NCBI GenBank assembly: GCA_963971425.1
Contig: OZ020514.1
Coordinates: forward strand, 16,745,218 to 16,809,217
Direction of reading: 5' to 3'
DNA length: 64,000 bases
Source: Bryoerythrophyllum caledonicum
Taxonomy: Eukaryota; Streptophyta; Bryopsida; Pottiales; Pottiaceae
Below the pieces are notes generated by a model, which saw only the letters and a program-made list of their open reading frames with translations, had not been told where the DNA came from and did not search any database. Positions 1 to 64,000 of the stretch are shown in pieces. Every line of letters begins with the position of its first letter. Position 1 is the first letter of the stretch. The position numbers and the translations under genes are program-made.

Positions 1-357
1 TCCTACGGTTAGATGTAGAAATAAAAAGGTTTTGTCTCCATTCTTAGGCATTATACTATAGCCTCGCAGTTTTGAAGTGTTTTTGGTGCAAAAATGCCTT
101 GGTCCTTTAGGGATTAAAAATGTTTGGAGGTTTAAAATTTGGTCCACACCATTTTTTTTTATACAAATGCACAAATCCTTATGAGGCTTAAGTACATCCA
201 TAATCACACCACTATTATCAAGTAGAATGTAGACACTACTATTCATATTTTTTTCGTATCCATAATGTAGTACGAAAATGGAAAAATACATTAAATGCTT
301 AAAGATGAAGCATTGTAAGAAAATTGTCTCTTGGTATCGCAAAAACAAAAAATACAC

Positions 358-2396
358 CTAGTCAATATTCATCGGGCTATTAGTAGTGCCACTCGCCCGT
401 GCCTCGTTGTCGTGTGCCCCTACGTGCATATGTAGGTCTTCATCTGAGCCCAATACAAGTCTACGACACGTTGATCGTGTTCTCCTTGCTGGTCCATCTT
501 CATCCAACACGGCCCTTAGGATTTGGGATTGCATGAGCTGGTCGAGCGCTTGCCGTGTCCTTGGACTGTACACATCAAGCAAGAAGTCCATTCCGTCATT
601 TCGGAAAATTTCTTTCCACTCTGATTCCGATAATTGTCTTAGTTCTTGCGGGTCCGGTTGGTCAACGTCGTGAGAAATGCAATCCCCGTTGTCGTCTGTG
701 ATGCGAACTCCGTCAACGGCCCACAACCATTGCCGTGGATGAGGTCCGAAACAAAATTGCTCCTTGTTCTCGTCCCAATGGCCATTAAAGGATTGGTAGA
801 GGAAATTTCGTTTTCCTTGACCGTATTTGTCCTTTAACGGGATCAAATTCTTGCACACCCGGACAATCTGCTCCAGGTCCCTTTTCCAACCCCACTCGTT
901 TGAGAGGTGCATCTTATCCAACGAGTGCATCTTCAGTTTTCAGCTCCACACCAAATCTTTTCCCCACATATGTGATTGATCAGGAGCGTTCATCACATTG
1001 AACTCCCAATGTGGGGGCATGTATGGAACTAATCCAAATAGTTCGTACAATCGCTCGTGAAAAGGGGCCTTGCACAATGAGCAACGCCGGCGTACAACCA
1101 TCAAGCTAATCAAGCAAAATGGATGGTACAAGTGCTCACAAGTGCCTAGATGCATCCCACCTTCTGGACCAAATGGGTTTAGACAAATTGAGCAAGTCGT
1201 ACCGTCGGATACGAAGCTCGAAGGTTGTGGCCACAATAACATGGGGTTGCCCCGATGGTCGAGGGTAGATGAAACCTCCTTTTTGAAATCCCATTTGTAA
1301 CGGGACCAATCGATGGATGTTTGCCCACCGGCGGTTTTCACCATCGCCATTTCATCCATCTTGAAAAGATCATCTACGAGGGCCCACGATGTCAAACCAA
1401 ACACCCTCTCCTGGTTGTTTTCGGTATGGTTGTTGTCGATTTTTTGGAATCCCGCCGCACCCTCTTCTTTGTTGACCAAGCTTTGTCTGCGTTGGTAGGG
1501 GCCTCATCAAACGACAATGAATCGTCTTGGGTTGACACGTGTACAAGCCCTTCCTCCTCCCATCGTGGATTCGTATCTTCTGTGGTCATTGAACTAGCTT
1601 GTACGTCAAGTCGGAGCTCCTCCATATCACGTCATTGCTGGTCAATAACAATGTTTTTATCATTGGCTTCAACTCTCAACTTGCGAACCTCATCGCGCAA
1701 TGACAATAGTTCTGTTGTCTTCCCGTCCAATTGGTTCCGCAAGGTTTGGATAGTGCTGGCAAAAATAGCACCAGTAGAGGCTTCTAACGTTCGATCAACA
1801 ACCGCAGGGGATTGTACCTGAGCCCCAACTTCATTAACTGTATTGTTAACGACTACGTTAACTGTCAGTTCCGCCCTCCTTCGTTTGGTGCGCGCTTGTG
1901 TCCTTTGGCTCCTTGTGATTGGAACGTGGGATCCGTCAGAGTTTGTATCCGTGTTTGAGGGATCGGTCTCGTACGTGTCGACTGGTTCAGTCTTCGCCAT
2001 CAATTTGCCCAATCCGCCTTCTAGATACCTCCGTGTCCCCATTGGAATCAATCCATTTGCCGGAGAAGGAACTCTTATGCTATCTCCCATGGCTTTCAAG
2101 GTGGACCAATCCACCCTCTTGCCCAACTTTACCTCCGCATGGACACCTCGCGCAAGGAAGAGATTTACTTCATTGCGTTTGATATAAGGGATGTCGTACA
2201 AGACCTGGTATACTTCAATGCACTGATTTTTGATCGCCTCGTCGGTGCACTTCCATAAATTTGCCTTGTGAAAGCGTCGGTGATAATTGTGTCGCTCCTT
2301 CGGGAAAGCCTTGTCGATATGGCACCACTCGATGAAGTTTGCGCAATCCTCGAAACTCCATGGCTCCGGAACTTCTTCCCAACCTTTAAAAGCCAA
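358..2396 (-). pseudogene. Broken gene for a RING-H2 zinc-finger protein with a coiled-coil region
   Basis: Three blocks on the minus strand read as one protein. Block 2396-1632 has a tryptophan-rich start, a basic KRRR stretch and a leucine-rich coiled coil; it ends at TGA and the same frame continues to 1392. Block 1479-940, one frame over, holds a RING-H2 finger: CSIC, then CEHLYHPFC, then CSLC, i.e. C-x2-C ... C-x-H-x2-H-x2-C ... C-x2-C. It ends at TGA (942-940), and the frame resumes to 358 with an acidic region I do not recognise. RING-H2 domains usually bind zinc and recruit ubiquitin-conjugating enzymes; an E3 ligase role is family inference. There is a stop just upstream of 2396, so the amino end is missing or spliced. 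The gene is divergent from the kinase-like gene at 3006. Confidence 0.6.
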
Positions 2397-2667
2397 TTAA
2401 ACAGGATTCTGAAGCACATGTACCGTCTTCCGCAGTTTGTTTCCCGATCGTAGTCGACTCTTGTCTCGTCCTTCTTCATTCATTTTTACCGGCGTGGCCA
2501 TGGGTGGGGAAAATGTGAATAATATATGTGATGCGAATGGATGAAGTCCTCACACGACGCCCACAACCAACTCAATTAAGAGGTGGATGAAGAAGGAGTA
2601 TGTGACGCGGGGACAATTAGGGGTATGCACGATATTATATAGCCGATAGACGAAGCACTGGTCTAGG

Positions 2668-2800
2668 GTCCTTGGGCAGGGGCGGGGACGTCTCCGCCCC
2701 ACCCCGGGCACGGAGGAAGACGTCCCCACCTCATACGGGCAGGGGCGGAGACGTCCCCGCCCTGCCCAGAAAGGGCGGGGACGTCTTCGCAAAAAGAACC
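2668..2800. repeat. GC-rich palindromic words centred on GACGTC
   Basis: Four copies of a word close to GGGGCGGAGACGTCCCCGCC lie between the divergent RING and kinase-like genes, just before a TATA box. Each is nearly self-complementary around GACGTC. The same word returns three times at 4995-5090, after the kinase-like gene. The placement suggests a promoter-linked array or the subterminal repeats of a mobile element. Confidence 0.7.
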
Positions 2801-2808
2801 CTACACCA

Positions 2809-2816
2809 TATAAATA
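2809..2816 (+). promoter_or_regulatory. TATA box for the kinase-like gene
   Basis: TATAAATA lies about 190 bases before the ATG at 3006 and immediately after the GACGTC array. The second kinase-like copy has TATATAAA at 25909 in the same position relative to its own GC-rich array. Confidence 0.5.
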
Positions 2817-3005
2817 GGGGACATTTTGTCCTTATTCTCTGCCAAGTCCACTCTCTAGGCCTCAGGTGTCTGTTTGCTTTGCGGCCTCAAAGTGAGTTTG
2901 GTGGGTGATTGGGCTTGGCCCATTTATTGTACCTAGACTCTTTGCGGTTTTTATTAAATCCATCAACTTGGAATTTCGACCACGATAGGAAGTTGACTAT
3001 TACAT

Positions 3006-4583
3006 ATGGCGGGAGAAGGAAGTAGGTCGATGGAGAAGCGCCTAGTATTTATGGACTTGGATAATGTTGATGAGACGGTTCTTCCGTCCACCAACACGGA
3101 GTTGACTTCGGGATTATTGAATCCGTCGTCATCGAGCGGGAAGAGGCGGAAGAAGTCACCAAATCCGGACATGCCCCCGCACTAATACATGGTTGAATGT
3201 AGAGAGATTGCCGTCGAGTTTTACAACCGCCAGACGAGAGGGGCGTTGACGAGGAGCTATTTGGCGCACAACGAAGAGGGATTCCACAAGTCGACAGTTG
3301 ACATGCGACACGAATTAATGTCAAACCTTGATAAATCAGAGAAATTTAATAATTTCTCAGATTATTGGTTGCATTCGGAGTGGTTGGACACACAAGTGAC
3401 CGCACTAACCACCAATATTTTTGCGAACTGGTGTTACGTCACGGAGAAGGAGGATGAGAGCACCTGGAACCTGGAGGAGTGCGCACTAGTGGCGAAGATG
3501 AGGACGATCCAGGGCTTCGTTCAACAGTACTCTTCTTCCCGTAAGAAGAAACTAGCTCCTTGGAAAGCGACTATTGAGGAGCAAATTTTAGTTCACTACG
3601 TTGGTGGAACTTTCAAGTGGCTTGAAAGTTGCTCTAAAGTGATTCCAATGCCAGGGCAGAGCGTGGTGGGTGGCTATGGGGCTGTACGGAAGGTGATGAT
3701 AACCAAATTGGAAAACATTCCAAGCTGGATTTACTTTGCCAGAAAGACTCTGACCAACACCAACGAGAGGGAGAAGCGCCGAAACATCATCAACGAGGTT
3801 GGAGGGTGTCTGGTAGTGCATCCAGGGATCATTAGACTTGCGTACAGCCATCCGAAAACTATGGAAGGATACACGCTCTGGTGGAATGGGGGATCTCTGG
3901 CTTCTTTTTGGTCCAAGTTTGACTCGAAAGTGGACGAAGCATTGCCATTTGAACGGATTGAGATGCATCCGAATACCGAGTTGTCGATCCAAGATCTTCG
4001 GTGGATAAAAACTTACCGCAAAAATCGAGTGAACCTCGCGCTATCGTTGCTTGTCATTGTGGGGAAATGCCACGACGCAAATTATATACACAATGACATC
4101 TCTCCATCGAATGTTTTGCTCCACTTTGATGAGTGGAAACCCGATACGGTGTACATCGGAATTTGCGATTGGGGGCTTTCTAGTCGGGTTGTGGAGAATG
4201 AGCCATCAAGGTATGGTTATCAATTCAAGGAAGAGCTTCAACAAGAGAGAGAGCGGCGACAGTTTGTGGCACCAGAACTGTTCTATGTTTTTGGGCCACG
4301 GGACTCCACCAACTCGCTTGAAGTCATGCAACGGTCACATCTCTACTCCAAGGCAGCAGATGCATTTGCGGTGGGTTGGATTTGTGAAAAAATTTGGAAA
4401 GAAGATTGGGACACTTCTTATTTCACCAACAAAAACATGGAGCAATATGTAAACCTGAAGCTAAAATTTACAACGTTGTAAAAACAACTGCTCGAAGAAC
4501 GGTCTTCTGTGCCAGATGTTTTAGACACATTAATGAAACCCCCCCACAACAGGACTATGCCTCTATATTGTTACCGACAATAG
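3006..4583 (+). pseudogene. Protein-kinase-like gene, broken by two stop codons
   Basis: The frame starts at ATG 3006 with a Ser/Lys-rich leader (KRRKK), meets TAA at 3183-3185, and continues in frame from 3189 to TAA 4479-4481. It then runs on to TAG 4581-4583 through a plausible last kinase helix (LLEERSSVPDVLDTLM). The kinase marks are in order: glycine loop GGYGAVRKV, a lysine strand YFARKTL, the catalytic loop IHNDISPSNVLL (HND replacing HRD), the metal-binding DWG replacing DFG, FVAPELF for APE, and the F-helix DAFAVGW. The Lys and both Asp are kept, so the ancestor may have been active. The substrate is unknown. A diverged paralogue lies at 26124. The divergent RING gene and shared GC-rich words suggest the pair belongs to one mobile unit. 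Confidence 0.7.
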
Positions 4584-4744
4584 GTTTTTGTTAATTAGGT
4601 GCATTAGTTTCGCATGTGGTGGTTAAATATGCAATACGGCATCTTCGTAGAAGAATATGTGTACTTGGCAATTGCCCTACGTTATATTTTAATCAATATT
4701 GGATATGTCCAAATCTTAAATTTTCAATCCGAGATTTGCATTTG

Positions 4745-4990
4745 TTCAAGCACAAATAATTATTGATACACTATTGATACACTAAATGTGCACAAGTGAA
4801 AGAAATAAATTTATTATTTCTACAAAAATTGATACATAGTGTAGTAAATGGCATTTAGTGTCCGGTTATGTCACTACACTAAGTGCCTCATTTGCAATTG
4901 CTGTATGGGTTCACATTTAGTGTATACTACAGTAAACATAAATTTTAGTTTACCAACATAGTGTCAATAGTTAAACACTATTAACTAACT
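4745..4990. repeat. Cluster of CACTAAATGTG / TTTAGTGTA words (MITE-like)
   Basis: This AT-rich stretch repeats short inverted words such as ACACTAAATGTG, TAGTGTAGTAAATG and CACATTTAGTGTA. The same vocabulary forms inverted-repeat ends at 25483-25704 and 32787-33376 and recurs at 55090-55230. I read it as a degraded copy of a CACTA-related MITE. No clean pair of ends was found here. Confidence 0.4.
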
Positions 4991-4994
4991 CATG

Positions 4995-5090
4995 AAGGGG
5001 TGGAGACGTCCCCGCCCCTGCACTAGTAGAGGCGGAGACGTCCCCGCCCCGTACGGGCAGGGCGGAGACGTCTCCGCCCCACCTCCCTCT
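4995..5090. repeat. Second GACGTC-centred GC-rich array
   Basis: Three copies of the GGCGGAGACGTCCCCGCCCC-type word follow the kinase-like gene and end about 70 bases before the CACTA element. With 2668-2800 they bracket the kinase-like gene, as subterminal repeats of a transposon would. Confidence 0.65.
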
Positions 5091-5158
5091 TGCCATTAGT
5101 CCCCGATCCTACTCAAACTTGACCCTCTCCTACGTGGCAGCTATGTGGTGCCAACATG

Positions 5159-5184
5159 CACTATAAGAAACCCGTGTTTTTTGT
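5159..5184 (+). repeat. Left terminal inverted repeat of the CACTA element
   Basis: Starts CACTATAAGAAACCCGTG and continues into T-rich sequence. It matches the reverse complement of 10580-10605 base for base over 26 positions. Confidence 0.88.
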
Positions 5185-5189
5185 CACGT

Positions 5190-6560
5190 CCTGAATCATG
5201 TCCCAGAAGACATGTAGACATCCGAATTTACATCCCTCTGACGTACCAATGCGTGTAACACGCTATAACGCGTGGGGACATCACCAAAAACGCGAGGACA
5301 TCCCTACGATAGGGACGATTTTCGGAGATTTTGGGAGGCTGGAAATGGTGCCAACTGGGCGCCACATAGCCAACACCTAAGCGGCAGGATGACGGGCAAT
5401 GCCACATGGCCGGGAAATTCATCCTCTCCATTGGTGACGTGGTATCTGACGTGGCATGTGACGTGGACCCACGTGGCCTCTGATGTGGACCCGGGAAAGA
5501 GTGACGTGGCGTGCCACGTCAGTAGAGATTTGCGTGGTTTTTTTTTCAGATTCGTGTTCGCGGGGACATCATTGGTAACATGGCTGTGTTTTTTAAGACG
5601 TTCCGGGTTGACGTGGAGATGTTCTGCTCGACGTCTACGCCAACGCTACCTGGATTTTGATGCTGATTTCGTTGAACATCGCCATGCACTAGAGGACGTG
5701 GCGATGGACATGATCGAGTCCTCCAATACGTTGCCGACCCATGGTCGTTGGCACTGAGGATGTCATCGCAGACGTCTCAAAGAACTTATGCGTGTCTGAC
5801 GTGACATCCCGTGATGCATGGTATCGCTGACGCTGTGTATGTGATGGTATTTTGGAGGGACATCGAGAGATGTTGTACATGACATGAATACGTTGTACAA
5901 GACATGAGTATGTTGTACAAGACATGAATACAAGACATGAATACCTCATCATACATGTAACATGTACATTCATCCAAATTCATGCTTATTGGCCTACTTG
6001 CAAATGTGGTAATATGATATACACACAATTTAAAATATGAATGCCTTCCACTTTATAGTCATTACATAGACGAATACAGCCTACACTATACTCAAAATTG
6101 AACATTGCTAAAGTGTCACAACATCGTAGCCTAAAACATTGCCGTGTTTGTGAACATGTCCAAGAATGTCTCCATAGACATGGGGATGTTTCAAAAGACG
6201 TCCCTGCGTTTCCTAAGTGCTGCGGCATACGTCTTCTACAACATGGTCACGTCTCTATGTCGCTCACAGCACATTGCATGTCCAACACTGCACATGTTCA
6301 ACAGGCCAACAACGCATGCGGTTAAACAAGGGATTTACAAAAGAAGGAAATTGCTATAAATCTAGTTAGTAGAACAACGTCCATAAACTGTTAGCTCTAA
6401 TCATAGCACTATGTGAACGTTCAACATGCCCCACAAAGTGCAATACAACCTGCATCATGTGACAAGACGTCTCTTGGGATGTTCTACCAAACATCTCAGA
6501 CGCTCATGGAAACGTCGACGCGTTTGATTGGACGTCTTTGAAGACGTCTTCTAGATTTCC
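5190..6560. repeat. Left subterminal repeat zone (GACGT / GACATG words)
   Basis: Dozens of short direct and inverted copies of GACGTGG, AGACATGTAGACATCC, GACGTCT and, at 5870-5950, a tandem TTGTACAAGACATGAATACG run. The same vocabulary fills 9580-9790 and 10380-10575 at the other end. No coding sequence is evident. Confidence 0.6.
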
Positions 6561-6656
6561 CGTGTTGTTCATACATCATGCAATGGCTCACCTAAGTCTC
6601 ATTTGGGCCAGCATTAGATTGTGCAATTACTCGCCTACTTGCACGCCTCTATCTTC

Positions 6657-6920
6657 ATTTCTTCTTTTCTGCCTCTACACTCTAAACTCTACACTCTCAA
6701 AGTCTAACTTCTAACCTCTAAACTCTATACTATATAACTTTAACCTCTACCCTCTAAACTCTAACACTCTCAAACTCTAAAACTTTAACATCTAAACCAT
6801 ACACTCTCAAATTCTAAAACTCTAACCTCTACTCTCTAAACTCTAACATTCTAACTTGTAAACTCAGTCTACACTCTAAAACTCCAACCTCTACATTCTA
6901 GACTCTAACTACTTGGAGAA
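6657..6920. repeat. Degenerate CTCTAAACTCTAAC tandem repeat
   Basis: Roughly 25 imperfect units of 7-14 bases built on CTCTAAA / CTCTAAC. It resembles slippage-derived satellite DNA; the CTAAA core is close to the telomere motif but the phase is irregular. Confidence 0.75.
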
Positions 6921-7462
6921 ATGAAGGTTAAAGCCCAAAAATAGACCCCCTAAGAGAATCCATTTTTAAACCTACAAGGTCCTATTGTTACACCACTTAA
7001 ACCATTCTTTATGCTTAACTCTGGATAAATTTAAATGGGCCGAGTAATTATTTAATTAATTGTTATGTGATAATTATTATTATTATGTTTTGTTATTATT
7101 TATTGTTATTATTATCATTTATTTTTTTTGTTTGTTTTAGTTTTTTATTTTATTTTATTTTATATTTTTTATATTTATTTTTTTAAATTTTTTTGTTTAG
7201 GTCGGCTGATCAGGCCTGATCCAGATCCTGTTTTGTAGCAGCAACTTCAGCAGCCCTTATCTTTTGATTCGGGACTCCGAATTCAACAAAATTTCCTCTC
7301 AAAATGATCAGCAACTCAATTCCAACTTGAATAAACCACTTAGAACCAAGATCAGCAGGCCAAGGACATAGAAACGATCATCACAAGCATTTTCCATGCA
7401 CCAACGATCTCAACACATCATTATGAACCAAAAGACGAACTTGTGCATACAAAACAAAATCA

Positions 7463-8614
7463 ATGGGTTGTGAACCGGTTCAGTTCCGGTGGAAGCTATG
7501 TGGTCCAAGACCTAATTCTGACCAAAATTTACCAGCGCTTCCGCAGGAGATTCAGCCACCAGAAATTAAAAACCTAGCATCGCATGAATACACGCGGCCT
7601 AATATTGCCGTCTGGACTAGCATACCAATACACGAGGGAGAAATCAGGATTCCAAGGAAGGGTCACTCCCTGATTCGAGCAGTCGCGCAGCGCACGCACC
7701 GAATCCTCGCCTTCCACGAAGCAGCCAGCCTCCCACTTCACGCACGAGCTCCCCACCGGTGCCACCCGATCCGCGCACCTCTCGTCCGGATTCAAGAACC
7801 CGACCTCGTGATTAAAATCACGGCCGTAGTCTCGCAACCAACCGCTCCGCCTGCACGCGCAGCGCCTTCACCAAAAAAAAACACCCCCCACACGCCGGAT
7901 TCTCCAGCTCGTGCGAGCTCTCCTCTCGCGCACTCAGGTGCGAACACACAAAAAAAACAAACCAGCTCTCTCGCGCACAGGAGCCCCTCGCGCGCACCGA
8001 TGCGCCTTCCCCGAATTCGGTGCAGACACTCCCCAACACCCACACAGCGCACCACTCCTCGCGGCAGCTCTTCCCAGCTCTCGGTACACTCGAGCACAGA
8101 CTCCTCGCTCCTCGCTCGCAGGAGCCAGCCTCCAACCCAACGACAGAACTTGCGCACTCAGGCGCGCACTTCAAAAAAAACGGGCTCCTCTCCAAAAACA
8201 GAGCCCTCCTCTCGCGCACCGACGCGACCTCCAACTCCACGAGCGCGTGCTCACAGGCACACACTAAAAAAAACCGAAGAGCCTCTCCTCGCGCGCAGCA
8301 GGTGCGCGTGCTCACAAACACAACAAAAAAAAAAAACCCCCCGAGAGCTCCAGCTCTCCGAATCCTCCACTCGATTCCGGCGCACACACACAAAAAATAG
8401 AAGAGCCCACGATCCGCACACTCACAGGCGCGTCCCTCGCGCACCAATCCCTGGTGCTCACGAGGAAAAAAAAAAAAGAAGCAGACCAAAAACAGAGAGC
8501 TCCAGCGCTCTCGCCAGCGACTCAGCCTGGCTCGTTTATCTCTTTTTCCCTTTTTTTTTTTTTTTCTTTTGGTCTTTCTCGTTTTTCTTCCCCGACAAGA
8601 CTGGCTTAGTTTAA
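7463..8614 (+). other. Long open frame over GC-rich low-complexity DNA, probably not a gene
   Basis: The 383-codon frame encodes mostly Arg, Ser, Thr and Pro. The DNA is a loose tandem of CTCGCGCAC, A-runs and CTCC words, and frames are open on both strands at once. No domain is seen. Similar low-complexity DNA lies at 27440-29050. I treat it as filler inside the CACTA element. Confidence 0.6.
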
Positions 8615-8639
8615 ATGAGGCAGCCCATGACCTCTCACA

Positions 8640-9540
8640 AAAGTGCAGGATTGGCTACTTACAGCCGTTTTTGCATGTTTTTAGTTTATTACTAGCATTA
8701 ACTCGCCGCTTTGCTCTTGACAAGCCTCTCTAAAATTAATTCCATGGTGGCAAGAATTGTCATGTGGCATGTGCATGGGGAAGCACACCCAACCACCTTC
8801 TTTTCTTTTCTTCCTCTCCTTTTTTTTTCCTTTTCCTTTTGATCTTTTAAAGACTATTACACTAGGTCTACTACTATCTACTGATGATTTGCAATTTACT
8901 TATAACTTCAAAAACTAACCACACAGCTGGACTCCCAGCACCCTAATTAGTCTACCTTAATTTTCCTAGCATTTTTGGAGTTCCTTAAGTATTTTTCCCG
9001 AGTGGTCAAACCGTCGATCAACTAGTCAACCCCTAGAATAAAATAGCAATTCAACTCGGAAAATTCTAGAAATTTTACCACTACTTCTACCTGCTAGGAG
9101 ACACTCTTCCAATTTTTTCCCATATTTTTTTACCCATTTCTCAATTTTTGGTCATTTTCCAAGGACTTCCTTCCCATTTTTTATCTTTCTCTTCATTTCC
9201 ATTCCACTTCCACTACACTTTTAAGTATATTAGTAGGGAGGAGGAAAAAATAGGGAACTTAGTGTCCCATCATGGCACTAGGCCTATTAATCTAGGACTT
9301 TGACTCTAATAGGTGGGTTGACCACCAATTTTAGCTAAAATTTGGTTAATACTATGAAGAAAACTCGAAAAAATGAAGAAAAAAGAGTGAGGGCCCACTT
9401 TGGCCACTCACAGAAGGCCAAAGTGAGCTTTGTGCAACCTCAAATTCTACTTAAAGGGCTCATGACCTAACTATGGCTGCAGCAGCTAACCCTAGCCGCC
9501 TCATGACCTTACTATGGCTGCAGCAGCTAACCCTCGCCGC
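8640..9540. other. Gene-free AT-rich interior of the CACTA element
   Basis: Contains CT-rich runs at 8800-8850 and a 40-base direct duplication, CATGACCTAACTATGGCTGC and its copy, at about 9460-9530. No coding sequence or structured repeat is otherwise visible. Confidence 0.5.
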
Positions 9541-10579
9541 CTCTATTCATCCAATGAACTTGACGAAATTCATCCTACTTGATGGTTATGTTTTGCAAGA
9601 CACGATGATGTTTACCAGGACATGTCAATGTTTTGCCAAACACTGCTAATGTTTTCAGCAGTCTCTGTCTCTGTGATGGTCTACGTCTCTGTGGGATGTC
9701 TTCAAAGACATGTAGACGTTACTCGAGACATCTTCAATTGGATGTCTCAAGTGACATGGACCTATACACAGAATGACGTGTCACCTTGTCCGACATGGAA
9801 TTGTGTTTGCCATGTAGATGAAGTGCTATAAACTACAAAATATATAATATGTCTACATGGGTAAGCCACCAAGGACTTTACAAAATCACCCTAAATTCCT
9901 TATAATTCTGATTTTGGTAGAAAAGTGGTATTTTAATATTATATTAATTAATAAATATTATTTAATATTTAAATATACAGTACTGAATTTAATATGTCCG
10001 CTTTAATTACAGAATAATCAGTTTTTATAAAATATTATTATAATATTAATTAATATTTTGTATTTTTAATATTTAAAATTAAATTTTATTTTGGTAACCA
10101 TTTTGATACGAAGTGGACTAATCAGAAATTTCAGAGGATCAAAGTTAATAAATATAATCAGAATATTCTTCAATTTTATATATTTAATTTTTTTTAATTT
10201 AAAAAAAAATAAAATCTTGTTTTATAAGGCTCGTGCCTTTTTGTTTCTCCTCTTGCATACCGCTACCCGTTTCGCTGTTTTTTTAACGTTGGGCTGCTTT
10301 CTACCTTGCACAACAGTAACTTCGACATTTTTACCCCAGGTGAAATGCTTGTCCGCTGCCAGCGTGGCAGTTTTGCGTCACCCAAGATGTCCTCGATGAC
10401 GTCCTCGGAGACGGGCGCGTTGTTGGAGACATCGTCGCGTCTCCTATTTCGCACGCGCGTTTCGGGACCCTCCCACCTCCACTGTTCATTATTGACGTGT
10501 GGACATCCTCACGTTCACGGGGACATTACTGGCTAGCTCCAAGACATCAAAAAAACATGCTGACATGATTAAAGACATA

Positions 10580-10605
10580 ACAAAAAACACGGGTTTCTTA
10601 TAGTG
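10580..10605 (-). repeat. Right terminal inverted repeat of the CACTA element
   Basis: Ends CACGGGTTTCTTATAGTG, the reverse complement of the left end, followed directly by ATG, the right copy of the target duplication. Confidence 0.88.
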
Positions 10606-10727
10606 ATGGCTACCACGTCGCCTGTTTTTAACCTAGCGGGTGAGTCAACCCTCAGTTGACTGTATCGGACGGGCGAGAGCTCTACCGGACGGGCGAATCG
10701 GACGGACGGGCGTACCGGACGTCCGTC

Positions 10728-10740
10728 CAGTATGACAACC
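10728..10740 (+). repeat. 13-base word, inverted partner of 23473-23485
   Basis: TATGACAACCCTG here and CAGGGTTGTCATA at 23473-23485 are exact reverse complements. Just outside both lie GGACGGACG-rich stretches. They bracket the first DUF7869/ParB module, so they might mark its ends or the ends of neighbouring insertions. Confidence 0.4.
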
Positions 10741-11870
10741 CTGACATAGATGATTCCTCTACTGAATAATTCCATATACATGTGAATCGTGGACCTCTGA
10801 ATTCCATGAATCGTGTACCATGCAACGGAGCTGATCTCCTTTCCCAACAACGTGATGTATTTTCTCTTCCGGTCCCCATCAATAGAGTGAAACTGCCTGC
10901 CTACCAAAATTGCCTGCCTACTACTTTTTGTCTTCAAAGGATTTGTCATAACATTTTTGCCAAATAGAAAGAGTCCGGGATTGTTGAAAATATTGGCAGC
11001 AACATCTTGGACAACACCTTTCCGAGCTGACCATGCGAATTTTGTCGTCGGTAGTCCTCTTGGTGTACAAGGATTCCTTCTTGTTAAGGTCTTGCTGTTG
11101 GAAAATGAATCCGTATGGCTCCTTTGGACGACCTCCCAAATGAGCATCAGAATTATGTTGTAAAGGCCGAGATGCAAAATGATCAATTGTGCTTTTCAAA
11201 GACCGCCCAGAAGGAAAACAACATTAAAGTATGGGCCACGATTCATGACTCATATTTCTCTCCGTGTCCCTCAAAATACGACGAGGACCATTATACCAAT
11301 ATTACCTTTTCCCAACCAACCACTACGGAAATGATCCGTTGGTGACGCGGCCATGATTCTCCAAGAGTTGAGCAACAACCCATTTCCATCCAACCACTGC
11401 ACTTCAAGTCCAACTCAACGCTCTCGTGGTACAAATGGGAAATTGTCTGACTGGAGATCTCCAGATGGAATCATGACATCTGCCCTTCTCCACAAGACGG
11501 TCCGCTAGAGTGTATGAACAAGTGAATCGTATCCGCGTTGCAAGAGAATGAGTGGTAATTCTTCCGCCGTGGACGTTATGGCCGTTGGTCTAAGTAATAC
11601 AAACTCCCTCAAACCGACTGGTATGTCGACTCCAAGCCATTGTCCTACTGGATGAACCTCAACAATGGACGCTTCTCCAATTTTGCCAGAACCCGGCTTC
11701 ATAAGGTTCACGGACATTCGTGAGCGTAGAAGCTCCAAACTTCTTGTAGACTCTTGGGATGGATCATTCTCTTCCGTGTAATTCACATGTCCAGAATTAG
11801 GGCACTGAGCTGCGACCATGGCAAGGTCGTCCGGGTCATGCTCCCACGACTTAGAAGTACATATACTTTT
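10737..11870 (-). pseudogene. DUF7869-like gene remnant, first copy
   Basis: The minus-strand frame 11819-11505 has an N-terminal module (GSGKIGEAS ... LGVDIPVGL) that aligns by eye with the N-terminus of the gene at 58138 (GSGVRIAEG ... LSSSVSLGD). After a stretch holding the palindrome CTGGAGATCTCCAG (11451), frames at 11199-10921 and 11186-10700 carry a Cys cluster (RCCPRCCC, like SCCSQNC in the second copy). They also carry RQFH...DRKRKYITLLGK followed by VAWYTIHGIQRSTI, like RQFH...GRKVVTLEG and HAWIKIMSVSSGTF. A frame change lies near 10930 and several stops occur. The 3' part, including the expected NKN and GHTHDD motifs, is missing; the gene ends near 10737, before the CACTA boundary at 10605. 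The function of the family is unknown to me; a transposase-like role is possible. Confidence 0.5.
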
Positions 11871-12274
11871 GTGCTACGTCGGTGGATATTTGGTTGGTGG
11901 CAGATGCCCACAATGGGAGTATGAGTGTGTGTGGATATGAACTGGATGATCTAGGTCAATATTGTAGGCTAGGCTAGACGGAGATCTCCGGCTGACCGGA
12001 GAATGATCTACAACCACGCCTTGATGTTCGAGTAAGGAAGAGTAGGGTGGAGCTCAAAGTTCGCGACGTATCTAACCAGAGATCTCCGATCAATTAGAAC
12101 CAGGTTGTCGAGCCAACTTTTGAAGAATATTCGACATTACAGTAGGCGGAGATCTCCGGATATCGTGCGTGAGGCAAAAATGACAGCCACAAGTTTCAGA
12201 GGGAGCAGCGGTGTTTAGCAATCGAGCTAGGGAGAAGTCAGACTTGCAAAGCTTAAACAACCGGAAATCTCCGT
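11451..12274. repeat. Five copies of the GGAGATCTCC palindrome
   Basis: Sites at 11451 (CTGGAGATCTCCAG), 11979, 12076, 12147 and 12261 (CCGGAAATCTCCG). The first falls between two coding blocks of the minus-strand DUF7869-like gene, as if intronic. The other four lie upstream of it. The same word accompanies the ParB/methyltransferase-like gene at 19.5-23.4 kb. Confidence 0.7.
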
Positions 12275-12827
12275 TGAGCTTTCATTGTCTGAAATGAAAC
12301 ACCTGCCGTACGGAATATTTGCGGGATAGGCAGAGAGATTCAATTGCAAACGCCGGACAACAATATGGATGCACACACCAAGCAATTAAATCATCTTAAT
12401 TCTGGAGTCGAAAAAAATTACGGCTTTCAGGCTATGACAATATCTCCGAAGATGAATTAGTTACGAAAGCACTATTTGACAGCTGCCAATCGACTGAAAG
12501 GTCAGAATGCAACACAATCTTCACCAATCCTCACAAAAAGACAGCGGATACGGATTCATACGAGAAAACGTACATAACATTCCTGGAATGATGTCAAATC
12601 GTTTCTCTACACTTTACTAGCACAATGTCGCGCACGCAAACACTCTCACTGTCATGCTTAGCTTCCACAGTAACCCAAACCTCTAGAGAAAATCAGATGA
12701 GAGCTGAGTTGAAGGATACTCTTATCAACCTTCCCAACACCTCTTGGAGGGAAAATTCAGGCGCTCAAATTTGAAACGGGTCTTGGGCATGCATGCTCGT
12801 TCAAACTAAGTGTTGTACACAGTCGTA

Positions 12828-14030
12828 GTTTGTAGAGTCAGTATTCCTCCGAAATGCACTCAATCGTTGCTAAGAACTTCCAAAGTAAACCACTCCGGTT
12901 TTGTTCCCACAGAGATCTTTTAATCCTTTCAGACTATCAAAAACAACTAAACTATCAATCACCTAGGTTAGCCATTCTATTCAGTAACGTATCCGGATCC
13001 TTCCGGATTCCGGAACTCATACAAAGCGTGTCGGAATTAGTTTCCGGAAGATATATATAGTAGTTTCCGGAAATGGTTTCCGGCAATCTAGAGGGTAGTT
13101 TGATTTACCTATGTTCCTCCTCAAAGAGTCTTCCGGAAGGTTTAAACGAGTGACCGGAAGGCCACTAATCCTATTTTGTGTAAGTGGCCGGATTTCCCAC
13201 TGCCTTGTGACTTAATGTGGCTAGACACCCACTGCCCCGGAGTTTATAGTGACCGGACAATCACTCTCCCTACTCTACTAACCGGTGATTGGGTATTGCT
13301 ACTTGACTTAAACTCTCACGACAACCGGAAGGCCTTCCGGACGCGGCCACACATAGGCAAGTCTGGACTACAACGACGTTCCGATAGCACTGTTGTAGCC
13401 CTCCGGAGAAAGTGATGTAGTTTACTATGGAGGACTGCTTCTAGACTCACATAGCAGGCTTTTTCCAATCGTGGGGGTAAACTCTGGCTTTTGACCGGAG
13501 TCCGGGTTCACACGGATTCTTCCGTGCCCTAGAGACTACCAGGAAGACCCTTGGAATATATCTCTTCCCCTCCTGGCTTCTTCCAAACCGTGGAGGTGAC
13601 CAAGAACACCTCTGCAATCCCCTCCAGTTCTTCCGGGCGCTCCCCTCATGGGAATCCCAACCGGCTCACTCCTAAATACAATCAATTACCACTCTCTTCA
13701 AAGTAACTTTCACAACAAGTACTACAACAACGGACCTTGTACCTTACAAAGAAAACAACTCTCATTACAAGAACTAGGTAGCAAATCTAGTAATGGCTCC
13801 GAAATATATTCAATGTGAAGGAAAAACAAGGCCCTGAGTTTTCTAAAACTCATCTACTAAGTACTACAAATCTTCCTAATCTTAGGCTAATCTTATCTAC
13901 AAGAAATTCGGAGGATCTTATCCCCAAAAGCAAGGATCTTATTTCTAAAAATCCGGGAAAGTGAATCTCAGATCGTATTTTCCCGGGTCCGGATTCGGGA
14001 CATCCGAAAAAAACGCAAAAGTCCGAAAGT
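12828..14030. repeat. TTCCGG-rich 1.2-kb repeat, copy 1
   Basis: Starts GTTTGTAGAGTCAGTATTCC and matches 62835-64000 along its length in the same orientation, with scattered substitutions and small indels. It is dense in CTTCCGGAAG-type palindromes. It lies directly downstream, on the minus strand, of the gag-like gene at 14144-16138, so it may be the 3' non-coding part or an LTR of that element. Confidence 0.75.
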
Positions 14031-14143
14031 TACAAAAAAAAAGTCTTAGCTTCCGGAGTAAGTAGCCGGGTACAACTCTGAGCCCCTTCGTTAATCGCTA
14101 CCTAATCTCGATCACTAAGGTGCTCCTACTTCTAAATCTAAAC

Positions 14144-16138
14144 CTATCTAAGGGGGTGATCCAATGCTCTTGAATCGGGGACTGGTACACCTCGTGGAAG
14201 ACTCTGCCTTGGACTTGTCGGCTCTACTGGGGCGTCGTTGCTGCCGAAATCTCCTGTGATCTGGCTCTGGAAGCTGGTACCGGTGGTGGTGTCGGTGGAG
14301 TTGGGTCGGTGGTGGTCTCGACTCTCCACCACAATAGTCTCCGGACCTTTAGAGAAGCCCTGGAATTGGGCTCCGGGACCGGGAGGGTCCGTCGCCAAGT
14401 GCCTAGCAAGCGGGGGAGTTGACTTCCGGCGGCTTGATGAAGGAGGAGTAGGTGCAGGCTAGATGGGAGAAGGGGTTTTATCCGGACTTACCTCCGGAAG
14501 TAAATCCGTCCAATGCTTTCCGGTACCTGCGTTCAGATTGCCGGGAGGGTTGCAGCTCATGTGTACAACGGGCTCCGGCTGAGTCATGATCACCTTCTGT
14601 TGTCCGGCAGCCTCTCGGTGCACTCTCGATGGTCCGGCTTCATCCGGAGAGGTCCGGATTCGGACCGGAAGCGTGAGGTCCTCCGGTGCTTGAGTGCTCT
14701 GGTTCTCCGGTCCTTCCGTGGTCATGTTGGCCGCCAGTTCTTGCATCCGATTCCACGTCTTCTTCATCTTCATGCCGTGGTCGTGCAGAAATCGTATAAT
14801 CTGGACCATGTTCATCTTGTCCTCCTTTTCCAGTTGACATGTGAAGAGGAGACTCCGGTTGACAGAGTCAACCGGAAATGCAAGTGCTGCTCTTACCTCT
14901 GTCAAGGCGTGGGCGGAAGCATTTTCTCGGTCTTCAGCTTCCTTCAACTTCTTCCGGGATTCCGCCAGCGCCATAAATGTCTCGTCGCACTTGGCAGCGA
15001 ATTGATCGCGACACCGGATGATAGTAGCCTGCTGATCTTCCAAGGCTCGAAGTCGAAGTGTGTTCTTCCGCAGCTCCGCGATTGCTGTCGGTATGTCCAC
15101 AAACTTCTCCACCTCCATCTCCTGCCGAATGCCGTCAAGAATCTGAACGTGTCGTGCCTCGGATTGGCACACGATGGCCGCACGCCAACCCACGTGTTGA
15201 ATCAGCTCTAGCAGGTCAGGTCCGTTTAGTCCGAGGAGTGTCGGTGGCTCCGCCGGAGGAATGCAACCTTCACGTGGAGCTTGTCCGGGGTTTCCCTGAG
15301 GTTAAACACCCGTGGGTTGGTTTGATGAAGTGGGTCCCGGTGTTGACTCTCTCTGTACAGATCAACTCCTCTTTCGATGTTGGGGAACTGATTCGGGTGC
15401 TGGAACTTCAACTATCTCAATACCTTCGTTGTCGGACGCTAGTTCCGGACCGCCATAGTTCTCGATGCTCAGTAGCTCCTCGTACGCGTCTTGCTCGTCC
15501 GGTGTAAGCACGTCGTGTTGTGCGTAGAGATGGGTAAGGTACGGCAGAAGCGGGGTGCCGGCTCTCTTCGACTTCTGGAGCCCTCTCACCATCCGGTTTA
15601 TCATCTCGCTCACAAGCAAGGCCCAATCTACACTGAACTTTTCCCTCGTCGACCCTAGAATGGTGGTGGCCCATTTAGACACCATCCCTTTAGGATTTTT
15701 TGGGTGGAAGATGGGGTTCAGGAACCTTACCACAATCTGCGCGTCTTGATGCCGGAGATCATCGGTGTTGTAGCCTTCCTTGGGGTCGGCTTGCTTCGTG
15801 AACTCGTCTCCGAGGATGTTGTCGTTTCGCTCCGCCGTCTTCACGGTTCCGCTACCGAAGGAGTAGGTACGTTGTCATTCCGATACACTCCAAGTTTTGG
15901 GGTGAGCTTGGATGGTACCGTCGTATTGGTTGTCCGGTGCACCGAATAGCTTCACCACCAGTTTCGCTTCCTTCGCGCCCCATGCAACGTCGAGCAGCCC
16001 GCGGCAGCCCATGTTGGTGAGGTAATGTTCGAGGACGGCCAGCTCCTCCAGGTCTGTCGGTATGACCGGAACCGCCCGCTGTACAGACGGCTGGGTCGTT
16101 GTACTTCGAGTTGCCAGAGCAACTCCTCCTTCCGCCAT
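14144..16138 (-). pseudogene. Gag-like coiled-coil protein gene of an LTR element, with four in-frame stops
   Basis: One minus-strand frame of 665 codons runs from ATG 16138 to 14144 and is interrupted only by TGA 15877, TGA 15364, TAA 15304 and TAG 14461, with no frame change. The first 260 residues are a helical domain (EELAVLEHYLTNMG, then SKWATTILGS and DWALLVSEMINRMV) as in plant gag-like proteins. A long coiled coil follows (ALEDQQATIIRCRDQFAAKC), then a Pro/Ser/Thr-rich tail. No zinc knuckle, protease or reverse transcriptase follows. A tRNA-primer-site-like sequence sits 23 bases upstream of the ATG, which fits gag. The surrounding DNA is unusually rich in TCCGGA. Confidence 0.55.
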
Positions 16139-16160
16139 ATCTACAATAATCCCTCACAAT

Positions 16161-16173
16161 CTCTTTGATACCA
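16161..16173 (-). other. Primer-binding-site-like sequence (initiator tRNA-Met type)
   Basis: The minus strand reads TGGTATCAAAGAG. The plant retroelement consensus starts TGGTATCAGAG, so the first eight bases match. A CA dinucleotide two bases upstream could be the end of a 5' LTR (reading GTGCGTGCA). The ATG of the gag-like frame follows 23 bases later. I did not find a matching second LTR. Confidence 0.45.
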
Positions 16174-16559
16174 CCTGCACGCACTAACCCCACCAAACAC
16201 CCTCGCTACCGGAAACACTTCCGGTCTAACGAAATCAAGAAGGTAAGAAGCAAAGGGGAAAGAAAGAGAGAAAACAAAGAAGTGTGGGAAGCTAAAATTA
16301 GCTTCTTGCTCTTATACTTTCGTCGGTGTACAGATGGCCTTTACGGTCATGATGGCTTTCCGGATCTGGACCGTATCCGGTTCCGGATGTCCTCCGGTTC
16401 CGGAGATTTCCGGAAGGTTCCTTCTGGTTCCAGATATTTCTAGAAGGTTCCAGTTGTGAAGACTACTATGGGACCCAGGCCTTTCGGATTTATAGCATTC
16501 CATAAGAGCTTTTAAGAATCTTGTCTACCCCTTATTTGTCTTATTTGCTATTTACCTTT

Positions 16560-17920
16560 GCTATGGTTTAAACCTACCTTTTTAACATTCTAATACTATT
16601 TGTATTTTTTTTTTGCCGAATTTTTAGGTTAACTTCGGGAACCTTGTGGGAACGGATTCCCACATACACCATCATGATAGTGCGCATTCTTTGACGTGCC
16701 CACGATCGAGGCCACATTGCACTCATGATAATGAAAGGCTCGTACTCTTGGGATGACCGTATCGTATGGAAACGATCTAATTCCCAGAGTGCCCTTAATT
16801 GGAAAACGGAAGATGAAGTATGCCCCATGATGTATTTCTGTATAAAGTAGAGATGTAACACATCTTAGACTATAACACAATATAATGTAATCATATTGAA
16901 CTTTTGGTATATACCTTTGGAAATTAAGTTATATCCTATCCTAGAAAAAGAGTCGGCCCTCTGCTGCCTACTAATCATGTTCATCTAGCATTACAAGAAG
17001 AACGTCGACATTTGTCAATAAATAGAATATTTGTCAACATTCCTTAGTTTGACAGTAGTAATATAGATGCTTGAGAAGATATGTACACAAATTACTGAGC
17101 AGATGCTTTTAGAACTAGACCAACCCGGCACTATAAATTTGGGTACAGCTTTTGTGTTTATGGTGGATTATGCATCATGGCGTACGGTTTTGGATTTAGG
17201 GTTTAGGATTTAGGGTTAAGGCTTCCCGGTTCACGGATAAGGGTTCATGGTTCACGATTTAGGTTTAGGATTTAGGGTATAGGGTTCAACGTTCGTGGTT
17301 CACGGTGTAGGGTTCACGGTTCACGGTTCAGCGTTGAAGGTTGAAGGTTCAAGGTTCATGGTTGAAGGTCGACGGCTTATATCACCTATAAATCTATAAA
17401 TTGAAATTATTTAATAACTATGAACTATAACCTTAAATTTATCCATAACCATAACTATAACAATAAACTTGATATAATAGAGTATAAGGAAATTTAGGAA
17501 GAATTGAACAATAACTATTTAAAACTTGATACATTATAATTTAGTTAGAGGAAGAATAAGGAAGAGAGGGAGGGTAAGGGATTTATTTTTAGAGTAGACA
17601 ATTATTTTTATAGTACACTATTATTAAAATCAGGGGCAATCTAGAATTTTTAAAATCAAAATTAAATATGAGATAGAGAGGGAGGAGGAGGGGAGAGTAA
17701 AATAAAAATAAAATATAAACAAGTGAGAGGGAGAGCAAGGAAGGGAGAGTATGAAAGAGAAGAGAGTAAGGGAGGGAGAGTAAGGAAGAGAAAGTACAAA
17801 AGAGAGGAGAGTAAGGGAGGGAGAGTGCGGGATTTGTTTTTAGAGTAGTTAATTATTTTTAGAATGTGTAGTTATTAAAATTAGGAGCTGATTGTGACTT
17901 CACCTCCGTCATCATGAGCC
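16560..17920. other. Gene-free AT-rich stretch with telomere-like and purine-rich repeats
   Basis: At 17190-17375 there are degenerate TTTAGGG / GGTTCACGGTTCACGG repeats. At 17530-17840 the strand is purine-rich (GGGAGGGAGAGTAAGG repeated). At 16640-16850 short frames occur without recognisable content. Confidence 0.55.
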
Positions 17921-17929
17921 GTCACACCC

Positions 17930-18505
17930 TTAAGCAATCCAACTTGTCCACTTTAGGTTAGGAAAACTCAAGAGCATCATCCCTTCTTGTTTTTTGTGGG
18001 TTTGTGTCTTCATACTGTCGTAGGTAGTGAGCGGAAGTGGCGGGAGGGGTTTTTTTTGTGGGATTTGCGGAATCGGCAACAAGGCATAGAGGTCAGGCGA
18101 TATACGCTGAGAGAGGCTGTTGGTGTGAACAGTGAGGATTGATTTGAGTGACGGCATTGAGCGTACCGTCGAGAGATTGTTGTGGTGAGTTGAGAGACAT
18201 TTCAAAAAAGTAGTAGCGGTAGTCGTAAGTAGAGCTGTCGAGGTGTTTGCAGGAGAGCGTCTGAATGTCAGAGTGTATGACTGGAAGAGAGGGTTTGAAC
18301 TAGGAAGAATTTGGAAGAGCGCAGTTGGTTTACCACAAGAGAGAAAACGACGTTGCGGTTGAGGGTGGCGTTGGCACGAACGGACACGACGTAGTAGTGC
18401 GCCAATTCGGCAAGTGAGAAGGTAAGTAACGTCAATGATAAGCACAACTGTAGAATTCAGTGTCACCGGACTTTGCATTTGCTCCGGAGTGCTTAGAAAC
18501 ATCAC
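17930..18505 (-). CDS. Hypothetical protein of low complexity
   Basis: A 191-codon frame rich in Ser, Thr, Pro and Leu with one hydrophobic stretch near residues 19-38. No motif is recognised and the opposite strand is also partly open. It may not be a gene. Confidence 0.15.
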   Translation of the reverse strand: MMFLSTPEQMQSPVTLNSTVVLIIDVTYLLTCRIGALLRRVRSCQRHPQPQRRFLSCGKPTALFQILPSSNPLFQSYTLTFRRSPANTSTALLTTTATTFLKCLSTHHNNLSTVRSMPSLKSILTVHTNSLSQRISPDLYALLPIPQIPQKKPLPPLPLTTYDSMKTQTHKKQEGMMLLSFPNLKWTSWIA

Positions 18506-18519
18506 GGGAGCAGGTGTAG

Positions 18520-19550
18520 GGTTCGGTGGGCTCCATTAGGGTTTGATAGAGTCAAATAGTACTGATGTTGTTAGTCGTTTGATCGGATTTGTAGGGTATA
18601 GGATATAGGGTTTTGATGTTCTCTATATTCAGTTCAAAAGGGCTGTATAAGAGCATTTTATGCTATGCTGTGATTCATTCCAAGGAATTCATGTCAACTA
18701 GAATTGGACCTCAAATTCTTGGGCGTCTAAGTAACTGTAGAAATTGTAGTGCTGAGTTGTGGAATTTTGATGTACTGCAGAGCGGCTTGGGCGTTGTTCC
18801 AGAGTAGTTGCTGGAGGCGGTGGAGAAATGGCTACTTCGGCAAGGACGTCGAGTGGGACTTTGTGGCAGGGTAATCGATACGTCGTCAATTTTGAACTAT
18901 TTATGCTCATTCAGTGCGGCCGTGTAGGGTTTCTTGATTTGTGTGAGTTTAGAATTGGTTCTTTTGTTACCGACCGGGTGTATGACAATGTCAAATACTT
19001 GCATGAATATGAGAAACCTCAAAAATAGCATACTGGGATTCAGAAGTGTGTTTGTCTATAGCCGATTGGTTTTCAATTGTCCCGTAAACATTATTATTTA
19101 TCTTTCCATGTACAGGCCTTTGATTTTGTTTTTCCCTGAACGTTCAAAAGAATTTCTCCATACTGAGTCCTTCGAGTCCGGTCCAATTTGAATGTGAAAA
19201 GAGTAACCCATATAGAATCGTCACATTTCGGCGTTCCATTGAATCATTTGTGCAAGTATATTGAAGACAGTAATGAATTATTGCTTGATGGTATGATGGT
19301 TCTTCCTGAATTTTGTAATAGAGAACTTGATGTTGAGGTCTCCGATGATTGACCTCTACTGACTGCATCAGTTAAGTAATCCATGATGAGTCGTTCCATT
19401 CCGGCTTTTTCCTGAGTCATATGTCGAAGTTTTCTGTGCATGGTTGTGAATGTACGCTTGATGGTCTTATGCAATTGTTGCAATGAAAAGCCGCTCCCGC
19501 CACTGTTAGAGATCTTTGGTTGCTACTTAAACTGGATCTAGAGTTCGAGT
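18520..19550. other. Stretch without a supported gene
   Basis: Only short frames on both strands; a TTTAGGG-like element near 18590-18610. Nothing else is recognised. Confidence 0.4.
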
Positions 19551-19555
19551 AATCA

Positions 19556-19734
19556 GCTGGAGATCTCCGGATGATTTTGCGGTCTCATAGATAATGAAAT
19601 CCCCATTCATGATATGGTTGTTCTGGCACATAGCCGGAGATCTCTGGAAGTTACAAAGGAGTGGAGATATGCCCTGAAGAAGATGTGAAAAGTCGTGAAC
19701 CTCAGTTTTGGGGTCATCATCCGGAGATCTCCGG
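19556..19734. repeat. Three GGAGATCTCC palindromes upstream of the ParB/methyltransferase-like gene
   Basis: Sites at 19556 (CTGGAGATCTCCGG), 19633 (CCGGAGATCTCTGG) and 19721 (CCGGAGATCTCCGG), about 80-90 bases apart. The likely acceptor CTGATCAG at 19764 follows, so they may lie in a 5' intron. Confidence 0.75.
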
Positions 19735-21103
19735 TTGATGCCAGAAATGGATCTGTCTGATCAGTAGAGGTACAAATAGGCCCAAGATCCCCTGTTGTTG
19801 GCACTGTGTCATAGAAATTCGTGCCGTCGGAACAAGACCGAGTGGGACATCAAGCTTATTAAAACCCTTGAAGGAGCCTAGGGTGTCCCTTAGCTTAGGC
19901 GTGGTAGACGAGGACACTCCGACATTGGTCTCCAGGTTCTGAGATGTAGGGTCTTGATGACGAGGTTTGTCTCCTTGTCATCTAGGAGAACACGGATTCT
20001 TCCACCAATGCCCTCATATACGGCTTGATCCTGGAAAAATTTAAGATTTTGGAAGCATTGGTGGAGACTTGCCAGAATAAAAACTTTCTATTCCCCCCTC
20101 TCACGGATGATACGTGGATGCCGGAGTACATTATAGAGCAGTGGAAGTGGATGGAAAAAGCACAAACAAATTCCTGAAAGCCTGTTCTGGACCCTACTCC
20201 CATGTTGTCTCTGACACCAGCATCAGCCCCAGGAAGAAAACACAAGACCACCTTAAAAACATTGACCCCAGGTTCTTTGTCACGGGCAAAGAAGGGGAAG
20301 AAAACGAAGGCCGATGAGCCAGGCCTCACGATCGAAAAGTGCTTAAACTTCACACAGGCTGACCTCACCAAAATAAAGCGGACTGAAGTGGACGCTATTG
20401 GCAAGGTTCTCAATGACGCGTTCAAAAATGTTTACATACACAAAAATAAGCCGTTGACAATAGAAGACCCTGTCACGAAGAAGGATGTCCTCAAGCTTGT
20501 TCATTTCAACAACTTGCACAGGGCCTCTCCTAGAGGATTATAATATAGGGGCATCCAGAAAGAACGGCTTGAAGGCATCATCAACGCAGTTTGCGCGTCC
20601 TCGAAGGCAACGGCACCTGAGATTCACATTTGAGTCCTGTCGTTGAAGAAAAAACCTGAAGGAAGTAAGGTGAAGTTCTTCAAGACCAAGCCGACAAAGG
20701 AGGGCTGCCTGAGGGACTCCACGCACTTCTACATAATTGGTGGTTAGCATACTGTGGAGGCGCACAAAATTTTGTCACACGAATTGCCATCTACGTGGAT
20801 GCTCGAAGAGATCTCCCACTTTTCTATCATCACGGAGCGGACAAAATCGGACCCAAAAAACATGACCCGGCTACAACTCTCGCACGCACTCAACCAAGAT
20901 CTGACAAATCTGCAGAAAGAGCAGAGTTTCAGTGAGCAGCTGCAAACGTACAGAGTGAAGTGGTTTGAGTTCGGAAAATCAGCCCCCGAACTATATGGTC
21001 GTCCACAACCTGAGGCATTTTTGGTAAGATTGCATTCTCAATCTTCACAGAATGTCAGAATTCCATCGATGCGCTCTTTCATCACAGTAACCAAATCATT
21101 CAA

Positions 21104-21117
21104 CCGGAGATCTCCGG
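21104..21117. repeat. Perfect CCGGAGATCTCCGG palindrome inside an intron
   Basis: Lies within the inferred intron 21024-21150 (donor GTAAGA, acceptor TTGCAAG) of the first ParB/methyltransferase-like gene. Confidence 0.75.
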
Positions 21118-22154
21118 CTGCTCACTCACTGAAGTATTTCTAATTGCAAGCGTTCCAACGGAAAGTAGTACCAACGGTTTTCACGCACCTCAATAAAACG
21201 GACCACAAAGATGCGAAGGTTCCTCTTCTATTTGAGATGGATGACGCGGTGGTTTAGAAGTGGATTCAAATTGACAAATTGTATGTCGCTGGACTCCTAT
21301 CGGACTTGAACGGGAAGACGGGCGACCCAGCTAAGTTGAAGCGGAAACCTCTGGTGCAAAACAACTTCAAGCCACTATATAAAATGCGCGCTGAACACCT
21401 AGACTACCTCGCGGACTTAGTGCTCGCAAAGAAGGTCTGTGTAAAGTCCTCTAAAGCGGCAAACCAAGGTACTATGAAAGGGCAGGCCGAGACTCCCAAA
21501 ATGCTACCAATAGGGAGAAGAGAATCCGGACAATGATGAATAAACTCATGTTGAAATACAAGAAGCACGCCCTTACCTCAAAGTCTGCTGACTTCGTCCC
21601 ATACATGAAGGAGTAGTGCGACGAATTAACGGAAGAAAAGAATATTGGACGGGCCCAGCTTGAGTCCAAGGTGGGCGCTGCGAATCACTCGGCCAAGGGT
21701 AAAGCTTGGCTGGACGGCTAACTAAAGGCGATCAACAAGGAAACCGACGCCACCTCAGATGTCTTTGTGTCTAGTTGGAATCAACAGATTCCAGGTGAAG
21801 CTACAAAAGCCACCCCCAGCGATGAAACGTCCCTGTTCGACTACAAGACCCCCACTTTTACTTCTATTTACTCTATCGCGTGAAAGACGAGAGATGTCGT
21901 GCTCAGGTCCTCGATCTCTTCGACTTCAAGAAAATTTTCAACCATCATGAAGTGGACACAAAGGACGTCCGGACGAGTGTTAGATCACCGTTGGTTCTTA
22001 TCACCAACAAAGCACGATTTGTGGAATTGATGAGGCACCTTTCACTTTGGCAGAGGGAGTCTAGGGGCAAAGTGAAATTGTGGGCAACGCATGTGGTCTA
22101 CTACTTCCCCTATTGGAGTTTAGAGTTGCTCGTAGTTTTACGATATTGTAAATA

Positions 22155-22550
22155 GTTAATCGAGATAGATTTTGGGGGAAAGTAAAAGGGGAGAAAATGG
22201 GAAGAGGTAGAAAAGCCACATGTTGCACATGGGAATGGCTAAGTCAAAGGATAAGGACTAGCCCACTTGCTTTGACTATACGAAGTCAAAGATAAGGTAG
22301 GAAAGTCAAGTGGGTGGTGGCAAAGTCTTAGGGGGCGGCCATGAGACCCATGTGGGATGAAGCCACTTGGAAGTTGTTGAAGAAGGCACTAGGAAGGTGC
22401 CAAACAAGTGGTATAAGTAAAGGCCTTCGAAAGAAGGCAATATCTCACTCCAACCATTGTTTGCAAATACCTTGTGAGTGTATTTTAGCTTGTGCAACCA
22501 TCTCTCTACTTCTTCTAACTTCAATATCCCCCCCCCAGCTGATGGGTTTC
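22155..22550. other. Probable insertion splitting the methyltransferase-like region
   Basis: Coding similarity to the paralogue stops near 22150 and resumes near 22560. The intervening 400 bases have repeated AAGTCAAG words, a TATA-like GTATAAGTAAAGG and end in a run of nine C. It could be a solo LTR or a small insertion. No target duplication was identified. Confidence 0.35.
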
Positions 22551-23187
22551 CAACCCCAGATATCGGTGTCGGGGAGACAGTATACTGTGTATTCTTGTAT
22601 GAATATGATGCGAGCGAGACGCATGCTTAGTCATTCAAGAGGCTCTTCAAAGGCCACCTCGAGGAAATGCCGGCCTTCATTTCAGCCGCTCGTCATGCCG
22701 AATCTATCAAGGGCTAGAAGAGGCCCGATGTTCCACAGTTCAAGATCTCGATCCTTGATTCGCTGTCCACGGGGTTCATCAGAGAGGGTATGGTGGTCGT
22801 AAATGTTAATGGAGGACCACATTTAACATATCTTGGCTTAGTAAGTAGGACATCCTTCCCAAGCAATCCTTTGTCAAAGATTTTTCTGTCCGTATAAAGT
22901 TATATGTTTCAGATGATGCCGTTACTGAAATTTCTTCTTTGCAGACTCACGACAAGCGGAACCTCGAGATTGTGAACAACGAAGATGCCAAAGTAAAGGT
23001 CAAATCTTGCGCAGAAGAGATACTTAAGTACCACTTCAATATCTTACTCGGCGCTAAAGAAAGTGTTGCGGAGGACGTAGAGAAGACTTACATCACTGAG
23101 TCGACCTCAGGTGCTCGGGTTCAAACACGGGCAATGTCGGAGATGAACTTCACCGAAGAGGTATGACGTCTACAACAACTTCATGAG

Positions 23188-23313
23188 CCGGAGATCTCTG
23201 GCTGTTTATATGCTCCGGACGCCCTTGATACTTCAGGACTCATCTTATTCATTGCAATGTTCGAATTTAGTTTGCCCAGCAAACATGGACCACGTCGATT
23301 CGAAGATCTCCAG
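23188..23313. repeat. Two GGAGATCTCC-type palindromes in the last intron
   Basis: CCGGAGATCTCTGG at 23188 and AAGATCTCCAGG at 23302, both inside the inferred intron 23161-23383 (GTATGA ... TGTGACACAG). Confidence 0.65.
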
Positions 23314-23472
23314 GTGTATGATGTCGTTTCCTTCTGTATTGCATCTTCATTTTTTTCACACTGACTTCGTCAATGTGACACAGATGATAGATGGCCCGAT
23401 GTGCTATATGCACCGAATCCATCAGCGGTTCCCAGCCCCAGACTCGAGTCCTTAGCAGCCGTGGCGCGGGTC

Positions 23473-23485
23473 CTGGGCAGGGTTG
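23473..23485 (-). repeat. 13-base word, inverted partner of 10728-10740
   Basis: CAGGGTTGTCATA, the exact reverse complement of the word at 10728. A GGACGGACGGACCGGGCGG stretch follows outside, as at the other site. Confidence 0.4.
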
Positions 23486-23699
23486 TCATAAAGTACAGAC
23501 ATGGCCCAAATATTGCGGACCGGAGGGACATTCGGACGGACGGACCGGGCGGTCCGCAAGAAAAATTGGACATTGAGGGGAGGAGCAAAAACTACTGCGG
23601 TGAATTTTTTGTCACAATTTACGAAAAGTTAAAGTGATACGATGACATGGATAAGCGATTGGTGACGTGGACAACTTGAAAGGCCACATCGGCATTTCA

Positions 23700-23935
23700 A
23701 ATTTGGAGGGGGTGCAGATGTCTCGGGGGGGGCGCGGACGTCTGGGAGAAGCGCGGACGTCTGGGGGAGGGGGCGCGGACGTCAGGGGCGTGGACGTCTG
23801 GGGGAAGGGGCGCGGACGTCAGGGGCGTGGACGTCTGGGGGGTGCCCGGACGTCTGGGGAGGCGCAGACGTCTAGAGGGGGGCGCGGACGTCTAAGGGAG
23901 GGCGCGGACGTCTAGGGGATGGGGGGGCACACCTA
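23700..23935. repeat. GC-rich tandem repeat of GGCGCGGACGTCTGGGG
   Basis: About ten imperfect 17-25-base units carrying GGACGTCT. It is a variant of the GACGTC words near the kinase-like gene at 3 kb. It runs into the assembly gap. Confidence 0.8.
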
Positions 23936-23988
23936 AAATAATTTCCAATACATTCTTGACAAAGTACTCAAGTGAAGTTTCTGAGTTT
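23901..23988 (+). repeat. 88-base sequence duplicated on both sides of the gap
   Basis: From GGCGCGGACGTCTAGGGGAT to CTGAGTTT. It recurs at 24189-24277 with one extra G. The identical flanks suggest the gap is artificial or hides a tandem repeat. Confidence 0.85.
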
Positions 23989-24188
23989 NNNNNNNNNNNN
24001 NNNNNNNNNNNNNNNNNNNNNNNNNNNNNNNNNNNNNNNNNNNNNNNNNNNNNNNNNNNNNNNNNNNNNNNNNNNNNNNNNNNNNNNNNNNNNNNNNNNN
24101 NNNNNNNNNNNNNNNNNNNNNNNNNNNNNNNNNNNNNNNNNNNNNNNNNNNNNNNNNNNNNNNNNNNNNNNNNNNNNNNNNNNNNNNN
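23989..24188. other. Assembly gap (200 N)
   Basis: A run of exactly 200 undetermined bases, a common default for a scaffold gap of unknown size. Confidence 0.99.
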
Positions 24189-24277
24189 GGCGCGGACGTC
24201 TAGGGGATGGGGGGGGCACACCTAAAATAATTTCCAATACATTCTTGACAAAGTACTCAAGTGAAGTTTCTGAGTTT
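24189..24277 (+). repeat. Right copy of the gap-flanking duplication
   Basis: Matches 23901-23988 except for one extra G in the G-run. It leads into the AT-rich tandem array. Confidence 0.85.
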
Positions 24278-24439
24278 ATATAGTGAACTATTGACTTTCA
24301 CTTTCACGTTTTGAAACTTAAGACTTCCACCTTTACTTTTTAAAACGTCTTATATGTTAAGAGTTACTAACACAATTGCAACTTTTGAAGTTAAAAATCA
24401 AATTTTAAAAGGGAACAAAGAGAGAATTTTAAACAAATT

Positions 24440-25262
24440 TTATGAGGCATATGAATGTAAGATTCATCTCACCCAAATGATATATTTGACATGCGTCATT
24501 TGTTTATTTTTTTCCTTAAGTGTAGTGGAATGTATAAATCTAAAATGCAACTCACCCAAGTGATATATTTGACATGCGTCATTCGTTTATTTTTTCTTTA
24601 AGTGAAGTGGAATGTATAAATCCAAAATGCAGCTCACCCCAATGATATATTTGACATGCATCATTTGTTTATTTTTTCTTTAAGTGAAGTGGAATGTATA
24701 AATCCAAAATGCAACTCACCCCAATGATATATTTGACATGCGACATTCGTATATTTTATTCTTTAAGTGTAGTGGAATGTATAAATCTAAAATGCAACTC
24801 ACCCAAATGATTTATTTGACATACGTCATTGGTTTTATTTGTTCTTTAAGTATAGTGGAATGTATAAATCTAAAATGCAACTCACCCCAATGATATATTT
24901 GACATGCGTCATTTGTTTATTTTTTCTTTAAGTGAAGTGGAATGTATAAATCCAAAATGCAACTCACCCAAATGATATATTTGACATACGTCATTGGTTT
25001 TATTTTTTCTTTAAGTATAGTGGAATGTATAAATCTAAAATGCAACTCACTCCAGTGATATATTTGAGATGCGTCATTTGTTTATTTTTTCTTTATGTGA
25101 AGTGGAATGTATAAATCCAAAATGCAACTCACCCAAATGATATATTTGACATGCGACATTTGTATATTTTTTCCTTAAGTGTAGTAAATGTATAAATCTA
25201 AAATGCAACTCAACCCAATGATTTATTTGACATACGTAGTGGAATGTATAAAAGTCTACTAT
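24440..25262 (+). repeat. Tandem array of an 82-83-base AT-rich unit, about ten copies
   Basis: The marker GTGGAATGTATAAAT recurs at 24525, 24607, 24689, 24772, 24855, 24937, 25020 and 25102, with degraded units on both sides. Alternating units differ consistently (ATGCGTCATTTG versus TACGTCATTGG), which points to higher-order duplication. Confidence 0.9.
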
Positions 25263-25482
25263 TGGAATAGAGAGTCTACAATTGGATTAGAAAGTCTTCT
25301 TTTGGAATAGAAAATAAAAGAAACTAGAGATAAACTACAAGTTTCTATGATGAAGGAACTTAGTATATAAGGCTCGGAGGTGAGATGGAAAGGCCCTCTT
25401 GCTTGACAATGTGTGGAAATTTTTTATTGGGGAGGAAACTTATTTTTACACTAAGGACTTTTTTACAGTAAAGACTACTCTA

Positions 25483-25704
25483 AATATCACTTTTAGTGTA
25501 TCCACACTACACGATTTTGAAGTGCTATAGCTTTTTACTTTTAATGAATCAGTTTACTGAGAGCACAACTATCTATACTACTGAAAGAGGCAGATCATTG
25601 TGGATATAGATGGTAAAAAGATTCACTAAGAGTGAATACTTACAGCAATTATAAGTCAATTAGTGTATACTACACTAAAAGTGATATTTAGTGTAGTGGT
25701 ATAG
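25483..25704. mobile_element. Short MITE with CACTACACTAAA ends
   Basis: The left end reads CTACTCTAAATATCACTTTTAGTGTA and the right end is its near reverse complement, giving terminal inverted repeats of about 26 bases around a 220-base body. The word matches the ends of the element at 32787-33376. The CACTA start suggests a CACTA-derived MITE. Confidence 0.55.
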
Positions 25705-25739
25705 ACTTGAAGTGTTGAACGGGGCGCAAACGGAGAGCG

Positions 25740-25912
25740 AACAGGTGGGGCGGGGGTGCTAGCAGGTCAGGGGGGGCGCGGACGGGTTGGGGGGGGGCAC
25801 GTACGGGTTGAGGGGGGGGCGCGGACGGGTCTAGGGGGGCGCGGACGGGTCCAGGGGGCGCGGGCGGGTTGGGGGGGGCGCGGGCGGGTTTGGGGGGGCG
25901 CGGACGAGTATA
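25740..25912. repeat. GC-rich tandem repeat GGGGGGGCGCGGACGGGT upstream of kinase copy 2
   Basis: Seven to eight imperfect 20-26-base units. The last runs directly into TATATAAA, placing the array just upstream of a promoter, as at 2668-2816 for copy 1, but with a different core word (GGACGGGT, not GACGTC). Confidence 0.8.
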
Positions 25913-25916
25913 TAAA
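25909..25916 (+). promoter_or_regulatory. TATA box of the second kinase-like copy
   Basis: TATATAAA follows the last GC-rich unit and precedes the leader ATG at 26124. Confidence 0.45.
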
Positions 25917-26123
25917 GTTCAAGGAGTTTGGGCCAACTTCGTTCCATTCCATAGTGGCTCCTTGTCTTGACGAGTGAACGCGCGTCTTGCTTGGAACTAC
26001 TGTGGAATGTTCAGATTTGGAAGGGGAGATTTTTTTTTTTTTTGCAGGAACTATTTCATGATGTCTTTAAGGCAAGGATCTGGCAAAAGGCCCATGTAGG
26101 AAGATTTGGATGCTCCGGAGGCG

Positions 26124-27440
26124 ATGGACTTCATGAGCCGGGTAGGATCAGAATCAGAAACTGGTTCAATTCCCTCTTCCGGCTCCGGGGGGAAGAAGAA
26201 GAAGAAGAATACTTCCGCCAACAAGAAAGATGAAGAATATCCACCAAAGGAATAGACACATTTCATTCGAGAGGTGACCATCACTTACTATCGTATTCGT
26301 ACACGAGATATGTTGAAGAAATCATTTTTGGATTATGGACATGCGGGGGTTTTAAAGCTACAGGTTGATTTGGAACGTGAATTTCAGAGCAAACTTGCTC
26401 AATCTGAGCAGTTTATGGATTGCATGAACAAGTATTTTCATGCTTCAAAATGGATGGCACAACAAATCAGCACAGCTACAACAAACATCACGCATGTGTT
26501 GAATGCGTGGTAATAATAGCGAGGGGAGCAGCGAGGAGCGATGAAGACGCTCAGTTTCTTGAGAAACAAAAGTGGGTTAAAAAAGAATGTGGAAAACATT
26601 GAAGAGGCAATAAAAAAGGCATGCCTTGGAATGAACAAGCACTGAAGGCGGCGATGGAACAACACGTGCACTTGGGAGTAGTGTGGATTCCAGAGAAGGC
26701 AAAGATTGTGCCATTGTCTTGGTTTGATTCTCAAGGAGGATACGGCAAAGTGTGGAAAGTATGGATTGCAGATATGCTAGATATTCCAATCCATATTGAA
26801 TTTGTGGGCAAACTTTCAATGGCTAAAACTGAACGTGAAAAGCATGAACAACGTTCAATTGAGGCTCTAGTTTGCCCCGTTCAGCATCCAGGTGTGATTA
26901 AGTTTTGGGCTCTTCATTCAAATAGCATAGAAGCCTATTCATTGTGGTAGAACAGTGATAGCATTTCCAACTTACAAAAATTCAATAGCTTGGCGTCTGA
27001 GGCAATGAGCAACAAGGAAGTAATGAAATTAAAACATCTCACCATCGAGCAAAGCAAAAAAATTGTTGCCTTTTGAAAGAACAGAGGAGTGTTGGCTTGG
27101 GCTCTCATATATGTAATGGACCTAGTCCATAAGGCAAAAATATCCACAATGATTTAACACCGTCAAATGTTCTACTCCACTTTCCACCGGAGGATGTGGA
27201 GAAAGTATATATTGGAGTGTGATTGGGGATGGCAAGCCGAATTATAAAAAACAAGGCCTCGTATTTTGGTTTCCAAGATGAAAATCGATGCCGGCAAATG
27301 AAGGAACACAAGCGGTATGTCGCCCCGGAGTTGTTTTTTGTATTTGGGGGACCAAAAGACGAGGAGCGCAATTTGGAACGCATGAAGAGCTTGCATCCAT
27401 ATACAATGGAATCTGATGCATATGTGTTTGAAAACTTTAC
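26124..27440 (+). pseudogene. Protein-kinase-like pseudogene, paralogue of 3006-4583
   Basis: The leader (MDFMSRVGSE ... GGKKKKK) meets TAG in the same place where copy 1 has TAA, then resumes. Further stops fall at 26512 and 26948. Kinase marks recognisable across frames are QGGYGKVWKV (glycine loop), FVGKLSM, NIHNDLTPSNVLLHF (catalytic loop), RYVAPELFFVFGG (APE region) and ESDAYVF. The DWG is lost near 27217. The frame then runs without a break into low-complexity DNA after ENFTPLL (27440), so the 3' end has been replaced. Clearly more decayed than copy 1. Confidence 0.65.
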
Positions 27441-29310
27441 CCCCCTTCTTGCATCGACTTCGTCCTTGCCGGCACGACCGTCGACCTCCAATTTCTCCGA
27501 CCTGCAGTGCTCCCACCAGCACCGCACCACACGTCGCTTCTGCAGCCGACGCGCCCACTTTGCACCACTGCCTCGTGCTACTCCCAGCGCCCGCACTGAA
27601 CTCACTCCCTACGCGATCACACCACACACAACTCCGAACCCCGATCTGCTCCTCCGACCGCCACAATTTCGAGCGCAGACTCAGCCACCGTGCCTACAGA
27701 CGCGCACCCAGCGCTTTCCACCGATTGCCCAAGAACCCCAACACTCAACGCCCCGATTTCCCTCGACCGCGCGTCCTGCCTTCTTCCCGTAGCGCTCAGA
27801 ACCCAGGCACGACACACGAATACCTCCTGCGCCAAACTCTCCAGCGTTCTCTTTCATGACCACGTCGCACTCCAAGCGCCCTCGCTGTGAATTCAACTCT
27901 GGCATAGACGCCCCGTCCACGTAGGCGCTCTATCACTGCCCGACACTCCGCGTCCGACTTCGACGAAGCCCTCCGCCCAATCACACCACTCGCACGTTCA
28001 TCAACCCGACCTACAACTGTGTCACCCACCAGACACACTTACAGAGACAACTCCCGATCCGCAGCTGCACACAAGCGAACCCAACAGCCTTCCGCCGCAG
28101 CCACCTCTTGCGCAACCACCTCCGACACCACTCGCCGAGCCTGCCCACATCCACGATCGCGGCCTCCTTGAGACCGCCCAGCTCGCCCGTATTCTCTCCG
28201 CTCGCTCGTGCGCAGATGCCGACTTCTCTTCCCTAACCAGCGTCGTCGTCCGCGCCCAACAGAACGCGCCCTCTCCTCGGACAGCCCGCCGCTGCCAGCG
28301 TCCTCCCTCGAACTCTCCTCGGAACCTCCACTCACTTCGACCGCACACAGCGCGCTGTCTCGCGCTCTCCTCTCCCCCCGCACAAGGACAACAACGAGCG
28401 CCCACAGGCACACACCGCGGTCTACAGCGATCGCACTCACTCAACAACCCTGACTCACTACTCACGCAAGCGATCTCTCCTCCCTCTCGCTCACACAACA
28501 TGCGCACCACTTCCACAACTCTCCCCACGCTAAACCAACCACAGCTCTCAAACCCCTATACACAACTCTCACCCTGATTCGACCAAAAACCCTCGCACCA
28601 ATACAAACGTGCGCGCCCATAGACACGCCGTGATCCCCAACGACCGCTCTCTTCACACGCCGCACTCCCGGCGACCAACTCCCACACCTGCGCTAACCGC
28701 ACACCTCCAGCTTCACTCGTCCAAACTCCAACCGAAAAGAAAACGAACACTGCAGCCCTATATACACAGCACTCTCGAGCACCCTGACCGCTCAACCACA
28801 CTCCCCACACCGTTCGCCACCTCTTGATCCCCGTGCTCCCCCAGCTCTCTACACCCAATAGTGAACTCCACCTCCGAACCCGCGCACGCCTCTCGCGCTC
28901 CACACAACGCACTCTTCACACGCAAATCTCCTCCTCTCCCGCGCACGCCCTTGTCGTGTACCACAGAAACGCCGCGCGATTCCCTCTCGTCGTGACGTAC
29001 TAGCCAGCTCTTTACTCAGATTCGCGCACCGAATTCGCGCGCGGCGCCTTCTTCACCAATCAGATTGATTGCACGTCGTCCTCATCTCGTGCCCGCGGCG
29101 CAATTCCAGTGTCGGTTCTTCTTTCTAGCCGCTCCCAAACGATTCCGGCTCTCCAACACCGTGTCGAGACTTCCTGGAATCGAGGGCGGCACATTCCTAC
29201 CCTTGCATCCTTTCTCAGCAGATGAACCCCTCGTTCTCCAAGGGTATCCCGAGGGTATCGGCCATCGTCCGTTCGTCTTCGTCCTCGTCTTCTCGTTATC
29301 TTATTTTTAA
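27440..29310. other. GC-rich low-complexity DNA, open in many frames
   Basis: Repeats of CTCTCGCGC, CCACACC and GACCG words; frames are open on both strands and give Arg/Pro/Ser-rich products without domains. It resembles 7700-8530 in composition, suggesting a shared repeat family. Confidence 0.5.
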
Positions 29311-30060
29311 TTTTATTTTTCTATTCTTTTCTTTTCTTCTATTTCTAATTTTTCTGCTACTTCTAATTTTTTCCTTGTGAGGTATAACCTCCTCTAAACT
29401 CTATCCATCTCCCATCTGTTTCTCCCACTATTCTAATTTATCTCCCAAAATTTGGTCATCTATCTACAATTAATTGCTACATGTTCGCCCCAACTTTGGT
29501 GAACAACCACCTAATTAAGTAGTAAAATACTACTGAAAGGCTTCCTAAATCCTTGTCTATTTTCTCCTCGCACCTAAGGTCGTCCATAAAAACCCAACCT
29601 CCTTCCACTCATTTGTTGAAGTATTCTGGGCTTTTAACACTATTAACCATCTGTCGTGGCTAACTTTTGACTAGTGTATTAAAAATTCAACAATTTAACC
29701 AAAAAATTAAATGGGACCCAAAATTTGGGCTCACAAAAAGCTAGGATTTTGATTAGTTATACCTTCAAAATCAATTCCATAGTCCCATGTAAGCTCCACG
29801 CCCACCAAGACGCGCTGGTTTGTAAAGAATGCCACCTACTTTTAAAATATCAGTGGGTCAGCGGCTCTTTTTAACCATCCATAGAAATTTCCCTGCATCA
29901 AAAAAATAGATGTAACAAAAAGAACACGCATTTTTCCTTACGTAAAAGTAGCCTCGCAAATGCGTTTCAATCAATACTGGTATCTGCAATAAATTTGCGT
30001 CATATCACCTGGGCACACAATCAATCGAATGGAAATAAGTGGAAACATGATGCTTGAATA
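29310..30060. other. AT-rich stretch without a gene
   Basis: CT-rich run at 29300-29370, then plain AT-rich sequence; nothing recognised. Confidence 0.45.
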
Positions 30061-30112
30061 GAAATATATGGTGGAATGCAAATCTTGTATTCAATGTTTG
30101 ATTGCAATATGC

Positions 30113-31095
30113 CTATCTGTGATTTAGAAATCTGGAGACATTTCCTTCTCTGGTGGCATCAATTGACACACAATCCTTGTCGCTCAACTCATCCTTCAAT
30201 CTACAGTCCGCATCTAAACTCAAAACATACTTACCATCGAAGAATCTCATGTTATCCAACTCAAGCCTAAATAATACTTCTTCTACAGACTTCAAGACAA
30301 AAGCGCCTACTAGTAAATCTTCCAAGGTCTTGATGCCCTACTTTTTATCGTCGCTGACCCAAAAAACCTGCAACCTTTTAGAGCTCACATGTCATTACCA
30401 GTATATCAACTGAAAGTTTTGAATATTTGTATAGTAAGATTGAGCAGAAAGAGGATGGAAATGTATAAAATGAACGTTGGTTTTGAGCACAAACCTAGAG
30501 TCTTTGCGTCATTCCCTTTTGAACCATACAATTAGTACAATTGAAATCACAAAAATAGGAAGGCTTATATTCCATAACAAAAGTCCGACTTATATGACCA
30601 AAACATCGCCCTTCCACAACATTAGAACATGTACTACCATAGAATTCATACAAATCTTCATCTAGTGGAAAAGTCTCCCTCAACACCTGCAAAAAAGTGA
30701 TATTTTTTTAAGATTAACAATATAGACTTTGGATCTCTAAAGATATAGAATTGATGGAAAGGTAGTCTAATATTAAATTTTGGGCACGGTAGATGTGGCT
30801 TGCCATTTCAACCTAGTGCTCATCAAGGAGGTCGTCTCTACCATATAGAGCACAACCACTAGCAAAATATGCACACTTGCATTTATTCCACATCCCCACC
30901 CCGCAAGCTAAAACGCACTTCTTCCAACCATTCCTCCATTTTACGGCTAGGTTGTTTTGTACAAAATTAAGTCCACTAAGCGAGTTATCAATGATATATT
31001 TGAACTCACTTGGTCCTTGATATGGGTCTTCAATGACAACCACGTCTGTTGGGATCCGTTCGACACCATTCGATAAAACACAACACTTTTCAAAG
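30113..31095 (-). pseudogene. SUVR-like SET-domain histone H3K9 methyltransferase, degraded
   Basis: Three minus-strand exons fit plant SUVR proteins. Exon about 31095-30824 has SNGVERIPTDVVVIED and the pre-SET cysteines (KKCVLACGVGMWNKCKC). Exon 30686-30495 has the last pre-SET part (CDFNCTNCMVQKGMTQRL); its acceptor is TTTTTTGCAG. Exon 30367-30116 starts the SET domain (KK-stop-GIKTLEDLLVGAFV) and reaches DATREGNVSRFLNHR, a SUVR signature in which NHR replaces the commoner NHS. TAG stands for the conserved Trp (30340-30338). Two exons end in TAG directly before GT, where CAG would fit. The donor after NHR reads AT instead of GT. The C-terminal SET half and post-SET are not found. Host-derived or element-borne is unclear. 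Confidence 0.75.
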
Positions 31096-31099
31096 ACTT

Positions 31100-31770
31100 C
31101 AATATCTTACATGCATGAAGCAAATGATGCATTACACAACCACTCCTAAATAGTACACTATACACAGTAAGGGTTGGTTACTTTAGAATTGAACTACAAG
31201 CATATATAGTGGTTAAAAGGTAAGCACTAAATATCCCTGTACCTGCACCATTAACACCGCAATACACTAATAGTGACATGTATCCCATGTGACTTTTCCC
31301 ATGAAAGCATACTACAGTATTTTATGGAATACTGCATTGCATTTAATACTCTGTAGTACACTGCAGCATATCCCAATTCGACTGTAGTTTAGTATCTTCA
31401 AAACTATGATTCATTGTAGAACATCGGGGTATAATCAGCTTAGTCAAGTAAAATGACTAATGCTTTCGTGTCCCATGGGTGGGAGCAACACATAATATCA
31501 CAAAGAAATTGTAGGAGAATAATGAATGGCTTAAGTGCAAGATCGTGAAAAGGAGTATACAATCTGTGGTCTGGCAAAACAGCGTACATAAATTATCTGC
31601 TCACACCCAAAGTCGGACCAAAACACATCCATGTAGAAATAAATAGACAACCATGACCGACATTTCATTTTCGAGCACAGAGTAGGGAAAAATGCCCACG
31701 ACTTGTAGTACCTACTAAAACTTAGATTCCAAACAACTACCTTCTACAAGATCTCTTTACCTTTGCAGCC
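31100..31770. other. Stretch without a supported gene between the SUVR-like blocks
   Basis: AT-rich with scattered TACAGTA / CTGTAGT words; possibly intron. Confidence 0.35.
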
Positions 31771-31776
31771 TTCGGG

Positions 31777-32574
31777 TTGCCACCTTCAATGGCATCTAGA
31801 TCCTCGGCAGTTGGTGTTTCGACTCTCTTCCTCTTGACCGTGCTCTCCTTCTTGGAACTTGTGTTAGCCAGTCCTTCAGTAGGTCCATCTCGTCTTGTCC
31901 TCTATTCTCCTTCCCTTTCTTCCACTATAGCTCTGCATTCTTTTTCAACAACACTAACACTTCCCTTTCCTCTTCAGTGTTAGCCTGAGCAACATTGGTA
32001 GTGACTCCCTTCCCTTTAACAATGCCCTTCTTAAGTTTCTTCATCTTCATTTCAGCAATCCTCTGATGACACTCGGCTAGCATTTTTGCCTCCGTTAACA
32101 TTAGGTCCTCCCCTTCTTGCCCATTAGATTCACCTTGAAACTCATCACATGCTCCTATGCAAACACACTCCATATCAAAGACGGTGAATACCATGAAGTG
32201 TTCACTGCCCTACACAACAAGTCCTAAACAACCCCGGCATTAACAAAAGAATACATTCTTGTCCATGTTTAGAGGGCAAATTCACAACTACTTTTCTGGA
32301 ACACGGTAGAGTCAAGTCCTAGTATACCCTTCGCGTCCGCCGATGGCTGACTTGCGGCTGGCAATGAGCCACCCTTGGTACTAAACCTAGGCGCTGTTTC
32401 CGCAGAGGTCGGCTCAGGTTCGCCTACACATGCTTGCTTCTTCTCCGGCGATATAATATCAGGTGATCGCGGAGGCTCATTTGGGGCTACCTTCAGAGGA
32501 CTTGGGCTTGAAAACACAGGCAAGGAGTCAGTGTTCACAACTTCCGCCGCCGCCTCATGTTTCTTCGAGGCCAT
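31777..32574 (-). pseudogene. Possible N-terminal exons of the SUVR-like gene
   Basis: Minus-strand frames 32574-32269 (starts MASKKHEAAAEVV, Pro/Ser-rich), 32194-31925 (Lys/Glu-rich, MKMKKLKKGIVKGKG) and 31890-31777 (VKRKRVETPTAEDLDAIEGG) look like a charged, nuclear-type N-terminus. Frames change between them. Linkage to the SET domain is inferred only from strand and order. Confidence 0.3.
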
Positions 32575-32786
32575 AGGTGACGATGTGGGTGATGTCCTCG
32601 CATGTAGAGCTTTCTTTGGGCCCGAGTAACCAGATGGATTTATCCGAACAACTTAAGGCCAGAGAAACTCCTGCGACCGCTCATACAGTTCCCATCAGGT
32701 GGGACTCACCACAGTCATGCCCCTGTATGGACCCATGTGTGCGTGCTTATTGTCTTGCGTACCTTTACCATTTGTATCCGGAGACA

Positions 32787-33376
32787 AACTACACTAAACA
32801 TCGCCTTTAGTGTCGTCTACGCTAAATACGAACCCTTACACTAAATGTAAGAATCACAATTAGTGTAGTGACACAACACTACACTAAATGTGAAACATGA
32901 CACTATATGTGAATGGGAGTAAAAATCGGAATTTTTTTTTTACTTGTGCACAATTAGTGTATGAAAAGCTTGCCGTAGTGTGTGAAAACCAGCATTGTTT
33001 AGAGGAGCATAAGTCACTCAAAAAGGATCGGAATTACACTCAAGAGATGTTTTTTGACATCTAAATTATTTGTAGATGTCAAAAAACATCTCATACGTTT
33101 AATTTGAAGAAAATCTGAATAAGTTATGGGCATTCAAAGATTTTGATGATGTAAATTAAACAAAGACGGCCGGTAGGCGATTGATTGGGGGTAGGGTGAG
33201 GTGGGAAATAGGAAAACTCAACATAGAGAATAAAGACATGACGGCTAGTAGGCGGTTGATTGAGGCATCATTAATGATGTAGGCGACTAACACTAATCGT
33301 GAACCTATTCACAAATAGTGTAGTAGGGTATTACACTATTTGCGTGACTACACTAAATGCGATGTTTAGTGTAGTG
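32787..33376. mobile_element. MITE of about 590 bases with CACTACACTAAACATCGC ends
   Basis: The left end (AACTACACTAAACATCGC, first C changed) and the reverse complement of the right end (CACTACACTAAACATCGC) agree for about 40 bases with few mismatches. Inside are further CACTAAATGTG words. Flanking triplets (ACA and GGG) do not match, so the insertion duplication is lost. CACTA-derived by its ends; no coding sequence. Confidence 0.55.
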
Positions 33377-34110
33377 GGGACTAAACAAACATCCGCCTGG
33401 GTGTCTACTCCAAATTATTTGTAATAGTTGTGGTTGACTTCAAACTATGGAATGACAGCAAAGAACATGCTACAGCAACATCACACTAATTAAACAATGG
33501 TGAAGCATTAGCACATACTATATATGTATGTCGTACACTGACACATATTATGACACACACATGTACAATAGAATTGTACATGTGGTACTCAAAATGTAAT
33601 AAAAGTACTACATAGTATTTAGAAATACTGCAGTATATTACAATATAATAAAGAACTATACACTGATAACGAGAATAATACTACAATATAATATACTAGA
33701 GTAATACTATAATATGATATACACGACCTAACAGTGGATACACTGTTAGGTCATGTAGTGTACACTAGAGAACACTTTATATAGCACAAGACACGTAGGG
33801 TGCAATTCACATTGTATATTAGACAAATATCACCAAAAACACCATATTCGTTATATTGGGAGATTTCCATGATTTTGAAGATATATGATATTTAAAGTAT
33901 CAATATATATAGACATTTGTAGGTGCAAAGCATATAGACAATGCACCAAGAATACTATATTTCATTACATGGATGGACCAAATTAGCCCAATGTCCAAAA
34001 AAATTAGTAACAGTAAAGAAAGCAAATACCATTATTCCAAGATTTATTCAAACTTCATGAAAAAAAGCCACAAAGAACACTCATTTACCCTGGGGCAAAA
34101 CACAATCGTC
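33377..34110. other. AT-rich gene-free stretch
   Basis: Includes a short inverted repeat at 33727-33755 (ACCTAACAGTG / CACTGTTAGGT). Nothing coding is recognised. Confidence 0.45.
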
Positions 34111-34120
34111 CTATCACTAA

Positions 34121-34995
34121 TCAAATGGTGTAGGGAGTTCTGCCATAAGCCTCTATACGCGACCTCAAAAAAGCCCTCTGACGTTGCCTAGTCCATGTTG
34201 CAACATTCTCTTGCATTAGTGGACTCTCTAGAAGATGCTGCAAACCCCGCCTACGCACCTCGTCACTGTTTGATTTGGGCAGCGAGTGTCGACGCGTGGG
34301 GGAAGGAGAGCATTTGTCTCTAGCAGCATTTCTTGAGAGAATACGGGGGCGGAGAAATTTGCCAGATGGTTCCTGCACAATAGGCGCCACACACAATCCA
34401 AACAAATATACTTTAGATCGAATACTCCTACACATCACACATGAAAATTGTATCAATAAGATCCATCCTAGCGCACTTTAGGTCAAATGGAGCTAAACTG
34501 TAGAAGGGAAGATCCACAGACAACATTTACCATCCAACGAATAAAAACAAAATCAAATGAACCAAAACTACATGAGTACAATGTAGCTCAACAACAAACA
34601 AAAATTGCCTAGGCCAAAACGACTCAATAGTGTAATAACTTGGAGGTCAACATATCACGCACCTCGAGCGAGCGATGGGAAGTAGCATCCTCTAAACCGT
34701 CATAGAGAGTACGCTTTGCAGGAGTACAATTATCCGGATTTAGACACGGGGACCCTGGAACTAAACGAGGCCATTGCGGCGAAGGTGAGTTGTCCTTTTC
34801 ATGAATTGGCTCCCGTGCAATAGGGCTTTCGACAACTCCGTCGTCTATTGCCATGGTCGAATAATCCATGGCTGACTGCGCGGTTGCAGTAGAGTGCAAC
34901 AAGAGCCCTTTACTCCGAACGAAAAGGGCGAACTCCTCTGGGCCCAGCAAAAAATCCACGGAAGCACGACAGTCACAGTCCTGTAGAATTTTCAA
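34121..34995 (-). CDS. Hypothetical coding blocks downstream of the FCP1-like gene
   Basis: Two minus-strand frames, 34995-34624 and 34456-34121, encode Ser/Pro- and Arg-rich sequence (NAARDKCSPSPTRRHSLPKS; QRQRAFLRSRIEAYGRTPYTI). They follow the phosphatase-like exon in order and strand and may be its last exons. No domain is recognised. Confidence 0.3.
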
Positions 34996-35250
34996 CCAAA
35001 GTGACGCTCACATATCTCAGAACAATAGAGGAAAACTCCAATCATTCAAAACAGAACGACATTCCATCAGCAGTAGGTATCCATTCCCCAAAACAAACAA
35101 AGTGGTGAAACATCTCGGTTTCATTTATCAAAAAAATATACACATGAAAAATGGTCCAACGAAATTTACAAAAAAGAGCTTCAATCAATCAATACAGTTT
35201 AGCTCTATCCAACTTAAAGTGTAATAAGCATCTAAGCGTTTCCAACGACA

Positions 35251-36555
35251 TTAAGAGCGGAGATTCTGAGACGCTTGGATTGCGTTCCAGATACTCGCAG
35301 ACTGACCACACGTCTTCTGATCATTATAGAACATCTCCCGGCCCGAGGGATGTTCGGCCCAATACTGCGCTAGGCCATCCGGAAACAGATGAAGGTCAGA
35401 GAGATATGGCAGCAATTCCTCCAGCAATACAGAATCATGTCTCGCGCCATCATGTTTGTACGACCATGATGGAAGAAGAAGGACGTTCTCCGGCAAATTG
35501 AGCATACGCTTAATCGGGATGTCGTCAATGACAAGCGTATTCGCCGGAGTATACTCACGACCCAACCTATTGAAGAGATGGTTCGATAAGGTCTTCAAGA
35601 AGATGTCCTTCTGTGTGCCAGATTCCTTCATGTAGATTAATCTGCTACCGACTCTACGCTCGGGCACCCTATCGCAATTCTCCTGACCAAAGATCCTGAG
35701 AGAGTACGAAAAACTATGCTGAAAAAGATATTTACATATCTGACGTGTTGTGGATTCCATCATCGAACTCCAGATCGTAATGGTGGCAATCTTAGACAAC
35801 CTCGTGAGGAATTCAGCACAACCAGGCGCACTCGGACTAGTTTAGGGCCTACTTCGGCCGGATGCGAAGGCGAGTGAATGGACGAGTCAAAGTTCCTGGA
35901 TCCCATGGCCTGCCACGAAGGCTCACACGTGCAGAGAATCCCATTGAGGTCCAGCACAACATTCAACCACCTGCCCTCAAAACCTGATAGGACTCTAGGT
36001 ATTTCTTCTAGATTACTGGCACCACTTATTGATGCCTCGCAGACCTGGTTCGGAAACGACAGGAGAACAAACAATATTACTATAGATTCATTGACAACGA
36101 CGGGTCAACAAAATGTAGATTGAAATAGGCAAACGGGGGGAGACGTCATGGGGGGGGAGAGTGGAGTGTGAAAAGTGTTGGAAGAGTACCTCGAGAACTT
36201 CATCGTCTTGCAGCATTTCGTCTCCGACCCCCATTGATCCTAGCGAACCTTGCATGGCATAAAGGGGTTTGGAGAGCCCCACAACCAATTGGGGGACCGG
36301 TTCAGGGACAAGACGAGGTGGCTCCGGAACAGGAGAATCATGATTGATCTCGTCTACGAGCACGACTGAAGCTTGGACGACATCTTCTACAACTGGGACT
36401 GCAGTTTGGACGACCTCATCTATGACTGGGCGAGCAATCGCATCATCACCGAAATTTAGATCTGAAAAATTCAACAACTTCAACCTATCAGCCGATGCGC
36501 ACATAGGACAGTTGTCGTGATAAGAAACATCGATAACCACAACAGATCGAGAGTC
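35251..36555 (-). pseudogene. FCP1/NIF-like HAD phosphatase gene with one frame change
   Basis: Exon 36555-36190 (acceptor GTTGGTTAG, donor GAG|GTACTC) encodes VVIDVSYHDNCPMC and an acidic, Val/Pro-rich linker. Exon 36044-35251 (acceptor AACCAG) carries the HAD core: VVLDLNGILC (motif I with N for the second Asp of DxDGT), KLVRVR then PGCAEFLTRLSKIATITIW, later LVIDDIPIKRMLNLPEN and LLPSWSYKH with VLLEELLPYLSDL. Family members remove phosphate from proteins such as the RNA polymerase II tail; loss of the second Asp makes activity doubtful. Near 35825 one base is missing (RVRPGC needs an extra C), changing frame. The first exon lies next to the retrotransposon LTR and shares a 111-base duplication with it. 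Confidence 0.7.
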
Positions 36556-36617
36556 CTAACCAACATCAAATAAACGAAAAACATACAGTAAAACAAGTAT
36601 ACGTAATACACCCTTAA
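36507..36617 (-). repeat. 111-base direct repeat, copy A (in the FCP1-like gene)
   Basis: Covers the end of an intron, its acceptor and the first codons of the phosphatase-like exon. It matches 36974-37085 at about 90% by eye. The LTR at 36618-36977 lies exactly between the two copies. Confidence 0.8.
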
Positions 36618-36977
36618 GGAATCACATGTGTTTTCCACAAGAAGTCAAGCGACACGCACTCCACAAGGGGAGAATCAACGAGTGCAACTAAAGTAGAGAA
36701 TGCAGAGCTTTCACTAATGATAAACCATCACTTTACAAGCAAAGAGCTCACTAATCACTCTCTAACCTTACTCACAAAGCTTGACTTGACAAAGACGTCA
36801 AGTCAAGGACGTGTGCGGCGCTATACGCACACGCATACAACCCTAAGTGGATGAAAATCATCCACGGATGAAAGTGGTGCGCCGCCGTTCGTCCCTAAAC
36901 ACACGTAGATTAGTAACAAACTAATCTACGCTAAAATCTACGATACGGAGAGACCCTCGACGTCACGTCCCGTGACA
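36618..36977 (-). repeat. 3' LTR-like repeat (360 bp)
   Basis: Same orientation and length as 45809-46168, with about seven differences. On the minus strand it starts TGTCACGGGACG and ends ACATGTGATTC (final CA degraded). A diverged relative at 62590 begins at the same base, supporting this boundary. Confidence 0.8.
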
Positions 36978-37085
36978 GCTGTCGTGTAAAGAAAGATCGA
37001 TAACTACAACAGATCGAGAGTCCTAACCAACATCAAATAAACGAAAAACATACACTAAAACAAGTATACGTAATACACCCTCAAG
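36974..37085 (-). repeat. 111-base direct repeat, copy B (inside the element edge)
   Basis: Lies between the polyprotein's 3' untranslated region and the 3' LTR and matches copy A, including the splice acceptor GGTTAG and the following codons. Confidence 0.8.
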
Positions 37086-37087
37086 TG

Positions 37088-37094
37088 CCCCCCC
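37088..37094 (-). other. Polypurine-tract-like G run
   Basis: The minus strand reads CTAGGGGGGG followed by CACTTGAGGG. Its place 310 bases after the polyprotein stop suits a polypurine tract, but copy B separates it from the 360-bp LTR. Either the true LTR starts here or the tract is coincidental. Confidence 0.3.
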
Positions 37095-37400
37095 TAGCGG
37101 ATAAAGAGACCCTCTATCCAGCTAGGACCAAACAACACTAATAAGACTAAACGCCACGGTGATGTCGCTACAACAACTGTACACATCCAGCCAAAGATGT
37201 CGCCGTCGTCGAATCAATAAGCATATGAAGAAGTAACAAAGAGATGGTAGGCCGGGTGCAATGTGAGCCCCATCTTTAATCGCCTTAGGCAATTTTATTG
37301 CCAATCCCTTGGTCAATCTCCACGTTGCCTATCCTTGAACCGAAACCAGGAACTCCAACTGGATGGCAACGCACCACACAATGACAAGTCTATGAGGAAT

Positions 37401-40400
37401 TCAAGCCGTTTCATAGGGTGGAACGTGACTCGAAGACCTCCGACAACGAGGGCAAGTCCAATCCTCGGACGGTAGAGTAGAGAGAGGCGGCGTCAAACAA
37501 GCCATATGCCAACCACGCTGGCAATGGTCACAAAGCAACATAGTAGCCGCACCCTTCTTCTCACCACACACAAAACACGGAAGACCTTGTGGCACAACGG
37601 CCAACTCAGGATGCACGGAGCCATCAATGGGCAAATGGCAGGGCGCGCAATTTTTGGAGTGCTCACGACACTCCCGGCCATCTTTGCCTTCCAGCAACAA
37701 GATGCCACAAGGCAACACATCCTTTACACGAAGAATGGTGCCCCCGGCCTTGACGTCTAACGTCGTAGGCGCCTCACATTGCAAATAAACGTAATCTCCA
37801 GTGGAGAAACGCCGCAACTGAGGTCGATAAGCGCCGCTGCGAATGCGAGCGTACCGTAATGTGTCGCGGTGCTGAGCGATGGATAAATTCTCCATGGCCA
37901 TTGGCATGGCCCGCTTGAAGAACTCTGCTCGGTCATGGAGACACTGGATCCAGACCTCTGGATCATCCAAGTCTACAACTGGGGCCAACTTCTCCCATAC
38001 AGAACTGGGTAGAATCGGCTCCCGTCCGTACAACAACTGATACGGACTGAAAGCGGCCAAGGAGGCCTGCCGGCTAAACCGGTATCCCATGGCGATCCAT
38101 GGTATCATCAGAATCCAATCACGGTGGCCACCTTGAAGTAACCCATACTTCCGTAGTCCACGCTTGACAGTCTGAACCACACGCTCCGCCAAACCGTCTG
38201 CTTCCGGATGATCCCGAGAAGTGGTACGGTGGTCAATCAAAGCCTTGGTGCACAAAGCCTCGAAAGCACCAAAGAACTCACGCCCTTGGTCAGTCAACAC
38301 CTCAGCTGGGGCTCCAAAACGAGCGAGCACCCGGTCAAGGAATGCCATGGCCGCCAATTCCGAGGAGTTCTGTGGTAGTGCCACGAGCTCAATCCACTTG
38401 CTGAAGTGCTCCACCATCACCAACACGTACTTGGCTCCACGTGGGGTGACAACAAGTGGCCCGGCAAAATCCAGAGACCAACGGTAGCCCAAACCCATGA
38501 TGGGCAAAGGCTGCAACTGTGGTGACAAGGTGTTGAAGCTGGATCTGACCCGATCACAGACTTCACACCGTGAAACGTACGTGGCAACCTGCTGATACAT
38601 GCCGGTCCACCAATATTGACTGCGCAACATCGAATGAGTCCGTCGGACGCCAAAATGACCAAGGTCTTCGTGTACCTGCCGTACCAACGAAGCCCTTTGA
38701 TCCGGTCTGGGAACTATGCGCCTAGTTCCATCCGGCCACAACCGAAATAGAAGGCCGTTCTCCCAACGGAACCTCGCTATCCGATGTCCAACTCGATCGC
38801 GCTCCATGGCCGAAAGAGCGGACGGAAGTGTGCCAAGTTGCAGTTTGTGCAAGACTGGAATGTCTTCCCACACGTCGCTAACAACTTGGGCCTTGTCCGG
38901 TTCTTCATCCACTGCCATATCAGGCAACGTCGATGTGGATCCAGACATCAATGTGAGGTAGACTGCTGCATGCCACCCCGGGACTGACTCCCTGTCACAG
39001 TCCCCATGCCACCTGGCACCAGTCAAATCCTCCTCCGATGGACTTGGATTGCGAGATAGACCATCCGCATCCAAGTTCGTGATGCCCGCCCGGTGTACAA
39101 CCTCAAAATCATACTCCTGGAGCAACAAAGCCCACCAGGCAAGCTTGCTAGTAAGCTTGTCAGACTCCATGAGCCACTTCAAAGGCTGGTGGTCGGTCAC
39201 CAAAGTAAAACGTTGCCCATACAAGTAGGGCCTAAAATGAGCTATGGCCCAAACCGCGGCCAAGGCCTCCCCCTCATAGGACGAATAGTTGGACTCCGCG
39301 TTGTTGTTGCTCCTAGAAGCAAACGCCACAACGTACTCGCGTCCCTCATCATCCTTTTCAGTCAATACGGCTCCCAATCCTACTGCACTCCAATCTGTGT
39401 GCAAGTGGAAAGGCCGTGTAGCATCTGGACTCCGCAGTACAGGCGCTGAACCGAGCTTCAACTTCAAAGTAGCAAACGCCTGCTGCTGCTCCCGTCCCCA
39501 AGTCCATGGCTGATCCTTCCCCGTGAGAATAGTCAACGGCTTGGCAATCAAGCTAAAGTTCTTGACAAACCGGCGATAGTAATTTGCAAGGCCAAGAAAA
39601 GCTCTGAGCCGTGACACGTCGATTGGGGCTGGGATCTTCTGCAACGCGTCAACCTTCGCCTGCTGCACGCCAAGACCTCCTGGAACAATCATATGTCCCA
39701 AATATGGCAACCGATCGTGGAAGAACTTGCACTTGCCATGGTGCAAGCGCAATCCCCACTGCCGTAACCTCTCAAACACCGCCTCAAGATGCCTCACATG
39801 CTCCTGTGGGCTGCTACTAAAAATGATAACATCATCAATATAGCATCGGGCAAATGGTAAACCGGTCAACACCCGGTCCATCACCCTCTGAAACTCAGCG
39901 GGTGCGTTCTTGAGGCCAAATGGAAGAAACTTCCAATGGTAGAGCTGATCTCTCCCATCTAGATCAACTCCCCAGAACGCGGTCTTCACCCGGTCTTCCA
40001 CCATCAATGGTAACTGGTGGTAACCGGACCGCAAATCCAGAGTACTAAATACTCTGGAGTGTCCGACCGCATCAAACAACTCCTCTGGCGTGGGCATGGG
40101 ATACCGATCCGACTTGGTCTTACGATTGACCGGTCTATAATCCCCACACATCCGCTTCTCCGTCCAGTTGCCAAAGATGTCCTTCTTCGATGGCATCACC
40201 GTGGCACAAGCGTACTCGCCGTTGGAGAGCTCAATCAAACTGGCGGCCAACAACTCCTGACAACGAGTCTGAACCCCAACTTTCTCGGAGAGACTGAGCT
40301 TGTACGGTCGTCGGAAGATCGGGTGGTCATCCTCCAACTGAATGTGAATCGGTTTGCCTCTATAGCCCTCCAAATCATGGAGACTAAAGGCAAAACAACT

Positions 40401-40532
40401 ACGATACAAACATATAAACGCTCGTACCCTTCGTGCCTCGGCACCAGTAAGATGTGGCCCCAAATCCAGAGGCCAATCATCAAACTCCGTGGTCTCCTTC
40501 TCCACCATAGAAGACTCACCGCGTACCGGCAC
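37401..40532 (-). CDS. pol: Pol: reverse transcriptase, RNase H, integrase and C-terminal PHD finger
   Basis: 1043 intact codons in the same frame as the methyltransferase upstream, separated from it by one TAG (40547-40545). Reverse transcriptase: LDLRSGYHQ (165-173), LPFGLKNAP, catalytic YIDD (231-234). RNase H: HTDWS (Asp380), Glu about 420-422, TDHQP (Asp447), DADGLSR. Integrase: zinc-binding H621/H626 and CEVC (656-659), then Asp688, Asp748 in LTDQGREF and Glu784, the DDE triad with usual spacing. After a YVYLQCE SH3-like module (about 914) comes a C4HC3 PHD finger: C986, C989, C1001, C1004, H1009, C1012, C1027, C1030. PHD fingers read histone H3 tails; here it sits where chromoviruses keep a chromodomain, suggesting chromatin-guided integration. 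All catalytic residues are present. Confidence 0.95.
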   Translation of the reverse strand: MPVRGESSMVEKETTEFDDWPLDLGPHLTGAEARRVRAFICLYRSCFAFSLHDLEGYRGKPIHIQLEDDHPIFRRPYKLSLSEKVGVQTRCQELLAASLIELSNGEYACATVMPSKKDIFGNWTEKRMCGDYRPVNRKTKSDRYPMPTPEELFDAVGHSRVFSTLDLRSGYHQLPLMVEDRVKTAFWGVDLDGRDQLYHWKFLPFGLKNAPAEFQRVMDRVLTGLPFARCYIDDVIIFSSSPQEHVRHLEAVFERLRQWGLRLHHGKCKFFHDRLPYLGHMIVPGGLGVQQAKVDALQKIPAPIDVSRLRAFLGLANYYRRFVKNFSLIAKPLTILTGKDQPWTWGREQQQAFATLKLKLGSAPVLRSPDATRPFHLHTDWSAVGLGAVLTEKDDEGREYVVAFASRSNNNAESNYSSYEGEALAAVWAIAHFRPYLYGQRFTLVTDHQPLKWLMESDKLTSKLAWWALLLQEYDFEVVHRAGITNLDADGLSRNPSPSEEDLTGARWHGDCDRESVPGWHAAVYLTLMSGSTSTLPDMAVDEEPDKAQVVSDVWEDIPVLHKLQLGTLPSALSAMERDRVGHRIARFRWENGLLFRLWPDGTRRIVPRPDQRASLVRQVHEDLGHFGVRRTHSMLRSQYWWTGMYQQVATYVSRCEVCDRVRSSFNTLSPQLQPLPIMGLGYRWSLDFAGPLVVTPRGAKYVLVMVEHFSKWIELVALPQNSSELAAMAFLDRVLARFGAPAEVLTDQGREFFGAFEALCTKALIDHRTTSRDHPEADGLAERVVQTVKRGLRKYGLLQGGHRDWILMIPWIAMGYRFSRQASLAAFSPYQLLYGREPILPSSVWEKLAPVVDLDDPEVWIQCLHDRAEFFKRAMPMAMENLSIAQHRDTLRYARIRSGAYRPQLRRFSTGDYVYLQCEAPTTLDVKAGGTILRVKDVLPCGILLLEGKDGRECREHSKNCAPCHLPIDGSVHPELAVVPQGLPCFVCGEKKGAATMLLCDHCQRGWHMACLTPPLSTLPSEDWTCPRCRRSSSHVPPYETA

Positions 40533-40544
40533 GGCCGGTGATTG

Positions 40545-42155
40545 CTACTTGGTAGCACAGAGGGCATTAATGCCCCCAGACCCCTCACTCACAGGATCTA
40601 CAGAAAATCCCGTGTCGTGATGATAAAACTGGGAAAAGATATCCCGAGCATCCTCATGGCCAAAGTCCTCTGCCAAGGCTGCAAAGACACGCTGAGCACG
40701 AAGCTCCTCAGCTGCATGCCTCTCCAAACGAAAAAGCAACTCCACTTCCTCGATCTCTGTGAGATGTGGCACCGTTGTCCCCTGACCATCAGAGTCTGCC
40801 CCCAGCACGCGTGGATGGTCACTCGAACGGCGTTGAGCAGCGAAACAGAGGCCACATACCCAAACGAGTGTGTTGAGATCAATGGCTTGACCCAACAAAT
40901 AACGGCGCTGGCCCTCAGAAAGATCCGGTGCGGCGGTGGTGCCTGTCAAAAAGCCCATCGCCCGCTCCCTCTCATCGGCAGAAGGCTCCTCATAAGTTTG
41001 GGAAGAAGAATCCCAAACCATGCCCGGACCACGTGTCCTGAAGGCAAAAGAGCCCGGATAGCACATCAAGGTGGGAAATGCCCCCCGAGTGAAACCAACG
41101 CGGTTGACCACCGCCAATGGTGACTCATCCTCCTTGGTAACCTCCGTGGATACACGGTGGTCATCCAATTTGTCATCTACCTCACGGCGCACGGGCCGTT
41201 GCACTTGAGCAAGTGCAGAAGTGAGCGTCGTGGATGATGCCATGTTGGTCCAAATCCAACGTGGCCGATGGGCGTAAGATCCCAACGCCGCGGCATCAAC
41301 AAATGTAGGGGGACCAAGAAGGTGATGGATGTACGCCCCATCCTCACGCACTTTCGTCCGTATATCCCCCAATGGGGGTACATTCTCAAAAATGTACCCT
41401 GGTGGTGTCGATTGGTGGGTAATCCACCACTGGACGAGCCTGAGCAAATCTGCAAATAGACCCGACCGTGGATCATCCAAGCCACGTCCACTTCCCGCCC
41501 GTGAATGGCCTTGGCAAGGCCATCCGGCAATCACCAAGTCCACATGACCTAACCGGCGAAGATCATCCTCACTGATCAACGTCACATCACGTGGCAACTT
41601 GCCAAAACACCCTCGAATCGCAGAAGATGGTAACTGCTTTGGATACAACGCCAGAAGACGCTGAATGTGATGGTGAGCGGCACGGTTGGCTGCAAAGCCA
41701 CTATCCACGTGGATATACCGTCATACCTTGAGCCCGGCCTCCAACACAGCCGCGAGCCCCGTACTGATACCGGCAAATAACTCCACAAGGGTAATACCCT
41801 CATCAGGTGGTCGCCACTGAATAGTACGAGCCAACAACGGAGTGGAAGAGTCTACTGAAGGCAGTGGAGCATCAAGAGCATCCATGATCTCTCCACACTG
41901 ACGAGTGAGCTCCAACGGTGTCCCCCACGGCGGAAGCGGATCCTTGCAATGACGGGTAGGGATCGCCAATGGTGGGTGCTCGTGTGAATCCTCCACCACA
42001 GACATAAATGCATATGTCTCCTCCAAAAGTGAAGAAGCACACGGCAAGTCTGATGCCAGAGCACTACACCCAAACATAGCGTCTGTCGTCGAAGTCACCG
42101 CGCTAGCTGCGAAGACTACAGGGATGAGCTCCTTCCTGCCATACCGGCAGACCAC
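40545..42155 (-). pseudogene. C5 cytosine DNA methyltransferase domain of the retrotransposon Pol
   Basis: One frame of 537 codons with a single TGA at 41723-41721. Motif I, ITLVELFAGISTGLAAVLEAG (S-adenosylmethionine binding), lies just before the stop. After it come DLVIAGWPCQGHSRAG (motif IV, the catalytic Cys in PCQ), DDPRSGLFADLLRLV, YIFENVP (motif VI), RPRWIWTN (motif VIII position), FPTLMCYPG, then RERAMGFLTG and LGQAIDLNTLVWV (motifs IX-X). All key residues are present. The enzyme would methylate the C5 position of cytosine in DNA. The domain sits between protease and reverse transcriptase in the reverse-transcriptase frame, so it was probably made as part of Pol. The leading 120 residues are a linker without known motifs. 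Confidence 0.92.
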
Positions 42156-43213
42156 CCTGGCCTAATCCAGGCCTCGTCCGTCCAGTTATCTACCCCAAAT
42201 CCAAGTGGATATAGTGCCTGCTGGCCTACCAAAATATCGTAGTTGGTGGCGCCAGTAACAGCGCACTGAAGGGAGACATGGGAGAACAATGGACCAGATC
42301 TCACGCCAAACATCAACTGCAACGGATGTCGGGTGTAGCCCATGGCCTTTTCCGTGCCCCCAACCGATGTAACAATCGTGAATGGACAAGGCTCGAGGTC
42401 CAAAGCATCTAGACCCAAATCCAGGGCTAGCTGCTTGCCAATCATCACTGGCTGAGCCCCGGAGTCCAACATAACACGTAGGGGGGTAGCTCAAGTGGAG
42501 TTGCCATCCGTATGGCCTACCACCATGACTCCATTGTCATTCACCAAACGTACCACCCCTGGACGCACACTACGTCGCTCTCGTGCCGACCGGGCTGCAA
42601 CGTCAGACAAATAAGCCACTCCAGAGATCAAGGCCCGATCCCTGGACGACTGCTCCACAGGTGTGGAAGTGGCATTGGCCTCAAAAGCGGAAATAGCCTC
42701 CGCCGCCAACTTGGCCCGCATTGCCACCAAATCCTCCTCAGTGGGTGGAGCGGTCACTGCCTGTGACACCTCCAACGACGGAATGGGCACCTTGCCTTCC
42801 AACATACTACCCGCCAAATGGAATATACCGAATGGTTGAAAATCCGGTGTGAGAAAGTCCACACCAGCAAACACCGGCAATTGCAACACCTTATACGCCA
42901 AGGTATGTGCAGCATCTCCAGGACTAGAAGAAACCGGTGGGACCGGAATCGAAGTGGGAGCGGCAGTAGAAGTAGCCGCATCCGCGATGCTGAACGACAG
43001 AAGTAGTCGGGACTGACCAATGTGGTCCGGCAAACCCGCATGGCGTGAACGACCGCTACTACGCGGCAGAGTGGAAGAGGGTGCCACCGCCTGTGTAATG
43101 GTCTGAGCACGAGTGGCAACCGCTGCCACCACCTCCCCCGAAGCGCCATACAAGTAGCGATCTAAGGCTGAAGATGAGCCCTGACCCGTCACCACAGGCC
43201 GTGTGTCTACCAC
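42116..43213 (-). pseudogene. Pol N-terminus with aspartic protease
   Basis: This frame overlaps the end of gag in the -1 frame. A 240-residue Ala/Ser-rich linker ends at TGA 42493-42491. The same frame continues with LRVMLDSGAQPVMIGKQLA, the DSG catalytic motif of a retropepsin-like protease, followed by TNYDILVGQQALYPLGF, matching the ILG-type loop near the C-terminus of retroviral-type proteases. The frame ends at 42116 while the methyltransferase frame, again -1, is already open from 42155. The protease would cleave Gag-Pol as a homodimer. Confidence 0.8.
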
Positions 43214-44583
43214 TTGCCCAAAGAAGCCATCGCACTCATCTGCTTCTTCAACTCCGCCAATTCGGATTGAAGTGACTTCACGGCATCCGATCCAACAGCC
43301 GAAGATCCTGGGCGCTTCTCTGGGTGAAGAGAAAAGCAGTTCTCATCACTGTGGCCAGGCTTGCCACAGTGAGAGCATGTCACAGGCTTCTTCCCCTTGC
43401 TCCCAGTCTTCTCCGTAAGCTTGGCCGCCTCGGTCTTGGGCTTGGCCTTCCTCGCCACTGCCTCCTTCTTCTTCGGACAATTGGGGTCCCCCTTGGTGTG
43501 ACCGGCCTCTCCACAAGCCCAACAATGCACAACCTTTTCAGGTTGTGCTTCTGCCAAGCTACCAGTTGCCGTAGCAAGCTTCTTGGGCTTTGGAGCATCC
43601 ATGAGCGACGTGACCAAGTCTGTGGCCTCGCTCACACCCAACGCCCGGTCAAGCGCTTCCACCTCGGCGAACGCCTGAGCCAAGGTCGCGTTGCCGTGGT
43701 ACCGGAAGAGCTAATGCGGACTGATCAACTCTACCATTCGCTTGTCGAGCTTGGAGATAAAAATCTTCACAAGTTGGCGCTCCGTAAAGACATCACCAGC
43801 CTCCGCCGCCAACCGTGCCAACCGTGTGTACATGGTGCGTGGCGTGTCTTCCTTCTCACGGCGGAAGTCCTAGATGCGGTGCATCTGATCGCGCCGAAAC
43901 CCCCCGTACTCCACCTCCAGATGCGCCATGAACTGCGCCAAAGGATCGAAGGCTGGCGGGTTGCCAACCGCCACCAATGCTGCACGTGTGGCTACGGTCA
44001 AACGAGACATGGCCCTCATGCCAGCTCGTTCGCCCACAATGGCAACACCCTTGCCCTTGAAGTCCTCACCTAGGAAACTCTCCTCTTCCATGGACTCCTC
44101 GGTGGAAGTCGAGAGTTGGGCAACCGCACTCTCCTTGAGTGTAGTGACCAACTCCACACGCTGGCGCCAATACTCCTCAACCGGGCGCAACTCTGCCTCG
44201 TGCTGCGTGGTCCACCTCCCATATGTCTGAAGTGCCTCCAGCTCCAAATGCTAGGGCAAAAGCTCGAACGCGTACCAATCGTTGAACGACGGCGTCCGCT
44301 GGCGCTTCTCCTTCATCCAAGTTTGGAATCGGAGACGCCAATCGGGTAGGGAGATGCCCCCAGCCCGTCCCGAGAACTTGTCCCGCACGACATGACGGTG
44401 ATCCTCCTCCATGTCGTCAAACGTGCCCACACTCTAGACCCGAAGCCTATGGTCGGTATGCAACGCCGAAACAGGCTCAAAAGCCTCGTCGATATCCGAC
44501 CCTGGCCCAAAGTCTGTGGTGGAAGCACTCTCCGAGTGGTTTGGTGAGGGAGAGCGGTAATATCGACTCCGGGTACTCACCAT
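43207..44583 (-). pseudogene. gag: Gag with two CCHC zinc knuckles, four in-frame TAG codons
   Basis: From ATG 44583 one frame of 458 codons runs to TAG 43209-43207, interrupted by TAG at 44436, 44253, 43872 and 43713 and by no indel. The middle is a helical capsid-like region (SLPDWRLRFQTWM, MHRI, TERQLVKIFISKL). Near the end are two zinc knuckles, CWACGEAGHTKGDPNC and CSHCGKPGHSDENC, in a Lys/Ala-rich basic stretch, as expected for a nucleocapsid that binds RNA. It ends with a leucine-rich helix (ELAELKKQMSAM). All four internal stops are TAG. Confidence 0.85.
43216..43222 (-). other. Candidate -1 frameshift heptamer at the gag-pol overlap
   Basis: In the gag frame the sequence reads T TTG GGC, an X XXY YYZ arrangement, two codons before the gag stop. 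The pol frame, -1 relative to gag, is open across it. GGG in the second triplet is weaker than the usual A or U, so a programmed shift is possible but unproven. Confidence 0.35.
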
Positions 44584-45808
44584 AAACAAAAACCACCTCG
44601 GGATCTATCTACGGGTACTATCTAAAGGGTAAGGGTACGAACGGGCAACCTGCACCTGCAAAATCACCAAGCTGTGTGGATCACCGGTCATCACCTCCGG
44701 CTACCACAGGTCCAACCACATCCCCCCACATAGAAAGGTCTTGCCGGCCATAAATCCGACTTCACCCCTACGGTACCCTATCACAAACTGGAACAGCAAG
44801 AAATGGGGCCACCGGAAAACACCGGCAACAAGCCCGCAACACAGGGGAGGTACCGCACAAGAATCCAGAAATCAAAACCGGATCCTCTCCCACAACAACA
44901 TAAAAGCAGGAAAATGAAAGAGACAGCGCCACTGGCACACGTCTGCAGTGGATGCCTCAAAGTCGCAAAACCTGCAAATCAAAGAGAAACACCACAAGGT
45001 GTGCCCCCAATGTCTAAAAACTAAGGAGGTAATAGAATCCTATGGTCACGGTGTTCAAAAACACTAGTCCCCCAACGAAATTCAAACCATGGATGACAAA
45101 CGTGCCAAAACGTCAATCCAATACTAGAATTGGATAAATGACGAGATTCCTTAACTATATAAACGCAAGTTTCACTCAAAACTAGACTAAAAATGCACTA
45201 GCTAATTACCTCCGAAGTTAGACACTAAACACTTTTTTTTTTTTTTTATAGGTCACATAAACATGTGATTGTTTTGAAGACACCTAAAAAATGTCGGTTT
45301 TTGAAAGTGCTAAAAACCTAATTTTTATTGGTCTATTAGGTTTATAATTCCTCTGCGAACTCAAATCCGCAATCGGAATCCAGAAATAATCAAAATTGCA
45401 AAAGTTAAAATTTTGATGTTTTGGTCCAGGGATGTGCTGAAATTTCAGCCCAAAAGTGACGGTTTTAGGAACTTCGGCACGGTTTAGGGTCCCTAACGGA
45501 AATACGTACCCCAACGGATTTGCTACCCAGCGGATGAAAACTGCCGCAGTGGATGAAAAACCACCGTGGATGAAAAATCGCGCGGTGGATGAAAAATTTG
45601 CACAGCAGGTCCAGAAGCTGATCCACCTTGCTCCAATCTTCTACCGCTCACAACTTCTTCAAAAATTGTCCGAATTGCACGCCGTTTGTCGCATTAGCTT
45701 CCTCTAAACGCGCTCTACAACATCATGCAAAGTACCCACAATTTTTCTCACAATTTCTAGCTCCATTAAACGAGATCTAATTGTAGAAAATGGAGGGTCT
45801 TTGTCAAG
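44584..45808 (-). other. 5' leader of the retrotransposon
   Basis: About 1.2 kb between the 5' LTR and the gag ATG with no open frame of note. It includes a T-run complement at 45233-45247 and, at 45530-45598, four copies of a GTGGATGAAAA word. The LTR itself carries GTGGATGAAAATCATCCAC. Confidence 0.6.
45530..45598. repeat. Short tandem GTGGATGAAAA repeat
   Basis: Four imperfect units (GCGGATGAAAA, GTGGATGAAAA) spaced 13-19 bases apart. The same word is in both LTRs, where it forms a small hairpin. Confidence 0.7.
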
Positions 45809-46168
45809 TGAATCACATGTGTTTTCCACAAGAAGTCAAGCGACACGCACTCCACAAGGGGAGAATCAACGAGTGCAACTAAAGTAGAGAATGCAGAGCT
45901 TTCACTAATGATAAACCATCACTTTACAAGCAAAGAACTCACTAATCATTCTCTAACCTTACTCAGAAAGCTTGACTTGACAAAGACGTCAAGTCAAGGA
46001 CGTGTGCGGCGCTATACGCACACGCATACAACCCTAAGTGGATGAAAATCATCCACGGATGAAAGTGGTGCACCGCCGTTCGTCCCTAAACACACGTAGA
46101 TTAGTAACAAACTAATCTACGCTAAAATCTATGATACGGAGAGACCCTCGACGCCACGTCCCGTGACA
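45809..46168 (-). repeat. 5' LTR-like repeat (360 bp)
   Basis: Minus-strand ends TGTCACGGG ... GTGATTCA, the TG...CA rule. It differs from 36618-36977 at about seven positions, mostly transitions, suggesting a fairly recent insertion. It contains TTGACGTC/GACGTCAA-type inverted words and an ATTAGT...ACTAAT hairpin. Confidence 0.85.
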
Positions 46169-47435
46169 CAGTGATACAAGTCAGAGCCGTCAAATGTCAA
46201 GCAGTTTAGCTTGGGTCGAGCTGAAATGCTCGCTGAGCACTATAATATTAACAAAAAAATACTGGTGTACAAAATTGGACATTTACAAAATGTTCTGCCT
46301 CCATACACTCGCAACTACGTTACACTAACCTGACGATGAGCTGGGAACATCTGCGACAGATACGTCCCGAGCGGGCGACTTCGGACGGGAAGAGGGGCGT
46401 GTCGGCGGCGATGGGGGAACAAGAGGCGATTGACCCCCCATGGAGACGGGGGAGGAACCCGCCGGAGACGGCAGCAGCAAACCGCGAGATAGACTCCCAA
46501 TCCCTTCTTCCGCTAAGAGGGAGGCTGGGGAATCGCAGTATTTACTACGGGTGGTGTTGTGGGGGCTGCAAACAAATTAGCTGACATGAATCTCTGCATC
46601 ATGAGCATCATCTTGGCATGCCTCTGGTCTTGGTCCCTCTTCATCTCTTCGTCACGCCTCCGCTGCAGATCCCTGAGCTCCTGGTCACGCTCCGCCAGCC
46701 GCTGCTCCATCAACCTCATCCGGGTGGCCTCTTCCTTGAGCTTCTTCTCGAGGGAGATCAACCTGTTGTCGTCATGTGCACTACTCGCAGTAGCCAACGG
46801 AGAGCGGCCACTCGCGCTAGCGACTTTCCTCTTCTTGGCAGTGGGCCGAGCGGATGACCCGCCCAAGGTGGGAGCTAAGTGAGGCCTGTCAAAAATCTCT
46901 AGAGAATCCAACTGTGGGAAGTCGAGTCGTTGCCACGAGGAAACGATTGTGTCTCCTGCTTCAGATTGAGAGGCACTCTGAAACTCCGGCGGAGTGGCAG
47001 AACCGAAATCGTCATGGGGCTCATTATCTAGAGTGGCCGTGCTCGAGCTCGGACACTCAACCAAGGTGCTCGGTTCCTTGTCTTCCTCTTCATTGCCGAG
47101 GTCAACAACTGCTTTACCCTTCCCCTTGGCAACGACCTCTCCAACCTCGGGGAAGATCTTCGCGTTGACGTGATACGAAGCAACAACAAAATCGGCTAGA
47201 TCCAACGTCAACGCGACCTCCATGGCGTCGTCGAGATCGTGCTCATTGGTGTAGTGGGAGATGCAAAATGCCTACAGATCCAACATCTGTACACCAATGG
47301 ATTTAACAAGTAACACTTTAGGACGAATTAAACTAAAGTGAATAGGGAGGAACACTGATACGAAAAGTCAGATATTGCAACTTAAGGGAAACGACACGAT
47401 TGATGACTGCAAGAAAAATCATAAAAGTATATGCC

Positions 47436-47560
47436 GACACTTTAGCTCGACTCGAGTTAAAGTGTCACGCTACAAAAGCATAAGAGACGACCTCTCTGAA
47501 ACAATCCATGCACAGACAGAGAGAGGTATCAACAATTTAGCTCGACTCGAGCTAAACTGT
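47436..47560. repeat. Two TTTAGCTCGA palindromes in intron 3
   Basis: At 47436-47466 (GACACTTTAGCTCGA-C-TCGAGTTAAAGTGTC) and 47534-47560 (CAATTTAGCTCGA-C-TCGAGCTAAACTG), both within the inferred intron 47572-47272. Confidence 0.85.
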
Positions 47561-49018
47561 AGGGTAACTTACCACACTCGCAATGAGCAATTTCGTCCCG
47601 CCAAATAGCTGGACAGCTGACTCCCCCTTCTTGCAGAACATCTCCAGGACCTTGATGAAGAACTCCATCCTGAGCTCGTTCATGTTCATGCAGTATGAAA
47701 GCTCGTTGTACTTGCGCAGCTTGGTGTGCAATACACGCTCCGGAGCTGCGTAGGTCTTCTTCACTGCCGGGATCTACGTGAGCTCTATCTTGAAGAGAAA
47801 GAGGAGGCGAACTGGGTCGAGAGCGTTGTTGCTCTTAGGCGCGTATCCTCCCAAGCGCTCGTTCTCGGAGGGAAGATACTTCGACTGCAGCACATTGTAC
47901 GCATGGCACAATGACAGGCCCTCAACAAACGCTGTCACTTGAACGTGTGACTGCTCGTCGCTGCAAATGAAGAGCCATGCTGGAAGACCGATGAGAAGAG
48001 GCTGCCCTTTTGATGCGAACATCGTCATGAACTCGTCGAAGAAGGGCCTCTCCAACGACGACGTTGCCTTCCCAGAGAACCCATGGATGTTTCGAAAATC
48101 GATGATGCCGAGCTTCACGTTGCAGCCCAGGTTGCGCCATGAATCCGAAGGCCACGTGTCAAGCGAATTCGTCGCCGCCTTGTATGAACGAAAGTGCAGG
48201 GCTCCCTGAGGTCGAACGAACCGCGACCGCACATCGATGAAGACTCTGAAGAACTCCTTAGCGTACGAAGAGAGATCTTCACATTTGCAGTTGCGAAACT
48301 GCGTCTGTCTCGAGTCCTTGTAGTACGAATCCAGTGGACCCCAATCCAGAAGGGCACGCTTTGAAGCCTTGCTGACGTTGTAGTTCTTCTTAAACGTCCG
48401 CCAATTGGAACGACTGTACGCTCAAGAGCTATTAAAGAAGGCCAGCTCCGGCCTGATCAACTGCAGCTCCATCCGAGCGACCTCCTTTCTCTTCCTTCGA
48501 TCGACCCAGTCCATGGCGCTGCAGCAATCCTCCAGCACAGAAGTTGGTTGCTTTATAACCACCTTTGGGTAAGGCAGTTTTTGAGATGGCCCTGATTGAT
48601 TGAGAATGTGCTTGCACATTTTCGCGTGATCGGCTTCGGTCATGTTGCCGAGAAACTTGAAGAACTTGCGCGTCAGAACCCCATCCTTCTCAGGCACCCA
48701 AGACTTGGCGTCCTTGAACTTTGCCATGGGCGTCGATGTTGAATCGACGTTGATGAGGTTCCCATGCGTTGCCGAGGAGATGACATCGGACGAGATCTTG
48801 AAGGTCTCATCGAATGAGGTGATGATTTTCACCTCGTTGGTAATAGAGAGCTCCTTCGCCTTTCCGGCTTTCTTGAGCGCCGCCTGGCTCTTAGCAACGT
48901 CAATCATAGCAAAGCGCTCACGAACGGAGTCAAGAAATGGCTGCACAGAACATAAGAAGGCTCATTGAGTTAAAATTGAAGTAGAAAATTAAACATGTCT
49001 AATAGGGTCCAACTTCTG

Positions 49019-49143
49019 CAAGTTAGCTCGAGTCGAGCTAACTTGCAACCTAAGAGTAGACATTGAAAGCGAGTCCACTCTAAACACAACAGAATACAGA
49101 TATTCAGCAAGCATGCACTTAAGCTCGAGTCGAGCTAAAGTGC
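49019..49143. repeat. Two TTTAGCTCGA-type palindromes in intron 2
   Basis: At 49019-49047 (GCAAGTTAGCTCGA-G-TCGAGCTAACTTGC, perfect) and 49115-49143 (GCACTTAAGCTCGA-G-TCGAGCTAAAGTGC), both inside the intron 49167-48941. Confidence 0.85.
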
Positions 49144-50680
49144 ATGACCTTAGTTAAGATATATTACCTCAAAGCGCTTGTCATTGGCAATCTCCACTAC
49201 CGTTCGCCGTCATGACTTGTGGTTTCCGCGAACGCCTGTGGCGGAGTGCTTCGGCATTGGTCTCCCAGCTTGGATCCACAAAGCACGGGAGCCAAGGATA
49301 TTCGTTGCCCAGGTCGGCTTGAACTAGACCAAGTGATTCACGCGATTATAATACGTGGAAATCTTTCTCAGCTTCTCCGGATCCTTTGTCCAGGCAATGT
49401 AACACAGCTAAGTTCAGAAGTGCCTTCTCATCACCTCTAGGACGTTGCCGTTGATCATTTCCTTTGATACAGCAACATTGTGCTGGCCGTTGATGATGTA
49501 GAAGTCGTAGTCGCTGAGCTCCCCCACAGTCGTCGGCATAGCATCGAGCTTTGGCATGACACAGAGAGTCTGCTTCTGCGTCTTGTCGGGCATTTGGAGG
49601 TAGTAATGCTTTAACTCCTCGATGCCCCGAGGCTCGAATGCACAGATCGTCCACTCCGGTGGTGCATTATGCAACCTCATCAGGTCAAGCTCGATCTTCA
49701 TCTCTCTGTCTCCATTGAAGAAGCAGATCTGACACTCCGTCCAGAATTTTTGGTAAATCTGTCGAACGTTGTTGTAGTGGATTGCCTCTCCGAATCCGAG
49801 CGCCGAAGGAAGCTCCAAGAGTGCAGAGGCCATCGAATTGGCCATCTCCTCCTCTGATACGAGCTTTGTCTTCTTCCTAGAAGAGGTCTCCAGCTTCTTA
49901 GCAGCTGAGCGCTTTTTAACGGGGGAAGCAGACAGCGTGTTGCGTAGGGTGCTTCGACTTGTTCTTGCACCAGGTGTTCTAACCGGGACCGACGCTTGAC
50001 TCATATCCTCGCTACCGGTCACGGCCCCCGAAACCATTGAAATTTCTATCGGGCGTCTTGCCGCGATATTTTTAGCCTTATCTAGAGCGGAAAAGGTACT
50101 CATTCTTGATAGAATGACGCGGAGTTTGTTAGCTACAGCCTTTTCTTTCAGCGGCTGACTACTACTAGTCTCCCATTTCTTTAGAGAGATTTCGTGGATT
50201 TTCTGAGCCACTATTTCATCAAACTTGGACCCCCTGAGTGATTCGATTAAATTGTTGATACTGAAGGGAGATGAACTATTGTCCACTACAACAGTAAACA
50301 AATACCGCTCTACGGACTTATTGGTTGTCTCACACGACAACTTAACGTGATCGTCATCTTTGTGGACTGCATCAGTAATTCTGGTCTTGAAGTCAGTGTG
50401 TTGGAGTTCAGCGATATCACCAGCGAAGGTCTGACCAAACACAAGATTGTCCGTAAACGTTGCCCACAGCAGCATCTACTTTAGTGTCATCGATGGGTCT
50501 TTGAGCTCCCAGCAATCCAAGTGGTTGTTGTCGTCGCCATCCTCATCATCAAAATCGACGGGCTTTGGCTCGAAGAAGTGCTGAAGCTGAGTCACCATCC
50601 TGTCCCTCTCATATCTGCACACACACGAGAGCGAGTAAACATATTAGATTGATGCATTGATGATCCAACTAGGAGGGAGA

Positions 50681-50747
50681 GGTTACACTTTAGCTCGAGT
50701 CAAGCTAAAGTGTAACCGATTACTTTAGCTCGACTCGAGCTAAAGTG
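50681..50747. repeat. Two TTTAGCTCGA palindromes in intron 1
   Basis: At 50681-50717 the arms extend to GGTTACACTTTAGCT / AGCTAAAGTGTAACC. A second lies at 50721-50747. Both sit in the inferred intron 50788-50615. Confidence 0.85.
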
Positions 50748-51074
50748 CTATTCCATAGAATGTAAATCTTTAAAGTTCTGACACTTACAATATTAATTTG
50801 GACGTCTATCCAAGACGTTGTTTTTATATTCTCATCAACATCTTGTTCAACTCCCAGAACTGTGGAAGAGCTTCAGTTCCGCTTCAATCACTCACGAACC
50901 TCACTCTTTGAGGTTCTCAAGTGGTTGGAACGGGACTTAAGCTCTTGCACACTTGTGAGAGGTGAACGAGTAGAAGACTTGAGTTAGGTCATCGATTGCG
51001 TCGTCAAACTTTACTTTCAGATTGTCATTAGGTGTGAACGTAGAGGTATTTGATATGTGCATTCGGTCCTTTGT

Positions 51075-51565
51075 TTTACAATTTAGCTCAATTCAAGGTA
51101 AAGTGTGTTGGCTTTGATGAAAAGATTTAGATTGTTTAAAATATTGAGTTTGAGCGTAGAAATTATGATCACTTTAGCTGGAGTCGGGCATTAGCGTGAC
51201 CAAAGACACATTTTATCGTACATTTTAGCTCGACTCGAGCTAAAGTGTGATCTCCAGAGTGCACTATTGAGTTGCATTTTAGCTCAAGTCGAGCTAAAGT
51301 TGTCCTCCACTGTGCACTCTGGGCCACACTTTAGCTCGAGTCAAGCTAAAGTGGTCCTCCAACGTGCACTATGGGCCACACTTTAGCTCGAGTCGAGCTA
51401 AAGTGACCCTCCACTAGAACACTACTGGCCACACTTTACGTCGAGTCGAGTTAAAGTGCAGCCAAAAGAGCACACTGGAGAGCCCACTTTAGCTCGACTC
51501 GAGCTAAAGTGTGGCCAATGGTGTAATATGGAGGGCCCACTTTAGCTCGAGTCGAGCTAAATTGT
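51075..51565. repeat. Array of seven or more TTTAGCTCGA palindromes upstream of the ParB-like gene
   Basis: Clear copies near 51222, 51275, 51332, 51379, 51433, 51485 and 51538, plus degraded ones near 51080 and 51173, spaced about 50-57 bases. The spacers are related (TCCTCCACTGTGCACTCTGGGCCA), so this is a tandem of about 52 bases, each unit centred on CACTTTAGCTCGA-S-TCGAGCTAAAGTG. Confidence 0.9.
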
Positions 51566-51769
51566 GTTCATTGAAAAGCTTATTTATTGCAGTTTGTGCA
51601 GATGTGTCTTTTGTTATATGATATTCAAGGCTCAGGGTTTAGGGCTCTTGGGTGAGTATGGTTTCACCTTTCAGCCATTGATTATGAACTTTAATCCCAG
51701 ACAAATTCTGCTAGAACTAGACGTCCTGCAAAAACAATAACAAACCCACACACACAAAATCAATCAAAG

Positions 51770-52140
51770 TAGCACATGGAAACCAACACATTGAAACCAG
51801 AACATTGAAACCAGCACATTGAAACTACCACATTGAATCTAGCACAAAGCAGCACATTGACACCAGCACAAACCAGCACAAATAAACCAGCACAAACCAG
51901 CACAAACCAACACAAACCAACACAAATAAACGAACACATTGAAATCATTCACATTGAAATCAACACATTGAATTCAGCACATTGAATTCACCACATTGAA
52001 ACCAGCACAAACCAGCACATTTAATCTAGCATAAACCAGCACAAATCACCACAGACAACCACAAACCACCACAAACCAACACATTGAAACCACCACATTG
52101 GAACCAACACATTCAAACCAGCACATTGAATACACAATTT
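51770..52140. repeat. Tandem ACCAGCACATTGAA minisatellite
   Basis: More than 25 imperfect 10-15-base units built from CACATTGAAACCAG and CACAAACCAG. Frames over it are artefacts. Confidence 0.9.
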
Positions 52141-52369
52141 CATCTACGTACTCACACATACATGAAAAGCAATGCTACACATATATAATGATTCATCACA
52201 TTATATCAAAAGCAATACTACACATATATCAAAAGGAATGCAAAAGTGAATGAGTTCACTTACCTTTAAAACTCAGAAATCCGACTGCTAGAGCTGCAAA
52301 TCTTCTTCCTCGTTCACGTCAATCCTCCGAGCACGGCTATTTCAGAGTCGACGTGCTCACAGAAACTCA

Positions 52370-52455
52370 CATAAACTTACAGCAATTCACACAAACTTAC
52401 ACAAACTCACACAAACTCTCACAAACTCACACAAACTCACACAAACAACCCTAAA
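52370..52455. repeat. ACAAACTCACAC tandem repeat
   Basis: About eight units of ACAAACTCAC. Similar wording recurs loosely to 52700. Confidence 0.8.
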
Positions 52456-53525
52456 CTCCAGCGCTACAGTATACACAAACTCATCTACGTGCTCACAAAC
52501 TCACACAACCAGAATGGCACGTCCAACAAACCCTATCCGCAAAAAACCCTAAACTCCAGTAAATTGCGCACGAAAGCCTGAACTGCAGCGCTAGAGTATA
52601 TACGAACTTAACAAACCCTGTAGATATTGACTCTAACACAAACCACAAAGACGCAATGACGAACCTACACAGAGACTCACAAAACTCACAAAACAACAAC
52701 GCGTAGAAGAACGTCCAAAAAACTCGGACAACAACAAAAAGAGGGAAAAAAAAAGGTCGCACCATGATTTCATGGAGTACTTCCTGGGGCACCTAAAGCC
52801 GTGCGGGTCGAAACCCTGTGGCCGTGCGGTGCTCCCGAGATACCTCGGAATCCCTTTGCGATAATGGGGTGAGACCCTCGGGTATTAACGGTGGATGCAC
52901 CACAAATCATTCACCTTCGTTATTGATACCCGGAATTTCAAGAACTCAATTTAATCTTACTAGAATAAGTTCAAAATATTATGCGCGTGTAGTATTTATG
53001 TACTCGTTATTTTCCTGCACAATTTATCTGAGCCATTAACACTACAATTTTTTTTATTCTGGGGCAACAAGCAGGCAGTTAAGGAAAAGTGGTTCTTTCC
53101 AATTTCATTCGTATGATCTAAATTAAAACTTTTAAATTGACATTTTCTCAATAATACACAAACTTGGATTGCACAGAAGTGAACGATTCTAGTGTTAGTG
53201 TTAGATTTAGTGTTTAGTCTTTAGTGTTATAGTGTTTAGTTTTCTTTAATGCTTTTGGTGGATCAGCAGGCTTTTATTTGACTCGATTTCAATTTTTGCT
53301 TTACACAAGGTGTAAATTTGTTACCATCGATATATATAAGTTCCTCCTACACCAGTTTCTAGGTGAAGCACACTTAAGAGAGTTTTAAAGCTACGATTTT
53401 AAGATTCTATTACTTTTAATTCAAGTTTTGTTTTTTTGTGAGTTTGATATTATTTACTATGAGAATTGAGCAGACAATAAGTATGTTAAGACCACATCTT
53501 GCAATTGTATAAATTTAAAATAAGT
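52456..53525. other. Stretch without a supported gene
   Basis: A minus-strand frame at 52792-52493 gives a hydrophobic, Cys/Phe-rich product without domain; I do not support it as a gene. TTTAGTGTT repeats lie at 53190-53240. Confidence 0.4.
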
Positions 53526-53529
53526 GCCA

Positions 53530-53630
53530 GTGCACACTTTAGCTCTATTGGAGCTAAAGTGTGCATATTTTCTGTTTAGTTTCCTACATTTAGTTATGGT
53601 GCACACTTTAGCTCTAATAGAGCTAAACTG
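53530..53630. repeat. Two loop-variant hairpins of the TTTAGCTC family
   Basis: CACACTTTAGCTC-TATTG-GAGCTAAAGTGTG and CACACTTTAGCTC-TAATA-GAGCTAAACTGTG. The arms are the family arms, but the centre CGASTCG is replaced by a five-base loop. Confidence 0.8.
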
Positions 53631-53639
53631 TGATTTTTT

Positions 53640-55080
53640 TCTTTTTTTTTCACTTCATTTTGCTTTAACTGTAACGGTACAAATACTGTAGTTAGAGCAT
53701 CTCCACCCATGACGGAGAATTTCCCAGGCCAGCGGGAAGGTGCCCAAGTTTGAGATGAAGGGAGGGGGGTTACCCTTTTCCCCCCACATTGTCCCCGAAT
53801 TGGCCACTCTGAGAGAACGCCAGCGCCCAGCACTAACGCCATAGTAGGCTAATTTTTTTGGGGGTTTTTATTCATTTTTTTAATTCCCTCGTGTCATTAC
53901 ATGATTGAACACATGCTCCCGAGGAGTTTTGGTGTCCCTTGTATTTTTCGTAAATTTATTGTTTAGAAGAACCGGCGCCGCCACTTCATTGGGCCGAGAC
54001 ACCGGCCTAGGCCTCGCGGAGTGGGCTTTACCGTGTTTATTCTTGCAACTCGGTCCCTTTGCCACCGTGGAGATTCTCTTTTTCTAGTACACTATATGTC
54101 AACAATTTGGCAACTACTTTTAGCCACCATTGTCATGAATATTATCCCTCATTCGTTCACCTACTACAGTTCATTTCGTAATAGCCTCAAACAAAACTCT
54201 ACCCTAGCACACAAACTTGAATATTCAATGAATAGTATTAGATCATAAACTTCTGCCTACCGGTCGCCATGCATTTTTTTTTCGTCTCATCTTCAACCTC
54301 AATTTCTTATCATCTTATCCACAACTATTCTCATTCGCATCTCTTGCATTACTTCCTTTTCATCATTTAATATTCTCTAATGAATATATAATGTGTAATC
54401 ATATATTTAGCCAATAACTAATGACTTTGTAATGATTTTTTATAAGATAGTTAATGTATATTTGTATATTTGTAACTTTTTAATTAAAGAATATTTAAAG
54501 AATATTTAAATATTATTTAATGAATGTTTGAAGTTTTAAAACTATAATTTATGATAGTTTAATTAATATTTGTATATTTAATGATTATTTAAAGGGTATT
54601 TAATGTACTGTTAATGAAGAGTTAATGAATAGTGTATAAATTTCTAATGTAAAATCATTGTGTATTTGAATATTCAATGAGTATGTAATGAATATTTACT
54701 GAATATGTAATGAATATTTACTGAATATGTAATGCACATTGAATGCATATGTGATGGATATCTAATGAGTATTTGACTTGTATTTCTATATTTATTGTAT
54801 GTTTATGTTTTTTCCTTTTCCAATATTCCTTTCTTTTCTCATTTTCGTTACAAGAAGAATGTTCTTATATTTCCAATCTTCTACTTGTAGTTTCATTTTC
54901 CCTCCATATTTTACATTCTACTTTGTCCAATTTTTGATATTTTCCTTTTGCTCTATACCTACGTCCAATTATTCCCAAGCTCTTTCTTGCAAATTCTTGT
55001 TTTTCTACATGCACTAAACCCTTCTTTACTGTAATGCTCAAGATGTAATCAAATCATGATTAAGGTTTCCTACAGTAACT
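53640..55080. other. AT-rich stretch without a supported gene
   Basis: At 54400-54780 there are loose TAATGAATATTTAA repeats. Short frames only. Confidence 0.45.
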
Positions 55081-55239
55081 GTCCACAAGTAAAAAACCTT
55101 ATGCTCCACTATTTACTAGGATTGACATTTAGAGTAGTAGTTGACATTTAGTGTTAGATAGTTTTGTCACTACACTAATTGTAAATTTTACAATTACTGT
55201 ATGGATTCCTATTTAGTGTCCACTACACTAGAAGCCATC

Positions 55240-55530
55240 TTCTGTATACTGGAGCTACATAGTGCATTTTTGCTTTCTAATCCACTCCATTTAGTGATGG
55301 TGTAAAATTTAGCTATAGTAGAGCTAAACTGTGCATATTTTCTTCTCAGTTCACTGCACCTAGTGATGAGGCACACGTTAGCACCAGTGGAGCTAAAGTG
55401 TGTACACACACTCCTTTTAGTTCATTGCACGTAGTGATGGTGCACACCTCTGCTAAAAACTGAGCTGCTGTATGTGCAATGTGTATTTCCACTTCTTCAA
55501 ACAATCATTTTGAACTCCGTACTTCTCTTT
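55240..55530. repeat. Hairpin block, left copy
   Basis: Three to four hairpins with variable loops (near 55310, 55374 and 55440), spaced about 66 bases, with spacers reading TTCACTGCACCTAGTGATG. The block ends in TTCCACTTCTTCAAACAATC. The same order of hairpins, spacers and tail is found at 61280-61500. Confidence 0.65.
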
Positions 55531-56820
55531 ATGGTTAAGTATTTCACAAGTGAAATAGTAATCTTTTGAATTTTAAAAGGATTTTCAAAATATGTGGACC
55601 TAAATCTCCAATAGTAATATTAAAAAACAAAAAAATATGATAATCCCCTAGTCTTCAGTGGATATGAAGTCTAAGTATTCTTGGTACCCTAGATCAATAA
55701 TATGTGACAATGTGTGAAAAATGTATGAATTGGGATATAATCTTATTTTTCACTAGAAAAATAACTTGTTTTTCCACAATATCATTCGTTCTAATATTAC
55801 TTCTATATATTGAAATATCACATTCCATATTGTGTCATAGAAATTGGTTTTTTAGGTTTCACGACGTGTCGGCAATCAAGAAGTTTCTCTCTTGGCTCGC
55901 ATAACTTTTATTAAAGATGTTCAGTGAGAAAATAAATTACTTATAAATATGCCTCATGACTTTTATCATCCTTCTACAAAATTTTCAGAATTTGAAATAT
56001 AATTTGCGACCACTGGAACGTGCTCAAAAACTTATTATTCTTTTTTTGCATGTATAAATAAATTCAAAATTACTTACATTACGAACATTAAATTATGCCT
56101 GATGCACTAAGTGATACACTTTGTATTAGTTATATGTTATATTTTGATTATCCTTTTTTTGTCATGAGGAGGTCTCTCCGTATTTTGTTTAAATCTTTTA
56201 ATATTGTTCCACTCTCTATGTTTTACAAATGACAAAGTCTTTAATTTCACGTCAAAACATGAAATACATTGTGTATGGTCAAGAATTCTTCCATCTTTCA
56301 TGTCATGCTTAGATTGCCACACCCTAAACTCATAATAATACAATGTGAACTCAAGAATAAGATATTTTAATTAAACTATAAGTTTGCGCACATTTCAAGC
56401 CTTTGAGTACCTCTAAATGAATAGTAACCAATTTCAATTCCAAATCCAGACCATGGGGACACTTGGTATTCTTGCAAAGGAATGAACATACTAATTTGAT
56501 TACAACATAGTATCATTATGCACATTTTTTGAACCCCGAAGAAATGATGTCCAAAGCATTTTTTAATACATACTTTTTTGCTCAAAATACACGTGCACAT
56601 GTAATATGTTTTTTTGTTTTTTTAAATGCTACTCATTTGTTAAGGTCTATGCTTTCAACATCATAGATAAGTCCTATTTGGATTATAATACAAATTCTTT
56701 CTAATCATCTCAATATCTTCTCTACAGTTCCCTATACCTTAGTTGAATTGTCAGTATTATGAATCTTCAAAGTATTATTAAATTGAAATGAAATGACATA
56801 AGAAGATTCCACCTTAACCA
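55530..56820. other. AT-rich stretch without a supported gene
   Basis: Only short frames on both strands; no repeat structure noticed. Confidence 0.4.
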
Positions 56821-56822
56821 AG

Positions 56823-56925
56823 GATCCTAAACCCTAAACCCTAAATCTAAACCCAAATTCCAAACCCTAAACCCTAAATCTAACTAGAAACCCTAAACCC
56901 TAAACCTAACCCTTAGCGTTACCAT
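56823..56925 (+). repeat. Interstitial telomere-like CCCTAAA repeats
   Basis: About ten units of CCCTAAA with CCCTAAATCTAA variants, the plant-type telomere motif in degenerate form. Confidence 0.8.
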
Positions 56926-57540
56926 AAAACCGTGTATATTATTCGCATGTGCGAGTATATTCGAGGTAGGTACTCTTCCTTATTTTATTCAATCGGGAAA
57001 TAGTTGATTCAGTTTCCCGCTGAGATTTCAAATTTGCAGTTTTTCAGGGGCTGTGGAAAAGTTTCCTCCCGCCAAATCTGAAGTTTCCTCCCGCCAATTC
57101 TGAAACAGTCGTGTGTCCGTCAGTGACCTTGCCGATCCTCGAAAACTTTCTTCATTTGTTTCCTTCTCACTTTGGTTGTTGTGCAAGGTTGTTGTGGAGA
57201 GGCTTGGAGGTAGTACAACTGTTGGAGGTTGAAGAAGGCAACATCTACAGGTTGTGCATGGTTGAGCAGGGCGCTTGCGCGAGGCAACAACGCACCGGTT
57301 GTCTTCTTCATAAGGTACACAATGTATACTTCTTGCATTCTCTGTGCACTCTAGCAATTAGGATGTGACAATGTTTAGGGTTATTGCGCTGGTTCCAGTT
57401 GCTACTATGATTTTGAAGCATCACTGCGAGTATCTTGACGGCTAACGCAAAGATTTGGATTGTAGAATACAAAGAGACAGATTCATTGGCTAAAGAGTTT
57501 TCCCATATGAATCCCAAAAACGACGCCGAGAATCACGGAA

Positions 57541-58040
57541 GGGCACTTTAGCTCGAGTCGAGCTAAACTGTCACTATATATTATTATCTACAATTTAGCT
57601 CGACTCGAGCTAAATTGTCGTTAATATTATGGAATGACAGTTTAGCTTGACTCGAGCTAAACTGTTAGTATATATTATTATCTACAGTTTAGCTCGACTC
57701 GAGCTAAACTGTCATCGGATATTAGGTAATACAGTTTAGCTCGAGTCGAGCTAAAGTGTCATACCTTATTTTCTATGTTTGTTTACCTCGACTCGAGAAA
57801 AATTGTCATACCGTCTAATAGTCAACATTTCAGGTCGGGTCGGGCTAAAATGTCATTGTCAACGATGAGATAATTTCATTTTCGGATTAAAACTAATCAC
57901 ATGAAATTGCATTCTTGTCATATAATACTATATGTGTTTACCTCGAGTCGAGCTAAATTTGCATGTATTACATTGTCATTTTAGTTGATTGGAAGTTCTT
58001 TTCAAGCGCTAGACCTTACCTCGATTCGAGCTTAATTTCC
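57541..58040. repeat. Array of about nine TTTAGCTCGA palindromes upstream of the DUF7869-like gene
   Basis: Copies near 57543, 57590, 57636, 57684 and 57731 are spaced 46-48 bases. Degraded ones follow near 57785, 57830, 57938 and 58020. Arm pairs differ in step: CACTTTAG/CTAAACTG, CAATTTAG/CTAAATTG, CAGTTTAG/CTAAACTG. The array ends about 100 bases before the start codon. Confidence 0.9.
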
Positions 58041-58137
58041 CACTTCCTATGCTTCTTCATTGATGTCTATTCCTACAAGGTATTCACCCATTCTGATTTG
58101 GCAGGATTATTTCATATTTATCTCATTGGAATGCAGG

Positions 58138-60970
58138 ATGTCATCTTCGGAGGGTGACGATGATCATGTTGACGCTCCGGTGAACCCAGACCTTCCTGAG
58201 TTTGATGTTATTCTGCACCGTCTCTGGGTCGGGATGATTATTTCGCTTCACAATGGTTCGGGTGTTCGCATTGCGGAGGGGTTGGTTCGCAATGTCCAGT
58301 CTAGTGCAATTCTAAGTTCCTCTGTTTCTCTTGGGGATTCTAATGTTGTAGTACAGGTGTCAAGTACTTTTGTTCAGGAGGAAGCTCCTGATGAATGGAG
58401 GTACTCGTTTAAGTCCTGGCCAATTCAATAAGTCTTTTTAAACAGTGTGAGTCTCTTCCATCATTGTCTTAGGGACGTTTACAATGTCTGGTTGGTTGAG
58501 CGTAACAGACCTCTAGGTGGGAGCTCCCGTTCATACGACAATTCCTCAAGGAATACTTGTCCAACATTGTCCAGGAATGTTGAATTCCTCATGACCCCTC
58601 ATTCCATTAACGCAGTTGCGAGCAATAGTTGTTGTTCTCAAAACTGTGTTCAAGACTACCCTAGAGATAAAATAAAAGCCCTTCGGACGCGCTTGTATAG
58701 TGAGACCATTGTGCAGTTTAGAAATCATATCAAACTCGACGTTCATCGACAATTTCATAGAAACTCTACCGGTAGGAAGGTTGTGACCCTAGAGGGTGTG
58801 GACGTTTGTGCCCATGCTTGGATAAAAATCATGAGTGTGAGTTCGGGTACTTTCTATCGGAATGCGAAGGACGCTGCTGCTGGTCATGCGGCTCAACACC
58901 ATGGGAATACCGGTTTGCGTAAGCCTAGAGGTCATACGGTTGTGGCTACTGCCGCTCTTGGAGCCATCCTCGATAGACATGTGGACCACATGCCTCACAA
59001 GTCTCGTGTTCTCCCTTCTGGCGAGAAGGCTGTGGCAAAGGTCCTTCCTGCAAGTTTTAAATGGAAGGATCAGATACCGCTTCTTGATGATCATCTTGCT
59101 GATTGTGGATTGCCGCCAATCTCAAGCTCAAGCTTGAGTAAGATTCGGCGAGTGAGCTTCCCTGAGTACTATGCCAAGAAAGGTGGAGACAACTTTGCCC
59201 GTTGTTCTACGTGTGACAAATACGAGGATCAGAAGAAGCTTATTCAACCTGGAACACAAGCATCACTGCTATGGAAAAAGAAGATGCAGGTTCACATCGA
59301 TTCTGCTTTTGCACATCTAGACTTGTACTATGTGAACCGATTTCGATCAAAGTCGTCGCCTCAAGAGGTTCTAACCATCATGCATGATAAGATGGATCAC
59401 TCAAAGACCGTCTCTCCAGTTTTTTCATGTAAAACAAAGCACTTAGATGGGCTTATGAAGTTGCCTCTTGCAGTCACAGGCATGCTTGCCCATGGTCATG
59501 TGGACCAACGTTACGCCCATTACGGCCTTGATTTATACTCCCATGATGCCAATTACATGGTCGGGTCGTTCACAAAACTATTGCGTGACCTGGAGGCGCC
59601 TCCGAAGTCATCTTCCCGACAACTTTTTCCTGAATCTAGTTCTCATCCATTGTATTCGGTGGTATTACAGGGTGCAGATATGTGTTTGGATCCATTAGGG
59701 CAGATTCCAGATGTCCTAGTTCCAGGGAGGCCTTTGCCTCGAATATTGAACGTGCAAATGGACAATGCTGTTGGTGATAACAAAAATAGATTTGTTTTCT
59801 GTTTTTGGTCTCTCCTTGTGGCAAAACGCATTTTCCGCGAGGTATATGTTAATTTCATGCTAGTTGGTCATACACATGATGATATAGATGCATTATTTGG
59901 ACGTTGGAGTATGACATTGAGGAAGGAGAGTTTTCCAACCATTCCTTTGCTCATGAGGTCGTTCATGAAAAATGAGAGTGTTCCCACAATCCCGCATCTC
60001 ATCCAAGAGGTTCCTGACTTTAAGAAGTTCATTGGGGATATGATTGCGGACGGTGATGAAGCTTTGCAGGGTCATACGAAGGCTCATCAATTCAAGTTTT
60101 ATGTGGATTCTAGTGGTTCTCCGGTAATGAAGTATAAAATCCTTTGTCATGATGAGGATTGGCTTCCTAAGGGAGGAGAAGGTAGTGGCATCAAATTGTG
60201 GAAGGACGATTCTGAAGGAAGGTCTTTATGGCCTCGCGGAGAACCGGATGCATTGAAGCCTTCTACGATGCGGCATCTCCATGAGGTGGTGAAGGGACTT
60301 TCAGGATTCATCGATCAGTGGGAGTAATCATCGCGGGAGACTGTTGAAGCCCGTTTGCGTTTTGAGCCGCTATCGTACTATTGGCACGATGTTAGAGATA
60401 CTCTGGCCCTTCCAATGGATACGTCGATATCATTGGAAGACAGCTTTTGGCCAACAACGCGAATTGCCCATGCCATTGAAGATCGGTTCTCAGCGGAGGG
60501 TGAGGTTCACGAGGAGTACCGTGAAGATGAGCATTTTGTTGGTCAGAGACGCGATCGTCCACCTCCTTCTTTTAGAGTTGGTCGTGATCTTTTTACTGGC
60601 TATTTTGTTGCATTGCAGCCTTGTGATGGTGACAAGCGCCCATTTTGGATTGCTCAAGCAATTTCAGATCCTAATTCTAACCCGGATATGCCAAACACCG
60701 TGCGTATCCAATTCTTCCGCCCTATATCGTGCGATCGGGATGTTCCTGAAGTTCTATAAAAATTGGGATATTGATTGCAACCTTCGCAAGACAATTGAGA
60801 AAGGGATAGCCATAACGTGGGAGAGTACCAATTCAATTTTGACAGCATGGAAACCTAGGTCTTCAAAGAGGGATGGAGGTCATGTGCAAGATTCAACTAC
60901 AAAAATTCCGAAGGGGCAAGTAGCGATTATCAAGGCCTCCTTGGAAGCACTTGCCAAGTCCGAGTCGTAG
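58138..60970 (+). pseudogene. DUF7869-like gene, second copy
   Basis: Starts ATG 58138 (MSSSEGDDDHVD). The frame passes TAA 58429-58431; a 45-base intron 58401-58445 (GTACTC...AAACAG) would remove it in frame. It then runs to TAA 60327, continues in frame to 60759, and after a frame change near 60750 ends at 60970 (ALAKSES). Marks: a Cys cluster (CCSQNC), VCAHAWIKIMSVSSGTFYR (helix-turn-helix-like), CSTCDKYED, then QMDNAVGDNKNRFVFCFWSLLV and FMLVGHTHDDIDALFGRW. This Asp-Asn...NKN...GHTHDDID pattern is what I recall for DUF7869 proteins, whose acidic residues resemble an RNase-H-type transposase core; that is inference. A basic C-terminal module follows. Divergent from the ParB-like gene. Confidence 0.65.
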
Positions 60971-61279
60971 TGGACTTAGATCAATGGACTTTCCTTTTCC
61001 TAGATTTTCGATTCTGATGCTTAATACTTCATGTAGTATGGTTAGATCTCTTGGTGCTAAGATTATAGATAATATTTGTATTTGATTACACTCTGTATGA
61101 CTATATGTGATGCCAATGATTGCTATGAAATATTCTCTCCAATGTTTTTGCGTATCAGTGATAATTTGCAGTATGTTTTATTTTCTTTTTTAAATAACAA
61201 TGTGATAAATTGCTTCTAATCTTGAAACCAATAATACGAGTAATTGCCTTCATGGTGAATGATAGAAAGTAAATGCTGG

Positions 61280-61500
61280 TTCACACTTTAGCTCCACTAG
61301 AGCTAAAGTGTGAGCAAATCTTCTTATTTAATTCACTGCACTTAGTAATGGTGCGCACTTTAGGTCAAGTGGAGCTAAAGTGTGTGAAATTGCCTTTTTG
61401 AGTTCATTACACCTCTAAGTGATGGGGACACTTTAGTTCAAAGAGAGCTAATGTGTGTGCATTTGTTTTCCACTTCTGAACATCATCATTTGAAACGCGT
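61280..61500. repeat. Hairpin block, right copy
   Basis: CACACTTTAGCTC-CACTA-GAGCTAAAGTGTG at about 61289, then two more hairpins near 61358 and 61428 with spacers TTCACTGCACTTAGTAATGG and a TTTCCACTTCTGAACATCATC tail. Same layout and orientation as 55240-55530. Confidence 0.65.
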
Positions 61501-62580
61501 TACATATTTTTTTAGCCAATGTGTATTCCTCAAGTTAAACTGAAATTCTTTTAAATAAAAAAAAGGCTCATCAGAATGTGTTTAGCTAATTTGTTACAAG
61601 TGGATATTTGTCCGTCATTTAGCTCACTTTTAGATAACTTGAAGCATGGAGTTAATCCAGGTTAATAGGATCGAGTGTGAATATTTAGATATTCATATTC
61701 AATGAGCACAATGCACAAGTGGTATAAAAGAAGTGTCGACTAATGTGTTCTTTTCAATATTATAGTCAGATTTGTAATGTTATCCGTAGTACTTATGTTT
61801 TTAGGGATTTTTGTAGTGAACATTACCTCCCAATTTAATGGAAACTCATATCCCTCCATATTATAGACTTTAGATGTGCACTTTAGCTCTTATGATCTAC
61901 ATGTGTTAATTTGGGAGTCGCTAAATCTCCCAATATAACGAATATGGTGTTCAAAGATATACCACTCTGAAGAGTATAGATCAAATCGAAGGACTTTGAA
62001 GAGTTTAAGAGTAGCTAAAAGCAATATGTATTCTCCTAGAACACAACATGATATTTTACACCCAAAAAGACTCACAGTACACTAGACTTTTGGAACATCC
62101 TGCATAGTATTTTAGGCTCATACAAAATTGAGATACAAACATCAAATTTACGGGTACCTATATATAAATACCTTGGTTCAAGTACAAATTACCATGTAAT
62201 GTTACATATAGAAATTTAAGCACTGTATTCTTAACCACAACATTGTACTTCAACGAGGAGTCTCAAATATTGTGCAACTTAAACAACTATAACTTCAAGC
62301 ATTATACATCACAAAAACAAAAGCAGTGAATACTCAAAACTCCCAAGACTTCCAATACGTGGTCAAAGATCATAGAGAAGAACACTGTAACATATCTTAA
62401 ATTTAGAAGCCCAATACGTCAGTACACTACTAGAATAAATCACAAAGTTTGTATAGGCACAGAAGAGGAACTTACCAATGTCTACGTGTGTCTATTTGGC
62501 TGCCACTGTCCTTGTTGAAATGGCCAGCACTTTAGAAACATCACAGCCTAGAGACTAAGCTTGTTCTTGCAACTCCGCCG
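61500..62580. other. AT-rich stretch without a supported gene
   Basis: Only short frames; nothing recognised. Confidence 0.4.
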
Positions 62581-62589
62581 GTAGTTCTT

Positions 62590-62830
62590 TGTTACGGGAT
62601 GTGGAGTCGAGGTTCGCAACACATCGCGTGATGTGGCATAAATTAAATAGTTCTAATCTAGGTTTGTTGATGATGTACGTTCGCTACTCCACATCCGCCC
62701 AACGAATGTATTTCATACGTTATAATTTTCCTGTGTGTCCATAAAGCGGCCCAAATGTACTTGACGTCTTTGTCAAGTCAATTTAATGAGTGTTTAGTGA
62801 GTGTTTAGAGAGTATTTAGTAAGTTTCTGT
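62590..62830 (+). repeat. Diverged LTR relic related to the methyltransferase retrotransposon
   Basis: Starts TGTTACGGGATGTGGAGTCG against TGTCACGGGACGTGACGTCG of the LTR. It shares CTAATCTA, TTGACGTCTTTGTCAAGTCAA and GAGTGTTTAGTGAG blocks in the same order, with large indels. No internal region follows, so it reads as a solo or truncated LTR. Confidence 0.6.
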
Positions 62831-62834
62831 TACA

Positions 62835-64000
62835 GTTTGTAGAGTCAGTATTCCTCCGGAGTGCACTCAATCGTCACTAAATGCTTCCAAAGTAAACCAC
62901 TCCGGTTTCGTTCCCACAAAGATCTATTGATCTTTTGAGAATATCCAATATCAACTAAACTATCAATTACTTAGGCTAGCTATTCTATTTACTTCAGGAT
63001 CCGGTTTCTTCCGGGTTCCGAAATTCCTACACAGCTTTCCGGAACTAGTGTCCTGAAAGTATACCGCAGTTTTCTGGATATAGATTCCGGACAACCGGAG
63101 GGGGGTTTGTTTTATCTGTGTTCTTCCTTACAGAGGCTTCCGGAAGGTTTAAACGAGTGACCGAAAGGCCACTGATCCTATTTTGTGTAAGTGGCCGGAT
63201 TCCCCACTGCCTTGTGACTTTAAGTGGCTAGACACCCACTGCCCCGGAATTTATAGTGACCGGACAACCACTCTCCCTACTCTGCTAACCGGTGATTGAT
63301 TGTTGATACTAGACCTATACTCTCGCGACATTCGGATGGCCTTCCGGATGCGGTCACGCAGAGACAAGTCCGGACTACAACGACGTTCCGGTAGCACTGT
63401 TGTAATTCTCCGGAGAAAGTGGCATAGTTTCTTAGGGAGGACTCCTACTAGATTTACAAAACAGGCTTTTTCCTATCGTGGGGATAAACTCTAGCTTTTG
63501 ACCGGAATCCGGGTTCACACGGATTCTTCTGTGCCCTAGAGACTACCAGGAACACCTCTGCAATACATCTCCTCCCCTACTGGCTTCTTCCGGACCCTGG
63601 AGGTTACCAGGAACACCTCTACAATACACCTCCAACTCTTCCGGGCGTTCTCCCGATGTAGATCCCAACCGGCTCACTTCCAAGTAACATCAAGTACCAC
63701 TCCCTTTAAAAGAACTTCCACAACAAGTACTACAACAACGGATCTTGTACCTCACAAAGATAATAATTCTCGTCACAAGAACTAGGTAGCAATTCTAGTA
63801 ATAGCTCCAAAATATATTCAACGTAAGGAAAAACAAGACAATGAGTTTCTAACACTCATCTACAAAGTACTAACTAAGTTTACTAATCTTAGCCTTATCC
63901 TATCCACAAGAAATCGGGAGGATCTCATCCCTAAAAGTCAGGGGCTTATCCCAAAAAATCCAGAAAAGTGAATCTCATATCCAAAATTCCCGGGTCCGGA
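62835..64000. repeat. TTCCGG-rich repeat, copy 2 (runs off the window)
   Basis: Matches 12828-14030 in the same orientation through the blocks GAGTCAGTATTCCTCCG, GGCCACT...CCTATTTTGTG and CCCGGGTCCGGA at the window end. About 85% alike by eye. It directly follows the LTR relic. Confidence 0.8.

Follow-up and report, generated by a model that had tools for sequence, protein, structure and literature searches.

Two regions of the window, the whole 64,000-nucleotide stretch of Bryoerythrophyllum caledonicum DNA analysed here, were read in a first-pass annotation as one two-gene module occurring twice: a DUF7869 gene facing away from a gene for a ParB-like/methyltransferase-fold protein, each copy with its own palindromic word. 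This raises the question of what the modules are and what the words are for. On balance, they are best explained as two families of giant DNA transposons whose ParB/methyltransferase-fold protein would recognise its own element. The features concerned are collected in Table 1.

Table 1. Features of the two modules in the window (palindromes are copies or variants of the module's own word).
Feature	Position	Strand	Remarks
Module 1: DUF7869 remnant	10745..11256	(-)	N-terminal part only, frameshifted
Module 1: palindromes upstream of DUF7869 remnant	11448..12277	.	11448, 11975, 12143, 12258
Module 1: palindromes upstream of ParB-like gene	19554..19738	.	19554, 19631, 19718
Module 1: ParB-like exon 1, pseudogene	19995..21026	(+)	4 in-frame stops, one inside GQH motif
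Module 1: palindrome right after exon 1	21101..21120	.	location resembles module 2
Module 1: stretch weakly resembling end of methyltransferase-fold domain	22535..22915	(+)	hhalign E 0.012, probability 3.7%
Module 1: more words	23185..23316	.	2 and 4 mismatches vs 20-bp form
Module 2: complete transposon	33838..61951	(-)	reversed vs C10 copy; homology, TIRs, TSD
Module 2: lone variant palindrome	34474..34500	.	opposite element end, past Gypsy insertion
Gypsy LTR retrotransposon splitting module-2 element	36510..46173	(-)	ends approximate; foreign to module
Gypsy ORF	37404-40544		RT, RNase H, integrase, PHD finger
Module 2: exon 3	46514..47284	(-)	coiled-coil-like (weak)
Module 2: intron 2	47285..47571	(-)	palindromes 47533, 47438; degenerate one 47314
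Module 2: exon 2	47572..48940	(-)	amino-methyltransferase-fold domain; in-frame stop 48422
Module 2: intron 1	48941..49165	(-)	palindromes 49116, 49019
Module 2: exon 1	49166..50615	(-)	ParB-like GQH motif; several in-frame stops
Module 2: array upstream of ParB-like gene	50686..51564	.	seven copies 51221-51538, spacing 52-54 bp; also 50686, 50721, 51079
Module 2: variant palindromes TTTAGCTCNANTNGAGCTAAA, intergenic	53535..55400	.	paired, 69 bp apart
Module 2: array upstream of DUF7869 gene	57544..58038	.	47-bp spacing; final copies degenerate
Module 2: DUF7869 gene	58147..60958	(+)	candidate transposase; in-frame stops 58429, 60325; frameshift near 60750
Module 2: three variant palindromes downstream of DUF7869	61284..61455	.	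72-73 bp apart

Module 2 lies in a complete element that has the terminal inverted repeat (TIR) 5'-AACACCATATTCGTTATA at both ends and the 4-bp target site duplication (TSD) CAAA on each flank; with up to 4 mismatches allowed, the 18-bp TIR matches the window only at 33838 and 61934, exactly in both cases. Another complete copy (C10; 18,818 bp, TSD CTGA, TIRs alike at 28/29 bases) aligns with the window from 61951 to 46173 and again from 36510 to 33838, on either side of a Gypsy retrotransposon with repeats of 359 bp that are 98.3% identical (36619-36977 vs 45810-46168). The gene pair does lie at 46.5-61 kb, where the module had been placed, and the element that carries it is larger and holds the Gypsy insertion. 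TIRs with a short TSD at these two sites, as in cut-and-paste transposition, are accompanied by numerous further copies of the element, and the 4-bp TSD presumably fits the Sola superfamily. Both genes carry stops in the window; among the copies examined none was seen to have every gene open, the DUF7869 frames of C10 and C15 being interrupted.

The DUF7869 gene matches PF25273 (E 8.3e-43) and is 84% identical to P0001 and 80% identical to the open 947-aa ORF of L001. The invariance of D417, D542 and D584 across 39 DUF7869 homologues is suggestive of a DDD/E transposase, the probable identity of this protein. The splice sites of the divergent partner gene are GT/AG and were assigned by eye. 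Its ParB-like part shows the motif FYIINGQHSVAAS and an order of strands and helices that we take to be the ParB pattern; Pfam searches of the protein gave no match to a ParB domain, and this part of the structure model has a pLDDT under 50 and returned nothing in Foldseek. The exon-2 domain has the fold of beta-class amino DNA methyltransferases (N6A/N4C). In the module-2 family one product joins the two domains, an arrangement hinted at in the module-1 family.

The module-2 word is the 27-bp palindrome CACTTTAGCTCGA-S-TCGAGCTAAAGTG, of which the window holds 26 copies (<=3 mismatches; 0.00 expected), all within 46.2-61.4 kb; the module-1 word GGAGATCTCC occurs six times against 0.08 expected, always within 11.4-21.2 kb. 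Neither word occurs in the other module, and the claim of a private palindrome for each is borne out. The words stand in upstream DNA and introns, and the exons are free of them. The arms of the module-2 word covary among 33 copies (score 0.140 vs 0.072 +/- 0.012 when shuffled, 0/500 shuffles being as high); the four pairs changed on both sides are unremarkable, as 59/500 shuffles reach that number and slid versions give up to 5. The looser variants at 53.5, 55.3 and 61.3 kb fall outside what a simple model explains.

Module 1 represents a second transposon family, in decayed form. The idea of a module present twice holds in that the pair recurs in relatives, but here the DUF7869 gene is reduced to an N-terminal remnant (10,761-11,256) and the ParB-like exon to a pseudogene. 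Positions 10745-12820 are 76% identical in DNA to a relative in the same genome (L058). From the window alone the kinship of the two modules is weak (hhalign E 9.4e-5 and 2.6e-5); it is made plain by own-genome relatives of the module-1 ParB-like exon, which are 76-80% identical to it and in many cases without stops.

The 437-Mb genome that holds the window also contains relatives of both modules, and in many of these the exons are open; the type of palindrome beside both genes tracks the clade without exchange. All 30 module-2-family loci examined have TTTAGCTCGA-N-TCGAGCTAAA and none the module-1 word (0/30), and 12/12 module-1-family loci have CCGGAGATCTCCGG with the module-2 word in 0/12, counts that are not independent because loci of one family are close relatives. 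Two loci of a foreign assembly, at 44% protein identity, have TTCAGCTCGA-N-TCGAGCTGAA, in which both arms are changed, and the word is known in DNA for three clades; at that assembly's third ParB/methyltransferase-fold locus (L006), a search of 2.2 kb at <=4 mismatches found no word of the module-2 or L004 type. The genes stand together in 4/4 regions examined for both (three module-2-type, one module-1-type); neither separate genes nor a palindrome type out of step with the gene phylogeny, the two outcomes that the first-pass annotation had named as evidence against its reading, was seen. The pair in the C3 copy is not divergent because its DUF7869 arm is inverted, and the C15 copy has one additional DUF7869 arm. 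The elements of modules 1 and 2 are almost certainly mobile elements with clade-tracking words; mobility had been recognised correctly (TIRs and 4-bp TSD at two sites, many copies), and the elements form two families.

We propose that the ParB/methyltransferase-fold protein binds the palindrome of its own family as a dimer and, once bound, would mark the element's own DNA at promoters and introns. This protein is probably the binder of the words, although DUF7869 or a host factor could bind them instead. If the palindromes were binding sites of the DUF7869 transposase and not of the ParB-like protein, a parallel would exist in the TnpA binding sites of En/Spm, and it would fit that words also adjoin the DUF7869 gene and that variants lie nearer each element end (34474, 61284-61429); this is unlikely, as the exact copies are kilobases internal and occupy promoters and the accessory gene's introns.

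Canonical amino-methyltransferases have a catalytic DPP[YFW] motif and an FxGxG SAM-binding motif, both absent from the aligned homologues covering those positions: the motif IV position (DPPY) reads D-F-R in 22/22 aligned rows, and motif I ends in G-x-K in 19/19 rows with letters there. Owing to these alterations the protein is classed as methyltransferase-like and not as an active methyltransferase, and sequence-specific binding is favoured over methylation as its likely job; the loss of DPPY need not mean that catalysis is lost. The same alterations make it quite unlikely that an active domain methylates A or C within its own palindrome, as a transposon-encoded modification system, a reading helped by the N6A/N4C fold, by the presence of AGCT, TCGA or GATC in the words and by the 4mC or 6mA activity that the Ectocarpus authors predict for their protein (PMC12477816).

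It is very improbable that the words work in RNA, as hairpins near 5' splice sites that control splicing: the first intron-2 word does begin within ~20 nt of the end of exon-2 homology at most loci, but the biggest arrays lie upstream of genes, and an Rfam search of 46-62 kb gave no match. Functionless tandem repeats spread neutrally by duplication would explain the regular 47- and 52-54-bp spacing but scarcely the like word positions in elements only 43-65% protein-identical, the change of both arms or the word-free exons, and conservation across clades leaves this idea almost no room.

Returning to a self-recognising protein, we consider it fairly likely by analogy that binding, if it occurs, serves anti-silencing or autoregulation: the element may be shielded from host silencing in the VANC/VANDAL manner, or both genes may be self-regulated, which is the least certain step. 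Word and protein would change in step, since an element stays active only while the two match. A wider and more tentative proposal is that a ParB-methyltransferase fusion of bacterial type has lost its catalysis in moss transposons and become a means of self-recognition; the protein of each clade would read a private dyad word placed at the promoters of the element's two genes and in their introns, with array nucleation, a silencing shield and coevolution through which related families ignore each other. Since two of the three clades have many open exon copies in one genome, the recognition question suits simple binding assays.

Among known systems, bacterial and plasmid ParB-parS likewise combines a ParB-like domain with clustered palindromic sites, but the moss element is a nuclear transposon in which no ParA was seen and no HTH domain identified, and the parallel would be a works-like one only. 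VANDALs are Mutator-like, and VANC is to our knowledge neither ParB-like nor methyltransferase-like; its likeness to the moss protein would lie in mode of action only. VANC is described as a sequence-specific anti-silencing protein for the VANDALs (PMC5735166; PMC10398659), and in Arabidopsis each VANDAL family has target motifs of its own, located in introns and upstream of genes (PMC5735166). Both systems pair an element-encoded accessory protein with short, tandemly repeated motifs that lie upstream of the element's genes and in their introns and that change between related families, and the moss motifs are likewise family-specific, noncoding and in step with the protein clade; the moss words are palindromes, a term that PMC5735166 does not use. 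Sola1-1_Ec32 of Ectocarpus is a 21.5-kb transposon with a ParB and DNA-methyltransferase gene opposite its transposase, and similar proteins occur in green and red algae, according to PMC12477816. It and the moss elements are giant DNA transposons with a ParB-like and methyltransferase gene on the strand opposite the transposase; the Ectocarpus methyltransferase is predicted active whereas the moss motifs are altered, and the host is an alga instead of a land plant. The earlier statement that no described eukaryotic system has such a layout is overturned by Sola1-1_Ec32 and by the VANDAL/VANC motifs. With ParB-methyltransferase genes opposite the transposase already known from algal transposons, what is new is the land-plant case, the candidate target words, the tracking of word and clade and the altered catalytic motifs. 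Section 5 of PMC12477816 mentions no target word and does not state what the algal proteins recognise, and the moss offers concrete candidate words in three clades. If binding is true, these would form a natural series of joint change in a DNA-binding protein and its site, and plant transposons would have, beside VANC, a second and differently built system of self-specific recognition.

The palindromic word carried by these transposons tracks gene clade, across three clades. In the window search, the M1 and M2 words (the palindromes of the module-1 and module-2 families) both occur far above chance at their reported places and each is limited to its own module, which bears out the claim of the first-pass annotation that either module has a word of its own. 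The M1 word has CCGGAGATCTCCGG as its best form; the M2 word is a 27-bp palindrome with a single free base at its centre. The check proposed in the annotation, palindrome type against gene clade, gave no crossover in the loci read. Exact M2 words are present in all 30 module-2-family loci read (4.4 kb each, from 89 scored matches to exon 2, the methyltransferase-fold exon), and the M1 word, allowing up to two mismatches, in 0/30. Twelve of the 117 module-1 matches were read; all 12 contain exact M1 words, which account for 63 of their 66 perfect 14-bp palindromes, and none has the M2 word. Loci inside a family are close copies, and the independent units are the three clades.

A third word, TTCAGCTCGA-S-TCGAGCTGAA, lies in the introns of L004 and L005, two loci 82% alike and each 44% alike to module 2. 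Together with L001 and L006 they are moss-like transposon contigs within the metagenome assembly named uncultured Synechococcales cyanobacterium AVDCRST_MAG81, where they are probably contamination. L006, the third locus, has neither the M2 word nor this third word within 4 mismatches; the same assembly includes a DUF7869 gene 80% identical to that of the window, with an M2 word upstream. Among ORF tails of 10 residues or more that enter introns, 8 of 10 for exon 1 and 9 of 11 for exon 2 fit M2 with no more than one base off, mostly with 0/2000 shuffles equally good; since P0160 and P0159, two of the tail proteins, are encoded by L004 and L005, tail and locus evidence are not independent. Two Rhizobium species also contain the exact M2 word, one copy apiece (L002:914-934 and L003:567-587), with flanking bases alike.

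The words avoid exons. In module 2, exons make up 42% of the span and hold 0/32 words, with a chance of 3e-8 if words are independent and 0.007 if they are taken as 9 clusters; C10, the complete copy elsewhere in the genome, has 0/34 in exons whose bounds are approximate. A word sits in intron 1 in 32/32 loci and in intron 2 in 31/32 by script, the 32nd (L004) being shown by a separate reading of that locus, and arrays also lie upstream of the DUF7869 and ParB-like genes. In an alignment of 33 M2 copies (32 distinct) the arms covary: paired cells reach 89.4% vs 84.1 +/- 0.9 in shuffles, and the score is 0.140 vs 0.072, equalled in 0/500 shuffles. Pairs changed on both sides number 4, a value reached by 59/500 shuffles, and slid versions give up to 5. 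Because the copies share a duplication history, the covariation supports selection for dyad symmetry but does not prove it. The element carries two word grades, for which a simple model gives no explanation: a looser variant occurs in the window, with weaker words at similar places in three fetched relatives.

The (+) gene of module 2 encodes a DUF7869 protein with relatives in Ceratodon purpureus and Physcomitrium patens, on which basis a moss host was assumed. Split at GT/AG sites, the (-) gene reads as three exons. Three relatives (C15, C10 and C3) were fetched from the 437-Mb, 894-contig genome. C15 and C10 are 98% identical along the element and diverge abruptly at its left end; the right end was set from C10 and C3, C15 being shortened there. 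C10 itself spans 18,818 bp; its terminal repeats of 29 bp agree at 28 positions, and its duplication is CTGA. Projected onto the window, this element shows that the annotated module 2 covered most of a complete transposon but missed its other end, beyond a later insertion. The divergent gene pair is kept in C15 and C10 but not in C3, where the DUF7869 arm is inverted. Next to the C15 element, head-to-tail, lies another left end that carries a DUF7869 gene of its own (L037, 3023-6645). The window genes contain in-frame stops and many exon-2 relatives are stop-free; in both C10 and C15 the DUF7869 frame is broken, so no copy examined is a fully open element. The L001 DUF7869 ORF is open (947 aa).

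Coordinates of features in the window
Feature	Position	Remarks
Module-2 element, projected	61,951 to 33,838	exact 18-bp terminal repeats; CAAA on each flank
Gypsy element	~36.5-46.2 kb	nested within module-2 element
Looser palindrome variant	53535-53630, 55305-55400, 61284-61455	69-73-bp spacing
Module-1 insertion	~12.82-16.66 kb	
1.17-kb repeat, two copies	12827-13993 / 62834-64000	84% identical, same strand, adjoins both modules; first copy opens the module-1 insertion, second runs past window end
Tandem array	24450-25237	unit 82-83 bp
Protein-kinase-like ORF and diverged pieces of related gene ~23 kb off	3186-4478 and 26256-27789	Pkinase E 4.6e-10

From the window alone, kinship of module 1 to module 2 is weakly indicated, by a DUF7869 remnant of ~150 residues (i-E 3.2e-7 and 8.8e-5) and a ParB-like exon recognised from IIGG*HTVEA (hhalign E 9.4e-5, probability 59%). 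Relatives in the same genome settle it: 117 scored matches among 889 candidates (window copy included), 76-80% identical and many open. Upstream extension of one, C6 (L058, 7 kb), reveals a DUF7869 gene that runs on the other strand and matches as two blocks of homology. The stretch also holds five exact copies of the M1 word, one of them between these blocks and the rest beyond the N-terminal block; the M2 word is absent from these 7 kb. Compared with L058, the DUF7869 gene of the window copy has been shortened by loss of its later part, and the window copy contains the insertion. For a methyltransferase-like part in module 1 there is no more than a hint (E 0.012).

The simplest reading is that a dimeric DNA reader, derived from a ParB-methyltransferase fusion, would mark its own element. 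What such marking leads to is inferred; self-regulation, or plain help to the transposase, may also be its role. The literature searched yielded no report of target words for ParB-methyltransferase transposon proteins. The gene layout, for which the first-pass annotation knew of no eukaryotic case, is not new: according to PMC12477816, Ectocarpus Sola1-1 has the same one, and similar proteins are reported from green and red algae. The best-studied parallel to such self-marking known to us is VANC, for which PMC5735166 describes motifs specific to each family that lie in introns and in upstream regions.
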